Source: Dillenia suffruticosa
Lineage: Eukaryota > Streptophyta > Magnoliopsida > Dilleniales > Dilleniaceae
NCBI GenBank assembly: GCA_033439265.1
Contig: JAVTVX010000015.1
Span: 22,869,947-22,933,946 of the forward strand
Reading direction: 5' to 3'
DNA: 64,000 nucleotides
Shown here: positions 1 through 64,000 of the stretch, one piece after another
How positions within the stretch are numbered: the stretch's first letter is position 1
Layout of the letters: each line of letters opens with the position of its first letter
Position numbers and translations under genes: made by a program
The notes under the pieces: model-generated
The model's database searches: none
Seen by the model: only the letters and a program-made list of their open reading frames with translations
Told to the model about the DNA's origin: nothing

Positions 1-601
1 AAACGTAGTAATCAAAGTAGCTTCGGAAATCGAGAAAAGTTGGAGAAATTTGCGCTAGAGGAAGGGCTTGGACCTTCGACCTTGTGGTTAACAGCAACAC
101 GCTCTAACCAACTGAGCTACTCCAGCATCTGCTAGCGGAACAAGAAAGCATTAAGTTGGTATCCCTTAGACCAGTCAGAATAGGAAAAGTTGAAATGAAA
201 GTTGCTTGGGAAATCGGAAAAAATTGGAGGAATTTAAGTTAGAGGAAGCGCTTGAACCTTCGACCTTGTGGTTAACGGCGAAACGCTCTAACCAACTGAG
301 CTACTTCAGCTCTTCAGAAAAACCAAAAACCATTAATGTTCCCGAGACCAAGTAGCATTGGAAATTGTCGATAGGAAATTGAACTATTTTGAAGTGTAAA
401 AAACTAAAATAATTTACACTAGAGAAAGGGCTACAAACTTTGACCTTGTGGTTAACCGCCACATGCTCTAACCAACTTAAGTACTCCAGCTTTTGCTAGA
501 GGAACAAGAAAGCATTAAGTTGGTGACCCCTAGACCAATCAGAATAGGAAACGTAGTTATCAAATTAGCTTGGGAAATCGAGAGAAATTGGAGAAATTTA
601 C

Positions 602-674
602 GCTAGAGGAAGGGTTTGAACTTTCGACTTTGTGGTTTACAGCCACACGCTCTAACCAACTGAGCTACTCCAGC
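602..674 (-). tRNA. tRNA-Asn-like class D unit with anticodon GUA (Tyr) instead of GUU
   Basis: The anticodon loop reads CTGTAAA, placing GTA at positions 34-36, while the five-base-pair anticodon stem TGTGG/CCACA is intact. The T stem has one mismatch (GAAAG/CCTTC). The matching unit one hexamer later (1700-1772) reads CTGTTAA, so the change is private to this copy. Other identity elements are those of tRNA-Asn. It is most likely a decayed copy, but it is a clean one-base anticodon change. Confidence 0.6.
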
Positions 675-786
675 TTTTGCTAGAGGAACAAGAAAGCATT
701 AAGCTGGTATCCCCTAGACCAGTCAAAATAGGAAAAGTAGTAGTCAAAGTTGCTTGGGAAATCAGAAAAAAATTGGAGTAATTTAC

Positions 787-859
787 GCTAGAGGAAGGGC
801 TTGAACCTTCGGCCTTGTGGTTAACAGCCACACGCTCTAACCAACTGAGCTACTCCAGC
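787..859 (-). tRNA. tRNA-Asn(GUU), class E
   Basis: Acceptor stem GCTGGAG/CTCTAGC pairs fully with one G-U. D stem is GCTC/GAGC, anticodon stem TGTGG/CCACA with loop CTGTTAA (GTT), and T stem GAAGG/CCTTC with loop TTCAAGC. The A box TAGCTCAGTTGG and B box GGTTCAAGCCC are in place. About 15 bp past the 3' end a run of seven T on the minus strand could terminate Pol III. Confidence 0.8.
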
Positions 860-1699
860 TCTTTCGAAAAACCAAAAACCATTGATGTCCCCTAGACCAT
901 GTAGCATTGGAAATTGTCGATAGGCAATTGTAGTAATTTAGAAGTGTAAAAAATTAAAATAATTTACGCTAGAGAAAGGGCAACAAACTTCGACCTTGTG
1001 GTTAACTGTTAGATACTCTGACCAACTAAACTACTGTAGCTTTTGCTAGAGGAACAAGAAAGCAGTAAGTTGGCGACCCCTATACCAATCAGAATAGGAA
1101 ACGTAGTAATCAAAGTAGCTTCGGAAATCGAGAAAAGTTGGAGAAATTTGCGCTAGAGGAAGGGCTTGGACCTTCGACCTTGTGGTTAACAGCAACACGC
1201 TCTAACCAACTGAGCTACTCCAGCATCTGCTAGCGGAACAAGAAAGCATTAAGTTGGTATCCCTTAGACCAGTCAGAATAGGAAAAGTTGAAATGAAAGT
1301 TGCTTGGGAAATCGGAAAAAATTGGAGGAATTTAAGTTAGAGGAAGCGCTTGAACCTTCGACCTTGTGGTTAACGGCGAAACGCTCTAACCAACTGAGCT
1401 ACTTCAGCTCTTCAGAAAAACCAAAAACCATTAATGTTCCCGAGACCAAGTAGCATTGGAAATTGTCGATAGGAAATTGAACTATTTAGAAGTGTAAAAA
1501 ACTAAAATAATTTACACTAGAGAAAGGGCTACAAACTTTGACCTCGTGGTTAACCGCCACATGCTCTAACCAACTTAAGTACTCCAGCTTTTGCTAGAGG
1601 AACAAGAAAGCATTAAGTTGGTGACCCCTAGACCAATCAGAATAGGAAACGTAGTTATCAAATTAGCTTGGGAAATCGAGAGAAATTGGAGAAATTTAC

Positions 1700-1722
1700 G
1701 CTAGAGGAAGGGCTTGAACCTT

Positions 1723-1755
<33 letters not shown>

Positions 1756-1772
1756 AACTGAGCTACTCCAGC
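1700..1772 (-). tRNA. tRNA-Asn(GUU), class D
   Basis: Complete cloverleaf with anticodon GTT and all four stems paired. The 5' flank on the minus strand ends in CAAAA directly before the body, matching the CAA motif usual upstream of plant tRNA genes. The 3' flank of this class has no run of four or more T nearby, so termination would be weak. Confidence 0.8.
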
Positions 1773-1884
1773 TTTTGCTAGGGGAACAAGAAAGCATTAA
1801 GCTGGCATCCCCTAGACCAGTCAAAATTGGAAAAGTAGTAGTCAAAGTTGCTTGGGAAATCAGAAAAAAATTGGAGTAATTTAC

Positions 1885-1957
1885 GCTAGAGGAAGGGCTT
1901 GAACCTTCGGCCTTGTGGTTAACAGCCACACGCTCTAACCAACTGAGCTACTCCAGC
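1885..1957 (-). tRNA. tRNA-Asn(GUU), class E
   Basis: Same cloverleaf as the copy at 787-859, with all stems paired and anticodon GTT, followed by a seven-T run downstream on the minus strand. Confidence 0.8.
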
Positions 1958-2799
1958 TCTTTAGAAAAACCAAAAACCATTGATGTCCCCTAGACCAAGT
2001 AGCATTGGAAATTATCGATAGGCAATTGTAGTAATGTAGAAGTGTAAAAAATTAAAATAATTTATGCTAAGGAAAGGGCTGCAAACTTCGACCTTGTGGT
2101 TAACTGCTAGATACCCTGACCAACTAAACTACTCTAGCTTTTGCTTGAGGAACAAGAAAGCATTAAGTTGACGACCCATAGACCAATCAGAATAGGAAAC
2201 GTAGTAATCAAAGTAGCTTCGGAAATCGAGAAAAATTGGAGAAATTTGCGCTAGAGGAAGGGCTTGGACCTTCGACCTTCTGGTTAACAGCCACATGCTC
2301 TAACCAACTGAGCTACTCCAGCTTTTGCTAGAGGAACAAGAAAGCATTAAGCTGGCATCCCCTAGACCAGTGAAAATAGGAAAAGTAGTAGTCAAAGTTG
2401 CTTGGGAAATAAGAAAAAAATTGGAGTAATTTACGCTAGAGGAAGGGCTTGAACCTTTGGCCTTGTGGTTAACAGCCACACGCTCTAACCAACTGAGCTA
2501 CTCTAGCTCTTTAGAAAATCCAAAAACCATCGATGTCCTCTAGACCAAGTAGCATTGGAAATTGTCGATAGGCAATTGTTGTAATTTAGAAGTGTAAATA
2601 ATTAAAATAATTTATGCTAGAGAAAGGGCTACAAACTTTGACCTTGTGGTTAACCGCCACATGCTCTAACCAACTTAAGTACTCCAGCTTTTGCTAGAGG
2701 AACAAGAAAGCATTAAGTTGGTGACCCCTAGACCAATCAGAATAGGAAACGTAGTTATCAAATTAGCTTGGGAAATCGAGAGAAATTGGAGAAATTTAC

Positions 2800-2822
2800 G
2801 CTAGAGGAAGGGCTTGAACCTT

Positions 2823-2855
<33 letters not shown>

Positions 2856-2872
2856 AACTGAGCTACTCCAGC
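2800..2872 (-). tRNA. tRNA-Asn(GUU), class D
   Basis: Intact cloverleaf, anticodon GTT, CAAAA at the immediate 5' flank. It belongs to a block that looks like a recent duplicate of the block starting near 1700. Confidence 0.8.
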
Positions 2873-2984
2873 TTTTGCTAGAGGAACAAGAAAGCATTAA
2901 GCTGGCATCCCCTAGACCAGTCAAAATTGGAAAAGTAGTAGTCAAAGTTGCTTGGGAAATCAGAAAAAAATTGGAGTAATTTAC

Positions 2985-3057
2985 GCTAGAGGAAGGGCTT
3001 GAACCTTCGGCCTTGTGGTTAACAGCCACACGCTCTAACCAACTGAGCTACTCCAGC
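2985..3057 (-). tRNA. tRNA-Asn(GUU), class E
   Basis: Intact cloverleaf with anticodon GTT and a seven-T run downstream; duplicate partner of 1885-1957. Confidence 0.8.
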
Positions 3058-3534
3058 TCTTTAGAAAAACCAAAAACCATTGATGTCCCCTAGACCAAGT
3101 AGCATTGGAAATTATCGATAGGCAATTGTAGTAATGTAGAAGTGTAAAAAATTAAAATAATTTATGCTAAGGAAAGGGCTGCAAACTTCGACCTTGTGGT
3201 TAACTGCTAGATACCCTGACCAACTAAACTACTCTAGCTTTTGCTTGAGGAACAAGAAAGCATTAAGTTGACGACCCATAGACCAATCAGAATAGGAAAC
3301 GTAGTAATCAAAGTAGCTTCGGAAATCGAGAAAAATTGGAGAAATTTGCGCTAGAGGAATGGCTTGGACCTTCGACCTTGTGGTTAACAGCCACATGCTC
3401 TAACCAACTGAGCTACTCCAGCTTTTGCTAGAGGAACAAGAAAGCATTAAGCTGGCATCCCCTAGACCAGTCAAAATAGGAAAAGTAGTAGTCAAAGTTG
3501 CTTGGGAAATCAGAAAAAAATTGGAGTAATTTAC

Positions 3535-3607
3535 GCTAGAGGAAGGGCTTGAACCTTCGGCCTTGTGGTTAACAGCCACACGCTCTAACCAACTGAGCTA
3601 CTCCAGC
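3535..3607 (-). tRNA. tRNA-Asn(GUU), class E
   Basis: Intact cloverleaf with anticodon GTT, in the extra trimer (3350-3899) that breaks the hexamer register. Confidence 0.78.
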
Positions 3608-4446
3608 TCTTTAGAAAAACCAAAAACCATTGATGTCCCCTAGACCAAGTCGCATTGGAAATTGTCGATAGGCAATTGTAGTAATTTAGAAGTGTAAAAA
3701 ATTAAAATAATTTACGCTGGAGAAAGGGATACAAACTTCGACCTTGTGGTTAACTGCTAGATACTCTGACCAACTAAACTACTCTAGCTTTTGCTAGAGG
3801 AACAAGAAAGCATTAAGTTGGCGACCCCTAGACCAATCAGAATAGGAAACGTAGTAATTAAAGTAGCTTCGGAAATCGAGAAAAATTGGAGAAATTTGCG
3901 CTAGAGGAAGGGCTTGGACCTTCGACCTTGTGGTTAACAGCAACACGCTCTAACCAACTGAGCTACTCCAGCATCTGCTAGAGGAACAAGAAAACATTAA
4001 GCTGGTATCCCTTAGACCAGTAAAAATAGGAAAAGTTGAAATGAAAGTTGCTTGGGAAATCGGAAAAAATTGGAGGAATTTACGTTAGAGGAAGGGCTTG
4101 AACCTTCGACCTTGTGGTTAACGGCGAAACGCTCTAACCAACTGAGCTACTTCAGCTCTTTAGAAAAACAAAAACCATTAATGTTCCCGAGACCAAGTAG
4201 CATTGGAAATTGTCGATAGGAAATTGAACTATTTAGAAGTGTAAAAAACTAAAATAATTTACACTAGAGAAAGGGCTACAAACTTTGACCTTGTGGTCAA
4301 CCGCCACATGCTCTAACCAACTTAAGTACTCCACCTTTTGCTAGAGGAACAAGAAAGCATTAAGTTGGTGACCCCTAGACCAATCAGAATAGGAAACGTA
4401 GTTATCAAATTAGCTTGGGAAATCGAGAGAAATTGGAGAAATTTAC

Positions 4447-4469
4447 GCTAGAGGAAGGGCTTGAACCTT

Positions 4470-4502
<33 letters not shown>

Positions 4503-4519
4503 AACTGAGCTACTCCAGC
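4447..4519 (-). tRNA. tRNA-Asn(GUU), class D
   Basis: Intact cloverleaf, anticodon GTT, CAAAA at the 5' flank. Confidence 0.8.
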
Positions 4520-4631
4520 TTTTGCTAGAGGAACAAGAAAGCATTAAGCTGGCATCCCCTAGACCAGTCAAAATAGGAAAAGTAGTAGTCAAAGTTGCTT
4601 GGGAAATCAGAAAAAAATTGGAGTAATTTAC

Positions 4632-4704
4632 GCTAGAGGAAGGGCTTGAACCTTCGGCCTTGTGGTTAACAGCCACACGCTCTAACCAACTGAGCTACTC
4701 CAGC
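4632..4704 (-). tRNA. tRNA-Asn(GUU), class E
   Basis: Intact cloverleaf, anticodon GTT, seven-T run downstream on the minus strand. Confidence 0.8.
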
Positions 4705-5566
4705 TCTTTAGAAAAACCAAAAACCATTGATGTCCCCTAGACCAAGTCGCATTGGAAATTGTCGATAGGCAATTGTAGTAATTTAGAAGTGTAAAAAATT
4801 AAAATAATTTACGCCGGAGAAAGGGATACAAACTTCGACCTTGTGGTTAACTGCTAGATACTCTGACCAACTAAACTACTCTAGCTTTTGCTAGAGGAAC
4901 AAGAAAGCATTAAGTTGGCGACCCCTAGACCAATCAGAATAGGAAACGTAGTAATTAAAGTAGCTTCGGAAATCGAGAAAAATTGGAGAAATTTGCGCTA
5001 GAGGAAGGGCTTGGACCTTCGACCTTGTGGTTAACAGCAACACGCTCTAACCAACTGAGCTACTCCAGCATCTGCTAGAGGAACAAGAAAACATTAAGCT
5101 GGTATCCCTTAGACCAGTAAAAATAGGAAAAGTTGAAATGAAAGTTGCTTGGGAAATCGGAAAAAATTGGAGGAATTTACGTTAGAGGAAGGGCTTGAAC
5201 CTTCGACCTTGTGGTTAACGGCGAAACGCTCTAACCAACTGAGCTACTTCAGCTCTTTAGAAAAACAAAAACCATTAATGTTCCCGAGACCAAGTAGCAT
5301 TGGAAATTGTCGATAGGAAATTGAACTATTTAGAAGTGTAAAAAACTAAAATAATTTACACTAGAGAAAGGGCTACAAACTTTGACCTTGTGGTCAACCG
5401 CCACATGCTCTAACCAACTTAAGTACTCCAGCTTTTGCTAGAGGAACAAGAAAGCATTAAGTTGGTGACCCCTGGACCAATCAGAATAGGAAACGTAGTT
5501 ATCAAATTAGCTTGGGAAATCGGGAGAAATTGGAGAAATTTACGCTAGAGGAAGGGCTTGAACCTT

Positions 5567-5599
<33 letters not shown>

Positions 5600-6665
5600 A
5601 ACTGAGCTACTCCAGCTTTTGCTAGAGGAACAAGAAAGCATTAAGCTGGCATCCCCTAGACCAGTCAAAATAGGAAAAGTAGTAGTCAAAGTTGTTTGGG
5701 AAATCAGAAAAAAATTTGAGTAATTTACGGTAGAGGAAGGGCTTGAACCTTCGGCCTTGTGGTTAACAGCCACACGCTCTAACCAACTGAGCTACCCCAG
5801 CTCTTTAGAAAAACCAAAAACCATTGATATCTCCTAGACCAAGTCGCATTGGAAATTGTCGATAGGCAATTGTAGTAATTTAGAAGTGTAAAAAATTAAA
5901 ATAATTTACGCTGGAGAAAGGGCTACAAACTTCGACCTTGTGGTTAACAGCTAGATACTCTGACCAACTAAACTACTCTAGCTTTTGCTAGTGGAACATG
6001 AAAGCATTAAGTTGGCGACCCCTAGACCAATCAGAATAGGAAAAGTAGTAATTAAAGTAGCTTCGGAAATCGAGAAAAATTGGAGAAATTTGCGCTAGAG
6101 GAAGGGTTTGGACCTTCGACCTTGTGGTTAACAGCAACACGCTCTAACCAACTGAGCTACTCCAGCATCTGCTAGAGGAACAAGAAAGCATTAAGTTGGT
6201 ATCCCTTAGACCAGTCAAAATAGAAAAAGTTGAAATGAAAATTGCTTGGGAAATCGGAAAAAATTGGAGGAATTTACGTTAGAGGAAGGGCTTGAACCTT
6301 CGACTTGTGGTTAACGGCGAAACGCTCTAACCAACTGAGCTACTTCAACTCTTTAGAAAAACCAAAAACCATTAATGTTCCCGAGACCAAGTAGCATTGG
6401 AAATTGTCGATAGGAAATTGAACTATTTAGAAGTGTAAAAAACTAAAATAATTTACACTAGAGAAAGGGCTACAAACTTTGACCTTGTGGTTAACCGCCA
6501 CATGCTCTAACCAACTTAAGTACTCCAGCTTTTGCTAGAGGAACAAGAAAGCATTAAGTTGGTGACCCCTAGACCAATCAGAATAGGAAACGTAGTTATC
6601 AAATTAGCTTGGGAAATCGAGAGAAATTGGAGAAATTTACGCCAGAGGAAGGGCTTGAACCTTCA

Positions 6666-6696
<31 letters not shown>

Positions 6697-7762
6697 AACT
6701 GAGCTACTCCAGCTTTTGCTAGAGGAACAAGAAAGCATTAAGCTGGCATCCCCTAGACCAGTCAAAATTGGAAAAGTAGTAGTCAAAGTTGCTTGGGAAA
6801 TCAGAAAAAAAATTGGAGTAATTTACGCTAGAGGAAGGGCTTGAACCTTCGGCCTTGTGGTTAACAGCCTCACACTCTAACCAACTGAGCTACTCCAGCT
6901 CTTTAGAAAAACCAAAAACCATTGATGTCCCCTAGACCAAGTAGCATTGGAAATTGTCGATAGGCAATTGTAGTAATTTAGAAGTGTAAAAAATTAAAAT
7001 AATTTACGCTAGAGAAAGGGCTACGAACTTCGACCTTGTGGTTAACTGCTAGATACTCTGACCAACTAAACTACTCTAGCTTTTGCTAGAGGAACAAGAA
7101 AGCATTAAGCTGGCGACCCCTAGACCAATCAGAATAGGAAACGTAGTAATTAAAGTAGCTTCGGAAATCGAGAAAAATTGGAGAAATTTTCGCTAGAGGA
7201 AGGGCTTGGACCTTCGACCTTGTGGTTAACAGCAACACGCTCTAACCAACTGAGCTACTCCAGCATCTGCTAGAGGAACAAGAAAGCATTAAGTTGGTAT
7301 CCCTTAGACCAGTCAGAATAGGAAAAGTTGAAATGAAAGTTGCTTGGGAAATCGGAAAAAATTGAAGGAATTTACGTTAGAGGAAGGGCTTGAACCCTCG
7401 ACCTTGTGGTTAACAGCGATACGCTCTAACCAACTGAGCTACTTCAGCTCTTTAGAAAAACCAAAAACCATTAATGTTCCCGAGACCAAGTAGCATTGGA
7501 AATTGTCGATAGGAATTTGAACTATTTAGAAGTGTAAAAAACTAAAATAATTTAAACTAGAGAAAGGGCTACAAACTTTGACCTTGTGGTTAACCGCCAC
7601 ATGCTCTAACCAACTTAAGTACTCCAGCTTTTGCTAAAGGAACAAGAAAGCATTAAGTTGGTGACGCCTAAACCAATTAGAATAGGAAACGTAGTTATCA
7701 AATTAGCTTGGGAAATCGAGAGAAATTGGAGAAATTTACGCTAGAGGAAGGGTTTGAACCTT

Positions 7763-7795
<33 letters not shown>

Positions 7796-8473
7796 AACTG
7801 AGCTACTCCAGCTTTTGCTAGAGGAACAAGAAAGCATTAAGCTGGCATCCCCTAGACCAGTCAAAATAGGAAAAGTAGTAGTCAAAGTTGCTTGGGAAAT
7901 CAGAAAAAAATTCGAGTAATTAACGCTAGAGGAAGGGCTTGAACCATCGGCCTTGTGGTTAACAGCCACACGCTCTAACCAACTGAGCTACTCCAGCTCT
8001 TTAGAAAAACCAAAAACCATTGATGTCCCCTAGACCAAGTCGCATTAGAAATTGTCGATAGGCAATTGTAGTAATTTAGAAGTGTAAAAAATTGAAATAA
8101 TTTACGCTAAAGAAAAGGCAACAAACTTCGACTTTGTGGTTAACTGCTAGATACTCTGACCAACTAAACTACTCTAGCTTTTGCTAGAGGAACAAGAAAG
8201 CATTAAGTTGACGACCCCTAGACCAATCGGAATAGGAAACGTAGTAATCAAAGTAGCTTCAGAAATCGGGAAAAATTGGAGAAATTTACGCAAGAAGAAG
8301 GGCTTGGACCTTCGTCCTTGTGGTTAATAGCCACACGCACTAACCAACTGAGCTACACCAGCATCTGCTAGAGGAACAAGAAAGCATTAAGTTGGTATCC
8401 CTTAGACCAGTCAGAATAGGAAAAGTTGAAATTAAAGTTGCTTGGGAAATCGAAAAAAATTTGAGGAATTTAC

Positions 8474-8645
8474 GTTAGAGGAAGGGCTTGAACGTTCGAC
8501 CTTGTGGTTAACAGCGATACGCTCTAACCAACTGAACTACTCCAGCTCTTTAGAAAAACCAAAAACCATTAAGTTAGAGGAAGGGCTTGAACCTTCGACC
8601 TTGTGGTTAACGGCGAAACGCTCTAACCAACTAAGCTACTTCAGC
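8474..8645 (-). repeat. Extra class B unit from a 98-bp partial duplication
   Basis: Two tRNA-like bodies (8474-8546 and 8573-8645) are only 99 bp apart instead of about 183. The spacer between them is cut short after the AAAAACCAAAAACCATT core. The hexamer containing them is about 98 bp longer than its neighbours, so this is an insertion by partial duplication and not a deletion. The tRNA bodies are class B, with imperfect acceptor stems. Confidence 0.75.
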
Positions 8646-8935
8646 TCTTTAGAAAAACAAAAACCATTAATGTTCCCGAGACCAAGTAGCATTGGAAATT
8701 GTCGATAGGAAATTGAACTATTTAGAAGTGTAAAAAACTAAAATAATTTACACTAGAGAAAGGGCTACAAACTTTGACCTTGTGGTCAACCGCCACATGC
8801 TCTAACCAACTTAAGTACTCCAGCTTTTGCTAGAGGAACAAGAAAGCATTAAGTTGGTGACCCCTAGACCAATCAGAATAGGAAACGTAGTTATCAAATT
8901 AGCTTGGGAAATCGAGATAAATTGGAGAAATTTAC

Positions 8936-8958
8936 GCTAGAGGAAGGGCTTGAACCTT

Positions 8959-8991
<33 letters not shown>

Positions 8992-9008
8992 AACTGAGCT
9001 ACTCCAGC
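8936..9008 (-). tRNA. tRNA-Asn(GUU), class D
   Basis: Intact body with anticodon GTT and CAAAA at the 5' flank. Confidence 0.78.
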
Positions 9009-9120
9009 TTTTGCTAGAGGAATAAGAAAGCATTAAGCTGGCATCCCCTAGACCAGTCAAAATAGGAAAAGTAGTAGTCAAAGTTGCTTGAGAAATCAGA
9101 AAAAAATTGGAGTAATTTAC

Positions 9121-9193
9121 GCTAGAGGAAGGGCTTGAACCTTCGGCCTTGTGGTTAACAGCCACACGCTCTAACCAACTGAGCTACTCCAGC
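9121..9193 (-). tRNA. tRNA-Asn(GUU), class E
   Basis: Intact body with anticodon GTT and a seven-T run downstream on the minus strand. Confidence 0.78.
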
Positions 9194-10033
9194 TCTTTAG
9201 AAAAACCAAAAACCATTGATGTCCCCTAGACCAAGTCGCATTGGAAATTGTCGATAGGCAATTGTAGTAATTTAGAAGTGTAAAAAATTAAAATAATTTA
9301 CGCTGGAGAAAGGGCTACAAACTTCGACCTTGTGGTTAACTGCTAGATACTCTGACCAACTAAACTACTCTAGCTTTTGCTAGTGGAACAAGAAAGCATT
9401 AAGTTGGTGACCCCTAGACCAATCAGAATAGGAAACGTAGTAATTAAAGTAGCTTCGGAAATCGAGAAAAATTGGAGAAATTTGCGCTAGAGGAATGGCT
9501 TGGACCTTCGACCTTGTGGTTAACAGCAACACGCTCTAACCAACTGAGCTACTCCAGTATCTGCTAGAGGAACAAGAAAGCATTAAGTTGGTATCCCTTA
9601 GACCAGTCAAAATAGGAAAAGTTGAAATGAAAGTTGCTTGGGAAATCGAAAAAAATTGGAGGAATTTACGTTAGAGGAAGGGCTTGAACCTTCGACCTTG
9701 TGGTTAACGGCGAAACGCTCTAACCAACTAAGTTACTTCAGCTCTTTAGAAAAACCAAAAACCATTAATGTTCCCGAGACCAAGTAGCATTGGAAATTGT
9801 CGATAGGAAATTGAACTATTTAGAAGTGTAAAAAACTAAAATAATTTACACTAGAGAAAAGGCAACAAACTTTCACCTTGTGGTTAACCGCCACATGCTC
9901 TAACCAACTTAAGTACTCCAGCTTTTGCTAGAGGAACAAGAAAGCATTAAGTTGGTGATCCCTAGACCAATCAGAATAGGAAACGTAGTTATCAAATTAG
10001 CTTGGGAAATCGAGAGAAATTGGAGAAATTTAC

Positions 10034-10056
10034 GCTAGAGGAAGGGCTTGAACCTT

Positions 10057-10089
<33 letters not shown>

Positions 10090-10106
10090 AACTGAGCTAC
10101 TCCAGC
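10034..10106 (-). tRNA. tRNA-Asn(GUU), class D
   Basis: Intact cloverleaf with anticodon GTT. Confidence 0.78.
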
Positions 10107-11155
10107 TTTTGCTAGAGGAACAAGAAAGCATTAAGCTGGCATCCCCTAGACCAGTCAAAATTGGAAAAGTAGTAGTCAAAGTTGCTTGGGAAATCAGAAA
10201 AAAAATTGGAGTAATTTATACTAGAGGAAGGGCTTGAACCTTCGGCCTTGTGGTTAACAGCCACACGCTCTAACCAACTTAGCTACTCCAGCTCTTTAGA
10301 AAAACCAAAAACCATTGATGTCCCCTAGACCAAGTAGCATTGGAAATTGTCGATAGGCAATTGTAGTAATTTAGAAGTGTAAAAAATTAAAATAATTTAC
10401 GCTGGAGAAAGGGCTACAAACTTCGACCTTGTGGTTAACTGCTAGATACTCTGACCAACTAAACTACTCTAGCTTTTGCTAGAGGAACAAGAAAGCATTA
10501 AGTTGGCGATCCCTAGACCAATCAGAATAGGAAACGTAGTAATTAAAGTAGCTTCGGAAATCAAGAAAAATTGGAGAAATTTGCGCTAGAGGAAGGGCTT
10601 GGACCTTCGACCTTATGGTTAACAGCAACACGCTCTAACCAACTGAGCTACTCCAGCATCTGCTAGAGGAACAAGAAAGCATTAAGTTGGTATCCCTTAG
10701 ACCAGTCAGAATAGGAAAAGTTGAAATGAAAGTTGCTTGGGAAATCGGAAAAAATTGAAGGAATTTACGTTAGAGGAAGGGCTTGAACCCTCGACCTTGT
10801 GGTAAACAGCGATACGCTCTAACCAACTGAGCTACTTCAGCTCTCTAGAAAAACCAAAAACCATTAATGTTCCCTAGACCAAATTGCATTGCAAATTGTT
10901 GATAGGAAATTGAACTATTTAGAAGTGTAAAAAACTAAAATAATTTACGTTAAAGAAAGGGCTACAAACTTCGAGCTTGTGGTCAACCGGCACAAGCTGT
11001 AACCAACTTAAGTACTCCAGCTTTTGCTAGAGGAGCAAGAAAGCATTAAGTTGGTGACCCCTAGACCAGTCAGAATAAGAAACGTAGTTATCAAAGTTGC
11101 TTGGGAAATCGAGAAAAATTGGAGAAATTTACGCTAGAGGATGGGCTTGAACCTT

Positions 11156-11188
<33 letters not shown>

Positions 11189-11705
11189 AACTGAGCTACT
11201 CCAGCTTTTGCTAGAGGAACAAGATAGCATTAAGCTGGCATCCCCTAGACCAGTCAAAATAGGAAAAGTAGTAGTCAAAGATGCTTGGGAAATCAGAAAA
11301 AAATTGGAGTAATTTACGCTAGAGGAAGGGCTTGAACCTTCGGCCTTGTGGTTAACAGCCACACGCTCTAACCAACTGAGCTACTCCAGCTCTTTAGAAA
11401 AACCAAAAACCATTGATGTCCCCTACACCAAGTAGCATTGGAAATTGTCGATAGGCAATTGTAGTAATTTAGAAGTGTAAAAAATTAAAATAATTTACGC
11501 TAGAGAAAGGGCTACAAACTTCGAGCCTGTGGTTAACCGGCACATGCTCTAACCAACTTAAGTACTCCAGCTATTGCTAGAGGAGCAAGAAAGCATTAAG
11601 TTGGTGACCCCTAGACCAGTCAGAATAAGAAACGTAGTTATCAAAGTAGCTTGGGAAATCGAGAAAAATTGGAGAAATTTACGCTAGAGGAAGGGCTTGA
11701 ACCTT

Positions 11706-11738
<33 letters not shown>

Positions 11739-14700
11739 AACTGAGCTACTCCAGCTTTTGCTAGAGGAACAAGATAGCATTAAGCTGGCATCCCCTAGAC
11801 CAGTCAAAATAGGAAAAGTAGTAGTCAAAGATGCTTGGGAAATCAGAAAAAAATTGGAGTAATTTATGCTAGAGGAAAGGCTTGAACCTTCGGCCTTGTG
11901 GTTAACAGCCACACGCTTTAACCAACTGAGCTACTCTAGCTCTTTAGAAAAACCAAAAACCATCGATGTCCCCTAGACCAAGTAGCATTGGAAATTGTCG
12001 ATAGGCAATTGTAGTAATTTAGAAGTGTAAAAAATTAAAATAATTTATGCTAGATAAAGGGCTACAAACTTCGACCCTGTGGTTAACTGCAAGATACTCT
12101 GACCAACTAAACTACTCTAGCTTTTGCTAGACGAACAAGAAAGCATTAAGTTGGCGACCCCTAGACCAATCAGAATAGGAAACGTAGTAATCAAAGTAGC
12201 TTGGGAAATCGAGAAAAATTGGAGAAATTTGCGCTAGAGGAAGGGTTTGAACCTTCGACCTTGTGGTTAACAGCTATACGCTCTTACCAACTGAGCTACT
12301 CCAGCTCTTTAGAAAAACCAAAAACCATTAATGTTCCCGAGACCAAGTAGCATTGGAAATTGTCGATAGGAAATTGAACTATTTAGAAGTGTAAAAAACT
12401 AAAATAATTTACACTAGAGAAAGGGCTACAAACTTTGAACTTGTGGTTAACCGCCCCATGCTCTAACCAACTTAAGTACTCCAGCTTTTGCTAGAGGAAC
12501 AAGAAAGCATTAAGTTGGTGACCCCTAGACCAGTCAGAATAGGAAACGTAGTTATCAAAGTAGCTTGGGAAATCGAGAGAAATTGGAGAAATTTACGCTA
12601 GAGGAAGGGCTCGAACCTTCGACCTTCTGGTTAACAGCCACACGCTCTAACCAACTGAGCTACTCCAGCTTTTGCTAGAGGAACAAGAAAGCATTAAGCT
12701 GGCATCCCCTAGACCAGTCAAAATTGGAAAAGTAGTAGTCAAAGTTGCTTGGGAAATCAGAAAAAAATTGGAGTAATTTACGCTAGAGGAAGGGTTTGAA
12801 CCTTCGGCCTTGTGGTTAACAGCCACACGCTCTAACCAACTGAGCTACTCCAGCTCTTTAGAAAAACCGAAAACCATTGATGTCCCCTAGACCAAGTAGC
12901 ATTGGAAATTATCGATAGGCAATTGTAGTAATTTAGAAGTGTAAAAAATTAAAATAATTTACGGTAAAGAAAGGGCTGCAAACTTCGACCTTGTGGTTAA
13001 CTGCTAGATACTCTGACCAACTAAACTACTCTAGCTTTTGCTAGAGGAACAAGAAAGCATTAAGTTGACGACCCCTAGACCAATCAGAATAGGAAACGTA
13101 GTAATCAAAGTAGCTTCGGAAATCGAGAAAAATTGGAGAAATTTGCGCTAGAGGAAGGGCTTGGACCTTCGACCTTGTGGTTAACAGCCACACGCTCCAA
13201 CCAACTGAGCTACTCCAGCATCTGCTAGAGGAACAAGAAAGCATTAAGTTGGTATCCCTTAGACCAGTCAGAATAGGAAAAGTTGAAATTAAAGTTGCTT
13301 GGGAAATCGGAAAAAATTGGAGGAATTTACGTTAGAGGAAGGGCTTGAACGTTCGACCTTGTGGTTAACAGCGATACGCTCTAACCAACTGAGCAACTCC
13401 AGCTCTTTAGAAAAACCAAAAACCATTAATGTTCCCTAGACCAAATTGCATTGGAAATTGTTGATAGGAAATTGAACTACTTAGAAGTGTAAAAAACTAA
13501 AATAATTTACGTTAAAGAAAGGGCTACAAACTTCGACCTTGTGGTTAACCGGCACATGCTCTAACCAACTTAAGTACTCCAGCTTTTGCTGGAGGAGCAA
13601 GAAAGCATTAAGTTGGTGACCCCTAGACCAGTCAGAATAAGAAACGTAGTTATCAAAGTAGCTTGGGAAATCGAGAAAAATTGGAGAAATTTAAGCTAGA
13701 GGAAGGGCTTGAACCTTCGACCTTGTGGTTAACAGCCACAAGCTCTAACCAACTAAGCTACTCCAGCTTTTGCTAGAGGAACAAGATAGCATTAAGCTGG
13801 CATCCCCTAGAACAGTCAAAATAGGAACAGTAGTAGTCAAAGATGCTTGGGAAATCAGAAAAAAATTGGAGTAATTTACGCTAGAGGAAAGGCTTGAACC
13901 TTCGGCCTTGTTGTTAACAGCCACACGCTTTAACCAACTGAGCTACTCTAGCTCTTTCGAAAAACCAAAAACCATCGATGTCCCCTAGACCAAGTAGCAT
14001 TGGAAATTGTCGATAGGCAATTGTAGTAATTTAGAAGTGTAAAAAATTAAAATAATTTATGCTAGAGAAAGGGCTACAAACTTCGACCCTATGGTTAACT
14101 GCTAGATACTCTGACCAACTAAACTACTCTAGCTTTTGCTAGAGGAACAAGAAAGCATTGAGTTGGCGACCCCTAGACCAATCAGAATAGGAAACGTAGT
14201 AATCAAAGTAGCTTCGGAAATCGAGAAAAATTGGAGAAATTTGCGCTAGAGGAATGGCTTGGACCTTCGACCTTGTGGTTAACAGCAACACGCTCTAACC
14301 AACTGAGCTACTCCAACATCTGCTAGAGGAACAAGAAAGCATTAAGTTGGTATCCCTTAGACCAGTCAGAATAGGAAAAGTTGAAATGAAAGATGTTTGG
14401 GAAATCGGAAAAAATTGGAGGAATTTACGTTAGAGGAAGGGCTTGAACCTTCGACCTTGTGGTTAACAGCGAAACGCTGTAACCAACTGAGCTACTTCAG
14501 CTCTTTAGAAAAACCAAAAACCATTAATGTTCCCGAGAGCAAGTAGCATTGGAAATTGTCGATAAGAAATTGATCTATTTAGAAGTGTAAAAAACTAAAA
14601 TAATTTACACTAGAGAAAGGGCTACAAACTTTGACCTTGTGGTTAACCGCCACATGCTCTAACCAACTCAAGTACTCCAGCTTTTGCTAGAGGAACAAGA

Positions 14701-14816
14701 AAGCATTAAGTTGGTGACCCCTAGACCAATCAGAATAGGAAACGTAGTTATCAAATTAGCTTGGGAAATCGAGGGAAATTGGAGAAATTTACGCTAGAGG
14801 AAGGGCTTGAACCTTT

Positions 14817-14848
<32 letters not shown>

Positions 14849-15891
14849 AACTGAGCTACTCCAGCTTTTGTTAGAGGAACAAGATAGCATTAAGCTGGCA
14901 TCCCCTAGACCAGTCAAAATTCTAAAAGTAGTGGTCAAAGTTGCTTGGGAAATCAGAAAAAAAATTTGAGTAATTTACGCTAGAGGAAAGGCTTGAACCT
15001 TCGGCCTTGTGGTTAACAGCCACACGCTTTAACCAACTAAGCTACTCTAGCTCTTTAGAAAAACCAAAAACCGTCGATGTCCCCTAGACCAAGTAGCATT
15101 GGAAATTGTCGATAGGCAATTGTAGTAATTTAGAAGTGTAAAAAATTAAAATAATTTATGCTAGAGAAAGGGCTACAAACTTCGACCCTGTGGTTAACTG
15201 CTAGATACTCTGACCAACTAAACTACTCTAGCTTTTGCTAGAGGAACAAGAAAGCATTAAGTTGGCGACCCCTAGACCAATCAGAATAGGAAACGTAGTA
15301 ATCAAAGTAGCTTCGGAAATCGAGAAAAATTGGAGAAATTTGCACTAGAGGAAGGGATTGAACCTTCGACCTTTTGGTTAACAGCCACACGCTCTAACCA
15401 ACTGAGCTACTCCAGCATCGGCCAAAGGAACAAGAAAGCATTAAGTTGGCATCCCTCAGACCAGTCAGAATAGGAAAAGTTGAAATGAAAGTTGCTTGGG
15501 AAATCGGAAAAAATTGGAGGAATTTACGTTAGAGGAAGGGCTTGAACCTTCGACCTTGTGGTTAACAGCGAAACGCTCTAACCAACTGAGCTACTCCAGC
15601 TCTTTAGAAAAACCAAAAACCATTAATGTTCCCGAGAGCAAGTAGCATTGGAAATTGTCGATAGGAAATTTAACTATTTAGAAGTGTAAAAAACTAAAAT
15701 AATTTACACTAGAGAAAAGGCTACAAACTTTCACCTTGTGGTTAACCGCCACATGCTCTAACCAATTTAAGTACTCCAGCTTTTGCTAGAGGAACAAGAA
15801 AGCATTAAGTTGGTGACCCCTAGACCAATCATAATAGGAAACGTAGTTATCAAATTAGCTTGGGAAATCGAGAGAAATTGGAGAAATTTAC

Positions 15892-15914
15892 GCTAGAGGA
15901 AGGGCTTGAACCTT

Positions 15915-15947
<33 letters not shown>

Positions 15948-15964
15948 AACTGAGCTACTCCAGC
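15892..15964 (-). tRNA. tRNA-Asn(GUU), class D
   Basis: Intact cloverleaf with anticodon GTT, showing that good copies persist in the shuffled distal part of the arm. Confidence 0.78.
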
Positions 15965-16076
15965 TTTTGCGAGAGGAACAAGAATGCATTAAGCTGGCAT
16001 CCCCTAGACCAGTCAAAATAGGAAAAGTAGTAGTCAAAGTTGCTTGGGAAATCAAAAAAAAATTGGAGTAATTTAC

Positions 16077-16149
16077 GCTAGAGGAAGGGCTTGAACCTTC
16101 GGCCTTGTGGTTAACAGCCACACGCTCTAACCAACTGAGCTACTCCAGC
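16077..16149 (-). tRNA. tRNA-Asn(GUU), class E
   Basis: Intact cloverleaf with anticodon GTT and a long T run (about nine) downstream on the minus strand. Confidence 0.78.
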
Positions 16150-17562
16150 TCTTTAGAAAAACCAAAAACCATTGATGTCCCCTAGACCAAGTAGCATTGG
16201 AAATTGTCGATAGGCAATTGTAGTAATTTAGAAGTGTAAAAAATTAAAATAATTTACGCTAGAGAAAGGGTTACAAACTTCGACCTTGTGGTTAACTGCT
16301 AGATACTCTGACCAACTAAACTACTCTAGCTTTTGCTAGAGGAACAAGAAAGCATTAAGTTGGCGACCCCTAGACCAATCAGAATAGGAAACGTAGTAAT
16401 CAAACTAGCTTCGGAAATCGAGAAAAATTGGAGAAATTTGCGCTAGAGGAAGGGCTTGGACCTTCGACCTTGTGGTTAACAGCAACACGCTCTAACCAAC
16501 TGAGCTACTCCAGCATCTGCTAGAGGAACAAGAAAGCATTAAGTTGGTATCCCTTAGACCAGTCAGAATAGGAAAAGTTGAAATGAAAGTTGCTTGGGAA
16601 ATCGGAAAAAATTGGAGGAATTTACGTTAGGGGAAGGGCTTGAACCTTCGACCTTGTGGTTAACAGCGAAACGCTCTAACCAACTGAGCTACTTCAGCTC
16701 TTTAGAAAAACCAAAAACCATTAATGTTCCCGAGACCAAGTAGCATTGGAAATTGTCGATAGGAAATTGAACTATTTAGAAGTGTAAAAAACTAAAATAA
16801 TTTACACTAGAGAAAGGGCTACAAACTTTGACCTTGTGGTTAACCGCCACATGCTCTAACCAACTTAAGTACTCCAGCTTTTGCTAGAGGAACAAGAAAG
16901 CATTAAGTTGGTGACCCCTAGACCAATCAGAATAGGAAATGTAGTTATCAAATTAGCTTGGGAAATCGAGAGAAATTGGAGAAATTTACGCTAGAGGAAG
17001 GGCTTGAACCTTCGACCTTGTGGTTAACAGCTACACGCTCTAACCAACTGAGCTACTCCAGCTTTTGCTAGAGGAACAAGAAAGCATTAAGCTGGCATCC
17101 CCTAGACCAGTCAAAATAGGAAAAGTAGTAGTCAAAGTTGCTTGGGAAATCAGAAAAAAATTGGAGTAATTTACGCTAGAGGAAGGGCTTGAACCTTCGG
17201 CCTTGTGGTTAACAGCCACACGCTCTAACTAACTGAGCTACTCCAGCTCTTTAGAAAAACCAAAAACCATTGATGTCCCCTAGACCAAGTAGCATTGGAA
17301 ATTGTCGATAGGCAATTGTAGTAATTTAGAAGTGTAAAAAATTAAAATAATTTACGCTAAAGAAAGGGCTGCAAACTTCGACCTTGTGGTTAACTGCTAG
17401 ATACTCTGACCAACTAAACTACTCTAGCTTTTGCTAGAGGAACAAGAAAGCATTAAGTTGACGACCCCTAGGCCAATCAGAATAGGAAACGTAGTAATCA
17501 AAGTAGCTTCGGAAATCGAGAAAAATTGGAGAAATTTGCGCTAGAGGAAGGGCTTGGACCTT

Positions 17563-17595
<33 letters not shown>

Positions 17596-18110
17596 AACTG
17601 AGCTACTCCAGCATCTGCTAGAGGGACAGGAAAGCATTAAGTTGGTATCCCTTAGACCAGTCAGAATAGGAAAAGTTGAAATGAAAGTTGCTTGGGAAAT
17701 CGAAAAAAATTGGAGGAATTTACGTTAGGGGAAGGGCTTGAACCTTCGACCTTGTGGTTAACAGCGATACGCTCTAACCAAGTGAGCTACTCCAGCTCTT
17801 TAGAAAAACCAAAAACCATTAATGTTCCCTAGACCAAATAGCATTGGAAATTGTTGATAGGAAATTGAACTATTTAGAAGTGTAAAAAACTAAAATAATT
17901 TACGTTAAAGAAAGGGCTACAAACTTCGACCTTGTGGTTAACCGCCACATGCTCTAACCAACTTAAGTACTCCAGCTTTTGCTAGAGGAACAAGAAAGCA
18001 TTAAGTTGGTGACCCCTAGACCAGTCAGAATTGGAAACGTAGTTATCAAAGTAGCTTGGGAAATCGAGATAAATTCGAGAAATTTACGCTAGAGGAAGGG
18101 CTTGAACCTT

Positions 18111-18141
<31 letters not shown>

Positions 18142-18272
18142 GCAACTGAGCTACTCCAGCTTTTGCTAGAGGAATAAGAAAGCATTAAGCTGGCATCCCC
18201 TAGACCAGTCAAAATAGGAAAAGTAGTAGTCAAAGTTGCTTGGGAAGTCAGAAAAAAATTGGAGTAATTTAC

Positions 18273-18345
18273 GCTAGAGGAAGGGCTTGAACCTTCGGCC
18301 TTGTGGTTAACAGCCACACGCTCTAACCAACTGAGCTACTCCAGC
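18273..18345 (-). tRNA. tRNA-Asn(GUU), class E
   Basis: Intact cloverleaf with anticodon GTT, the last well-preserved class E copy before the Gypsy insertion. Confidence 0.78.
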
Positions 18346-19185
18346 TCTTTAGAAAAACCAAAAACCATTGATGTCCCCTAGACCAAGTAGCATTGGAAAT
18401 TGTCGATAGGCAATTGTAGTAATTTAGAAGTGTAAAAAATTAAAATAATTTACGCTAGAGAAAGGGCTACAAACTTCGACCTTGGGGTTAACTGCTAGAT
18501 ACTCTGACCAACTAAACTACTCTTGCTTTTGCTAGAGGAACAAGAAAGCATTAAGTTGGCGACCCCTAGACCAATCTGTATAGGAAACATAGTAATCAAA
18601 GTAGCTTCGAAAATCGAGAAAAATTGGTGAAATTTGCGCGAGGGGAAGGGCTTGGACCTTCGACCTGGTGGTTAACAGCCATGCGCTCTAACCAACTGAG
18701 CTACTCCAGCATCTGCTAGAGGAACAAGAAAGCATTAAGTTGGTATCCCTTAGACTAGTCAGAATAGGAAAAGTTGAAATGAAAGTTGCTTGGGAAATCG
18801 GAAAAAATTGGAGGAATTTACGTTAGAGGAAGGGCTTGAACCTTCGACCTTGTGGTTAACAGCGATACGCTCTAACCAACTGAGCTACTCTAGCTCTTTA
18901 GAAAAACCAAAAACCATTAATGTTCCCTAGACCAAATAGCATTGGAAATTGTTGATAGGAAATTGAACTATTTAGAAGTGCAAAAAACTAAAATAATTTA
19001 CGCTAAAGAAAGGGCTACAAACTTCAACCTTGTGGTTAACCGCCACATGCTCTAACCAACTTAAGTACTCCAGCTTTTGCTAGAGGAACAAGAAAGTATT
19101 AAGTTGGCGACCCCTAGACCAGTCAGAATAGGAAACGTAGTTATCAAAGTAGCTTGGGAAATCGAGAAAAATTGGAGAAATTTAC

Positions 19186-19250
19186 GCTAGAGGAAGGGCT
19201 TGAACCTTCGATCTTGTGGTTAACAGCCACACGCTCTAACCAACTGAGCT
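19186..19250 (-). pseudogene. tRNA-Asn unit split by the Gypsy-1 insertion
   Basis: The 3' 65 nt of a tRNA-Asn body lie here. The remaining 8 nt (ACTCCAGC on the plus strand) resume at 30127, directly after the duplicated GAGCT at 30122-30126; 65 plus 8 gives the full 73-nt body. The break is in the D-arm/A-box region near the 5' end of the tRNA. This proves that the arms at 1-19250 and 30122-33407 were once contiguous. Confidence 0.9.
19246..19250. other. Gypsy-1 target-site duplication, left copy (GAGCT)
   Basis: GAGCT here matches GAGCT at 30122-30126 after the right LTR. Four extra bases (TTTC, 19251-19254) lie between it and the first base of the LTR, so the left junction is not a standard clean one. 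Confidence 0.8.
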
Positions 19251-19254
19251 TTTC

Positions 19255-21949
19255 TGTCACGCCCCGACCCACTCCCGAGCCAGGCACGCAACGAGCCCGC
19301 CGTGGCACCTAGATGCATGGGCACCACGTCCCGCACATTGAAGCACCGTAAGGCTGTCAACATCATATAATCCAAGTTTCCAAATCACAGAAATCCCCAA
19401 GTGATAAAAATAATACATGTATGCCTCAATGTAAATTAAAATGAGTGAGAGTTAACCTTATGCAGACCAGAAGAATTATAAATACAGTCATCCCAATTTA
19501 AACAAATACAATGGTCATCCTAACTTCCACAAGATGAAACAATAACCTCAATATATAGCGGAAGAGCGGGTAGTCATACCCCGGCCCAATAGTCTCCAAA
19601 GAATATCCAATACAACAATGCGCACAAATCTCTCGGTCTGAGTCTACCCCTGTGGAGGGAAATGTGAGGGGTGAGTACCATAGAGAGGTGGGTTGGTACT
19701 CAGCAAGTCGGGGGGAATGACATGCTACAATTAATTTTTTTGGGTGAATTAGGAGTGCCAAAATTATGTCCCAATAAATCCATAGTATGCAAAAAAAATA
19801 TTATGACATCTCAATAAATCATTCACAGCATACGTATCAAATCAAATATGCATCCAGTATATATGTCCGTTATATCGTATAGAGCCAGCCGAAAATATCC
19901 CGGCAAGGGCCGACCATGGCCAAGGACGGGCAACGTTGGGGGTTTTCATAGTGCAAGTAATAAAATAAGGCTCTCTAACCCAACGTTGGCCACAGACTAC
20001 TCCAACTAGCCTGTATATATATATATATAGTACACGTATCAAGGATCAAGCGTGTATGGAAACCCACCGGTGCTAGACCTACCAAGGTCCTCCCCGGAGT
20101 GGTTCAACCGACGACTCTCCATACAATATGTATGACGATCTGGCGGATACCCCCTGCAGAGGCGTATCCGGACACAACAGGTGCCTCTACCAAATGTCCT
20201 TCGTAGCTACGGAATGCCATAGGAAGCATATCATCATCATCACAGTATCCACAGGGGCATCCAGCCCAAATCACATATCTCAAGCCAAATCATCAAGCCC
20301 TATCATGTCAAAAGCATGTGCCAATATGCAATGGAAGCATAAAATCATGTGGATATATCAAAGTGTGGCACAATCATCAAGTATCAAAATCATGGATGCA
20401 TATCGATATAAACAAGTTGGGACACTCCATATATCACAAAACATTTTCATAAATCCAGGAGAATAGATCAATCATACCATTTTAAATCATGCTTTTGAAA
20501 GCTTTTTAAAACACGATATTAATTAAAAGTAGATGTCAAGTCCCACTCACAGTTAGGGGAGGATAACGCACTCCCCAATATTTTCACAAAGCGTAAATCA
20601 AGTGTCCCTTCCGTTCAACTCAAATAACTCTTAGGGAGACAAACAGTCTGTAGATTTTTAACCTGCGCAGTCATGGAAAACAGACTATAACTTTGGCTAT
20701 ACCAATCCAAATCAGATGATTCTTATCTCATTTTAAAGCTAAGGGATAACACTATAACTTTCATTTTGCACACTTCCTCACATTCAGATCACAGAATTCC
20801 CGGTAAGCCTCATTTTGTTACAGCCATATTTAAGTTTCAGATTCTGTCCAGTTTTCGTACAGAAGCTATAACTTTCATCCTACTCATCAAAGTTAATGAA
20901 ATTTTAACATGTTATAGCTGCGATGTAGATCTACAACTTTCGTGTTTTGAGTTTTATCTAAATATGTCTGGAAGGGGTTGAACAAAATTCATGAACAGGA
21001 CAGATACGTTTTAGTGAAACATACAGTTTCTGTCAACACAGTTTTTAGGAAAATTGTATAACTTTCAATTTCCTCATGCGAAATGGCTGAAATTTGTATA
21101 TGTTATAGAGAAGGCATATATCTATAACTTTCATGTTTTGTGTTTCTTCAAACTAAGACTGGAGAGGGGTCGTTTTAACTCACTACTGTCAAGGTTCGAA
21201 ACAGGACACTTCTATGTCGAGTTTCAGGAAAAGTGCCATAACGTTTGGCACAGGCATCAGAATTTGGTGATTCTTTCCTCGTTGGAAAGATAAGACTTAG
21301 ATCTACAATTCATATATATCACATTTTCAAATTCTGGCTCTAAGATGCCTTAAAAAAGAGATGAATTACGGACAGAAATAAAATTTAAAGTAAGAGAGGA
21401 TAAAATTTCTTACCTCACTTTATTTGTCTTCCTCTCTTGCTTCTCTCCTTGTTCTCACGAATTTGGGAAGAATGAACAAGAATTCTAAGGCCTCCTTCTT
21501 TTATTATTGTGTTAATAAGTCACCACCCTAGGATCAAATCTCCAATTAATCTAAACCATAGGATCATTTTGACTATTGCATGTGTTTTGATTGGTTCTTT
21601 TTTTTTTGTGCATGTGTTTTCATTGGCCCACCTTGCCTTTCTCTTCTCCATTTGGCCAACACTTGTCCTCCTCACTATAACACTTGTTCAATACAAGAAT
21701 ACACTTGTCACATTTCATTTAAGTTTTGTTAATTGCTAACAAGTCCTTTGACTTATAAAAATTCTAATTTGATCCCTAAAATTTTCATAATTACATACTA
21801 GGCCCAAAATCTTATATTAGACCTAATTTAATTTATTTAATATGAAATTAAGGTTTTGAATCTCTTTGAGTCAAAATTGATCCGATTTGTATTTTACCGT
21901 CAAATATCATTTTTTTTTGTGAAAATTCATGAACCTGTAGTAGTAGAAA

Positions 21950-21996
<47 letters not shown>

Positions 21997-22034
21997 GGAA
22001 TTCACTATAGAATACGTCGAGAGTCGGTGTTACA
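19255..22034 (-). repeat. Gypsy-1 3' LTR
   Basis: 2780 bp, aligning along its length with 27358-30121 with scattered substitutions. It has a (TA)n tract at about 21955-21991 that is shorter in the other LTR. Between 20685 and 21310 it holds four diverged repeats of 180-190 bp, each with two copies of a CTATAACTTTCAT-like motif. No protein gene is credible inside it. Confidence 0.93.
20685..21368. repeat. Four diverged ~180-190-bp tandem repeats inside the LTR
   Basis: CTATAACTTT-like motifs start at 20685, 20752, 20866, 20931, 21056, 21122, 21236 and 21303. Spacing alternates between 65-67 bp and 114-125 bp, giving four units of 181, 190 and 180 bp steps. First motifs in a pair follow GGAAAA or ACAGAAG-like words; second motifs follow GTTATAG or AGATCTA-like words. 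The same pattern is present in the other LTR near 28786-29400. Confidence 0.7.
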
Positions 22035-22050
22035 TTTTCCTAACCCCCTA
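22035..22050 (-). promoter_or_regulatory. Gypsy-1 polypurine tract
   Basis: Directly inside the 3' LTR the minus strand reads as a purine-rich run (TAGGGGGTTAGGAAAA) next to the LTR end. This is the expected place and composition for the primer of plus-strand DNA synthesis. Confidence 0.75.
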
Positions 22051-22102
22051 AAAATAAGTTTCGTCCCCGAAACTAAAAGAAAACCATATAGGGAAAGGAA
22101 AA

Positions 22103-23668
22103 TTACTCAGTAAATAGATGAGGGTACTGTCCCCTCATAGTCTCCTCGGACTCCCAAGTCTCCTCCTCGACTTGGTTGTTACGCCACAAAATGCGTACTA
22201 ACGGGACATCCTTGCTTCGCAGTCTACGGATCTGCTTGTCAAGGACTGCTACGGGCTGTACAGGTAAACTCAGGTCCTCCCGTAGCTCAACTGGTGGAGA
22301 TTCTAAAACATGAGAAGGGTCAGGCATATATCTCCTAAGCACTGAGACATGGAACACATCATGAATACGTGCCAACTCCTCTGGCAAGTCCAATCTGTAT
22401 GCCACACTTCCGATCCTCTCAAGAATACGGAAGGGCCCAATATACCTGGGGCTCAGCTTGCCCCGCTGCCTGAAACGGATCACCCCTTTCCAGGGTGAGA
22501 TCCTCAAGAATACCATGTCTCCCTCTTGAAACTCCAGTGGTCGCCGCCTACGGTCTGCATACGCCCTCTGTCGATCCTGGGCGGCTCTCATCCTCTGTCG
22601 GATGATCTTGACCTTCTCCCTCGTCTCCTCAACAGGCTCCACACTGCTGAGGTGCCTCTCACCGACCTCGTCCCAACATAAAGGTGTGCGGCATCGCCTC
22701 CCATACAATGCCTCGTATGGAAGCATCCCGATACTCGCCTGGTAGCTGTTATTATATGCAAACTCTACAAGTGGTAAATGCTTATCCCAACTACCATGAA
22801 AATCAATAACACAAGCCCGAAGCATATCCTCAAGTGTCTGAATTGTGCGCTCTGACTGGCCATCTGTCTGACGATGATAGGTTGTGCTAAAGTTCAGTCT
22901 AGTACCCAATGCCTCCTGCAAACTGGGTCAGAACCTAGACGTGAACCAGGGGTCCCTGTCTGAAACAATCGACACAGGCACCCCGTGAAGTCGTACTATG
23001 GTGTCCATATAGAGACGTGCCAGTACCTCCAAGGAGTAGTCACCATGGATGGGGATAAAGTGTGCAGATTTGGTGAGTCGATCGACAATCACCCAAATCG
23101 CATCATGCTGCATGAAAGTCCTCGGTAACCCCATCACGAAATCCATAGTAATATGTTCCCACTTCCACTCAGGAATGGGAAGTGGCTGTAAAATACCTGC
23201 TGGTTTCTGGTGCTCAGCCTTCACCTGCTGGCACACCAAGCACCGTGCTACAAACTCTACTATCTCCCGCTTCATGCCCGACCACCAATAACTGCCTCTG
23301 ATGGTGCGGTACATCTTTGTACTCCCGGGATGCATAGCATAAGCCGAAGAGTGTGCCTCCTCAAGAATAGCACGTCGAAGCTCAACATCAGCTGGAATAC
23401 ACACTCTGTCTCTGAGAACCACGAGTCCATCAGTACGGACTCGGAAATCCCCGCCCTCTCCTCGATAAATCCGATCGTGAATAGCCTGGAGCTCTACATC
23501 TGTACCCTGAAGCTCTGTGATGCGGTCAAGTAGTGTAGGCCGCACTTCAAATCTGGTTAACAATGTACCGTGCTCATCGCTAGCCAAGCTGACTCCCAAA
23601 GCTCGGAGTCCTACCAAGCAAGAGTTGTAAGCTCTCTCTGCTGCCTGAGAAGTGGTAGAAGAAGATGA
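22103..23668 (-). pseudogene. Gypsy-1 integrase with chromodomain-like tail (broken)
   Basis: The zinc-binding HHCC region is visible (HPGSTK near its start, then CLVCQQVK). The catalytic core follows with a D in the [10 protein letters not shown] stretch, a second D in VSDRDPWFT and the E in GQSERTIQTLEDM. The C-terminal part carries a GPF/Y-like segment (YIGPFRILERIG) and ends in a chromodomain-like stretch around EEETWESEE, typical of Tekay/Del. One in-frame TGA at about 22928-22930 interrupts the reading just after the WFTSRF stretch; reading then resumes in the same frame. The enzyme would insert the cDNA copy into chromosomal DNA. Confidence 0.88.
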
Positions 23669-25150
23669 CTTCCGGCTCAAGGCATCTGCTACTACATTTG
23701 CCTTGCCTGGATGATAGTCAATAACCAAGTCGTAGTCCTTCAGCAGCTCTAACCATCTTCTCTGTCTCAGGTTTAGCTCTCTCTGAGTAAATAAATACTT
23801 CAAACTCTTATGGTCTGTGAAGACCCTACAAGTAACTCCATATAAGTAATGCCGCCATATTCTCAGTGCGAAGACTATGGCTGCCAGCTCTAGATCGTGA
23901 GTAGGGTAGTTCACCTCATGCTTCTTCAACTGTCTCGAAGCATAGGCGATCACCCGTCCATCCTACATCAATACGCAACCTAACCCCTGCCGGCTGGCAT
24001 CACTATACACAACATACTCCCTGCCGCTGGTAGGGAGAGCCAAGATAGGTGCCGATGTCAGTCGTTGTTTGAGCTCCTGAAAGCTCGCCTCACAGCGGTC
24101 ATCCCAACAGAACTTGACGTCTTTCCTCGTCAATCGGGAGAGTGGAGCAGCAATCTTCGAGAAACCCTCTACGAATTGTTTGTAATAACCAGCAAGTCCA
24201 AGAAAACTCCGGATCTCAGTAATGGTCTGCGGCTGCTCCCACCTCAATATGACCTCTACTTTCTGCGGATCAACAAAAATCCCCTCCGCAGAAACAATGT
24301 GGCCTAGAAATCCAATCTCCCTTAGCCAAAATTCATACTTGGTGAATTTGGCATATAACTGCTGCTCACGGAGAGTCTGTAAGACCACCTTCAGGTGCTG
24401 TACATGCTCCTCATCACTCCGTGAGTATACCAAAATGTCATCAATAAAGACGATAACGAAACGATCTAAGTAGTTATGGAAAACTCAGTTCATCAAATCC
24501 ATAAAAGCCGCTGGAGCATTAGTCAATCCAAACGGCATCACTAAAAACTCAAAGTGACCATAGCGAGTGCGGAATGCAGTTTTGGGCACGTCCTCGGCCC
24601 GAATCCGTAACTGATGATAACCAGACCGCAAATCGATCTTCAAAAAGACCCGTGCACCCTGAAGCTGGTCAAATAGGTCATCAATACGTGGCAGAGGATA
24701 CCGGTTCTTGACGGTCACCTTATTCAACTGCCGATAATCCATGCACAGTCATAGGGTCCCATCATTTTTCTTCACAAACAACACCGGAGCACCCCAAGGC
24801 GAAGTGCTCGGACGGATAAAGCCCTTGTCTAGTAATTCCTGCAACTGAACCTTGAGCTCTCTCAGTTCAGTTGGCACCATTCTATATGGCGGAATAGATA
24901 TAGGGGCGGCTCCCGGAACTATGTCGATCTCAAAGTCAAACTCCCAAGCCGGTGGAAGGCCGGGTAGCTCCTCAGGGAAAACATCTGCAAACTCCTGTAC
25001 TACAGGGACATCCTCATTCCTTGGTCCCTTCACAGTAATATCCACAACATGGGCCAAGTACGCAGTGCAACCTTGGCGTATTAACCTCCTGGCATCCATC
25101 ACCGAAATAACACAGCGAGGCAATACTCTCCTCTCACCAGAAAATCTCAA
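23669..25150 (-). pseudogene. Gypsy-1 reverse transcriptase and RNase H (broken)
   Basis: Reverse transcriptase motifs are clear: DYRQLNKVT, the [11 protein letters not shown] stretch, [12 protein letters not shown] and the catalytic FIDDIL. RNase H begins at [16 protein letters not shown] and ends near ADALSRK. Three in-frame stops lie at about 23954-23962, 24480-24488 and 24743-24748, all at positions where a C-to-T or G-to-A change from a sense codon explains the stop. All pieces from 22103 to 25150 share one reading frame, so the damage here is by point mutation only. Confidence 0.88.
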
Positions 25151-25518
25151 AGTAAGCCCCTCTGATCTTCAAAACTCGACCTCCTTAGAAAACAATCAAC
25201 GGAGGCTTTGTGTCTGCTCAGCCAATCCATGCCAAGGATGGCATCAATATCGGTCAAGTCCAAAGGGATCAAATCTGCCTCAAGTACGGTATTTCCAATC
25301 ATGATCTCTATCCCTCTATAGACTGAATCTCTCAAGAACTGTTCACCGAGAGGAGTGAAAACCAATATCTCCTCTCTAAGTGGCGTCAAAGGCTTACCCA
25401 TCAGGCGGGCAAAGGACGTTCTCACATACGAGTAGTTCGACCCGGTGTCGATCAGGATACGGGCGTCGACTCCATAAATCCTCATAGTTCCTAAATGTGG
25501 GGAAAGTAAATAGATCAC
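25147..25518 (-). pseudogene. Gypsy-1 aspartic protease (frameshifted relative to RT)
   Basis: The ILIDTGSNYSYV stretch holds the DTGS-type active site of a retropepsin, followed by ILGMDWLSRHKA, standard for Ty3/Gypsy. This segment is in a different frame from the RT region. A frameshift occurs near 25185-25195, and a stop codon is also met in the RT frame just upstream of its first open stretch. Confidence 0.85.
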
Positions 25519-25726
25519 TTTAAATAAAGGTGGTAATAGATACTCATCATATATATCTCAAAAGTATATGTATCTCAAAAGTAGGTACAGCCAACATAGT
25601 CAAGCCTCTAAGGCTTTGGCTTATGATGAGTCTCAAAATAAAAGTACAGAGGAAATATCTAAGTGTGTGAGTCAGAAAGGGGAGTACCAATAATGACATC
25701 GGGGTTCGTCTGCGTATCCTCCTGCG

Positions 25727-25990
25727 TCATTGCGTATACTTGGGCCTGAGCCCTCGGCGGTTGCCGCGATGGTCCTGGTGCCTACTACTCCCAGCTACTG
25801 CTCGTGGGGCTATGGGGGTAGAGTGTGCCGGTGCTCCCTGCTGTCCCCCTCGTGGACCACTAGACTGAATAGAAATTGCCGGACCCCCTGCTCCAAGATC
25901 AGGGCACTGGCTCTTGATGTGCCCCTGTCTCCCAACTGGAAACAAGTCACTGTCACCCCGCAAGCTCCGTAGGGGTGATGTCTGCCGCAT
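25727..25990 (-). pseudogene. Gypsy-1 gag C-terminus, degraded zinc knuckle
   Basis: A GRQGHIKSQCP stretch is what remains of a CCHC zinc knuckle; the first two cysteines of the motif are missing. The rest is Gly/Pro/Ser-rich, as in the linker before protease. It is in another frame from the main gag segment, so a frameshift separates them. Between 25519 and 25726 no open frame was seen. Confidence 0.7.
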
Positions 25991-26064
25991 CGATGACTAA
26001 AAGGGTATCGTCGGGCTATAGTCTGAGTGGAGGCACTCGGGGCTGGTGCTCTAAACCCCTGGGA

Positions 26065-27036
26065 CTATGATCCCTGCCTCTGGGAAGGGTCTCCGTGAAA
26101 CCCTGAGGTTCTCCCTTTCTTCGAACTCTGGCCCCTAGAAAACTCAGGCCTCTTCCTCCTCTGCTCCCTCCTCTCTCTCTGTCGTCCCTCAGCAAGGACG
26201 ATCTCCTCAGCCCGGAGTGCTGAGTCTACTATCTCTGGCAATGAGAAATTAGGGGTCACCGTCATATACCTCCGGACGTTCAAGTTGAGGCCATCCTCAA
26301 ACTTGAACCTCAACTGACTGGGTGTGGCTAGGTCCGGAACAAAAGCGGCCAGTCTCCTTAACTTGGCCTCATACTCGGTCACAGTTCGAGTCCCCTGCCG
26401 CAGGTGGTGGAACTCCGTCCTTTTCCTGTTCTGCTGGAATGCTGAAAAATATCTGCGGTTGAACTCCCGCAGAAAGTCCTCCCAACTCCTGGGCTCCGCT
26501 GCATCATCACAAGCTGCCTCCCACCACGAGAGGGCATCTCCATCCAATAATCTCTCGGCCACTCGGAGTCTGAACTCCTCACTCAAGCCAAGGTCTATCA
26601 ACACTCGGCGGGTGCGGTTGATCCAGTGCTTCGCAGCAGTGGAATCACCTACCCTAAAGAACTCGGTACAGCCTAGCTGTCTCGCCTCCTTCACGAGCTG
26701 GGTGAGCTCGTGAATCCGTCTCAACGTCGAAGAAGTACTGTCCCTGGGTTTAGAAATTGCAGATGGACTAACAACAGGTGGAGGCTCTGGTGCGACTGGT
26801 CGTGGCACGGCCGTAGGGGTTGGCTCAGCCAACGGTGGTGGTGGCATCTGAATGCCGTGGGCAGCGTACCACTCGAACACCTGTCGGTAGGCGTCCAGCG
26901 GTGGCGGTGGTGGTAGATCTGCGGCCGTGTTGGTCGGTGGTGTAGGCACTGAAGGAGAACCGTGTGAGGAAGACATGTCCTCCGATACACTAGGGGGCTC
27001 AGTAGGTAAGAAGTGGGTACCTCGCCTAGTCGTCAT
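26065..27036 (-). pseudogene. Gypsy-1 gag (capsid region)
   Basis: 323 residues starting with ATG. A Pro-rich N-terminal part (residues about 35-95) precedes a retrotransposon gag domain (about 110-290). That domain contains the LLDGDALSWWEA stretch, a WEDFLREFNRRYF stretch and a TVTEYEAKLRRLA stretch, all typical of Ty3/Gypsy gag. It ends in a basic tail. The reading is open throughout but shifts frame before the zinc knuckle, so the full gag cannot be made. It lies about 300 bp from the 5' LTR. Confidence 0.87.
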
Positions 27037-27335
27037 ATTTCTGCGAGGAAAAAGTTACTAATCAGGCAGATATATAAGAATTAGGGTTAGTTATGGAATA
27101 ACTAACCCCCTAAAAGAAATCAACTTGGCATCGGAACCAATGGATAAGGTATGCTAGGTTAGATATGATCCGTGTCCAACCCTCTAAAAATGGATGAACT
27201 CATCTGCCTATGACCATGTATTGGGGAATGACTGTACAGTAACTTTCACATGCATTGAGGACTCTCAAAATCAGATTTATTTGGGGATATATTTTTTTTT
27301 TTGAAATCAGTTTCTCAACTCAGCTCTAACCAAGA

Positions 27336-27349
27336 GGCTCTGATAACAA
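27336..27349 (-). promoter_or_regulatory. Gypsy-1 primer-binding site (initiator Met-tRNA type)
   Basis: The minus strand reads TTGTTATCAGAGCC eight bases inside the 5' LTR. It is close to the TGGTATCAGAGC used by plant elements primed by initiator methionine tRNA, with one changed and one shifted base. Confidence 0.75.
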
Positions 27350-27357
27350 CCGAGGCC

Positions 27358-30121
27358 TGTCACGCCCCGACCCACTCCTGAGCCAGGCACGCAACGAGCC
27401 CGTCGCGGCACCCAGATGCACGGGCACCACGTCCCGCACATTGAAGCACCGTAAGGCTGTCAACATTCATATAATCCAAGTTTCCAAATCACAGAAATCC
27501 CTAAGTGATAAAAATAATACATGTATGCCTCAATGTAAATTAAAATGAGTGAGAGTTAACCTTATGCAGACCAAAAGAATTATAAATACAGTCATCCCAA
27601 TTTAAACAAATACAATGGTCATCCTAACTTCCTCAAGATGAAACAATAACCTCAATATATAGCGGAAGAGCGGGTAGTCATACCCCGGCCCCGTAGTCTC
27701 CAAAGAATATCCAATACAACAATGCGCACAAATCTCTCGGTCTGAGTCTACCCCTGTAGGAGGGAAATGTGAGGGGTGAGTACCATAGAGAGGGGGGTTG
27801 GTACTCAGCAAGTCGGGGGGAATGACATGCTACAATTAATTTTTTTGGGTGAATTAGGAGTGCCAAAATTATGTCCCAATAAATCCATAGTATGCAAAAA
27901 AAATATTATGACATCTCAATAAATCATTCATAGCATACGTATCAAATCAAATATGCATCCAGTATATATGTCCGTTATATCGTATAGAGCCAGCCGAAAA
28001 TATCCCGGCAAGGGCCGACCATGGCCAAGGACGGGCAACGTTGGGGGTTTTCACAGTGCAAGTAATAAAATAAGGTTCTCTACCCCAACGTTGGCCACAG
28101 ACTACTCCAACTAGCCTGTATATATATATCATACACGTATCAAGGATCAAGCGTGTATGGAAACCCGCCGGTGCTAGACCTACCAAGGTCCTCCCCGGAG
28201 TGGTTCAACCGACGACTGTCCATATAATATGTATGACGATCTGGCGGATACCCCCTGCAGAGGCGTATCCGGACACAACAGGTGCCTCTACCAAATGTCC
28301 TTCGTAGTTACGGAATGCCATAGGAAGCATATCATCATCATCATAGTATCCACAGGGGCATCCAGCCCAAATCACATATCTCAAGCCAAATCATCAAGCC
28401 CTATCATGTCAAAAGCATGTGCCAATATGCAATGGAAGCATAAAATCATGTGGATATATCAAAGTGTGGCACAATCATCAAGTATCAAAATCATGGATGC
28501 ATATAGATATAAACAAGTTGGGACACTCCATATATCACAAAACATTTTCATAAATCCAGGAGAATAGATCAATCATACCATTTTAAATCATGCTTTGGAA
28601 AGCTTTTTAAAACACGATATTAATTAAAAGTAGATGTCAAGTCCCACTCACAGTTAGGGGAGGATAACGTACTCCCCAATATTTTCACAAAGCGTAAATC
28701 AAGTGTCCCCTCCGTTCAACTCAAATAACTCTTAGGGAGACAAACAGTCCGTAGATTTTTAACCTGCGCAGTCATGGAAAACAGACTATAACTTTGGCTA
28801 TACCAATCCAAATCAGATGATTCTTATCTCATTTTAAAGCTAAGGGATAACACTATAACTTTCATTTTGCACACTTCCTCACATTCAGATCACAGAATTC
28901 CCGGTAAGCCTCATTTTGTTACAGCCATATTTAAGTTTCAGATTCTGTCCAGTTTTCGTACAGAAGCTATAACTTTCATCCTACTCATCAAAGTTAATGA
29001 AATTTTAACATGTTATAGCTAAGATGTAGATCTACAACTTTCGTGTTTTGAGTTTTATCTAAATATGTCTGGAAGGGGTTGAACAAAATTTATGAACAGG
29101 ACAGATACGTTTTAGTGAAACATACAGTTTCTGTCAACACAGTTTTAAGGAAAATTGTATAACTTTCAATTTCCTCATGCGAAATGGCTGAACTTTTTAT
29201 ATGTTATAGACAAGGCATATATCTATAACTTTCATGTTTTGTGTTTCTTCAAACTAAGACTGGAGAGGGGTCGTTTTTACTCACTACTGTCAAGGTTCGA
29301 AACAGGACACTTCTATGTCGAGTTTCAGGAAAAGTGCCATAACGTTTGGCACAGGCATCAGAATTTGGTGATTCTTTACTCGTTCGAAAGATAAGACTTA
29401 GATCTACAATTCATATAACTATCACATTTTCAAATTCTGGCTCTAAGATGCCTTAAAACAGAGATGAATTACGGACAGAAATAAAATTTAAAGTAAGACA
29501 GGATAAAATTTTTTACCTCACTTTCTTTGTCTTCCTCTCTTGCTTCTCTCCTTGTTCTCACGAATTTGGGAAGAATGAACAAGCATTCTAAGACCTCCTT
29601 TTATTATTGTGTTAATAAGTCACCACCCTAGGATCAAATCTCCAATTAATCTAAACCATAGGATCATTTTGATTATTGCATATGTTTTGATTGGTTCTTT
29701 TTTTTTTTGTGCATGTGTTTTCATTGGCCCACCTTGCCTTTCTCATCTCTATTTGGCCAACACTTGTCCTCCTCACTATAACACTTGTTCAATACAAGAA
29801 TACACTTGTCACATTTCATTTAAGTTTTGTTAATTGCTAACAAGTCCTTTGACTTATAAAAATTCTAATTTGACCCCTAAAATTTTCATAATTACATACT
29901 AGGCCCAAAATCTTATATTAGACCTAATTTAATTTATTTAATATGAAATTAAGGTTTTGATTCTCTTTGAGTCAAAATTGATCCGATTTGTATTTTACCG
30001 TCAAATATCTTTTTTTTTTTTGTGAAAATTCATGAACCTGTAGTAGTAGAAATATCATATATATCTATATATATATATGAAATGGAATTCACTATAGAAT
30101 ACGCCGAGAGTCGGTGTTACA
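27358..30121 (-). repeat. Gypsy-1 5' LTR
   Basis: 2764 bp, paired with 19255-22034. Ends are TGTCACGCC and GTGTTACA on the plus strand. It is followed directly by the duplicated GAGCT and the remaining 8 nt of the interrupted tRNA-Asn body. It should contain the promoter for the minus-strand element transcript, but no promoter box could be fixed by eye. Confidence 0.93.
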
Positions 30122-30634
30122 GAGCTACTCCAGCTTTTGCTAGAGGAACAAGAAAGCATTAAGCTGGCATCCCCTAGACCAGTCAAAATAGGAAAAGTAG
30201 TAGTCAAAGTTGCTAGGGAAATTAGAAAAAAATTGGTGTAATTTACGCTAGAGGAAGGGCTTGAACCTTCGGCCTTGTTGTTAAGAGCCATACGCTCTAA
30301 CCAACTGAGCTACTCCAACTCTTTAGAAAAACCAAAGACCATTTATGTCCCCTAGACCAAGTAGCATTGGAAATTGTCGATAGGCAATTGTAGTAATTTA
30401 GAAGTGTAAAAAATTACAATAATTTACGCTAAAGAAAGGGCTGCAAACTTCGACCTTGTGGTTAACTGCTAGATACTCTGACCAACTAAACTACTCTAGC
30501 TTTTGCTAGAGGAACAAGAAAGCATTAAGTTGACGACCCCTAGGCCAATCAGAATAGGAAACGTAGTAATCAAAGTAGCTTCGGAAATCGAGAAAAATTG
30601 GAGAAATTTGCGCTAGAGGAAGGGCTTGGACCTT

Positions 30635-30667
<33 letters not shown>

Positions 30668-33407
30668 AACTGAGCTACTCCAGCATCTGCTAGAGGGACA
30701 GGAAAGCATTAAGTTGGTATCCCTTAGACCAGTCAGAATAGGAAAAGTTGAAATGAAAGTTGCTTGGGAAATCGAAAAAAATTGGAGGAATTTACGTTAG
30801 GGGAAGGGCTTGAACCTTCGACCTTATGGTTAACAGCCATACGCTCTAACCAACTGAGCTACTCCAGCTCTTTAGAAACACCAAAAACCATTAATGTTCC
30901 CTAGACCAAGTAGCATTGGAAATTGTCGATAGGAAATTGAACTATTTAGAAGGGTAAAAAACTAAAATAATTTACGCTAGAGAAAGGGCTACAAACTTCA
31001 ACCTTGTGGTTAACCGCCACATACTCTAACCAACTTAACTACTCCAGCTTTTGCTAGAGGAACAAGAAAGCATTACGTTGGCGACCCCTAGACCAGTCAG
31101 AATAGGAAACATAGTTATCAAAGTAGCTTGGGAAATCGAGAAAAATTGGAGAAATTTACGCTAAAGGAAGGGCTTGAACCTTTAACCTTATGGTTAATAG
31201 CTACACGCTCTAACCAACTGAGCCACTCCAGCTTTTGCTAGAGGAACAAGAAAGCATTTAGCTGGCATCCCCTAGACCAGTCAAAATAGGAAAAGTAGTA
31301 ATCAAAGTTGCTTGGGAAATCGGAAAAAAATTGGAGTAATTTACACTAGAGGAAGGGCTTGAACTTTCGACCTTGTGGTTAACAGCCACATGCTCTAACC
31401 AACTGAGCTACTCCAGCTTCTCCTAGAGGAACAAGAAAGCATTAAGCTGGCATCCCCTAGACCAGTCAGAATAGGACAAGTAATAATCAAAGTTGCTTGG
31501 GAAATCAAAAAAGATTGGAGTAATTTACGCTCGAGGAAGGACTTGAACCCTCGACCTTATGGTTAACAGCCACACGCTTTAACCATATGAACTACTCCAG
31601 CTCTGTTAGAAAAACCAAAAACCATTAATGTCCCCTAGACCAAGTTGTTTTCGAAATTGTCGATTGGTAATTATACTAATCTACAAGTTAAAAAATTATA
31701 GTAATTTACGCTAGAGAACGGACTTGAAACTTCGACCTTGTGGTTAACAACCACATGCTCTAAGCAACTGTGCTACTCCAGCTTTTGCTAGAGCAACAAA
31801 AAAGCATTAAGTTGGCGTCCCCTAGACCGGTCAGAAAGGGAATAGTAGTAATCAAAGTAGCATGGGAAATCGGGAAAAAATTGAAGTAATTTACGCTAGA
31901 GAAAGGGGTTTAACGTTCGACTTTGTGGTTAACAATCACAAGCTCTAACCAACTGAGCTACTCCTGCTTCAGGTTGAGAAACAACAAATTATTAAATAGA
32001 CATGTTAGAATAGTAAAACAATTGTTAGGGAAATTGTCAATTGAGTTACTCCAGCTTCTATTAGAGAAACACGTAAACATTTAGGTCCATAGACTAGTTA
32101 GACTAGTAAAGAAGTGGCTTGAGAAATTATTGGTGAGCAATTATAGTAATCTAGAAGTGGAAAAAAAATTACGCTTGAACCTTTGACCTTGTCGATACTC
32201 TAACCAACTGAGCTACTCTAGTTTCTGCTAGAGAACTAAGAAAGCATTAAGTTGCCATCCCGTAGACCAGATATAAAAGTTAAGAAATGGTTTGGGAAAT
32301 AATTGGTGGCAATTATAGTAATCAGGAAGTAGAAAAATTATAGTAATTTATGCTAGATAAGGCCTTGGCTTCTGCTAGAGAAACAAAAATGCATTAAGGT
32401 CTCAAGACATGTTGGAATATTAAAGTAGCATCTGTAATTGTTAGTAAGCAATTATAATAATCCAGAAGTATAAAAAATTTGGAAACATTTATGTTAGAGA
32501 GAGGGCATAAACCTTCGACCTTGTGGTTAACAACAGCATGCTCTAACCAATTGAGCTGCTCAAGCATCTGTTAGAAAAACAAAAAACCATTAATGTCCCA
32601 TAAACCAAGTAGCTTCAGAAAGAAGTAAAAAATATTGGAGTAATTTACGCCAGAGGAATGGCTTGAAGCTTCGACCTTGTGGTTAATAGCCACACGCTCT
32701 AACCAACTGAACTTCTCCAGCCCTTTAGAAAATCCAAAAACCATTAATGTCCCCTAGACCATTTAGCATTGGAAATTTTCGATAAGCAATTGTAGTAATT
32801 TAAGTGTAAAAAATTAAAATAATTTACGCAAGAGAAAGGGCTACAAACTTCGACCTTGTGCTTACCTGCAACAAACTCTAACCAACTAAACTACTCCATC
32901 TTTTGCTAGAGGAACAAGAAAGCATTAAGTTGGCGACCCTTAGACGAGTCAGAATAGGAAACGTAGTAATCAAAGTAGCTTGGGAAATCAAAAAAAATTG
33001 GAGAAATTTGCGCTAGAGGAAGAGCTTGAGCCTTCGACCTTGTGGTTAATAGCCACACGCTCTAACCAACTGAGATACTCCAGCTTCTGCTAGAGGAACA
33101 AGAAAGCATTAAGTTGGCATCCCTTAGACCAGTCAGAATTGGAAAAGTAGTAATCAAAGTTGCTTGGGAAATTGGAAAAAATTGAAGTAATTTATGTTAG
33201 AGGAAGGGCTTGAACCTTCGACCTTGTGGTTAACAGCTACACGTCCTAACTAACTGAGTTACTCCAGCTCCTTAGAAAAACCAAAAACCATCAATGCCCC
33301 CTAAACCAAGTAGCATTGGAAATTGTCGATAGGCAATTGTAGAAATTTAGAAGTGTAAAAAATTAAAATAATTTACGCTAAAGAAAGGGCAACAAGCTTT
33401 GACCTTG
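30122..33407 (-). repeat. tRNA-Asn tandem satellite array, right arm (decaying)
   Basis: About 17 further monomers continue the array after Gypsy-1. Up to about 31.5 kb the units keep their length and order. From about 31.6 to 32.6 kb they are strongly diverged, with short or missing spacers and incomplete tRNA bodies. From 32.64 to 33.40 kb they look better again. The array ends abruptly at about 33407 in the middle of a unit, joined to copia-derived sequence. This looks like the edge of a satellite that is no longer homogenised. Confidence 0.92.
30247..30319 (-). pseudogene. Degenerate tRNA-Asn unit with anticodon CUU (Lys)
   Basis: The anticodon loop reads CTCTTAA, which would give anticodon CTT. 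The anticodon stem is broken (TATGG against CAACA), so a functional tRNA is unlikely. Confidence 0.6.
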
Positions 33408-33726
33408 TTCACTCGGCTCTTCAAGATAGTTAAGGCCATCTCTCTCCCCAGGGTGTTCAATCATTTTCCTTGTACCCAATTCCTAGAATACACAATGAAA
33501 AGGATAAAAGTTCACATTACAATTAGCATCTTTGATTAGTTTTCGGGTCGACAAGAGGTTGGTGAAAAATTTTGGAACATGGAGAGCACTTTTTTAGTGT
33601 AAGTGAATCACTTAAAAAAATATCTTCTTGACCAACAACGGCAGTGATTGAAACATCAATTAGGGTGACTTTCCTTTTAGTAGGGTAGGGTGTGTATGAA
33701 ATAAATTTTGTAGAGAAAAAAGTCAT
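33408..33726 (-). pseudogene. Ty1/copia pol remnant (after protease, into GAG-pre-integrase)
   Basis: Minus-strand translation follows the copia pattern after the protease motif. A stretch of about 68 residues begins MTFFSTKFISYTP and includes a DSLTLKKC-like segment where copia has its 'LTLK-VLHVP' motif. It then continues as NVNFYPFHCVF and, near 33410, as YLEEPSEQ in the GAG-pre-integrase region. A stop codon sits inside. The 3' part of the element (integrase, RT, RNase H, 3' LTR) is missing because the sequence passes directly into the tRNA array. Confidence 0.7.
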
Positions 33727-34211
33727 ATGGTGAACCCTAAATCCCCCAAAATTTTGAGAAAATTGACAATCAAAATTGAAATCAACGGATCCAAAGACAA
33801 AAATGGTAGATCTGACAAAAGGGTATGCAATCTAGAACAAAAGATTGATGATCAAAAACTTCAGGAAACCCTAACCCTAGAAATCGATTTACAAAACGGG
33901 GGGAGAGAGAGAGAGATAGAGCGGGAGGGAGGAAGAGAGCTCTATAATTTTAGGTGTGTTTGCGTGTGGCCTCCAATGAAAAAGAGAGGGCGAGAAGAGG
34001 GAGAGGGAGAGAGAAAGAGAAGGACATGCACTCCATAAACCAAAAAGAATAAAAAATCATTTTAAACAGGTCGAGCCTATAACGGGTTGAACCCACGGTG
34101 TACAAACTTAGCCTGTAATTAAAACAAGCCTAAATAATGGGTCCAAACTTGACCTAACCCTAAAATAAGCTGAGCTATGCCCTTCAAAATGGGCCAAGGT
34201 TAGGCTGGCCT
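33727..34211. other. Unclassified ~485-bp insertion in the copia remnant
   Basis: It separates two parts of the same copia protease region. The minus strand reads an aspartic-protease-like GATDR just right of 34211 and resumes at MTFFST left of 33727. It includes a GA-rich tract at about 33899-34020 and a stretch with ACCCGTTATAGG-like words. No convincing terminal inverted repeat, LTR end or target duplication was seen. The 103-residue open frame here is low-complexity and was not called a gene. Confidence 0.5.
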
Positions 34212-34566
34212 AACCCAATTGTCAGTCCTATCTGTGGCTCCTAAGTTGATGACCCATATGTTTGGAATATTATTCTAAGCATTAGAGGCATGAGAAGGAA
34301 TGGATATACTTGAGAAGGCTAAATTAGAAGTACTTGCCGAGTCGATAGCTTTTCTGGTGAACCAAAAAAATTCTTCAATCTCTCAATCTTATCTCTATTG
34401 AATCCAAGAAATGGTTGATTGGATTCTTGATTGTTGTTATATTCAGTTGACTGTACTTCAGCCATAGAAAAAATTCTACAATGAGAACCATAAAAAAATT
34501 GAAATCGATAATTGATCAGGGGAATCACGAGTTCCAAAGAAAGAGCCTAAAGCTCTGATACCATAA
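34212..34566 (-). pseudogene. Ty1/copia gag-protease remnant with internal deletion
   Basis: From the primer-binding site leftwards the minus strand has MAEVQSTEYNNNQ (a gag-like start). It then has GFNRDKIERLKNF, characteristic of the linker between copia gag and protease, and after a frameshift WVINLGATDR, which matches the DSGATDH-type protease site with a lost catalytic Asp. Most of gag, including its zinc knuckle, is missing. Confidence 0.65.
34551..34563 (-). promoter_or_regulatory. Copia remnant primer-binding site
   Basis: The minus strand reads ATGGTATCAGAGC, the initiator Met-tRNA primer site. The 5' LTR of the copia element should start close to 34567 and extend rightwards; its right end could not be fixed. 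Confidence 0.7.
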
Positions 34567-35206
34567 TGAAAATAATGTTTTTTCATATCTCAATTAGGGT
34601 TGCTCTATACGTATATATTTACAGCTGCAGTAGCTAAACAAGGAAAAAAATAAAAATAGAAAATTTTCTAAGTTTAGTCAAAAACCCCTAATATTAAGCA
34701 ATTCCCCTAATCTTAGGTTATATGTCATACAGACTAATTTCTTATAGCTAATTAGGAAATTAAGTTATTGACTGTGAAGAAAAAGGTTTTCAAGAATGTG
34801 CCTATTCCATTTCAGAATTCACATGCATGCTTATTCTAGATCATTGACATTGGTGAATCAATTGTGGTTTTACTCTTTTAACTTAGATGTTGCACGCTCT
34901 GAATGTTGTTATGCATTCTCTTAGTTTAATGTAGTTTTGTTCTATAATCCAAGTGATTACTTTGATGATTGTGAAGTTTATGTCTTACAAAAATGAAATT
35001 CAAGAGTATACTTGACAGTAGCCATGATGCATTATTGTCTTCTCTTTGTATTGGCTATTAACAAGATGCAAACCAAATATTGTTTAACTTATAGGTTGAG
35101 AAAGATATATAGATGCATTAAGAACTTCTATGCGTTTTCTTTTCCCTTTTTTCCTTTTAATAACCTGGATTTGTAGCTATTGCCAGAGTTTCTTAGATAA
35201 GCATTG
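34567..35206. other. Copia 5' LTR (right edge unknown) followed by unassigned DNA
   Basis: AT-rich DNA with no open frame of note. The left part must be the copia LTR because it follows the primer-binding site. The right part is the original flank of the Gypsy-2 insertion, probably intronic or upstream DNA of the DUF1295 locus. No upstream DUF1295 exon was recognised here. Confidence 0.4.
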
Positions 35207-35211
35207 CATAC
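35207..35211. other. Gypsy-2 target-site duplication, left copy (CATAC)
   Basis: CATAC precedes the LTR start TGTTATG and is repeated at 54293-54297 directly after the end of the other LTR. Confidence 0.85.
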
Positions 35212-37430
35212 TGTTATGTCCTGACCTTCGGATCGAGTATGTGACAACCGCCGCATCATCCCGGCATACGGGTAAGCATCCCGGCGTACGGGTAAGCATC
35301 CCGGCATACGGGTAAGCTCTACCCGTTCACCAAGATAACGCAAGGCAATCATCCTGTTTTCAAAGTATACAATAACATGCAAAGAACCTACTCGATCCAT
35401 CCTTGTCAACATGCAAAGGCCATTCCATCCATCTGTAATCTAATTACATGCATAAGACCAACCTGGCCATCAATATCCAATCACATACTCCAACAATAAA
35501 ATAAGTCTCTACTCAAGGAATCCAAATCAAATCCAACAAAAATAATTGTCAAATAAAGTTTTTAAGAAAATATAAAGAAATAAGGTTCTCAACGTGAGTT
35601 TACATATCCAAATAAAATCTAATCATCAAGAAAAATAAAAGCATAATTCCAAATAAATTTTCACAATATTCACCGACATTCACCTCCATGGGCCCACTAA
35701 TTCCTCAAGAGAATCAAAAGCTAATTCCCGAAAGAGTTCTTAAAATATTTTCCGTCTGTTTAAAGATAAGAGTAATCCTCCAAACTAAACGTCCTATATA
35801 AAAATGAAATAAAAGAAATGAGTATAAACAATACTCAATGAATGGAATAATATATTATGAAATGAATGAGGGATGTGTGTAGATATGTCAAATAATATTT
35901 TAAAAAAATAATTTTCATCACATTCAATTTCATAAATGTTATGTATAAATATCACCAAATCTAATATCACAATAAAATGAGTTTTATGCATTCAAGTCAT
36001 ATCATAGTTTTCAAACAAAAAACAGGGGTTGCCAAAATATTATGTCCGATAATGGTCTAACGCGACCAATGGCGAATCCGCCAAGAGGTTTTCATACATT
36101 ACACATTTATCAAGTGCCCCTAACCTTAGCGTTGGCTCGGGACCTCCCTAGCGGTGTAACCAAGTTAGCCCGATGGGACAAAAGAGGTATCTCCCGGGCT
36201 CGACTAATCTCTCCGTCTAATAAATCTCTAATCACATTGTCTCATCGAGCTATACCGTGATAGAGAATGACTATAGCCACTAATAGGGGTTCAAATTCAC
36301 ATCCCAAGCCAATACATACAACATTCCATATTTAACCAATGTAACAATTGTACCAAATTTAATTCACTATTTTTCAAATCAAGTCATACTCAATACATCG
36401 TATAAAACATGACACATTTTCTATTTACAATAAATTGGATGCATAACTATATCAAAATTATATATAAGGGCATTCCACACACACAAAACATTGAAAAACT
36501 CATTTTAAAATCATTTAAAAATATCAAGTAAAATATTTTACTCATTTAAAGTATGACATAAAATCTACTCACTTTTTGACAGGGTCAACACTTGTAATCT
36601 ACAATTCAAAACTAAATTAATCCTTCCAAATCTTTCTATTCTCTCAACTATTTTACAATTAATCATAAATTATATTTAGAATTAGATGATTATTATTATT
36701 TTTTTCTAACCTTTCCTAACTCTACATTTCCAACATTATCAAAAATATATTCAAATCCTCCCAATAAACATCATATATTCAGGGAAACAATTTTTCTTTG
36801 AACATTTCTCTCAATTTTATCATTATACAAACCCTAAGGTTACACCCCTAAACTTAATCCTTCCAACCTCATCACAACAATTCAAATACATGATAAAATA
36901 ACTCAAATCTAGATAAGAGGAGGAGACTATCTCCAATGGAGTCACCAATTTTGTCCTCAAATTGAGTTACACCAAAACCCCCAATTTTCCAACATAAATT
37001 GTAATTTTTTTGCAAGAACAACACAAAAATAAGTTAAGAGAGAAAATTTACCTCTATAGGGACCACCAATTTCATCCCTAGTTGTGTCACTCCAAACCCT
37101 ATGTTTTTCTTTCTCTAGAAAAACTTGGATCTCTCTTTATATTCAACTTTCTAGGCATTTATTAGAGAGTTTGGAGTTTAGATCTTTGGTATTTGGGGAG
37201 ATTTAAATGAAGATGGCTGGAGAGAAAAGAGGGAAGAAGAGAAATAGCGAGAGAGAAGAGGAGGCGCAACAACAAGGGTCTCGGGGGGAAGAAAAAAGAG
37301 AGTAGGGAGGTAGGGTTTTGTTGTTTTGATTTTTCTTTTTCTTTTTCTTTTTTTTCCTTTTTTGACTTTTCCACAAGCGTTTTCTTTTGTTTGTTTCTTT
37401 TTTTTTGACTTTTTTTTCTGCGACTTTACA
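35212..37430 (-). repeat. Gypsy-2 3' LTR
   Basis: 2219 bp, from TGTTATGTCC to GACTTTACA. It aligns with 41526-43495 plus 53625-54292. Near its left end it has three copies of a 20-bp unit (35258-35317) that is single in the other LTR. It lacks the 374-bp duplication of the other LTR. Confidence 0.9.
35258..35317. repeat. Three tandem 20-bp units in the Gypsy-2 3' LTR
   Basis: ATCCCGGCATACGGGTAAGC is repeated three times with one substitution in the middle copy. Each unit contains a short palindromic core (CCGGCATACGG-like). Confidence 0.85.
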
Positions 37431-37451
37431 ATTTCTAACCCCCTAAAAAAA
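37431..37451 (-). promoter_or_regulatory. Gypsy-2 polypurine tract
   Basis: Directly inside the 3' LTR the minus strand is purine-rich (TTTTTTTAGGGGGTTAGAAAT), matching the tract of Gypsy-1 in position and sequence. Confidence 0.65.
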
Positions 37452-37487
37452 TTTTGTCCTCAAAATAAAAAAAAAAAAAAAACAAAA

Positions 37488-38225
37488 TCATGTCTTGAAG
37501 AGATGAGGGTATTGCTTTTTCATAATATTTTCGGACTCCCAAGTCTCTTCTTCAACCTGATCACTTTTCCATTGGACCTTAACAATTAGAACATGTTTGT
37601 TCCACAGTCTCCTGATTTGGCAATCAAGAATAGTTACGGGTTGGACTTTGAAACTCAAGTTTTCCCTTAGTTCGACTGGTAGAGTCTCTAAAATATGCAA
37701 ATGATCTGACAAATATTTTTTAGCTTGGAGATATAGAATACATTGTGGATTTTCTCCAAATCTGGGGACAATTTTAGCCGATATGCCACTTTTCCTATCC
37801 TCTCAAGGATTTTAAAAGGGCCAATGTAGCGAGAATTCAATTTTCCCCGCTTCCGAAACCAGATCACACCCTTGCAAGGTGATATTTTCAAAAATACCAT
37901 ATCTCCATCCTCAAACTCCAAATGTCTTCTTCTTCTGTCAGCGTAGCTCTTTTTTCTATCTTGAGGTGCCTTTTTTCTTGCCCAAATCACCTTCACTTTC
38001 TCTACGGTTGCTTCAATCAACTCAACATTTACAATCTTCCTCTCTCCTATCTGATCCCAACATAATCGAGTTCTATATTTCCTTTCATATAGAGTCTCAT
38101 AGATTGGCATCCCAATACTTGCCTGATAACTATTATTATATGCAAACTCAATTAACGGAAGGTATTTATCTCAACTTCCTCAGATATCCAACACATATGT
38201 CCCAAGTATGTCTTCAATGGCAGCC
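37488..38225 (-). pseudogene. Gypsy-2 integrase C-terminal half (broken)
   Basis: The minus strand gives YLPLIEFAYNNSYQASIGM, KISPCKGVIWFRKRGKL, YIGPFKILERIG and finally EEETWESEN in the chromodomain-like tail, closely parallel to Gypsy-1. There is a frameshift near 37700 and stops near 38165 and further upstream. Similarity stops at about 38225. The HHCC domain, the rest of the catalytic core, RT, RNase H, protease and gag are absent. Confidence 0.85.
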
Positions 38226-39272
38226 AGCTACCGAATAAACAACTCTTCATAATAATGTAGGTCCATTATTAAATTGTTGTGTATGAACTGGTCGTAGAAA
38301 TTATCAAGTGGGTAGAGAAATTCAATCATACACTTCCAGAGCAACAAGGCCTTCCACTTAGTAAGATTAACTAGCCATAAAAACTAAGCGAGTCTTGGTA
38401 CTCCTTAACCACATATCCCCTCCATCTATTTTCATTTTATTCAACTGTCATGCATCCATCCCGAACAATTTTGATTATTTATTTATTTTTATTTTATTTT
38501 ATTTTTATCAAAACAATATGCCACAAGCTAATTTGTACCATCTACAATGGCCACGATAACTTCCAATTTATAATCAACTTAAGCATTCAGCAGTACCATT
38601 CCTTTGACCCATTCGCTAAAATACCACAATATAAAACCACATTATCAATTTCAAGAAACTCTACTACTATTACTTCCTGCTTTATTCTGCTCCAGTTACA
38701 AATAATAGAAAACTATATACCATGAAAATGTAGCATCCTTCATTTCATTAACCACCTCTTAAACCTCAGATAACTTATATTTTGTACATTGTTGCATAAT
38801 TTGTAGGTGGATATAAGGGTGTCTTAATATATCAATGTCTCCCATCTCATCCTTAATCACATCCATAAAAAAATTTTGTTTTCATCAATTCCCTTATTCA
38901 ACATAGCATTCTCATATCTAAAATATTTATATTATATGCACAATTCTACACATAGGCCAATTATCCATGTTTTATAGCAAATTTTGAAATTTTCTCTTTT
39001 ATTGGGTTGGAACATTAAAAGTCATACCACTTGAAAGGTTCTCAACTTTATCTAGCTTCCCCTAATCCTATGAGTTTGTCATCCTTAATTTTCCATTTTC
39101 TTGAAACAATTGATCTTCAGCCATGAAAAAATATTCCTTGGCACCATGCACATCAATTTCACAAGACAATCCTATAAATCATCTTAATTTTTTTTTAACA
39201 ATTGATTATAAGATATTTATTGATTTCCTTCATGCTCCCATTATCTATCTTCAAAAATCAATTTAACATTGT
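38226..39272. other. Unassigned AT-rich internal region of Gypsy-2
   Basis: No gag-pol motif, RNA gene or clear repeat was recognised. It contains a T-rich tract near 38468-38508. Confidence 0.5.
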
Positions 39273-39593
39273 TTACAAGATCACCCCTTGCAGGTATGAA
39301 CATGCCATAGGGATATTACTATAAAAATAAAGGATCCATCCTCTACGATTACCAAAAAAATAGGCTGCATTCGTTATCACGAAAACAAGAGACATGGCAA
39401 CGATGAGAATCATAGAAGCCAAAAGTCTCACAAAGGTACATTCTCGGGGCGTTATCAATTGATTTATAGTGAAAACATTGATTGATGGCCTAAAAATATG
39501 TTCAACAACTAAGTGAATTCCAGAAAGAATAAAACAAGTACCATATGGCCATCCTTTCATCACCAACAATGGACATGAAATCAGTAGCCTCAT
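39273..39593 (-). other. Unrecognised hydrophobic 106-residue open frame inside Gypsy-2
   Basis: It starts with ATG and has at least two strongly hydrophobic stretches (about residues 58-80 and 85-104) that could be membrane segments, joined by a polar ITPRECTF stretch. It does not resemble gag or pol. Composition and length stand out from the stop-rich surroundings, so it may be an exon of a captured host gene, but I do not recognise the family. Chance is possible. Confidence 0.3.
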
Positions 39594-39689
39594 TCTTCCC
39601 TAGTAGGGATTGGACAACACTTAGCAATGGTGTGTGCTGTCAGTAAAATGGCTGGTATTAGTAGAACCCAAGTACTAATATAACTCTAA

Positions 39690-41155
39690 GGCCTTGTTTG
39701 GATTGACCATGGGATTTGGGAACCATAATCAGAATGATTCTCATTCCAATTCCAAATATCTGGGATGAGTTTCAAAGAATTTCCCTTTTTATATTGTTTG
39801 GAGTAGTCCAGGAATGAAATCTGTTTTTTTTTTTTTTTGGAATAATTCCCACTATGATATGAATCTTTACTTCTAATCTTGCATTATTATGAATTCTCAA
39901 CAGAAAACAGATGCCTTCCAGGTTTACATGCTAAGTTAGAATCATAGTCGCCAGTTCAAACATCAGAACCAAATCTAGTTTGAGGAACCTAATTAAGAGC
40001 AACTTCATAGTAGAACATTAATATATTCCTGGAAACATAGAAAACCTTGATAGATGTCCCTAACAACTCTATTTTCTTGTTGCAAACAACTAACTGTGGC
40101 ACTTTGAATATATTTTGGTAAAAGACAATCTCATAGTATAAAAGAATGATACAATTGAACTTAAAATTTGTACAGTATGACAGGAGAAATAAGGAAGAGT
40201 CTCCCAGAAGGATTACTGAATTGAAGAGCTGACTTTAAGAGTACACTTGAAATTCAAGCAAGAAAGCATTATCATTAAGATATTGCAACTGCGCTTCATT
40301 GGAGAACAAGGAAGAATTCATGATCTGGAAAATGATCGTCCTGATTATACATAAGATGCTAGTTTTTTTAAAGCATCTCACTAAGCATATAAGGCCTGCA
40401 TGGGTAATGTATAATCAGTATTGCCTTCTTTTTTATCAAAAGGTGCTTCCAGACCTCCAATAAAGATGCAAGAAATTTTACCATCAGACTAAGATTTACC
40501 TCATAAAGAAGCAAAAGTTTAGAACGTCATTACTATTACCGTGTGGGAATACATTGGAGTTCAGACTAATAGAGCAGGTAACACTACAAACAACAGCATA
40601 AGGCAACTATATAACTAAAAGATATATATTTCTCTACTTAAGTTTATTTAGGAAGTTTTTCCCTCTCATCAAATTATACAATCATAAATGTAGTAACGCC
40701 ATATGAAACCAAGAAACAAACAGAGATATAACTATGAAATTTCTGATATACTCGTATCTATCGTTTTAAACCATATACCATCATCATTTGACCACATCAC
40801 TAGGCCATCACTTTGGCCTTGCCATCATTAAGCAAGGCTAGCCATGTTAGACATCAGATCATGCTTCCTTGGTACCTTCATTTAGCATGGCCAAATTCGT
40901 CAGTAGCTAACTCCATTCAAGTTTATCCATATCAACATCCGCTTGACAAATGCTCATAAAAAATCGTAAACATTTATCAACCCTAACACATACTCTCAAA
41001 TATGACTCCCAAGAGTATTTCATTCTATATGTCAATCATAAGCAATTCCACGTTGTTATACCATTTGAACATGTATGCCAAACTTTTAAAATCAAAATAT
41101 AGGCACAGAGGCCAAAATTACTACTAGAGTCCCTCACCATTTGGCCAAACAAGCC
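39690..41155. mobile_element. Possible small DNA transposon with GGCC-TTGTTTGG ends
   Basis: The left end reads GGCCTTGTTTGG and the reverse complement of the right end reads GGCTTGTTTGG, resembling ends of PIF/Harbinger-like or hAT-like plant elements. The flanking triplets (TAA and ATA) do not match, so no target duplication supports it. No transposase is encoded. This is a weak call. Confidence 0.3.
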
Positions 41156-41506
41156 ATAATCAAAGGAAGTCTTTGGTTATAAGCGAGTAACCATTCATCG
41201 AGCGATTCGTCACTCGGGTTTCAGAGGTGTACTAGGAGAAAACTAATTCGGATTCCTCATTTTTTTTAAAGAAGGTATAGTTCTATAAAAGAGAACTATA
41301 CTTAGTATACAAGACTAAGCAAAAGCCTAAACAATTAACTCTCTAAAAATAAACTCAACATCCTAGAACCCATAGGAGGCGTTGTAAAAAAAATTTGGAA
41401 ATATTTGAAAATGTAAACGTTAAAATAATTTGAAAACAATTGAGAACTTTTCAAATATTTGGAAATATCTGAAAATCTCTCAAAATTTTATAAAACAAGA
41501 GCTTAA

Positions 41507-41520
41507 ATTCTGATACCAAT
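41507..41520 (-). promoter_or_regulatory. Gypsy-2 primer-binding site
   Basis: The minus strand reads ATTGGTATCAGAAT five bases inside the 5' LTR, the initiator Met-tRNA type. Confidence 0.75.
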
Positions 41521-41525
41521 AAAAT

Positions 41526-43495
41526 TGTTACGCCCCGACCCTCGGATCCAGCACGCGATAATTGTCGCATCATCCCCGCATACAGGTAAGCCATGCCCGT
41601 ACACTGGGATAACGAAGGCAATCATCCTGTTTTCAAAGCATATAATAACATGCAAAGGATCCACTCGGTCCATCCTTGTCAACATGCAAAGGACCTACTG
41701 GATCCATTCCTAATTTAACACAACATGCGAAAGACTCAGTCCATCCCTGTCAACATGCAAAGGCCATCCCAGCCATCTGTAATCCAATTACATGCACAAG
41801 GCCAACCCGGCAATCAATATCCAATCACATACTCCAACAATAAAATAAGTCCCTACTCAAGGGATCCAAATCAAATCCAATAAAAATAATTGTCAAATAA
41901 AGTTTTTAAAAAATAGAAAGAAGTAAGGTCCTCAATGTGACCTTTACATAACCAAATAAAATCTAATCATCAAGAATAATAAAAGCATAGCTCCAAATAA
42001 ATTTTCACAACATTCACCAACATTCACCTCCATGGGCCCACTAATCCCTCAAGAGAATCAAAAGCCGATACCCGAAAGAGTTCTCAAAATATTTTCCGTC
42101 TGCTTAAAGGTAAAAGTAATTCTCCAAACTAAATGCCCTTTATAAAAATAGAATAAGAGGAATGAGTATAAACAATACTCAATGAGTAGAATAATATATT
42201 ATGAAGTGAATGAGGGGTGAGTGTGGATATATCGAATAATACTCCAAAAAAATTATTTTTATCATATTCAATTTCATAAATGTTATATATAAATATCAAG
42301 ATTTTCCGGCTAAATCTAATATTACAATAAAATGAGTTTTATGCATCCAAGTCATATCATAGTTTTCAAACAAACAACGGGGGTTGCCAAAATATTATGT
42401 CCGACAATGGTCTACCGCGACCAATAGCGAATCCGCCAAGGGGTTTTCATACATTTCATATTTATCAAGTTCCCCTAACTTTGGCATTGGCTCTGGACCT
42501 CCATGGCGGTATAACCAAATTAGCCTGACAGGACAAAAGAGGCGTCTCCCGGGCTCGACTAACCCTCCGTTTAATAAAACCCTAATCACGTTGCCCCGTT
42601 GAATTACACCGTAATAAGGAATGACTATAGCCACTAGTAGGGGTTCAGACTCATACCCCAAACCAATACATACACCATTCCATATTTAACCGATATAACA
42701 ATTGTATCAAATTTAATTCACTATTTCTGAAATCAAGTCATACTCAATAAATCGAATAAAACATGACACATTTCTATTTACAACAAATTAGATGCATAAC
42801 TATATCAAAATTATATATAAGGACATTCTACACACACAAAATATTAAAAAACTCATTTTAAAATTATTTAAAAATATCAAGTAAAATATTTTACTCATTT
42901 AAAATATAACATAAAATCCAATCACATTTTGGGAGGGTCAATACTTCCAATCTACAATCAAAACTAAATTAATCCTTCCAAACTTTCGATTGTCTTAACC
43001 TAGAATAATAACTACCATTTTACAATTAATCATAAATTATATTTAGAATTAGTTGATTATTATTTTTTTTCTAACTTTTCCTAACTCTATATTTCCAACA
43101 TTATCAAAATTATATTCAAATCCTCCCAATAAGCATCATATATATAGGGAAATAATTTTTCTTTGAACATTTATCTCAATATACAAAGCTTACCCCTAAA
43201 CTTAATCCTTTCAACTCATCACAACAATTCAAATACATGATAAAATAACTCAAATCTAAATAAGATGAGGAAATTATCTCAAATGGAGTCACCAATTTTG
43301 TCTTTAAGTTGAGTTATACCAAAACCCTAAATTTTCTCTCTATAAAATCTCAAATTTTCAACATAAATTGTAATTTTATGTAAAAACAACACAAAAATAA
43401 GCTAAGAGAGAAAATTTAACTCTATAGGAATCATCAATTTCATCTTTTGTTGTATCACTCCAAACCCTAGGTTTTTCTTTCTCTAGAAAAACTTG
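41526..43495 (-). repeat. Gypsy-2 5' LTR, part left of the CACTA insertion
   Basis: It starts TGTTACGCCCCGACC and aligns with 35212-37120. It ends in TTG (43493-43495), the first copy of the CACTA target duplication. The LTR continues at 53625. The segment ending here is the first copy of a 374-bp tandem duplication. Confidence 0.9.
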
Positions 43496-43509
43496 CACTA
43501 CAAAAAAAG
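43496..43509 (+). repeat. CACTA left terminal inverted repeat
   Basis: CACTACAAAAAAAG, an exact inverted match of 53608-53621. It is the expected transposase cleavage end. Confidence 0.95.
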
Positions 43510-43985
43510 CGGAATTTAGCGACGAACTTTAGCGACGAAACATATTCGTCGCAAATCTGCAACAAATTTAGCAACAAAAAATGTTATCGTCGCAAATTAG
43601 CCATAATTTTAGCAACAAAAATATTTTCGTCGCAAATTTAGCAACTAAAAACTTTTTCGTTACAAAATTCGTCGCAAATTTGTGACGAAATTTATTTGAA
43701 GCAAAATTCGTGGCAAATTTGGGACGAAAAAATATTTCGTCGCTAAATTTGTGACGAATTTCAAAATACGTCGCAAACTTTGCGAACAATTTAAAAAATC
43801 GTCCCTAAATTTGCGACGAAAAATAAATTCATCCCAAAAATAGGGACGAAAACGATATTCGTCCCTAAATTTGGGACGAAAACGAAATTCGTCCCTAAAT
43901 TCGGGACGAAAAAAATATTCGTCCCTGAATCAGGGACGAAAAAAAATTTCGTCCCTGAATCAGGGACGAATTTTGGGACAAATTT
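43510..43985. repeat. CACTA left subterminal repeats (GCGACGAA then GGGACGAA types)
   Basis: Short palindromic words alternate in both orientations. The outer part carries TTCGTCGCAAATTTGCGACGAA-like units and the inner part TTCGTCCCTAAATTTGGGACG-like units. In En/Spm, TNPA binds repeated subterminal motifs; these are the likely equivalents. Confidence 0.85.
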
Positions 43986-44435
43986 GTTTTTGAAGCAAAA
44001 GTGAAGATATTTCATATAAAAATAATAAAAATTAAAAACCATCTCTCCCATGACAAATTCTTGGCCATGTTGAAAAACAGAATATGCGTAGAAATCTATT
44101 TGAACAAAGATCTATTTTTCATTTATCGGGTCTTTTTCAAGCCCCTTTACGATCTGAATTTATTCCAATCTACACTCTATAAACTCTCTACTCTTCCCAC
44201 TGCAAAAGGCATATAATTCACTCTCATTCCCTTCTTTACAATGTACATTTTGTGATATGTGATCAGATTAGCTCTATTAGAACTGGTAGTTAAGGTATTA
44301 TGCTTTTGAATAAAAAAGCGTAAGAATAAATCATATCTTTCAGTTAATCAAAAATACTAGACTCGATATTGTTTGATTGCTTTCAATATTTTTCCTTCAA
44401 TTTTGACTTGAAAAACCATGTTAATATAGTTGAGA
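43986..44435. other. Unique AT-rich segment between two subterminal repeat blocks
   Basis: No gene or repeat recognised. Its first bases (GGGACAAATTTG then TTTTGAAGCAAAA and GATATTT) reappear at about 45210-45247 after the second repeat block. This suggests that the left end region was partly duplicated within the element. Confidence 0.5.
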
Positions 44436-45215
44436 TGGGACGAAAAAGATATTCGTTCCGGCTTCAGGGAGGGAAAAAAATTTCGTCCCGGAATCAGGGA
44501 CGAAAAAATAATTCGTCCCTGATTCAGGGACGAAAAATAAATTCGTCCCTGAAATAGGGACGAAAAAATAATTCGTCCCTGAATCAGGGACGAAAAAAAA
44601 ATTCGTCCCTGAAAGAGGGACGAAATAATAATTCGTCCCTGAAACAGGGACGAAAAAAAAATTCGTCCCTGAATCAGGGACGAAAAATAAAATCGTCCCT
44701 GAATCAGGGACGAAAAAATATTTTGTCCCGGAATCAGGGACGAAAAAATAATTCGTCCCTGATTCAGGGACGAAAAATAAATTCGTCCCTGAAACAGGGA
44801 CGAAAATATAATTCGTCCCTGAAAGAGGGATGAAATAATAATTCGTCCCTGAAACAGGGACGAAAAAAAAATTCGTCCCTGAATCAGGGACGAAAAAAAA
44901 AATCGTCCCTGAATCAGGGACGAAAAAAAAATTCGTCCCTGAAACAGGGACGAAATAATAATTCGTCCCTGAAACAGGGACGAAAAAAAAATGCGTCCCT
45001 GAATCAGGGACGAAAAAAAAATTCGTCCCTGAATCAGGGACGAAAAAATAATTCGTCCCTGAATCAGGGACGAAAAAATAATTCGTCCCTGAAACAGGGA
45101 CGAAAAAATAATTCGTCCCTGCATCAGGGACGAATTTCGGGACAAAAAAAAATTCGTCCCTAAATCAGGGACGAAAAAATATTTCGTCCCTGAATCAGGG
45201 ACGAATTTTGGGACA
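44436..45215. repeat. Array of 30-bp palindromic subterminal repeats
   Basis: About 25 units with an exact 30-bp period; no slippage at all between about 44491 and 45130. Each unit is centred on a palindrome of the form TTCGTCCCTGAATCAGGGA followed by CGAA and an A/T linker. A second level is visible: the variant GTCCCGGAATC occurs at 44484 and again at 44724, 240 bp (eight units) apart, with similar neighbours. The repeat has no stops in one minus-strand frame, giving a 541-codon spurious reading. Confidence 0.93.
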
Positions 45216-45257
45216 ACTTGGATTTTGAAGCAAAATCCAAGATATTTTTCACACACA

Positions 45258-45264
45258 CTCACTC

Positions 45265-45320
<56 letters not shown>
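45258..45320. repeat. (CT)n microsatellite
   Basis: About 60 bp of CT dinucleotides with few interruptions, between the subterminal array and the GC-rich leader. Confidence 0.95.
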
Positions 45321-45324
<4 letters not shown>

Positions 45325-45329
45325 GGTTC

Positions 45330-45995
45330 ATCTCGTTTGTGAAGAGCAGCCGCGAAGGGGTACTGCGAAGGGATGGCGGAAGGGATGCCGGATCTACGAT
45401 AGTGTTAGGTAATCTCTCTCTCTCATTCTCTCTCTTGGCCGTAGACGGTAGATCCGGCGCTGCCTCCCCTGCGCTGCCCAGGTGTGCGAAGGGGCCGTCG
45501 CCCCTTCGCTGCCGAGACGGCCAATGGGGCCGTCGCCCCTTCGCTGCCCAGAGGCGCAAAGGGGCCGCTGTCCCCTTTGCGCCTCCGCCGCGAAGCAGGG
45601 CAGCAGGGGCTGCGCTGCCCTGCGCTGCAGTGGCTGCGCTGCCCTGCTGCGCGGCCCGGCTGCATTGCGGGGCTGCGCGGCCCTGCTGCGCGGCCCTGCT
45701 GCGCGAAGGGCCTGCAGCCCCTTCGAGGCCCAGACGCGCGAAGGGGCCGCTGGGCCCTTTGCGCGTCTTCCCCGGGAAGGGGCCGCTGTCCCTTTTTGCG
45801 CCTCCGCCGCGCGAAGGGGTAGCAGTAGCTGCGCGGCCCCGACGCGGGAAGGTGCCGCGCAGCCCTTGTTGCGTCCCTGCTGCGCGATGGGCCACGATGG
45901 CCCCTGGCTTCCCATCGTGGCCCATTGGACTGGGCCAGGCCCATTCGACCCGGCCCGGCCCAATGGGACAGGTCCCGTACAAAAAGCAATGTAGT
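45330..45995 (+). promoter_or_regulatory. GC-rich leader of the CACTA element
   Basis: About 660 bp of strongly GC- and CpG-rich DNA in an otherwise AT-rich element. It has repeated and inverted words such as GCGAAGGGGCC and CCCCTTCGC. It lies upstream of the transposase gene, where En/Spm has its GC-rich first untranslated exon and methylation-controlled region. Open frames run in several frames here with no protein-like sequence, so none is called. A donor-like TAG|GTAATC at about 45409 and an acceptor-like GACAG at about 46638 could frame a leader intron. Confidence 0.6.
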
Positions 45996-46642
45996 TTGAA
46001 TTGTATTATTTAAATTTGTGAGAAATGTTATTTACAAGATTTTTTTATAATATTGTTTTAACTAACTTATTAGTTATTTATAAATCCTTTTTTATGTGTT
46101 AGGTTTTGCGGTTATCGACTTTTTGGATTGGAAGCTGTTACTGGTGTTGATATCAGACTCTATCGGTGAGTTATTAATTGGTGGTGATAATTGTTTTAGT
46201 TTGTACTCTAATGATGTTAAAATGTAATTAATAGTAAATTTTATGTGATAAATGATTATGAGATGTTTGTGATTAACAATACTCAGTAGTTTATATTAAA
46301 TCTTATATGGATTTGTTAAATAATCAATGTTGTTAAATGTTTAATATTTGATAATTTATTTTATTTTATTATAATATTTAATGTTATTGTAATAATTTAG
46401 TTATTTTGTTTTATATTAAATAAGTTTATAATATTATTTATTATTATATTTAATTTTTGTGAAATTAATCTTTGTATTTATGATCATTTCATTTTTGTAC
46501 AATAAACGTTCTTGTTTATTGTTATATGATTTTAGTTTGAAATATTGATTATATTACTTATGATGATTTAGTAGTTTTGTTTGTAGATCTTATTTGAATT
46601 CTTATTAATATTTCAAAAAGTTTAAATTTTGAGACAGGGAAA
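45996..46642 (+). other. AT-rich stretch between GC leader and transposase start
   Basis: No open frame; probably a 5' leader intron. It ends in GAGACAG just before the transposase ATG. Confidence 0.45.
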
Positions 46643-49600
46643 ATGCAGAACGAAAGAAGTTGGATGTATAAGAAGAACTTATCTGATCGTCGGGGTTTAA
46701 CTGATGAATTTATATTTGGGTTGGAGCAATTTTTACATTTTGCTTGTACTCAAGTTGATTTTATGGATGGGAATAAGCTAAGGTGTCCGTGTAGAAGGTG
46801 TCGGAATGGTAAATTTTTGGAGTGTGATAAAGTTAGGGAACATCTTTGTAGAGTTGGTTTTACCCCGAATTACTATAATTGGACATGCCATGGTGAACCA
46901 TTCATTTCTGATGAAGAGTATGGACGAAATAGACAATTCTCAGTTAGTGGGGATCGGAGTTATTATGAACAATTGAATCCGTATCAGAGGATGGTAATTG
47001 ATGCAGTGGGTCCGAATTTTTTTCCTGATCCAAGCGCTGCAAGTTCTAGTTTTGTTCCAACATTTGAATATGGGTATACTAGTTATGCATCACCATTGGA
47101 GGAGGTAGAAGTAGTAGATGTTGATCAAAATCTGTCAAATGAATCATCTCTCCAATTTCAGGAAGTCTTAAGAGCTGCAGATGAACCTTTGTGGGCTGGT
47201 TGTGATAGCCATACGAAACTATCTCTAACCGCAAGATTGTTGAATGTCAAGGCAGAGCATAATGTGTCTGAGAATTGTTTTAATGATTTTGTTCAAGTTA
47301 TTGGAGAAGTATTGCCGCGTGATCATATTATGCCCAATGACTTCTATAGTATGAAAAAGCTTGTGAAAGAATTAGGTCTTCCAGTACAGAGAATAGATGT
47401 TTGCAGAGATGGTTGTATGCTATTTTGGGGAGATGACAAAGAAGCAGAATTTTGTAAATTCTGTAATCAAAGTAGATACAAGAATTATCGGAGGTCGGGT
47501 CGTACTCAGCAGCGTAAATCATACAGACAAATGTTTTATTTGCCTTTAACTCCTAGGTTACAAAGACTTTATGCATCTGAGACCACAGCTAAACACATGA
47601 CCTGGCATGCAAATCATGAAACAGAAGAGGGGTTAATGTGTCATCCTTCAGATGCAGAAGCGTGGAAATATTTCGATAGAACATATCATGAGTTCGCGAG
47701 AGAGACTCGAAATATTAGATTAGGTCTTTGTGCTGATGGATTTGCACCATTTGGTAAATCAGGACGAAATTATTCATGTTGGCCAGTTATCTTAACTCCG
47801 TATAATTTTCCACCCGGTATGTGTATGAAGGCACCGTATATGTTTTTAACATTGGTTGTGCCTGGCCCGCAAAACCCAAAGAAATTAATAGATGTTTACA
47901 TGCAACCATTGATTGCGGAGTTGAAACAACTATGGGATGAAGGTGTTCCTACATATGATGTTCATACTAATCAGACGTTTGTAATGAAGGCTGCTCTTCT
48001 TTGGACCATTAATGATTTTCCTGCGTATGGTATGTTATCAGGATGGAGTACCGTAGGGATTTTAGGATGTCCAATTTGTTTGGAGAGATCAAAATCATTC
48101 AGATTGAAACATGGGAAGAAAGCGAGTTATTTTGATTGCCATAGACAATTTTTACCGTTAAATCATAAATTCAGAAGAAATAAAGATGAATTCACTAAGA
48201 ATAGAAATGAAAGAACACCTCCTCCACTGAGATTAACCGGTGAACAAATTTGGCATAGAGTCATTAACTTTCCATCTGTTATTGAAGAGCCACATGGTAC
48301 AACATATGGCTATGGACATTCGCATAAATGGACGAAACGAAGTTTATTTTGGGATTTACCGTATTGGAAGACACTGTTGGTTCATCATAATCTCGATGTA
48401 ATGCATATCGAGAAGAATGTCTTTGATAATCTGATAAATACAGTGATGGATATCACTGGGAAAACGAAAGACAACTTGAATGCAAGAAAAGATATGCGAC
48501 TCATTTGTAAACGACCCACTCTTGATGTCGATGAAAGTAGTAGGGGACCAAAACCAAAGGCAGTTTATACATTGAATAAGGATCAGAGACGGCTTGTTTG
48601 TGAATGGTTGAAATCATTGAGATTTCCTGATGGTTATGTCTCAAATCTTGGAAGATGTGTCGATTTAAAGGAATGCAAGTTAATTGGTTTGAAAAGTCAT
48701 GATTGCCATATATTTATGGAAAGATTAATTCCTATTGCTTTTAAGGAACTCTTACCGAATTTTGTTTGGGGTGCCATTACGGAGCTAAGTATTTTTCTTC
48801 ATGATATTTGCTCGACAGTGTTGAAACATTCACACATGGAGATGTTTGAGAGAGAGATCCCAATAATTTTGTGTAATTTAGAAAGGATTTTTCCCCCGTC
48901 ATTTTTTGATTCCATGGAACATCTTTTGGTTCACTTGCCATATGAGGCGAAAGTTGGAGGTCCTGTCCAATTTAGATAGATGTATCCATTTGAAAGGTGA
49001 GTTTTCATCTTTTTTTCTTCGTTATGAAGGCATATAAATTTCGTAATTTCATTATATATAAATTTCTAAAACATTTTGTTTTATTATAATTAGATTCCTA
49101 TATCATTTGAAGAAGAAAGTTAAAAATAAGGCACGTGTTGAAGCCTCTATTGTCAATGCATATATTGTGGAGGAAGTAACAACGTTTGCATCATATTATT
49201 TTGAGCCTCACGTTCAGTGCAAGAGGCGGAGACCGGGAAGAAATGATGAGGGTTCTATTGATCCAAATGAGAATTCATTCTCAATTTTTAACTACCTTGG
49301 TCGACCAAGTGGATCATGTAAGCGTAGATATTTAACTGATCAAGAATGGAGGGCAGCCCACACATATATTTTACTGAACTGTCCAGAAGTGACACCATTT
49401 TTCGAGTGAGTGTATATTTTTTATTTTATATATTTCTTATGTCGTACATTATGTGTGATAAATATTATTTCCTTTGATGGTAGAATTTTCCAAAACGTAT
49501 ATTCTCAACTTTCGAGACATGAGTTTGATCGTTACTGCGATGAAGAATTTGCACCATGGTTCAAAAAATATGTAAGTTCACTATCAATTATTTAAAATTT

Positions 49601-50402
49601 TATGTTAAAATATTTTAACATATTTACTTAACTTTAGGTCCATGATAATCAAGCTCAACTTCAGCAAGAATTGTTAATCCATCTGTCATGGGGTCCAAAA
49701 GCAATGGTACGAACTTGGCCATCCTATTTTATAAACGGGTATAAATTTCATACTGAAGAATATGGAGTGGGCAAAACGACAATGAATAGTGGAGTTTGCG
49801 TTCAGTCATCCAATGATGGTGGAGGTCAAAATGATTTTTATGGTTTGTTGGATGAAATCGTTGAGGTAGAGTACCCTGGTCCAGCATTACGGGTTGTTTT
49901 ATTTATGTGTCGCTGGTTTGACCCTGTGAAAGGGATGAAAGTGCATCCACAGTTTAATTTGGTTGAAATAAATCATAAAAAATTGTATAAAAGATATGAA
50001 CCATTTGTGTTGGCACAACAAGCGATTCAAGTATTTTATGCTTCATATCCTAGTTTCAAACGTGACAAAATTGATTGGTGGGCTGTTTTTAAAACGAAAG
50101 CACGGAAAAAAATTGAAGAACATTGGGAAGAAACAGCATATCAACAAGAGCAAGTTGTCAATACAGTTCAGACCGAGGAATATAATATTCCTACGTTACG
50201 AGATCCTAGCGGAGTAGTGATAGATGTGGATGCAAGTGAAATTCATGAAGAAGATGATGAAGAATCTAATTTTGAGACAAATGATGAGGATGAGGATTCT
50301 GATGAAGATAATGAAGAGGATGATGAAAATGATGTTGAAGAGTCTAATTTGGAGACGCATGATGACGATGAGGATGACAATGACGATTATGATTTTTGTT
50401 GA
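46643..50402 (+). CDS. CACTA TNP2-like transposase, four exons, one premature stop
   Basis: Exons 46643-48996, 49094-49405, 49484-49571 and 49638-50402 have GT-AG borders and keep one frame (3519 nt). The product catalyses excision and insertion by cutting at the CACTA ends. Residues about 7-85 are a transposase-associated domain with a CPCRRCRN cluster. The TNP2 core follows: YLPLTPRL near 298, ADGF near 364, NDFPAYGML near 456, LGCPICLE near 473 and DVMHIEKNV near 582. ADGF, NDF and HIE are probable sites of the acidic catalytic residues. The VHLPYEAKVGGPVQFR stretch opens a DUF4218 region; DUF4216 (YFINGYKFHT) and an Asp/Glu-rich tail follow. An in-frame TAG at 48977-48979 falls after VQFR, where the family has Trp (G-to-A change). 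A 778-residue protein with the catalytic core but without the DUF4216 part could still be made. Start chosen: first ATG after an acceptor-like GACAG. Confidence 0.92.
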
Positions 50403-50666
50403 CGGGTAAATTTTGTTCTCTTCATATAATAAATTTCAGATATTTTTCTTGATATATGATAATATATTTCTTTTAAGTGGGTAAGTTAGTCGACACGTAT
50501 TTTTTGCAAATTTCTTAAAAAAAATTTTTGTTTATTTACATTCTTAATCTTAAATTTATATATTGAATTTGTTAATATACTATCTTTTTTTTTGTATAGG
50601 TCATTCAAGAAAATTTCTTCACATATTGGTACCTTGTTTCGTCGGAAATAATTTATCAAATTAAAT

Positions 50667-52620
50667 ATGGTAAGTTTATTCATATTCTTAATTAGGTATA
50701 TGATGAATATGCAATTTATATTTTTTGGTTTAAATTGTAATATGGTTGACAGTTTCGACGTGGCGGCCATAGACGCAATTCGGATGGAAATTCACGCTCT
50801 TCACCATCGCAGTCCGCTTCGGCAGCTTCGCAATCGCATTCCCTTGCCGGCAACGTACCTTCGCCTCCCCCTTCTATTGCAGGCCCTTCACACTCTCAAC
50901 ACATCGCTAGCAATGTACCTTCAGCAGTCCCTTCGGTGGAACAGTTGCATGCCGATAGAGAAGACAATCGAGAAATAATAGCCCCATATGGAGATTCGTA
51001 AGTACTAAAATTTTAAATTTTTAGATGTATTATTTTTTTTATTTATGAATTAATTTCTTCTTTTAACTATCATATTTATTTAACATTGTTTGTTTGAAAC
51101 ATTACGATAGATTTACAAATTCTGTACATGTTATTCACGAGCTGAATAGAATTGTGAATAATCATTGGGGAGGGGCTTCGATGTCTTACACAAGCACTCC
51201 GGATGAAACAAAAGAACTATGGTGGAACGAGTTTAAGGTAAGTTATCCCAATCAGTTTATATATGAAATGAAGTTAATAGCTTTATAAGTTATTGCTTGC
51301 TTTCCATTGCAGCGAGTATTCACTTGGGACGAGACTGAAGAATTGGAAGTAAGAAGGATTTGGAAGAAAAAATGTGGCGATCACATTCGACACGTTTTAA
51401 ATCATGCAAAGAGACATGCAAAAAAGCCCAACTGCATCACCGAGCAAAATTGGGGCAGGATTCTTAATTTTTGGGAATCGGAGGAGAGTCAACGAAGGAG
51501 TGAGCAAAATAAAAAAAATCGATCTTATAATTCAGGGGAATCGTCTGCGACGTATGCGGGAGGCTCGATCACTATCGGTGAACATAGAAATAGATTGGTA
51601 ATTTTATACAAATATTAATTTTTTTTATCTACTTTAAAGTATATCATTAATTGTAATAGTGTTTTTTTATTTTAGGCAAAGGAAATAGGGACCGAGCCTT
51701 CATTCATAGATACTTTCACGCGCACATTTCAGAAAAAAGACAAGACTTGGAGCGGGGAGAGAGCTAGAGCAATTAAGGTTTGTAATTTCAATTTTTCCAA
51801 TTACTTTATCTACATTTTCAATGTTGATATGAATATTTTATGTTGAGAATATCATAACGATGTATGAAGATGATTTCTTTATGTTAGTCTCTCCCAAGTT
51901 TATTTTTATTTTTGACTTGATTCTTTGATTTCTAATGAATTACTTGCTACACATTCTCTTTTACTTTTTTTTCCTCAAATTTCAACTTATTTAATGTTAA
52001 TATGAATGTTCATAATTTAGATCCTATATGGTGTCATGATTTATGTTACAAAATTATTTATTTTCCTTGATTATGTGTTTGAATTATAATGTTATTGTAA
52101 TTTTATTTTAATTGTTGTCATGACAATGTAGGAGAAATATGACGAGCTAGCATGTAGAAATTCGAGTGCTAGTGATGATGCTGGCGGATCTGAGCCATCT
52201 GTTGATAACATGAATACATGGCTTGAGGTGACTGGTGGACGAAAAGGGAGTAGAGTAGTTGGGCTAGGTTCTTTGAGCAGAACATACAAAAACGCCGGTT
52301 TATCTTCTTCCACACCACCAGCAGTTAGAGCACAAATAAATCAATTGAATGAAGAGGTGAGCCAATTGAAGAACTTGCTACAGAAAAGAGATCAGGCATT
52401 CAGTGAACTTCAAGCAAAGCACACGCAAGAATTGCACGAGGTCCGCACGCAACAAATGTTAATCATGCAGCATCTTCAGTTATTCTCCGCTCCAAATCAG
52501 ATTCCCCCTTCTATTTCTCCTCCTGATAATGCTTGCGATGGTGATGAGGGTGTTGGTGATGAGGGTGATGATTTTTTTGATGATGATGATGATGATGGTG
52601 ATGGTGGAGGTCATATTTGA
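50667..52620 (+). CDS. CACTA second gene, TNP1/TNPA-like (plant transposase, Ptta/En/Spm family)
   Basis: Six exons with GT-AG borders give an uninterrupted frame of 1251 nt, 416 residues: 50667-50669 (the ATG alone, followed by GTAAGT), 50753-50997, 51111-51237, 51313-51597, 51676-51777 and 52132-52620. The N-terminus is Ser/Pro-rich and of low complexity. Residues about 115-255 match the plant transposase En/Spm-type domain (WWNEFK, VFTWDETEE, ILNFWES, NKKNRS, then a GGSITIGEH stretch). Residues about 310-370 look like a coiled coil (INQLNEEVSQLKNLL onwards). The tail is Asp/Gly-rich. In En/Spm the second protein binds subterminal motifs and brings the ends together; that role is inferred here. 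It lies 265 bp after the transposase stop on the same strand. Confidence 0.85.
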
Positions 52621-52915
52621 GATTGTGAACTGTTATGTTACTGTTATATTGATTTTTTTTTTTTTTATGCTTGAACATAGATATTCCGACAACTTATTTA
52701 GTTTTGATGTTGCTTTTTGGTTAGATATTATAAATATGATTGCTTGTTAAATGTTTAATTTTTTGATCTTATTGAATAGGTAGTTATAATTATGAGTATA
52801 GATTGTTTATATTTTATATTAAAAATGATTTGGATGATAATATTGTTGATAAGGTTGGGTGAGCACGTAAATTTTGTCCAAATATTATAATAGAATTTAT
52901 ATTCGTTGTAAAACA
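52621..52915. other. 3' region of the TNP1-like gene
   Basis: AT-rich, no open frame; probably 3' untranslated and termination region of the second gene before the right subterminal repeats. Confidence 0.5.
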
Positions 52916-53607
52916 TATAATATTCGTGACAAATTTAGCAACAAATATTGTTTCGTCGCAAAAATTTGGGACGAAATAAGATTCGTCGCAATTTTGCAAC
53001 AAAATAGTATTCGTCGCAAATTTTGCGACGAAAATAGTATTCGTCCGAAAATTTGCGACGAAATAATCTTCGTCGCTAAATTTTGCTACGAATTTTGCAA
53101 CGAATAATTATTCGTCGCAAAGGGAAATTAGCGACGAAATATCTGTTCGTCGCTAATTTTGCGACGACAACTTTTTTGTCGCAAAATTTGCGACGAATAT
53201 TTTTTCGTCGCAAAATTTGCGACGAATACATTTTCGTCGCAAAATTTGCGACGAATACATTTTCGTCGCAAATTTTTGCGACGAAGACATTTTCGTCGCT
53301 AATTTTGCGACGAAAAAATATTCGTCGCAAATTTTGCAACGAAAAAGTTTTCGTCGCAAAATTAGCGACGAAAAAAATATTTGTCGCTAATTTTGCGACG
53401 AAAACTTTTTCGTTGCAAATTTGCGACAAATTTTCGAACATATAAATATTTGTTGCAAATTTTTGCGACGAATAATTAATTTTTCGTCCCAAATTTTTGC
53501 GACAACTTATTAGCGACGAAAAAATATTTGTTGCAAAATTTGTCGCAAATGTGTTTTCCGACGAATTTTTCTTCCAATTTCGTCCCAAATTTTGTTGCAA
53601 AATTTGT
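52916..53607. repeat. CACTA right subterminal repeats (GCGACGAA type)
   Basis: Many TTCGTCGCAAAATTTGCGACG-like palindromic units at irregular 25-60-bp spacing. Unlike the left end, nearly all are of the GTCGC type and only two or three of the GTCCC type. The open frames seen here on both strands are products of the repeat. Confidence 0.9.
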
Positions 53608-53621
53608 CTTTTTTTGTAGTG
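53608..53621 (-). repeat. CACTA right terminal inverted repeat
   Basis: Reverse complement is CACTACAAAAAAAG, identical to 43496-43509. TTG follows at 53622-53624 as the target duplication. Confidence 0.95.
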
Positions 53622-53624
53622 TTG

Positions 53625-54292
53625 GATCTCTCTATATTCAACTTTCTAGGAGTTTACTCAATATTTATCTTAATTTCATCATTATACAAAGCTTACCCCT
53701 AAACTTAATCCTTTCAACTCATCACAATAATTCAAATACATGATAAAATAACTCAAATCTAAATAAAATGAGGAAATTATCTCAAATAGAGTCACCAATT
53801 TTGTCCTCAAATTGAGTTACACCAAAACCCTAAATTTTCTCTTTACAAAATCTCAAATTTTCAACATAAATTGTAATTTTATGTAAGAACATTACAAAAA
53901 TAAGCTAAGAGAGAAAATTTAACTCTATAGAAACCATCAATTTCATCTTTTGTTGTGTCATTCCAAACCCTAGGTTTTTCTTTCTCTAGAAAAACTTGAA
54001 TCTCTCTATATTCAACTTTCTAGGGGTTTATCGGAGAGTTTGGAGTTTAGATTTTTGAGTATTTTGAGAGATTTATGTGAAGTTAGTTAGAGAGAAAAGA
54101 GGGAAGAAGAGAGATGGCGAGAGAGAAGAGGAGGCGCAACAACAGGGGTCTTGGGGGGTAAGAAAAGAGAGTGGGGAGGCAGGGATTTGTTGTTTTGCTT
54201 TTTTTTTTTTTTTTTCCTATTTTGACTTTTCCAAACCACTTTCCTTTTGTTTCTTTCTTGTTTTTTTTGACTTTTTTTTCTTCGGCTTTACG
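53625..54292 (-). repeat. Gypsy-2 5' LTR, part right of the CACTA insertion
   Basis: Continues the LTR and includes the second copy of the 374-bp tandem duplication: the CTCTAGAAAAACTTG word ends at 43495 in the first copy and at 53998 in the second. It ends CTTTACG, with CG where the other LTR has CA, followed by the CATAC duplication. Confidence 0.88.
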
Positions 54293-54297
54293 CATAC
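54293..54297. other. Gypsy-2 target-site duplication, right copy (CATAC)
   Basis: Matches 35207-35211. Confidence 0.85.
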
Positions 54298-54467
54298 AAT
54301 TTTTTTATCATCTTTTTTTTTTTTTTTTTTTTTACTTACTTTCTTCTCTTTTGACGGATTGCTGAGCAGGATTTTGCGGTGGGGGGAGGATTGGTGTTTT
54401 ATTGAAATAAGTAATAATTTGGGAAAGTTCAATTTTCTGGATATTTCAGGTTCCGTTACTTCCTTTG

Positions 54468-54909
<442 letters not shown>

Positions 54910-56979
54910 TAGCCATCCCACTATTACAGGGGATGATAATGTTGCTGGATGATAAGTGACATGTGTAGCTAGTAAATTTGGTAATTTCTTTCAAGAAACA
55001 AGTAGCATCATTAAGGACAATTACTTCTCAAGGAATATCTACAAATAAAAGTGGATATGCAAAAATGGAATATTATTGGATAGCTTGTTGAAGTTGGGTA
55101 GAACTTTTGGGCAGGTTAGTTTTAATTGTAGCAATATCCTGAAACACAATGCACATTCAGATGTTAATGCAGCAAATGAGCTTGCCTAAAGCCAGAATGG
55201 AGAATAAGCGGAAGTAAGTTCAACAAGATAAAATGCAAGAATCGATGTGGGAACTCATTTCACAAAATATTAATTTGGTTTTCCTAGGATAGCTTGTCAA
55301 CTTGTCTCTACTTGTGGGAATGAGAATAAAGCACATCTTCTATAGTGTGATTGAATAGGCATATCCAACTAAGCATTTGTTAACGTAGGGATTCAGGTGG
55401 CATTGTATTTATGGATGTCAATTAAGTGTCATTTTAAGAGGACAGATGCCATTGGCATTGTGGAGACACTGAAACACCTTCCAAGGTACTGATTTTATAT
55501 GGATTCAAGGGGCCATTTAAATAGCTTGAGTGATGCGTTATGTAATGAAAGTTCACTTTTTGTTGTTCTTGCAAAGAGAGGCATTCTTTTGTGTTTGACG
55601 TTTGGTGTGATGCTGTATTTGACAAGAAAGGAGGAATCTTGTGCTAAAAGCAAAGGTTGGATGTTCAAGAAGAATTCTTGTTACTCAGGTCTTTCACATC
55701 AAATTTTCCCCCTTTTATGGAATTGTCTCCAAGGAAATGCATGAGAGTGAACCAGATTAGATATACAAATAAGGGAAGATTTTGAGGTAAGGGGATGGAT
55801 GATTGCAGCTTATCATAATGGAATCACAAGGTAAGCTTCAACAGCTCTATTTATTTGGAGGATGTTTTGATCCAGTGCTGGCAGAATTCATTTATAGGAT
55901 ATAGAAAAGCTTTTCTTGTCAGTGTAATGTGCTGGAGATTATAGCTGATGGCAAAATCTGTCTTCTTGTGCTCCATATTGTCAAGAGGTTCACTGCATAT
56001 TATATCATGATTAGCCTTTTCTATTTTCCATTGTGGTAAAAAACCCAGACCATGTAGAGAAAGGAAACGGAGATTATGCTATTGGAGAAGAGACTGGACA
56101 ATGGGTGAGGAAGACTTTCTTGATTAACAGGCTTGCTAGATACATTGCACTTAGTGTAAGTAGAAAGGTATAGATCTAGATTTCAGGGGATTCTGGCTAT
56201 TCATCCACCCTTGCAGTACCAGAATGTATTTATTTGCAGTTAAAAACATGATTGGTTTAGTTGATTGGGGTTTCAATGAAAACCCACATAAATGAATGAG
56301 AAAGAGGATGAAAATTATCCAGTAGGTAGAGTTAAGGAATTCGAGATTGGGCTCTCATTTCAAAAGAAAATTTGTGGGACCACTCTTAATTATACAATGA
56401 TGGTGCATCGGGAAGCATGTTAAGGTACTTGTATGTGCATTGGGAGTTAGGTTTCTCCATAGACGTTGCTTGAAATGATGATTTAGCAGCCCAGAGAGAG
56501 CTGGTTACGCCATTAGAGTGTGTACAAGAGGGAGGAACAAGCTATTCAAAGACCAAGAACATGGGGGAGGGTATATGCCATTTCTAGACAAGATTTATAG
56601 GAGTGTCCAATAAACACATGGTAGCAGTTATCTTGCTCTCGGATGATAGGACAAATATTAATTGATCACTACTTCTCTAAATTTTGTTGTGTCATACACC
56701 TCTGAACATATTCATTCTCTCCTAGTTATTGTAGATATTTTATTTTGCTATTTCCTCTTGTTCGATTTACCCATGTATGTTCTGGACAGAAGTTAAGCAA
56801 TTATTTTAGCCTGATATCCCCATCCACAATCCCTTTATGGGGGGAGAAAAGGAGCAAAAGAAGACGCCTAAGTTGATGTCCCTAACTAAATAATTTTTGT
56901 CTATCCTGGGTACCTTTTCCCCCATGGTATTTCAATATCTTAAACACAAATGAGAGGCCTTCATTAGTGTTCTTGACAG
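54910..56979. other. Intron-like region of the DUF1295 pseudogene
   Basis: No repeat, RNA gene or protein motif was recognised in about 2.07 kb. It should contain the exon with the WKYSRHPNYFGE-type region of the family, but no clear match was seen. Short open frames (for example 55499-55744) look random. Confidence 0.45.
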
Positions 56980-57556
56980 ATTTTGCTTTGGTCGGGAATA
57001 TTCATGGCTTCAACACCTGTACTGGAAGGGGTAGAGTGGCTTGTAATCCTTGGTCCAATCTTCCTCACCTTGTAGCTTCCTTTTGTTAGTGGCATACCAC
57101 TGCTTGAGGTACAAGTAACTTTTATGTTTCTTTGTGTTTATTGATTTCTTCCTTATATTTGATTATGATGTGCAACTGAAATATGAATGGAGGCAGGAGT
57201 CAGCTGATAAGAAGTTTGGAAATATGGTTGGATATAGAGTGTACAAAAGAACAACCAGGTGGGCTTTTATCATTTTGTTTGTTAAACCATGAGATCTTTT
57301 TTGTTTCGCTTTTAATTGGAAGCTTTGGAAAGGAGAACCAGAATTTAACTCTTACATGTGCTCCTCCATCCCTCTCATTCCTCTGCCTACTGCATTGTAT
57401 GGGAATTTGCCTTCCTGGTTTAAAGCAGCCTTCCTCTTTGAGTTTCCTTTCTATGGCAAGAATTTTCCTGGAGAAGGGGCCAAACTGGTAACTTTACTTT
57501 CCATCTCTAGCATTAATTTTGTCATGCCGCAGATTCTATTTTGCTTTCTTAATTGA

Positions 57557-58679
57557 GACCTGCATTCACTACCCATTTGTTCACGGAGACTTATGAGCAT
57601 GATCTGATTGCCTTGCACATATTTTTGTGGTACTTGAGTTTGTGTTTTGTGCCCCGGTTTCTTTAAAGCTTCCTTAACTCTGCTATGCTATTTGTTTTAC
57701 TTCTATTATAATATAGTGTGATTTAATAGATCTCTAAGAGGGACCTAACCTTTATCATAAAGCTACCTTTTCTTATGTGATAGATTCATTTTTTTCATAA
57801 CTAATATAGTAAGGTGCAAACGTGAGGGGAAAAATTTACTTCATGAGTGGAAAAGAGTAATAGATCTGAGCTGGTTTTTAGCATATAGAGGTGTGTATTA
57901 TTTTTTGCAATGGCTTATTGTCATTTTCCTTTTTGTTGTGCAATGTTGGATATGGTTTAGTGCAATCTCTCTCTCTCTCTCTCTCTATTTTTTCCCTTTT
58001 TCAAGGGTTTGCACTGGAATTAATTTCTGGAACAACTAAGAGCTCAGGTAAGGTAGAATAGCAATAGGAGAATAGAGAAGGAAGAGAGAGATACAAAAAA
58101 GAAAAAAACAAGAGAAAGGAGACAAGAAACATACAGAGAGGGACTTTTGCAGACCACTAGCATAAGTTAAAGGCAAACCTCATTCTAATTCATTAATCAA
58201 AGCATCACAAAGAACACTAATGCCTCAATGTATAGACTAAGCTCTAAAAAAATATGGAAATAATATGAAAAGAACAATTTCATAAAAGTCGGTAACAAGC
58301 TAAATTATAGAAACTGTTAAGAAAACCTTAAATAATTCTTAGTATATTCTGATTCAGTTCTCCTCCCCCAAAAGGACTCCTTGAGCGAGGTGGCAAAAGC
58401 TGTTCATCAAGGTGGGTGAATGAGGTAACTTTGTAGGTGAGCTGCATGTGAAAACAAGGTCACAATCACAAATTTACAAGTATCATAATAGTAGTGAAAA
58501 TGTCATCAAAGGGAACAAGAATTTGAATTCTCTTTCTTGGTACATGTAAAAAATCAATGCAAGTTCCATACCTACAAATAATATGTAGAAAGATCAAAGG
58601 AACAAAGGAAGAAAACCTAGGATTGTAACGCGGATTCTGATGCCGTATTTTTGTACGAGAAATTTTATTTATTTATATT
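57557..58679. other. Gene-free region after the DUF1295 pseudogene
   Basis: AT-rich DNA with a short (CT)n run at about 57966-57986. Nothing else was recognised. The last five bases before the solo LTR are ATATT (58675-58679), its target duplication. Confidence 0.5.
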
Positions 58680-61302
58680 TGTCACGCCCCGATCCTTGGA
58701 TCGACCACGCGACAACCGCCGCGTTGTCTCAGTAAATGGGCAGAACCTCCCCATATACCGAGACTCCGCAAGGCTAACCAACTGTACAATATTTCTTTCA
58801 AATACAATACACATATAAAGGACCTATCCGGTCATCCCAGTACACACAAGCCCACATCGGCACACAAATTGGGAGGGGGTTCCTGTACATGCACGCATGT
58901 AATGTGGCCATCCCAGCCACTTCAAGGATATTTCAAAATCAAAACAGATGAAGTCCCAAATCATAGTCGTAGGATTTTACTGACACTTGTCTGAAGAAAA
59001 CAAACCAGCATCAATAAAGTCCAAACAGTATGAGATGTACAGAACTTCGTAAAATCAAAAGAAAGTATCAAAATTCAACATTTCGAACCAAATGTCCCAT
59101 TCAAATAATAAGTTTTACCAAAAATAGAATTTAAAAATGAAGTAAACAAGTCTTCCCTTCCATGGATTTCAAATCAATTAAAATAACCTTACATCACTAT
59201 CATACCTACACAAAACAGCAAATAAACCTTCCCAAACTCCAATTTCTGCAGCAAACTTAAACTTCCTCTGAAAAATGTTAAAGAGGGGTGAGTATTGGGA
59301 AATACTCAGTGAGTGAAGTGCAATGATATGATTGTGTAATAAATAAGGGGTGAATGTGAGAATATCAAAATATAACTCAAACAACACTTCATATATATCG
59401 AAACATTTTCAATAAATCAGATAATTCATAAAATATGCATCCACATCAAATGTTCTTTCAGAAAATCACAAAGGTCCCATCGAAATCACTTCCGTTCTGC
59501 GTTTGGTCGAACCAAGATGGAAGCCCGCCAGGGGATTTTCCATTTCAATATCACAAACACTACCTCCTTCCCTTGCGTTGGCTCGTACCTCCCCAGGGTG
59601 CAATCCAGATAGTACGACGTGGCAGAGTAGAGGCCGCGTATACCTCTCTCACAATAAAACCCCAACCACGCCACCCCGTCGGGTCGCTCCGTGGAGGGAA
59701 TGACTATAGCCATTACACTCATGCATCATCATTTCGAAATCGTTCAAATTACCATCAATGTGCCATGTATCAATCAAAAAAATTCCAAAATCATGCTACA
59801 AGTATTCACATATCAAATATCCAATGCAAATGGCACATATTCATTTATAATTTCATAGGATGCATTCGTAATTCAAATTTCTATTTCAGACGTCCCACAA
59901 TCACAAATAGTTTCATATAAAACATATACAAATCATTCAAAATCATTTTTCAAAGAATTTCAAATCATTTTACTCATTTACTACACAATGAACCATCCAC
60001 TCACCTCTAGGAAGGGTATCCACTCCCAATTCCAAAATTTAATCCAAGGTAACCCTTCTCAACCTTCGAAGAGGTTATCCTATACCAATAATCACAATTT
60101 CATTGTTAGTTCACCCCAAATTCTAGGTTTTATGAACTTTCCTATATTTAGCACATACCAAATTCTTCAATTTCAGGAACCAAGATTCTTTGCATCACTA
60201 ATGATCTTAAATTCCCAATATTTCTAAATTTTCTCCAATTTCTAACAATTTTCCCAATTTCCTCTGAATTTTATATAACCATAATATTTTTCATACACAT
60301 TTCAAATTAAACTCTGGGAAAACAATTCTATTCAACCTAACAGGATTCTATCATCCCTTAGCATGCTTCTTTTGTATCAAATAGCCTAATTCCTATAAAA
60401 TCCTATACTTAACCTTAATAATCACATGTAAAATGTCAGAAAATACATTCTGATCGAATATAACATACATCCTAAACATATACAAGATCTCTTACCCTAA
60501 ATTCACTCAATTTATCGAAAGGATTTAAATTTCCCTCACCTATGGGTTTCGCAGCTTGCAGCCCTAGCGTCCGTGCGCCTACAACTCGGTCTGGGACCTG
60601 CACTACTTCTAGACCGACATAAAATTCAATGATTAGGCTTAAATCACCACGAGAATCAAAACCCCTAACCTATTGATCAACAATCAGCCCTTACCTATGC
60701 AGTGGAAGAGTTGCGGCCTAGGGTTTCTAATAGTGCAGTCACGGCAAAGAGTAGCGAAGATTGCAGGAAGGCTCTCGATAGAGGGTAGCGCCGCGCGCGA
60801 ACAGGCGAGGGAGGCAAAAAAAAAAGGGCTATCGCGCGCGAGGAAGAGAAGACGAGGCAGTCGCGCGCTTGCGGGAAAGGAGAGAAACAGAGAGCGAAAC
60901 AGAGGGAGAGAGAGATTGGAGGTGGGACAGCCGCCTGCAGTGGTGGCTCACCGGTGATTGAGGGAGGCGGGGCGCCGGAAGGCCGCGGAGAGTGTGAAAA
61001 CAAAGAGAAAGAGAGCGGCAGCGAGAGAGAGAGACCGAGAAATGGAATAGAGAGAGAAACGGGGTTATGCCGGTGGCCGTGTACGGTGGTGGACAGTGGT
61101 CGCCAGTGAAAGGGAGGGGAAGAGAGTGGCGGAGGAGAGGGAGAGAATCGGGAGAGGGAGAGAATCGGGAGAGGTGAGAGGGAGACGAAGAGACTTAGGG
61201 CTTTTTGCCCTAATTGATTTGGGGGAGAAGGAGGTGCTGCGTTTGGCCAAAACGCAGAACCTCCTCTCTCTGTTTTTTTTTTTTTTTTTAATTGGTATTA
61301 CA
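58680..61302 (-). mobile_element. Solo LTR of a Gypsy-type element
   Basis: It begins TGTCACGCCCCGATCC, as in the Gypsy-1 and Gypsy-2 LTRs on their plus strands, and ends GGTATTACA (2623 bp). ATATT precedes it (58675-58679) and follows it (61303-61307), so this is a solo LTR left after LTR-LTR recombination. It shares the GACTATAGCCA word with the Gypsy-2 LTRs. Its right part is purine-rich (60760-61190) and contains short gene-like frames that are not credible. Orientation is taken from the shared ends. Confidence 0.88.
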
Positions 61303-61307
61303 ATATT

Positions 61308-61406
61308 GATTTTTGATTTTGGGGTATTTAAATTTAATTTTTGGTATATTTAAATTTTTACCGTATTCGTGAAAATTTGAATAAAATGAATAGATATAAA
61401 TAATAA
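61308..61406. other. AT-rich spacer between two inverted LTRs
   Basis: About 100 bp of AT-rich DNA; nothing recognised. Confidence 0.5.
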
Positions 61407-64000
61407 TGCTAAGAATAAAAAAAAAAGGAGCCCAGCGGAGTACTGCGTTTTAAGGCAAAACGCAACACCCCCACTAAAATTGAATTAGGGCTTTTAGCCC
61501 TAATCCCTTTCCCCTTTCTCTCTCTCTCTCTCTCTTTCTCTTCTCCTCCGCTGTTGCTCTTCTCCTTCACCGCGGTCTCTCCCTTCCGCCACCCACCGCC
61601 GCTGCTCCTCCCTCCCCGCGCGAGCGCGCGAGCGCGCTAGCCTGCAGCGCCTCCTTCCTCGCGTGAGAGTGCCACTGTGCTGAACCTTCTTCCCGAGCGC
61701 TCCACAACGCGAGCGTGCGCCTGCTCGGGAGCACGCCTACGAACAAACTAAAGCCTGCGCATGAGCGCGCACCTGCGCACGAGCGCGCTCCAGCCCACAA
61801 CATGCGACTCCTGCGCGACCCCAGCACGAGCACGAGCACGAGCACGAGCGCGAGCGTGAGCGCACTCCAGCGCGACCCTCCACGTGAGCCCAGCACGCGA
61901 TCTCCCATGAGCTGCACGATCCCTGTACGAGTGCCAGGGCGCCCCAGCACGAGCTTGAGCGAGCACCAGCGCACGACCCACTGCACAAGCACGCCCCATT
62001 ACGAGCGCGAGCGCGCCCCAGCACGAGCGTAAACGCGCGACCCACTGAGCAAGCACCCGTGCCTCACAGCGTGCAATCTAGCTCGCTAGCGCGATCCCTA
62101 GCCTGTGAGCGCCCACCAGGCTGTGAAGCCTACTGCTGACCCGCAAAGCCCACTGCTGACCTGCAAAGCCCACTGCTAACCCGCGAGCCCACTGCGGCCC
62201 CCAACACCCACTGCGGCCAGCAAGCTAGCCTGCGAGCCCACCAGTGGGCCAGCCTGCCAGCCCATTAGCCCGTAGGCCCGCGAGCCCTTGACCAGCTATT
62301 CCCTTCGAGAGCTCACCTGCATCTTCTTTACTGCAGGTAACGATTATAAGTGGATGTAATTCTAGGGTTTGGCGTTTAGAAATTTAATTAGTTGCTAATC
62401 TCGTTTCAAATTTAGAAATATTATAGGCTTTAGACCAGTTCGACGGGTGAACGAAAGCTAGGTCTAAGATTCGAGAAACCCTATGTGAGAGAAATACAAT
62501 TATTTCAATATTTGAATTAAGTTTGTTGAAATTTGGTGGAATTTAGAATTAGAAACGCTATAATGTTAAATTCGAGAAAAATTAGAGAAAATGAGAAATA
62601 TTGGAAAATTGATTATTGGTGAGCCAAATGATTCGAAAGTAATGAAACAAGAATCTAGAAAGGGGATTGTGTCAATTAAAGTTGTATTAAATTTGAAAGA
62701 AAAATTGAAAATCCCATATTAGACCTTTATTTAATATTAAATTGTGATGATTGATTAGGTTTATCTTTTGGAGACTTGAGAAGTCAATTAGATTGAATTA
62801 AAAAATAGGGAGTGACCATTCTCCCTAGAAATGTGAGTAAAACTCTAATCTCTTGTATGAAATAGTAAAACGTGTTTTCTGCCGTGTTTTCGATAAAACA
62901 TGCTTTTGATATGCATTGACTCGACGTGTGATATTAAATTTCAAAATTTATTTTGTGACATTTGAAGTGTCGTAAATTTATGTTTCTGATAACTATGCAT
63001 CCATGTTTGAAATGAAATGATATTGTGCCATTATTTGAGAACTAGATATGTTTTCTATTTTGCCATCGCATTGGCTTGAATTTGAAATGATTTGATGAAT
63101 GTATTCGTATACGGATTTGAAATGTTTTCGATGAACTATGTGCGTTGGATGCCTATTAGTTATGTGATGATATGATTCTTTCTTGTGGGACGTGCCCTTA
63201 TGATACTATGATGATAACATTGATGATTCCGTAACTACGAAGGGCGTTTGTAGTGGCACGGGTTGCCCGGATATGTTTCTGCAAGAGGTATCCACAAACG
63301 TCATTGATTCTAATGGCTATAGGCGCGGCTGGTTGAACCCACGATGGGAGAGGACGAGTGTAACGCCACCGTCTAGTACCGGGCGGGGTCCTATACACGA
63401 TGATGAGTTAGCCCCAGCAAACTCATGGCCAACGTCAGGGTAGAGAGCAATTTTAAAGTTTATGCATAATGAAACCCCCGATGCACCTATCTTAGTTATA
63501 GTTGACCTTTGCCAAGATTATTTTTGACTTACTCTACTATTATTTGATTTTTAAATGGATGCATACATGTTTGTTATCGTGTGATTGATTTAAATGATTT
63601 CAAATTGCTAAACATATCATGTTGTGCTGTGAAATGTAAATTTTTATTTCAAAGGATATTATTTGACACTTCAATGGTTCTCCCACACTATTTATGCTTG
63701 ATATTACTCCCTCACTCACTAGATATCTTCCCATGATACTCATCCCTCTTTTTTCCTTCCTCAGACAGGATTTTTGTGATAGATCGATATTTCAGACTCT
63801 AGAGGATTTGACAGTATACCCTGAAATTTGATTGTTACGACGATGAGGTTTACGTTAAATTTGAAATATAAATTTCGTACTTTGCTTCAACCCTGCGCGG
63901 TCTTGATATTGAGGTCCATAGTTGGCCATGTATATTATGGGATGACTGTATAATTTATGGACAGTTATGTGCATAACTCTCACTTTGGTTCATTTTACTT
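61407..64000 (+). mobile_element. Related LTR in the opposite orientation, cut by the window end
   Basis: From about 61407 (TGCTAAG) the plus strand resembles the reverse complement of the solo LTR. Both have an A-run, then CTGCGTTTT-GGC-AAACGC, then an AGGGCnnnnAGCCCTAAT hairpin and a pyrimidine-rich tract. Further on (63220-63480) it resembles the reverse complement of the Gypsy-1 LTR: GGATA-TTTCTGCA, GGTTGAACCCAC, GGCCAACGT and AGAGAGC-TT words in the same order. The start is approximate and the right end is outside the window. Confidence 0.65.
61590..62300. repeat. GC-rich low-complexity tract with GAGC/GCGC words
   Basis: Within the plus-oriented LTR. Short repeats such as AGCACGAGC, GCGCGAGC and AGCCCACTGC recur irregularly. 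Several overlapping open frames on both strands come from this composition and not from a protein gene. Confidence 0.7.

Follow-up and report, generated by a model that had tools for sequence, protein, structure and literature searches.

Tandem arrays of tRNA genes and satellites derived from tRNA sequence are already known, and the sources cited here describe several forms of them. Plant tRNA gene clusters include the Pro and Ser-Tyr-Tyr clusters of Arabidopsis and 28 copies of tRNA-Ile in maize, a 50-species survey found clusters of two to 110 tRNA genes, and the Arabidopsis clusters are reported to be methylated and silent in most tissues (PMC11700998, PMC12652284, PMC12308677). By one rule, a tDNA cluster holds at least three tDNAs per kb (PMC11700998). 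The tRNA-Cys cluster of Arabidopsis has ~420-bp units and a flanking pseudogene (PMC10701932). In Entamoeba, nearly all tRNA genes sit in arrays, for which the authors report no clear evidence of pseudogene copies (PMC2652664). The tRNA-derived satellite DNAs of Harttia catfish are for the most part complex, combining SINE/LINE with tRNA-derived components (PMC11955569).

The tRNA-Asn array of Dillenia suffruticosa described here resembles the plant clusters in the tandem duplication of a tRNA gene at short spacing and in multi-gene repeat units (as in Ser-Tyr-Tyr). In contrast to them, it is built from a single isotype, carried by a ~183-bp monomer whose classes have diverged, and it has a trimer/hexamer higher-order repeat (HOR), mostly pseudogene classes and nearby decayed relatives. 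Neither a satellite-type HOR nor a body-versus-spacer neutrality test is described in the available portions of the plant cluster accounts (PMC11700998, PMC12652284, PMC12308677). The tRNA-Cys cluster likewise repeats a tRNA and its spacer in tandem, varies in copy number, has an edge pseudogene and shows sequence variation between copies, but comprises four to six units, and the part of its description at hand contains no HOR (PMC10701932). Long tRNA arrays, most likely homogenised via concerted evolution, are also found in Entamoeba, whereas the positions of the Dillenia array are mostly pseudogenes (PMC2652664). Harttia satellites likewise include tRNA-derived sequence, but the Dillenia monomer is a gene plus its flank at one locus (PMC11955569). 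A literature search made up mostly of titles and abstract openings, with subscription journals largely outside it, yielded no recognisable description of a tRNA-gene satellite with HOR, and we found no report of a tRNA array in HOR form; nor, judged by title, did any paper listed concern a Dillenia genome or its tRNAs. In alpha-satellite-type HORs, diverged monomer classes are amplified as multimers. Amplified multimers are present here too, but the Dillenia array is not common to chromosomes, and any centromere role of it is hypothetical. Satellite DNA in general is recognised by a long head-to-tail array, concerted neutral-type evolution and high abundance, often at many loci.

The window analysed is a stretch of 64,000 nucleotides (C15:22,869,947-22,933,946) from a genome assembly of 596 Mb in 37 contigs. 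A DELLA protein encoded by this genome shares 95% identity over 89% of its length with one from Dillenia turbinata, the other hits among the 120 listed reaching at most 75%, which places the genome in or near Dilleniaceae; plastid matK was matched by fragments only, most of them with internal stop codons. A profile search of window positions 1-34,000 identified 122 tRNA-Asn-like bodies on the minus strand, ~183 bp apart and reaching up to 33,268, in agreement with the initial annotation, which had counted about 120 copies of a 183-bp tRNA-Asn monomer. Of the 68 tRNAs predicted by ARAGORN across the window, 66 were Asn, one was Tyr and one was Lys; the calls at 786, 1150 and 1699 give the density of at least three tDNAs per kb that defines plant clusters. 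The Rfam RF00005 gathering score was reached at 83 window places, and all 24 Rfam matches in window positions 1-6000 were to tRNA, with no other RNA matched in the spacer there. The in-window extent originally described is real but falls short on the left, where the array runs on upstream: the adjoining locus (L029) is array throughout and adds 55 bodies, making 177 with the window, and another (L051) holds 14, the first three irregularly spaced, with the left end near C15:22,857,574. On the right, the array ends in a truncated body near position 33,407 of the window. As a whole, this long head-to-tail array of one monomer family comprises ~191 bodies over C15:22,857,574-22,903,353, or ~45.8 kb including a 10.9-kb Gypsy element. 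The left block of tandem monomers, each a tRNA-Asn-like body with a ~110-bp spacer and ordered as 1,098-bp hexamers (X1-X6), occupies window positions 1..19254 and extends upstream of the window. A Ty3/Gypsy LTR retrotransposon lies within one monomer at 19255..30121, a right block with HOR order still discernible follows at 30122..31420, and a degenerate right edge of divergent monomers, partial deletions and a truncated final body at 31421..33407 gives way to flanking DNA; all of these features are on the minus strand.

In the left block, mean identity between monomers was 0.749-0.763 at lags 1, 2, 4 and 5, 0.896 at lag 3 and 0.946 at lag 6. Trimers A-B-C are nested in hexamers X1-X6, with monomer spacing that cycles, in transcription order, through 181-185-184-180-184-184 for a total of 1,098 bp per hexamer. 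Clustering was performed on the 169 units of 175-190 bp among the 177 bodies of L029 and the window. It yielded five classes, and the B-type cluster was divided into X2 and X5 by the following monomer, so that the successions X2>X3 and X5>X6 are true by construction. The classes contained 32 (X1), 26 (X2), 28 (X3), 22 (X4), 26 (X5) and 26 (X6) units, with four B-type units unassigned and five singletons from the degenerate right edge. Trimer order was kept in 156 of 158 adjacent classified monomers, whereas 2,000 shuffles of the labels gave 51.5 on average and never more than 74; the trimer is established by this register together with the lag identities. The hexamer is supported independently, because which C-type monomer follows a B can be predicted from the A-type monomer preceding that B (X1-B-X3 25, X4-B-X6 21, X1-B-X6 4, X4-B-X3 0) and because of the lag-6 peak. 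The multimers are thus more alike than their constituent monomers, as the lag identities and the linkage across B both indicate. The organisation into trimers of ~549 bp and hexamers of 1,098 bp was thereby confirmed, and the random monomer order that the initial annotation had named as fatal to its proposal, the conversion of a tRNA-Asn gene into a satellite with HORs, was contradicted by the clustering and the shuffles; spacing, lag identity, classes and shuffles all support that proposal. Where the hexamer order breaks, the jump is mostly the size of a trimer (X3>X1 5, X1>X5 4, X3>X5 1, X4>X1 1), and hexamers differ mutually by ~5%. An HOR had been proposed over all of 1..33407, which holds for the ordered interior but not for the right edge (~31.4-33.4 kb), where nine monomers match their best class consensus at a mean identity of 0.911, versus 0.979 elsewhere.

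A tRNA-Asn-like body is present throughout, but the expectation of a tRNA gene in each monomer must be narrowed, as only X1 and X2, of the six positions in a hexamer, have complete tRNA-Asn(GTT) consensus bodies, and X3-X6 are pseudogene classes. Examples, all on the minus strand, are an intact X1 body at 18272..18345 (72.1 bits), an X2 body one base from its class consensus at 18087..18160 (68.6 bits), an X4 pseudogene at 17723..17796, of a class whose consensus is mismatched in the acceptor and anticodon stems, and an X5 body at 17539..17612 with the T-loop altered from TTC to TCC. X3 (17904..17976) and X6 (17356..17428) are plain pseudogenes with a distinct C-type spacer. In a check of X1, X2, X4 and X5 against a chosen set of invariant residues, copies that retained these residues together with every one of the 21 stem pairs numbered 21/32 in X1 and 16/26 in X2 (37/58 together), 0/26 in X5 and 0/22 in X4.

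The predicted Pol III signals of the array are mixed. A T-run of seven or longer lies within 40 nt downstream of all 32 X1 copies, and runs of four or longer lie within the same distance in X3 (28/28), X4 (22/22), X5 (26/26) and X6 (26/26). The X2 spacer consensus lacks a T-run of 4 or more; 21 of the 26 X2 copies have none of at least four within 40 nt, and the other five have T5 and may be X5-like recombinants. CAA within 12 nt upstream is present in the X2 (at -5), X3 and X6 consensuses and absent from those of X1, X4 and X5. No class consensus among X1-X6 combines an intact body, CAA within 12 nt upstream and a close run of at least four T. The four dispersed tRNA-Asn genes examined all had at least four T within 25 nt, and two had CAA (scored by eye). 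In X1, X2, X4 and X5 the 3' end of the tRNA recurs as a 10-nt copy, placed 4 nt upstream of the body that follows, at a score reached by 5-14 of 1,000 block shuffles. The spacer was also considered as a second degenerate tRNA, an idea that was dropped when no alignment ran past this 10-nt copy and nothing was found in X3 or X6.

Within-class diversity (body/spacer) was 0.0296/0.0258 in X1, 0.0339/0.0317 in X2, 0.0446/0.0524 in X3, 0.0464/0.0403 in X4, 0.0401/0.0383 in X5 and 0.0562/0.0309 in X6, for ratios between 0.85 (X3) and 1.82 (X6); the intact classes X1 and X2 stand at 1.15 and 1.07. In no class from X1 to X6 was body diversity significantly below that of the spacer (permutation p 0.30-0.96), and segregating sites agree. 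The number of variants that break the structure or change an invariant site matched chance expectation (X1, 12/23 with 11.4 expected; X2, 14/26 with 13.8 expected). The X1 and X2 consensuses differ at 1/73 body and 14/111 spacer sites (one-sided Fisher p=0.004), a contrast that is one of fifteen class pairs and was selected since both are intact; it suggests constraint, or body-limited conversion, before the hexamer formed. Transcription-associated mutation could mask weak constraint in the array bodies. An array at C15:12.85 Mb had been hoped to serve as a positive control, and its intact body is invariant in 5 units; over 14 units, however, 3/73 body versus 50/829 spacer sites segregate (p=0.36; pi 0.0059 versus 0.0201), and its degenerate partner tRNA gave 3/73 versus 48/877 (pi 0.0194 versus 0.0187). 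In a C18 array, 20 of 21 units taken without selection showed 0.1414 in bodies versus 0.1396 in spacers; a subset picked by body score (0.0586 versus 0.1501) was set aside because its selection was biased. The Dillenia array thus evolves without detectable purifying selection, in tests whose power is uncalibrated by a control array. Its evolution is of the concerted, neutral type seen in satellites, and the selection on tRNA bodies expected of a gene bank was not found within X1 or X2 at this uncalibrated power, with older X1/X2 constraint hinted.

A genome search with the X1 spacer returned 82 matches, all 82 in C15:22.858-22.903 Mb, although this DNA search is less sensitive than the profile search, which detects old spacers in L052. 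The hexamer gave 238 matches; among the matches listed, all were on C15 save short tRNA-body matches on C18, and decayed relatives were found only on C15. Because the young spacer is confined to one 46-kb locus, in place of high abundance at many loci, we use the term satellite-like. The X1 spacer is likewise not common to several chromosomes, a property that some true centromeric satellites also lack. The same monomer family also forms decayed arrays at C15:22.31-22.76 Mb, within a span of about 0.45 Mb. Their monomers, whose detection by tRNA-body likeness biases them toward conserved bodies, diverge at similar rates in bodies (22-26%) and spacers (20-25%) at four loci; body/spacer p-distances were 0.2473/0.2499 in L052 (19 units), 0.2209/0.2325 in L023 (10), 0.2634/0.2015 in L014 (7) and 0.2592/0.2176 in L015 (8). 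Segmental duplicates were compared with L052 at 12 of the 17 loci L012-L028 (L012, L020 and L028 were excluded as overlapping the reference, and L014 and L018 had no match >88%): 525/8,706 body positions (0.0603) and 1,359/25,443 others (0.0534) had changed, or 423/6,870 and 1,152/21,043 after removal of two more loci that overlap others. The two old bodies that are best preserved have accumulated 2-6 changes in each duplicate, and places in the old arrays are ~89-95% alike between blocks.

Other tandem tRNA arrays occur in the genome. One of tRNA-Asn near 18.19 Mb on C18 has ~420-bp units (21 bodies in 10 kb) and no match to the array spacers. Another, at C15:12.78-12.90 Mb, has a ~1,893-bp unit of one intact and one degenerate tRNA-Asn and no match to the young-array spacers in the 10 kb tested; both appear independent of the ~183-bp array. 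On C1, a tRNA-Ile array has ~819-bp units, with 12 genes in 10 kb. This variety of unit lengths weakens any argument from the 183-bp length itself.

The Gypsy element is younger than the array it splits. Its target duplication is a 5-bp GAGCT inside the tRNA A-box, with four extra bases between one copy and the LTR. The two LTRs share 97.0% identity, with 53 mismatches and 8 gap openings in an alignment of 2,788 positions, which at an assumed rate of 1.3e-8 per site per year places the insertion very roughly 0.7 million years ago.

The array is probably the product of tandem duplication of a tRNA gene followed by recombination-driven homogenisation, which gave a single-locus, satellite-like HOR array with tRNA bodies as passengers. 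In the order of events that we infer, a nuclear tRNA-Asn(GTT) gene and its flank would have been tandemly duplicated on C15 into a monomer family mostly of 150-200 bp, part of which decayed and underwent duplication in larger segments. Monomers of three diverged types (A, B and C) would have been amplified as a trimer and afterwards as a hexamer into the 46-kb single-locus array, presumably recently because hexamers are still ~95% alike. The register, the trimer-sized gains and losses and the edge divergence point to unequal crossing-over or gene conversion in trimer register, which would have homogenised the interior and left the right edge diverged. About two thirds of X1/X2 copies remain tRNA-like, probably because the amplification is young and not because selection maintains them.

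The initial annotation had offered a tRNA gene bank or a structural satellite, neither of which fared well. In a working gene bank, X1 and X2 would be transcribed, perhaps tissue-specifically like the Arabidopsis SYY cluster, and the array kept for tRNA supply. The 83 Rfam-passing bodies, the T7 or longer downstream of X1, the CAA of X2 and the conserved X1/X2 consensus bodies are in keeping with this, as is the expression of the SYY cluster in root tips in the part of that report available (PMC12308677). We nevertheless regard a gene bank as unlikely: the tests revealed no constraint in either X1 or X2, pseudogene classes occupy four of the six positions in the hexamer, most X2 copies lack a close T-run, and no class consensus unites all three expression features, although two of the four dispersed genes also lack CAA. 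There is a smaller chance still that the 183-bp unit carries CENH3 or heterochromatic nucleosomes, for example as the C15 centromere core. Its monomer length, an HOR whose young core is accompanied on C15 by older, decayed relatives, and the chromodomain-like C-terminus of the Gypsy element (Pfam 22.1 bits, under the 25.1 cut-off) would suit such a role. So would the substitution pattern expected of methylated DNA: C>T is commoner at CG+CHG (34/2,608) than at CHH (69/8,994; odds ratio 1.7, p=0.009), and C>A and C>G are not raised (10 versus 49, p=0.35). Set against it are the occurrence of the X1 spacer at the array locus only, the small size of 46 kb, a position at 22.9 of 25.8 Mb, a 10-bp AA/TT/TA period that is not apparent (judged without a shuffle control) and the different unit lengths of the other tRNA-Asn arrays (~420 and ~1,893 bp). 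Slimmer again is the chance of a young, chromosome-specific, tRNA-born HOR satellite with a role in chromatin (centromeric or heterochromatic nucleation on C15), to which X1/X2 Pol III promoters would supply transcription.

Long near-identical repeats are difficult to assemble. An over-expanded or mis-joined repeat is nonetheless very improbable because hexamers differ by ~5%, the right edge has diverged beyond the interior and a retrotransposon with a 5-bp target duplication interrupts the array. A tRNA-derived SINE turned tandem is hardly credible. The monomer is SINE-like in joining a tRNA head to a tRNA-unrelated part, but dispersed whole units were not found; with the X1 spacer at the array locus only, a SINE, like a chromosome-shared satellite, is unlikely. 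The four dispersed tRNA-Asn loci examined have the same isodecoder T-stem and lack the array spacer, and a SINE origin was rejected on these grounds.

Tandem duplication followed by homogenisation in trimer register thus remains our preferred reading. The array shows a gene of protein synthesis becoming satellite-like DNA at one locus, and intact genes, pseudogene classes, HOR units and decayed relatives are visible together at the C15 locus. Arrays of this kind also carry a warning, since they can inflate annotation-based counts of tRNA genes. The locus offers a natural system for asking at what point a duplicated tRNA gene escapes selection and how HORs originate.

The flanks of the Ty3/Gypsy LTR retrotransposon (window 19246-19254 and 30122-30126) identify its target as the A-box of a tRNA-like monomer. 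As this is a single event, and tRNA bodies make up about 40% of monomer length in the tRNA-Asn array, it allows no inference of targeting. Elsewhere on the same contig (C15, 12.776-12.897 Mb), a further tRNA-Asn array repeats every ~1,893 bp, each unit carrying two tRNA-Asn copies, one intact and one degenerate; it is a dimeric counterpart to the 183-bp trimer/hexamer array. Other clusters of tRNA matches were typed as Ile (contig C1, 4.32-4.34 Mb; loci L006 and L060), Cys (C11, 12.58-12.71 Mb; L005 only) and Lys (C29, 14.69-14.70 Mb; L004), and another lies on C13 (16.69-16.72 Mb), based on tRNA matches.

On contig C10 (38.4 Mb), GRAS genes of similar frame length are placed mirror-wise (3.57/37.15, 7.56/29.72, 10.80/26.33 and 16.92/19.91 Mb, paired by frame length). 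From these positions and frame lengths, C10 looks as if it were a junction of two homeologous chromosomes.

The window also contains a CTA microsatellite of 140 copies (54468-54887) and a CACTA-type transposase (tnp2; 46598-48979, + strand), accompanied by a DUF4216 ORF (49638-50402) and palindromic repeats of ~30 bp (43.5-45.2 kb and 52.9-53.4 kb). The tnp2 protein is 82% identical to that of Zingiber officinale and 80% to that of Curcuma longa; among the matches listed, the next full-length match has 58% identity. Although the host is a Dillenia-like eudicot, tnp2 is, among the matches listed, most similar to Zingiber and Curcuma, a likeness for which uneven sampling of transposons in databases is the alternative explanation to horizontal transfer. 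Judged from sequence, the CACTA-type element is a candidate product of horizontal transposon transfer.
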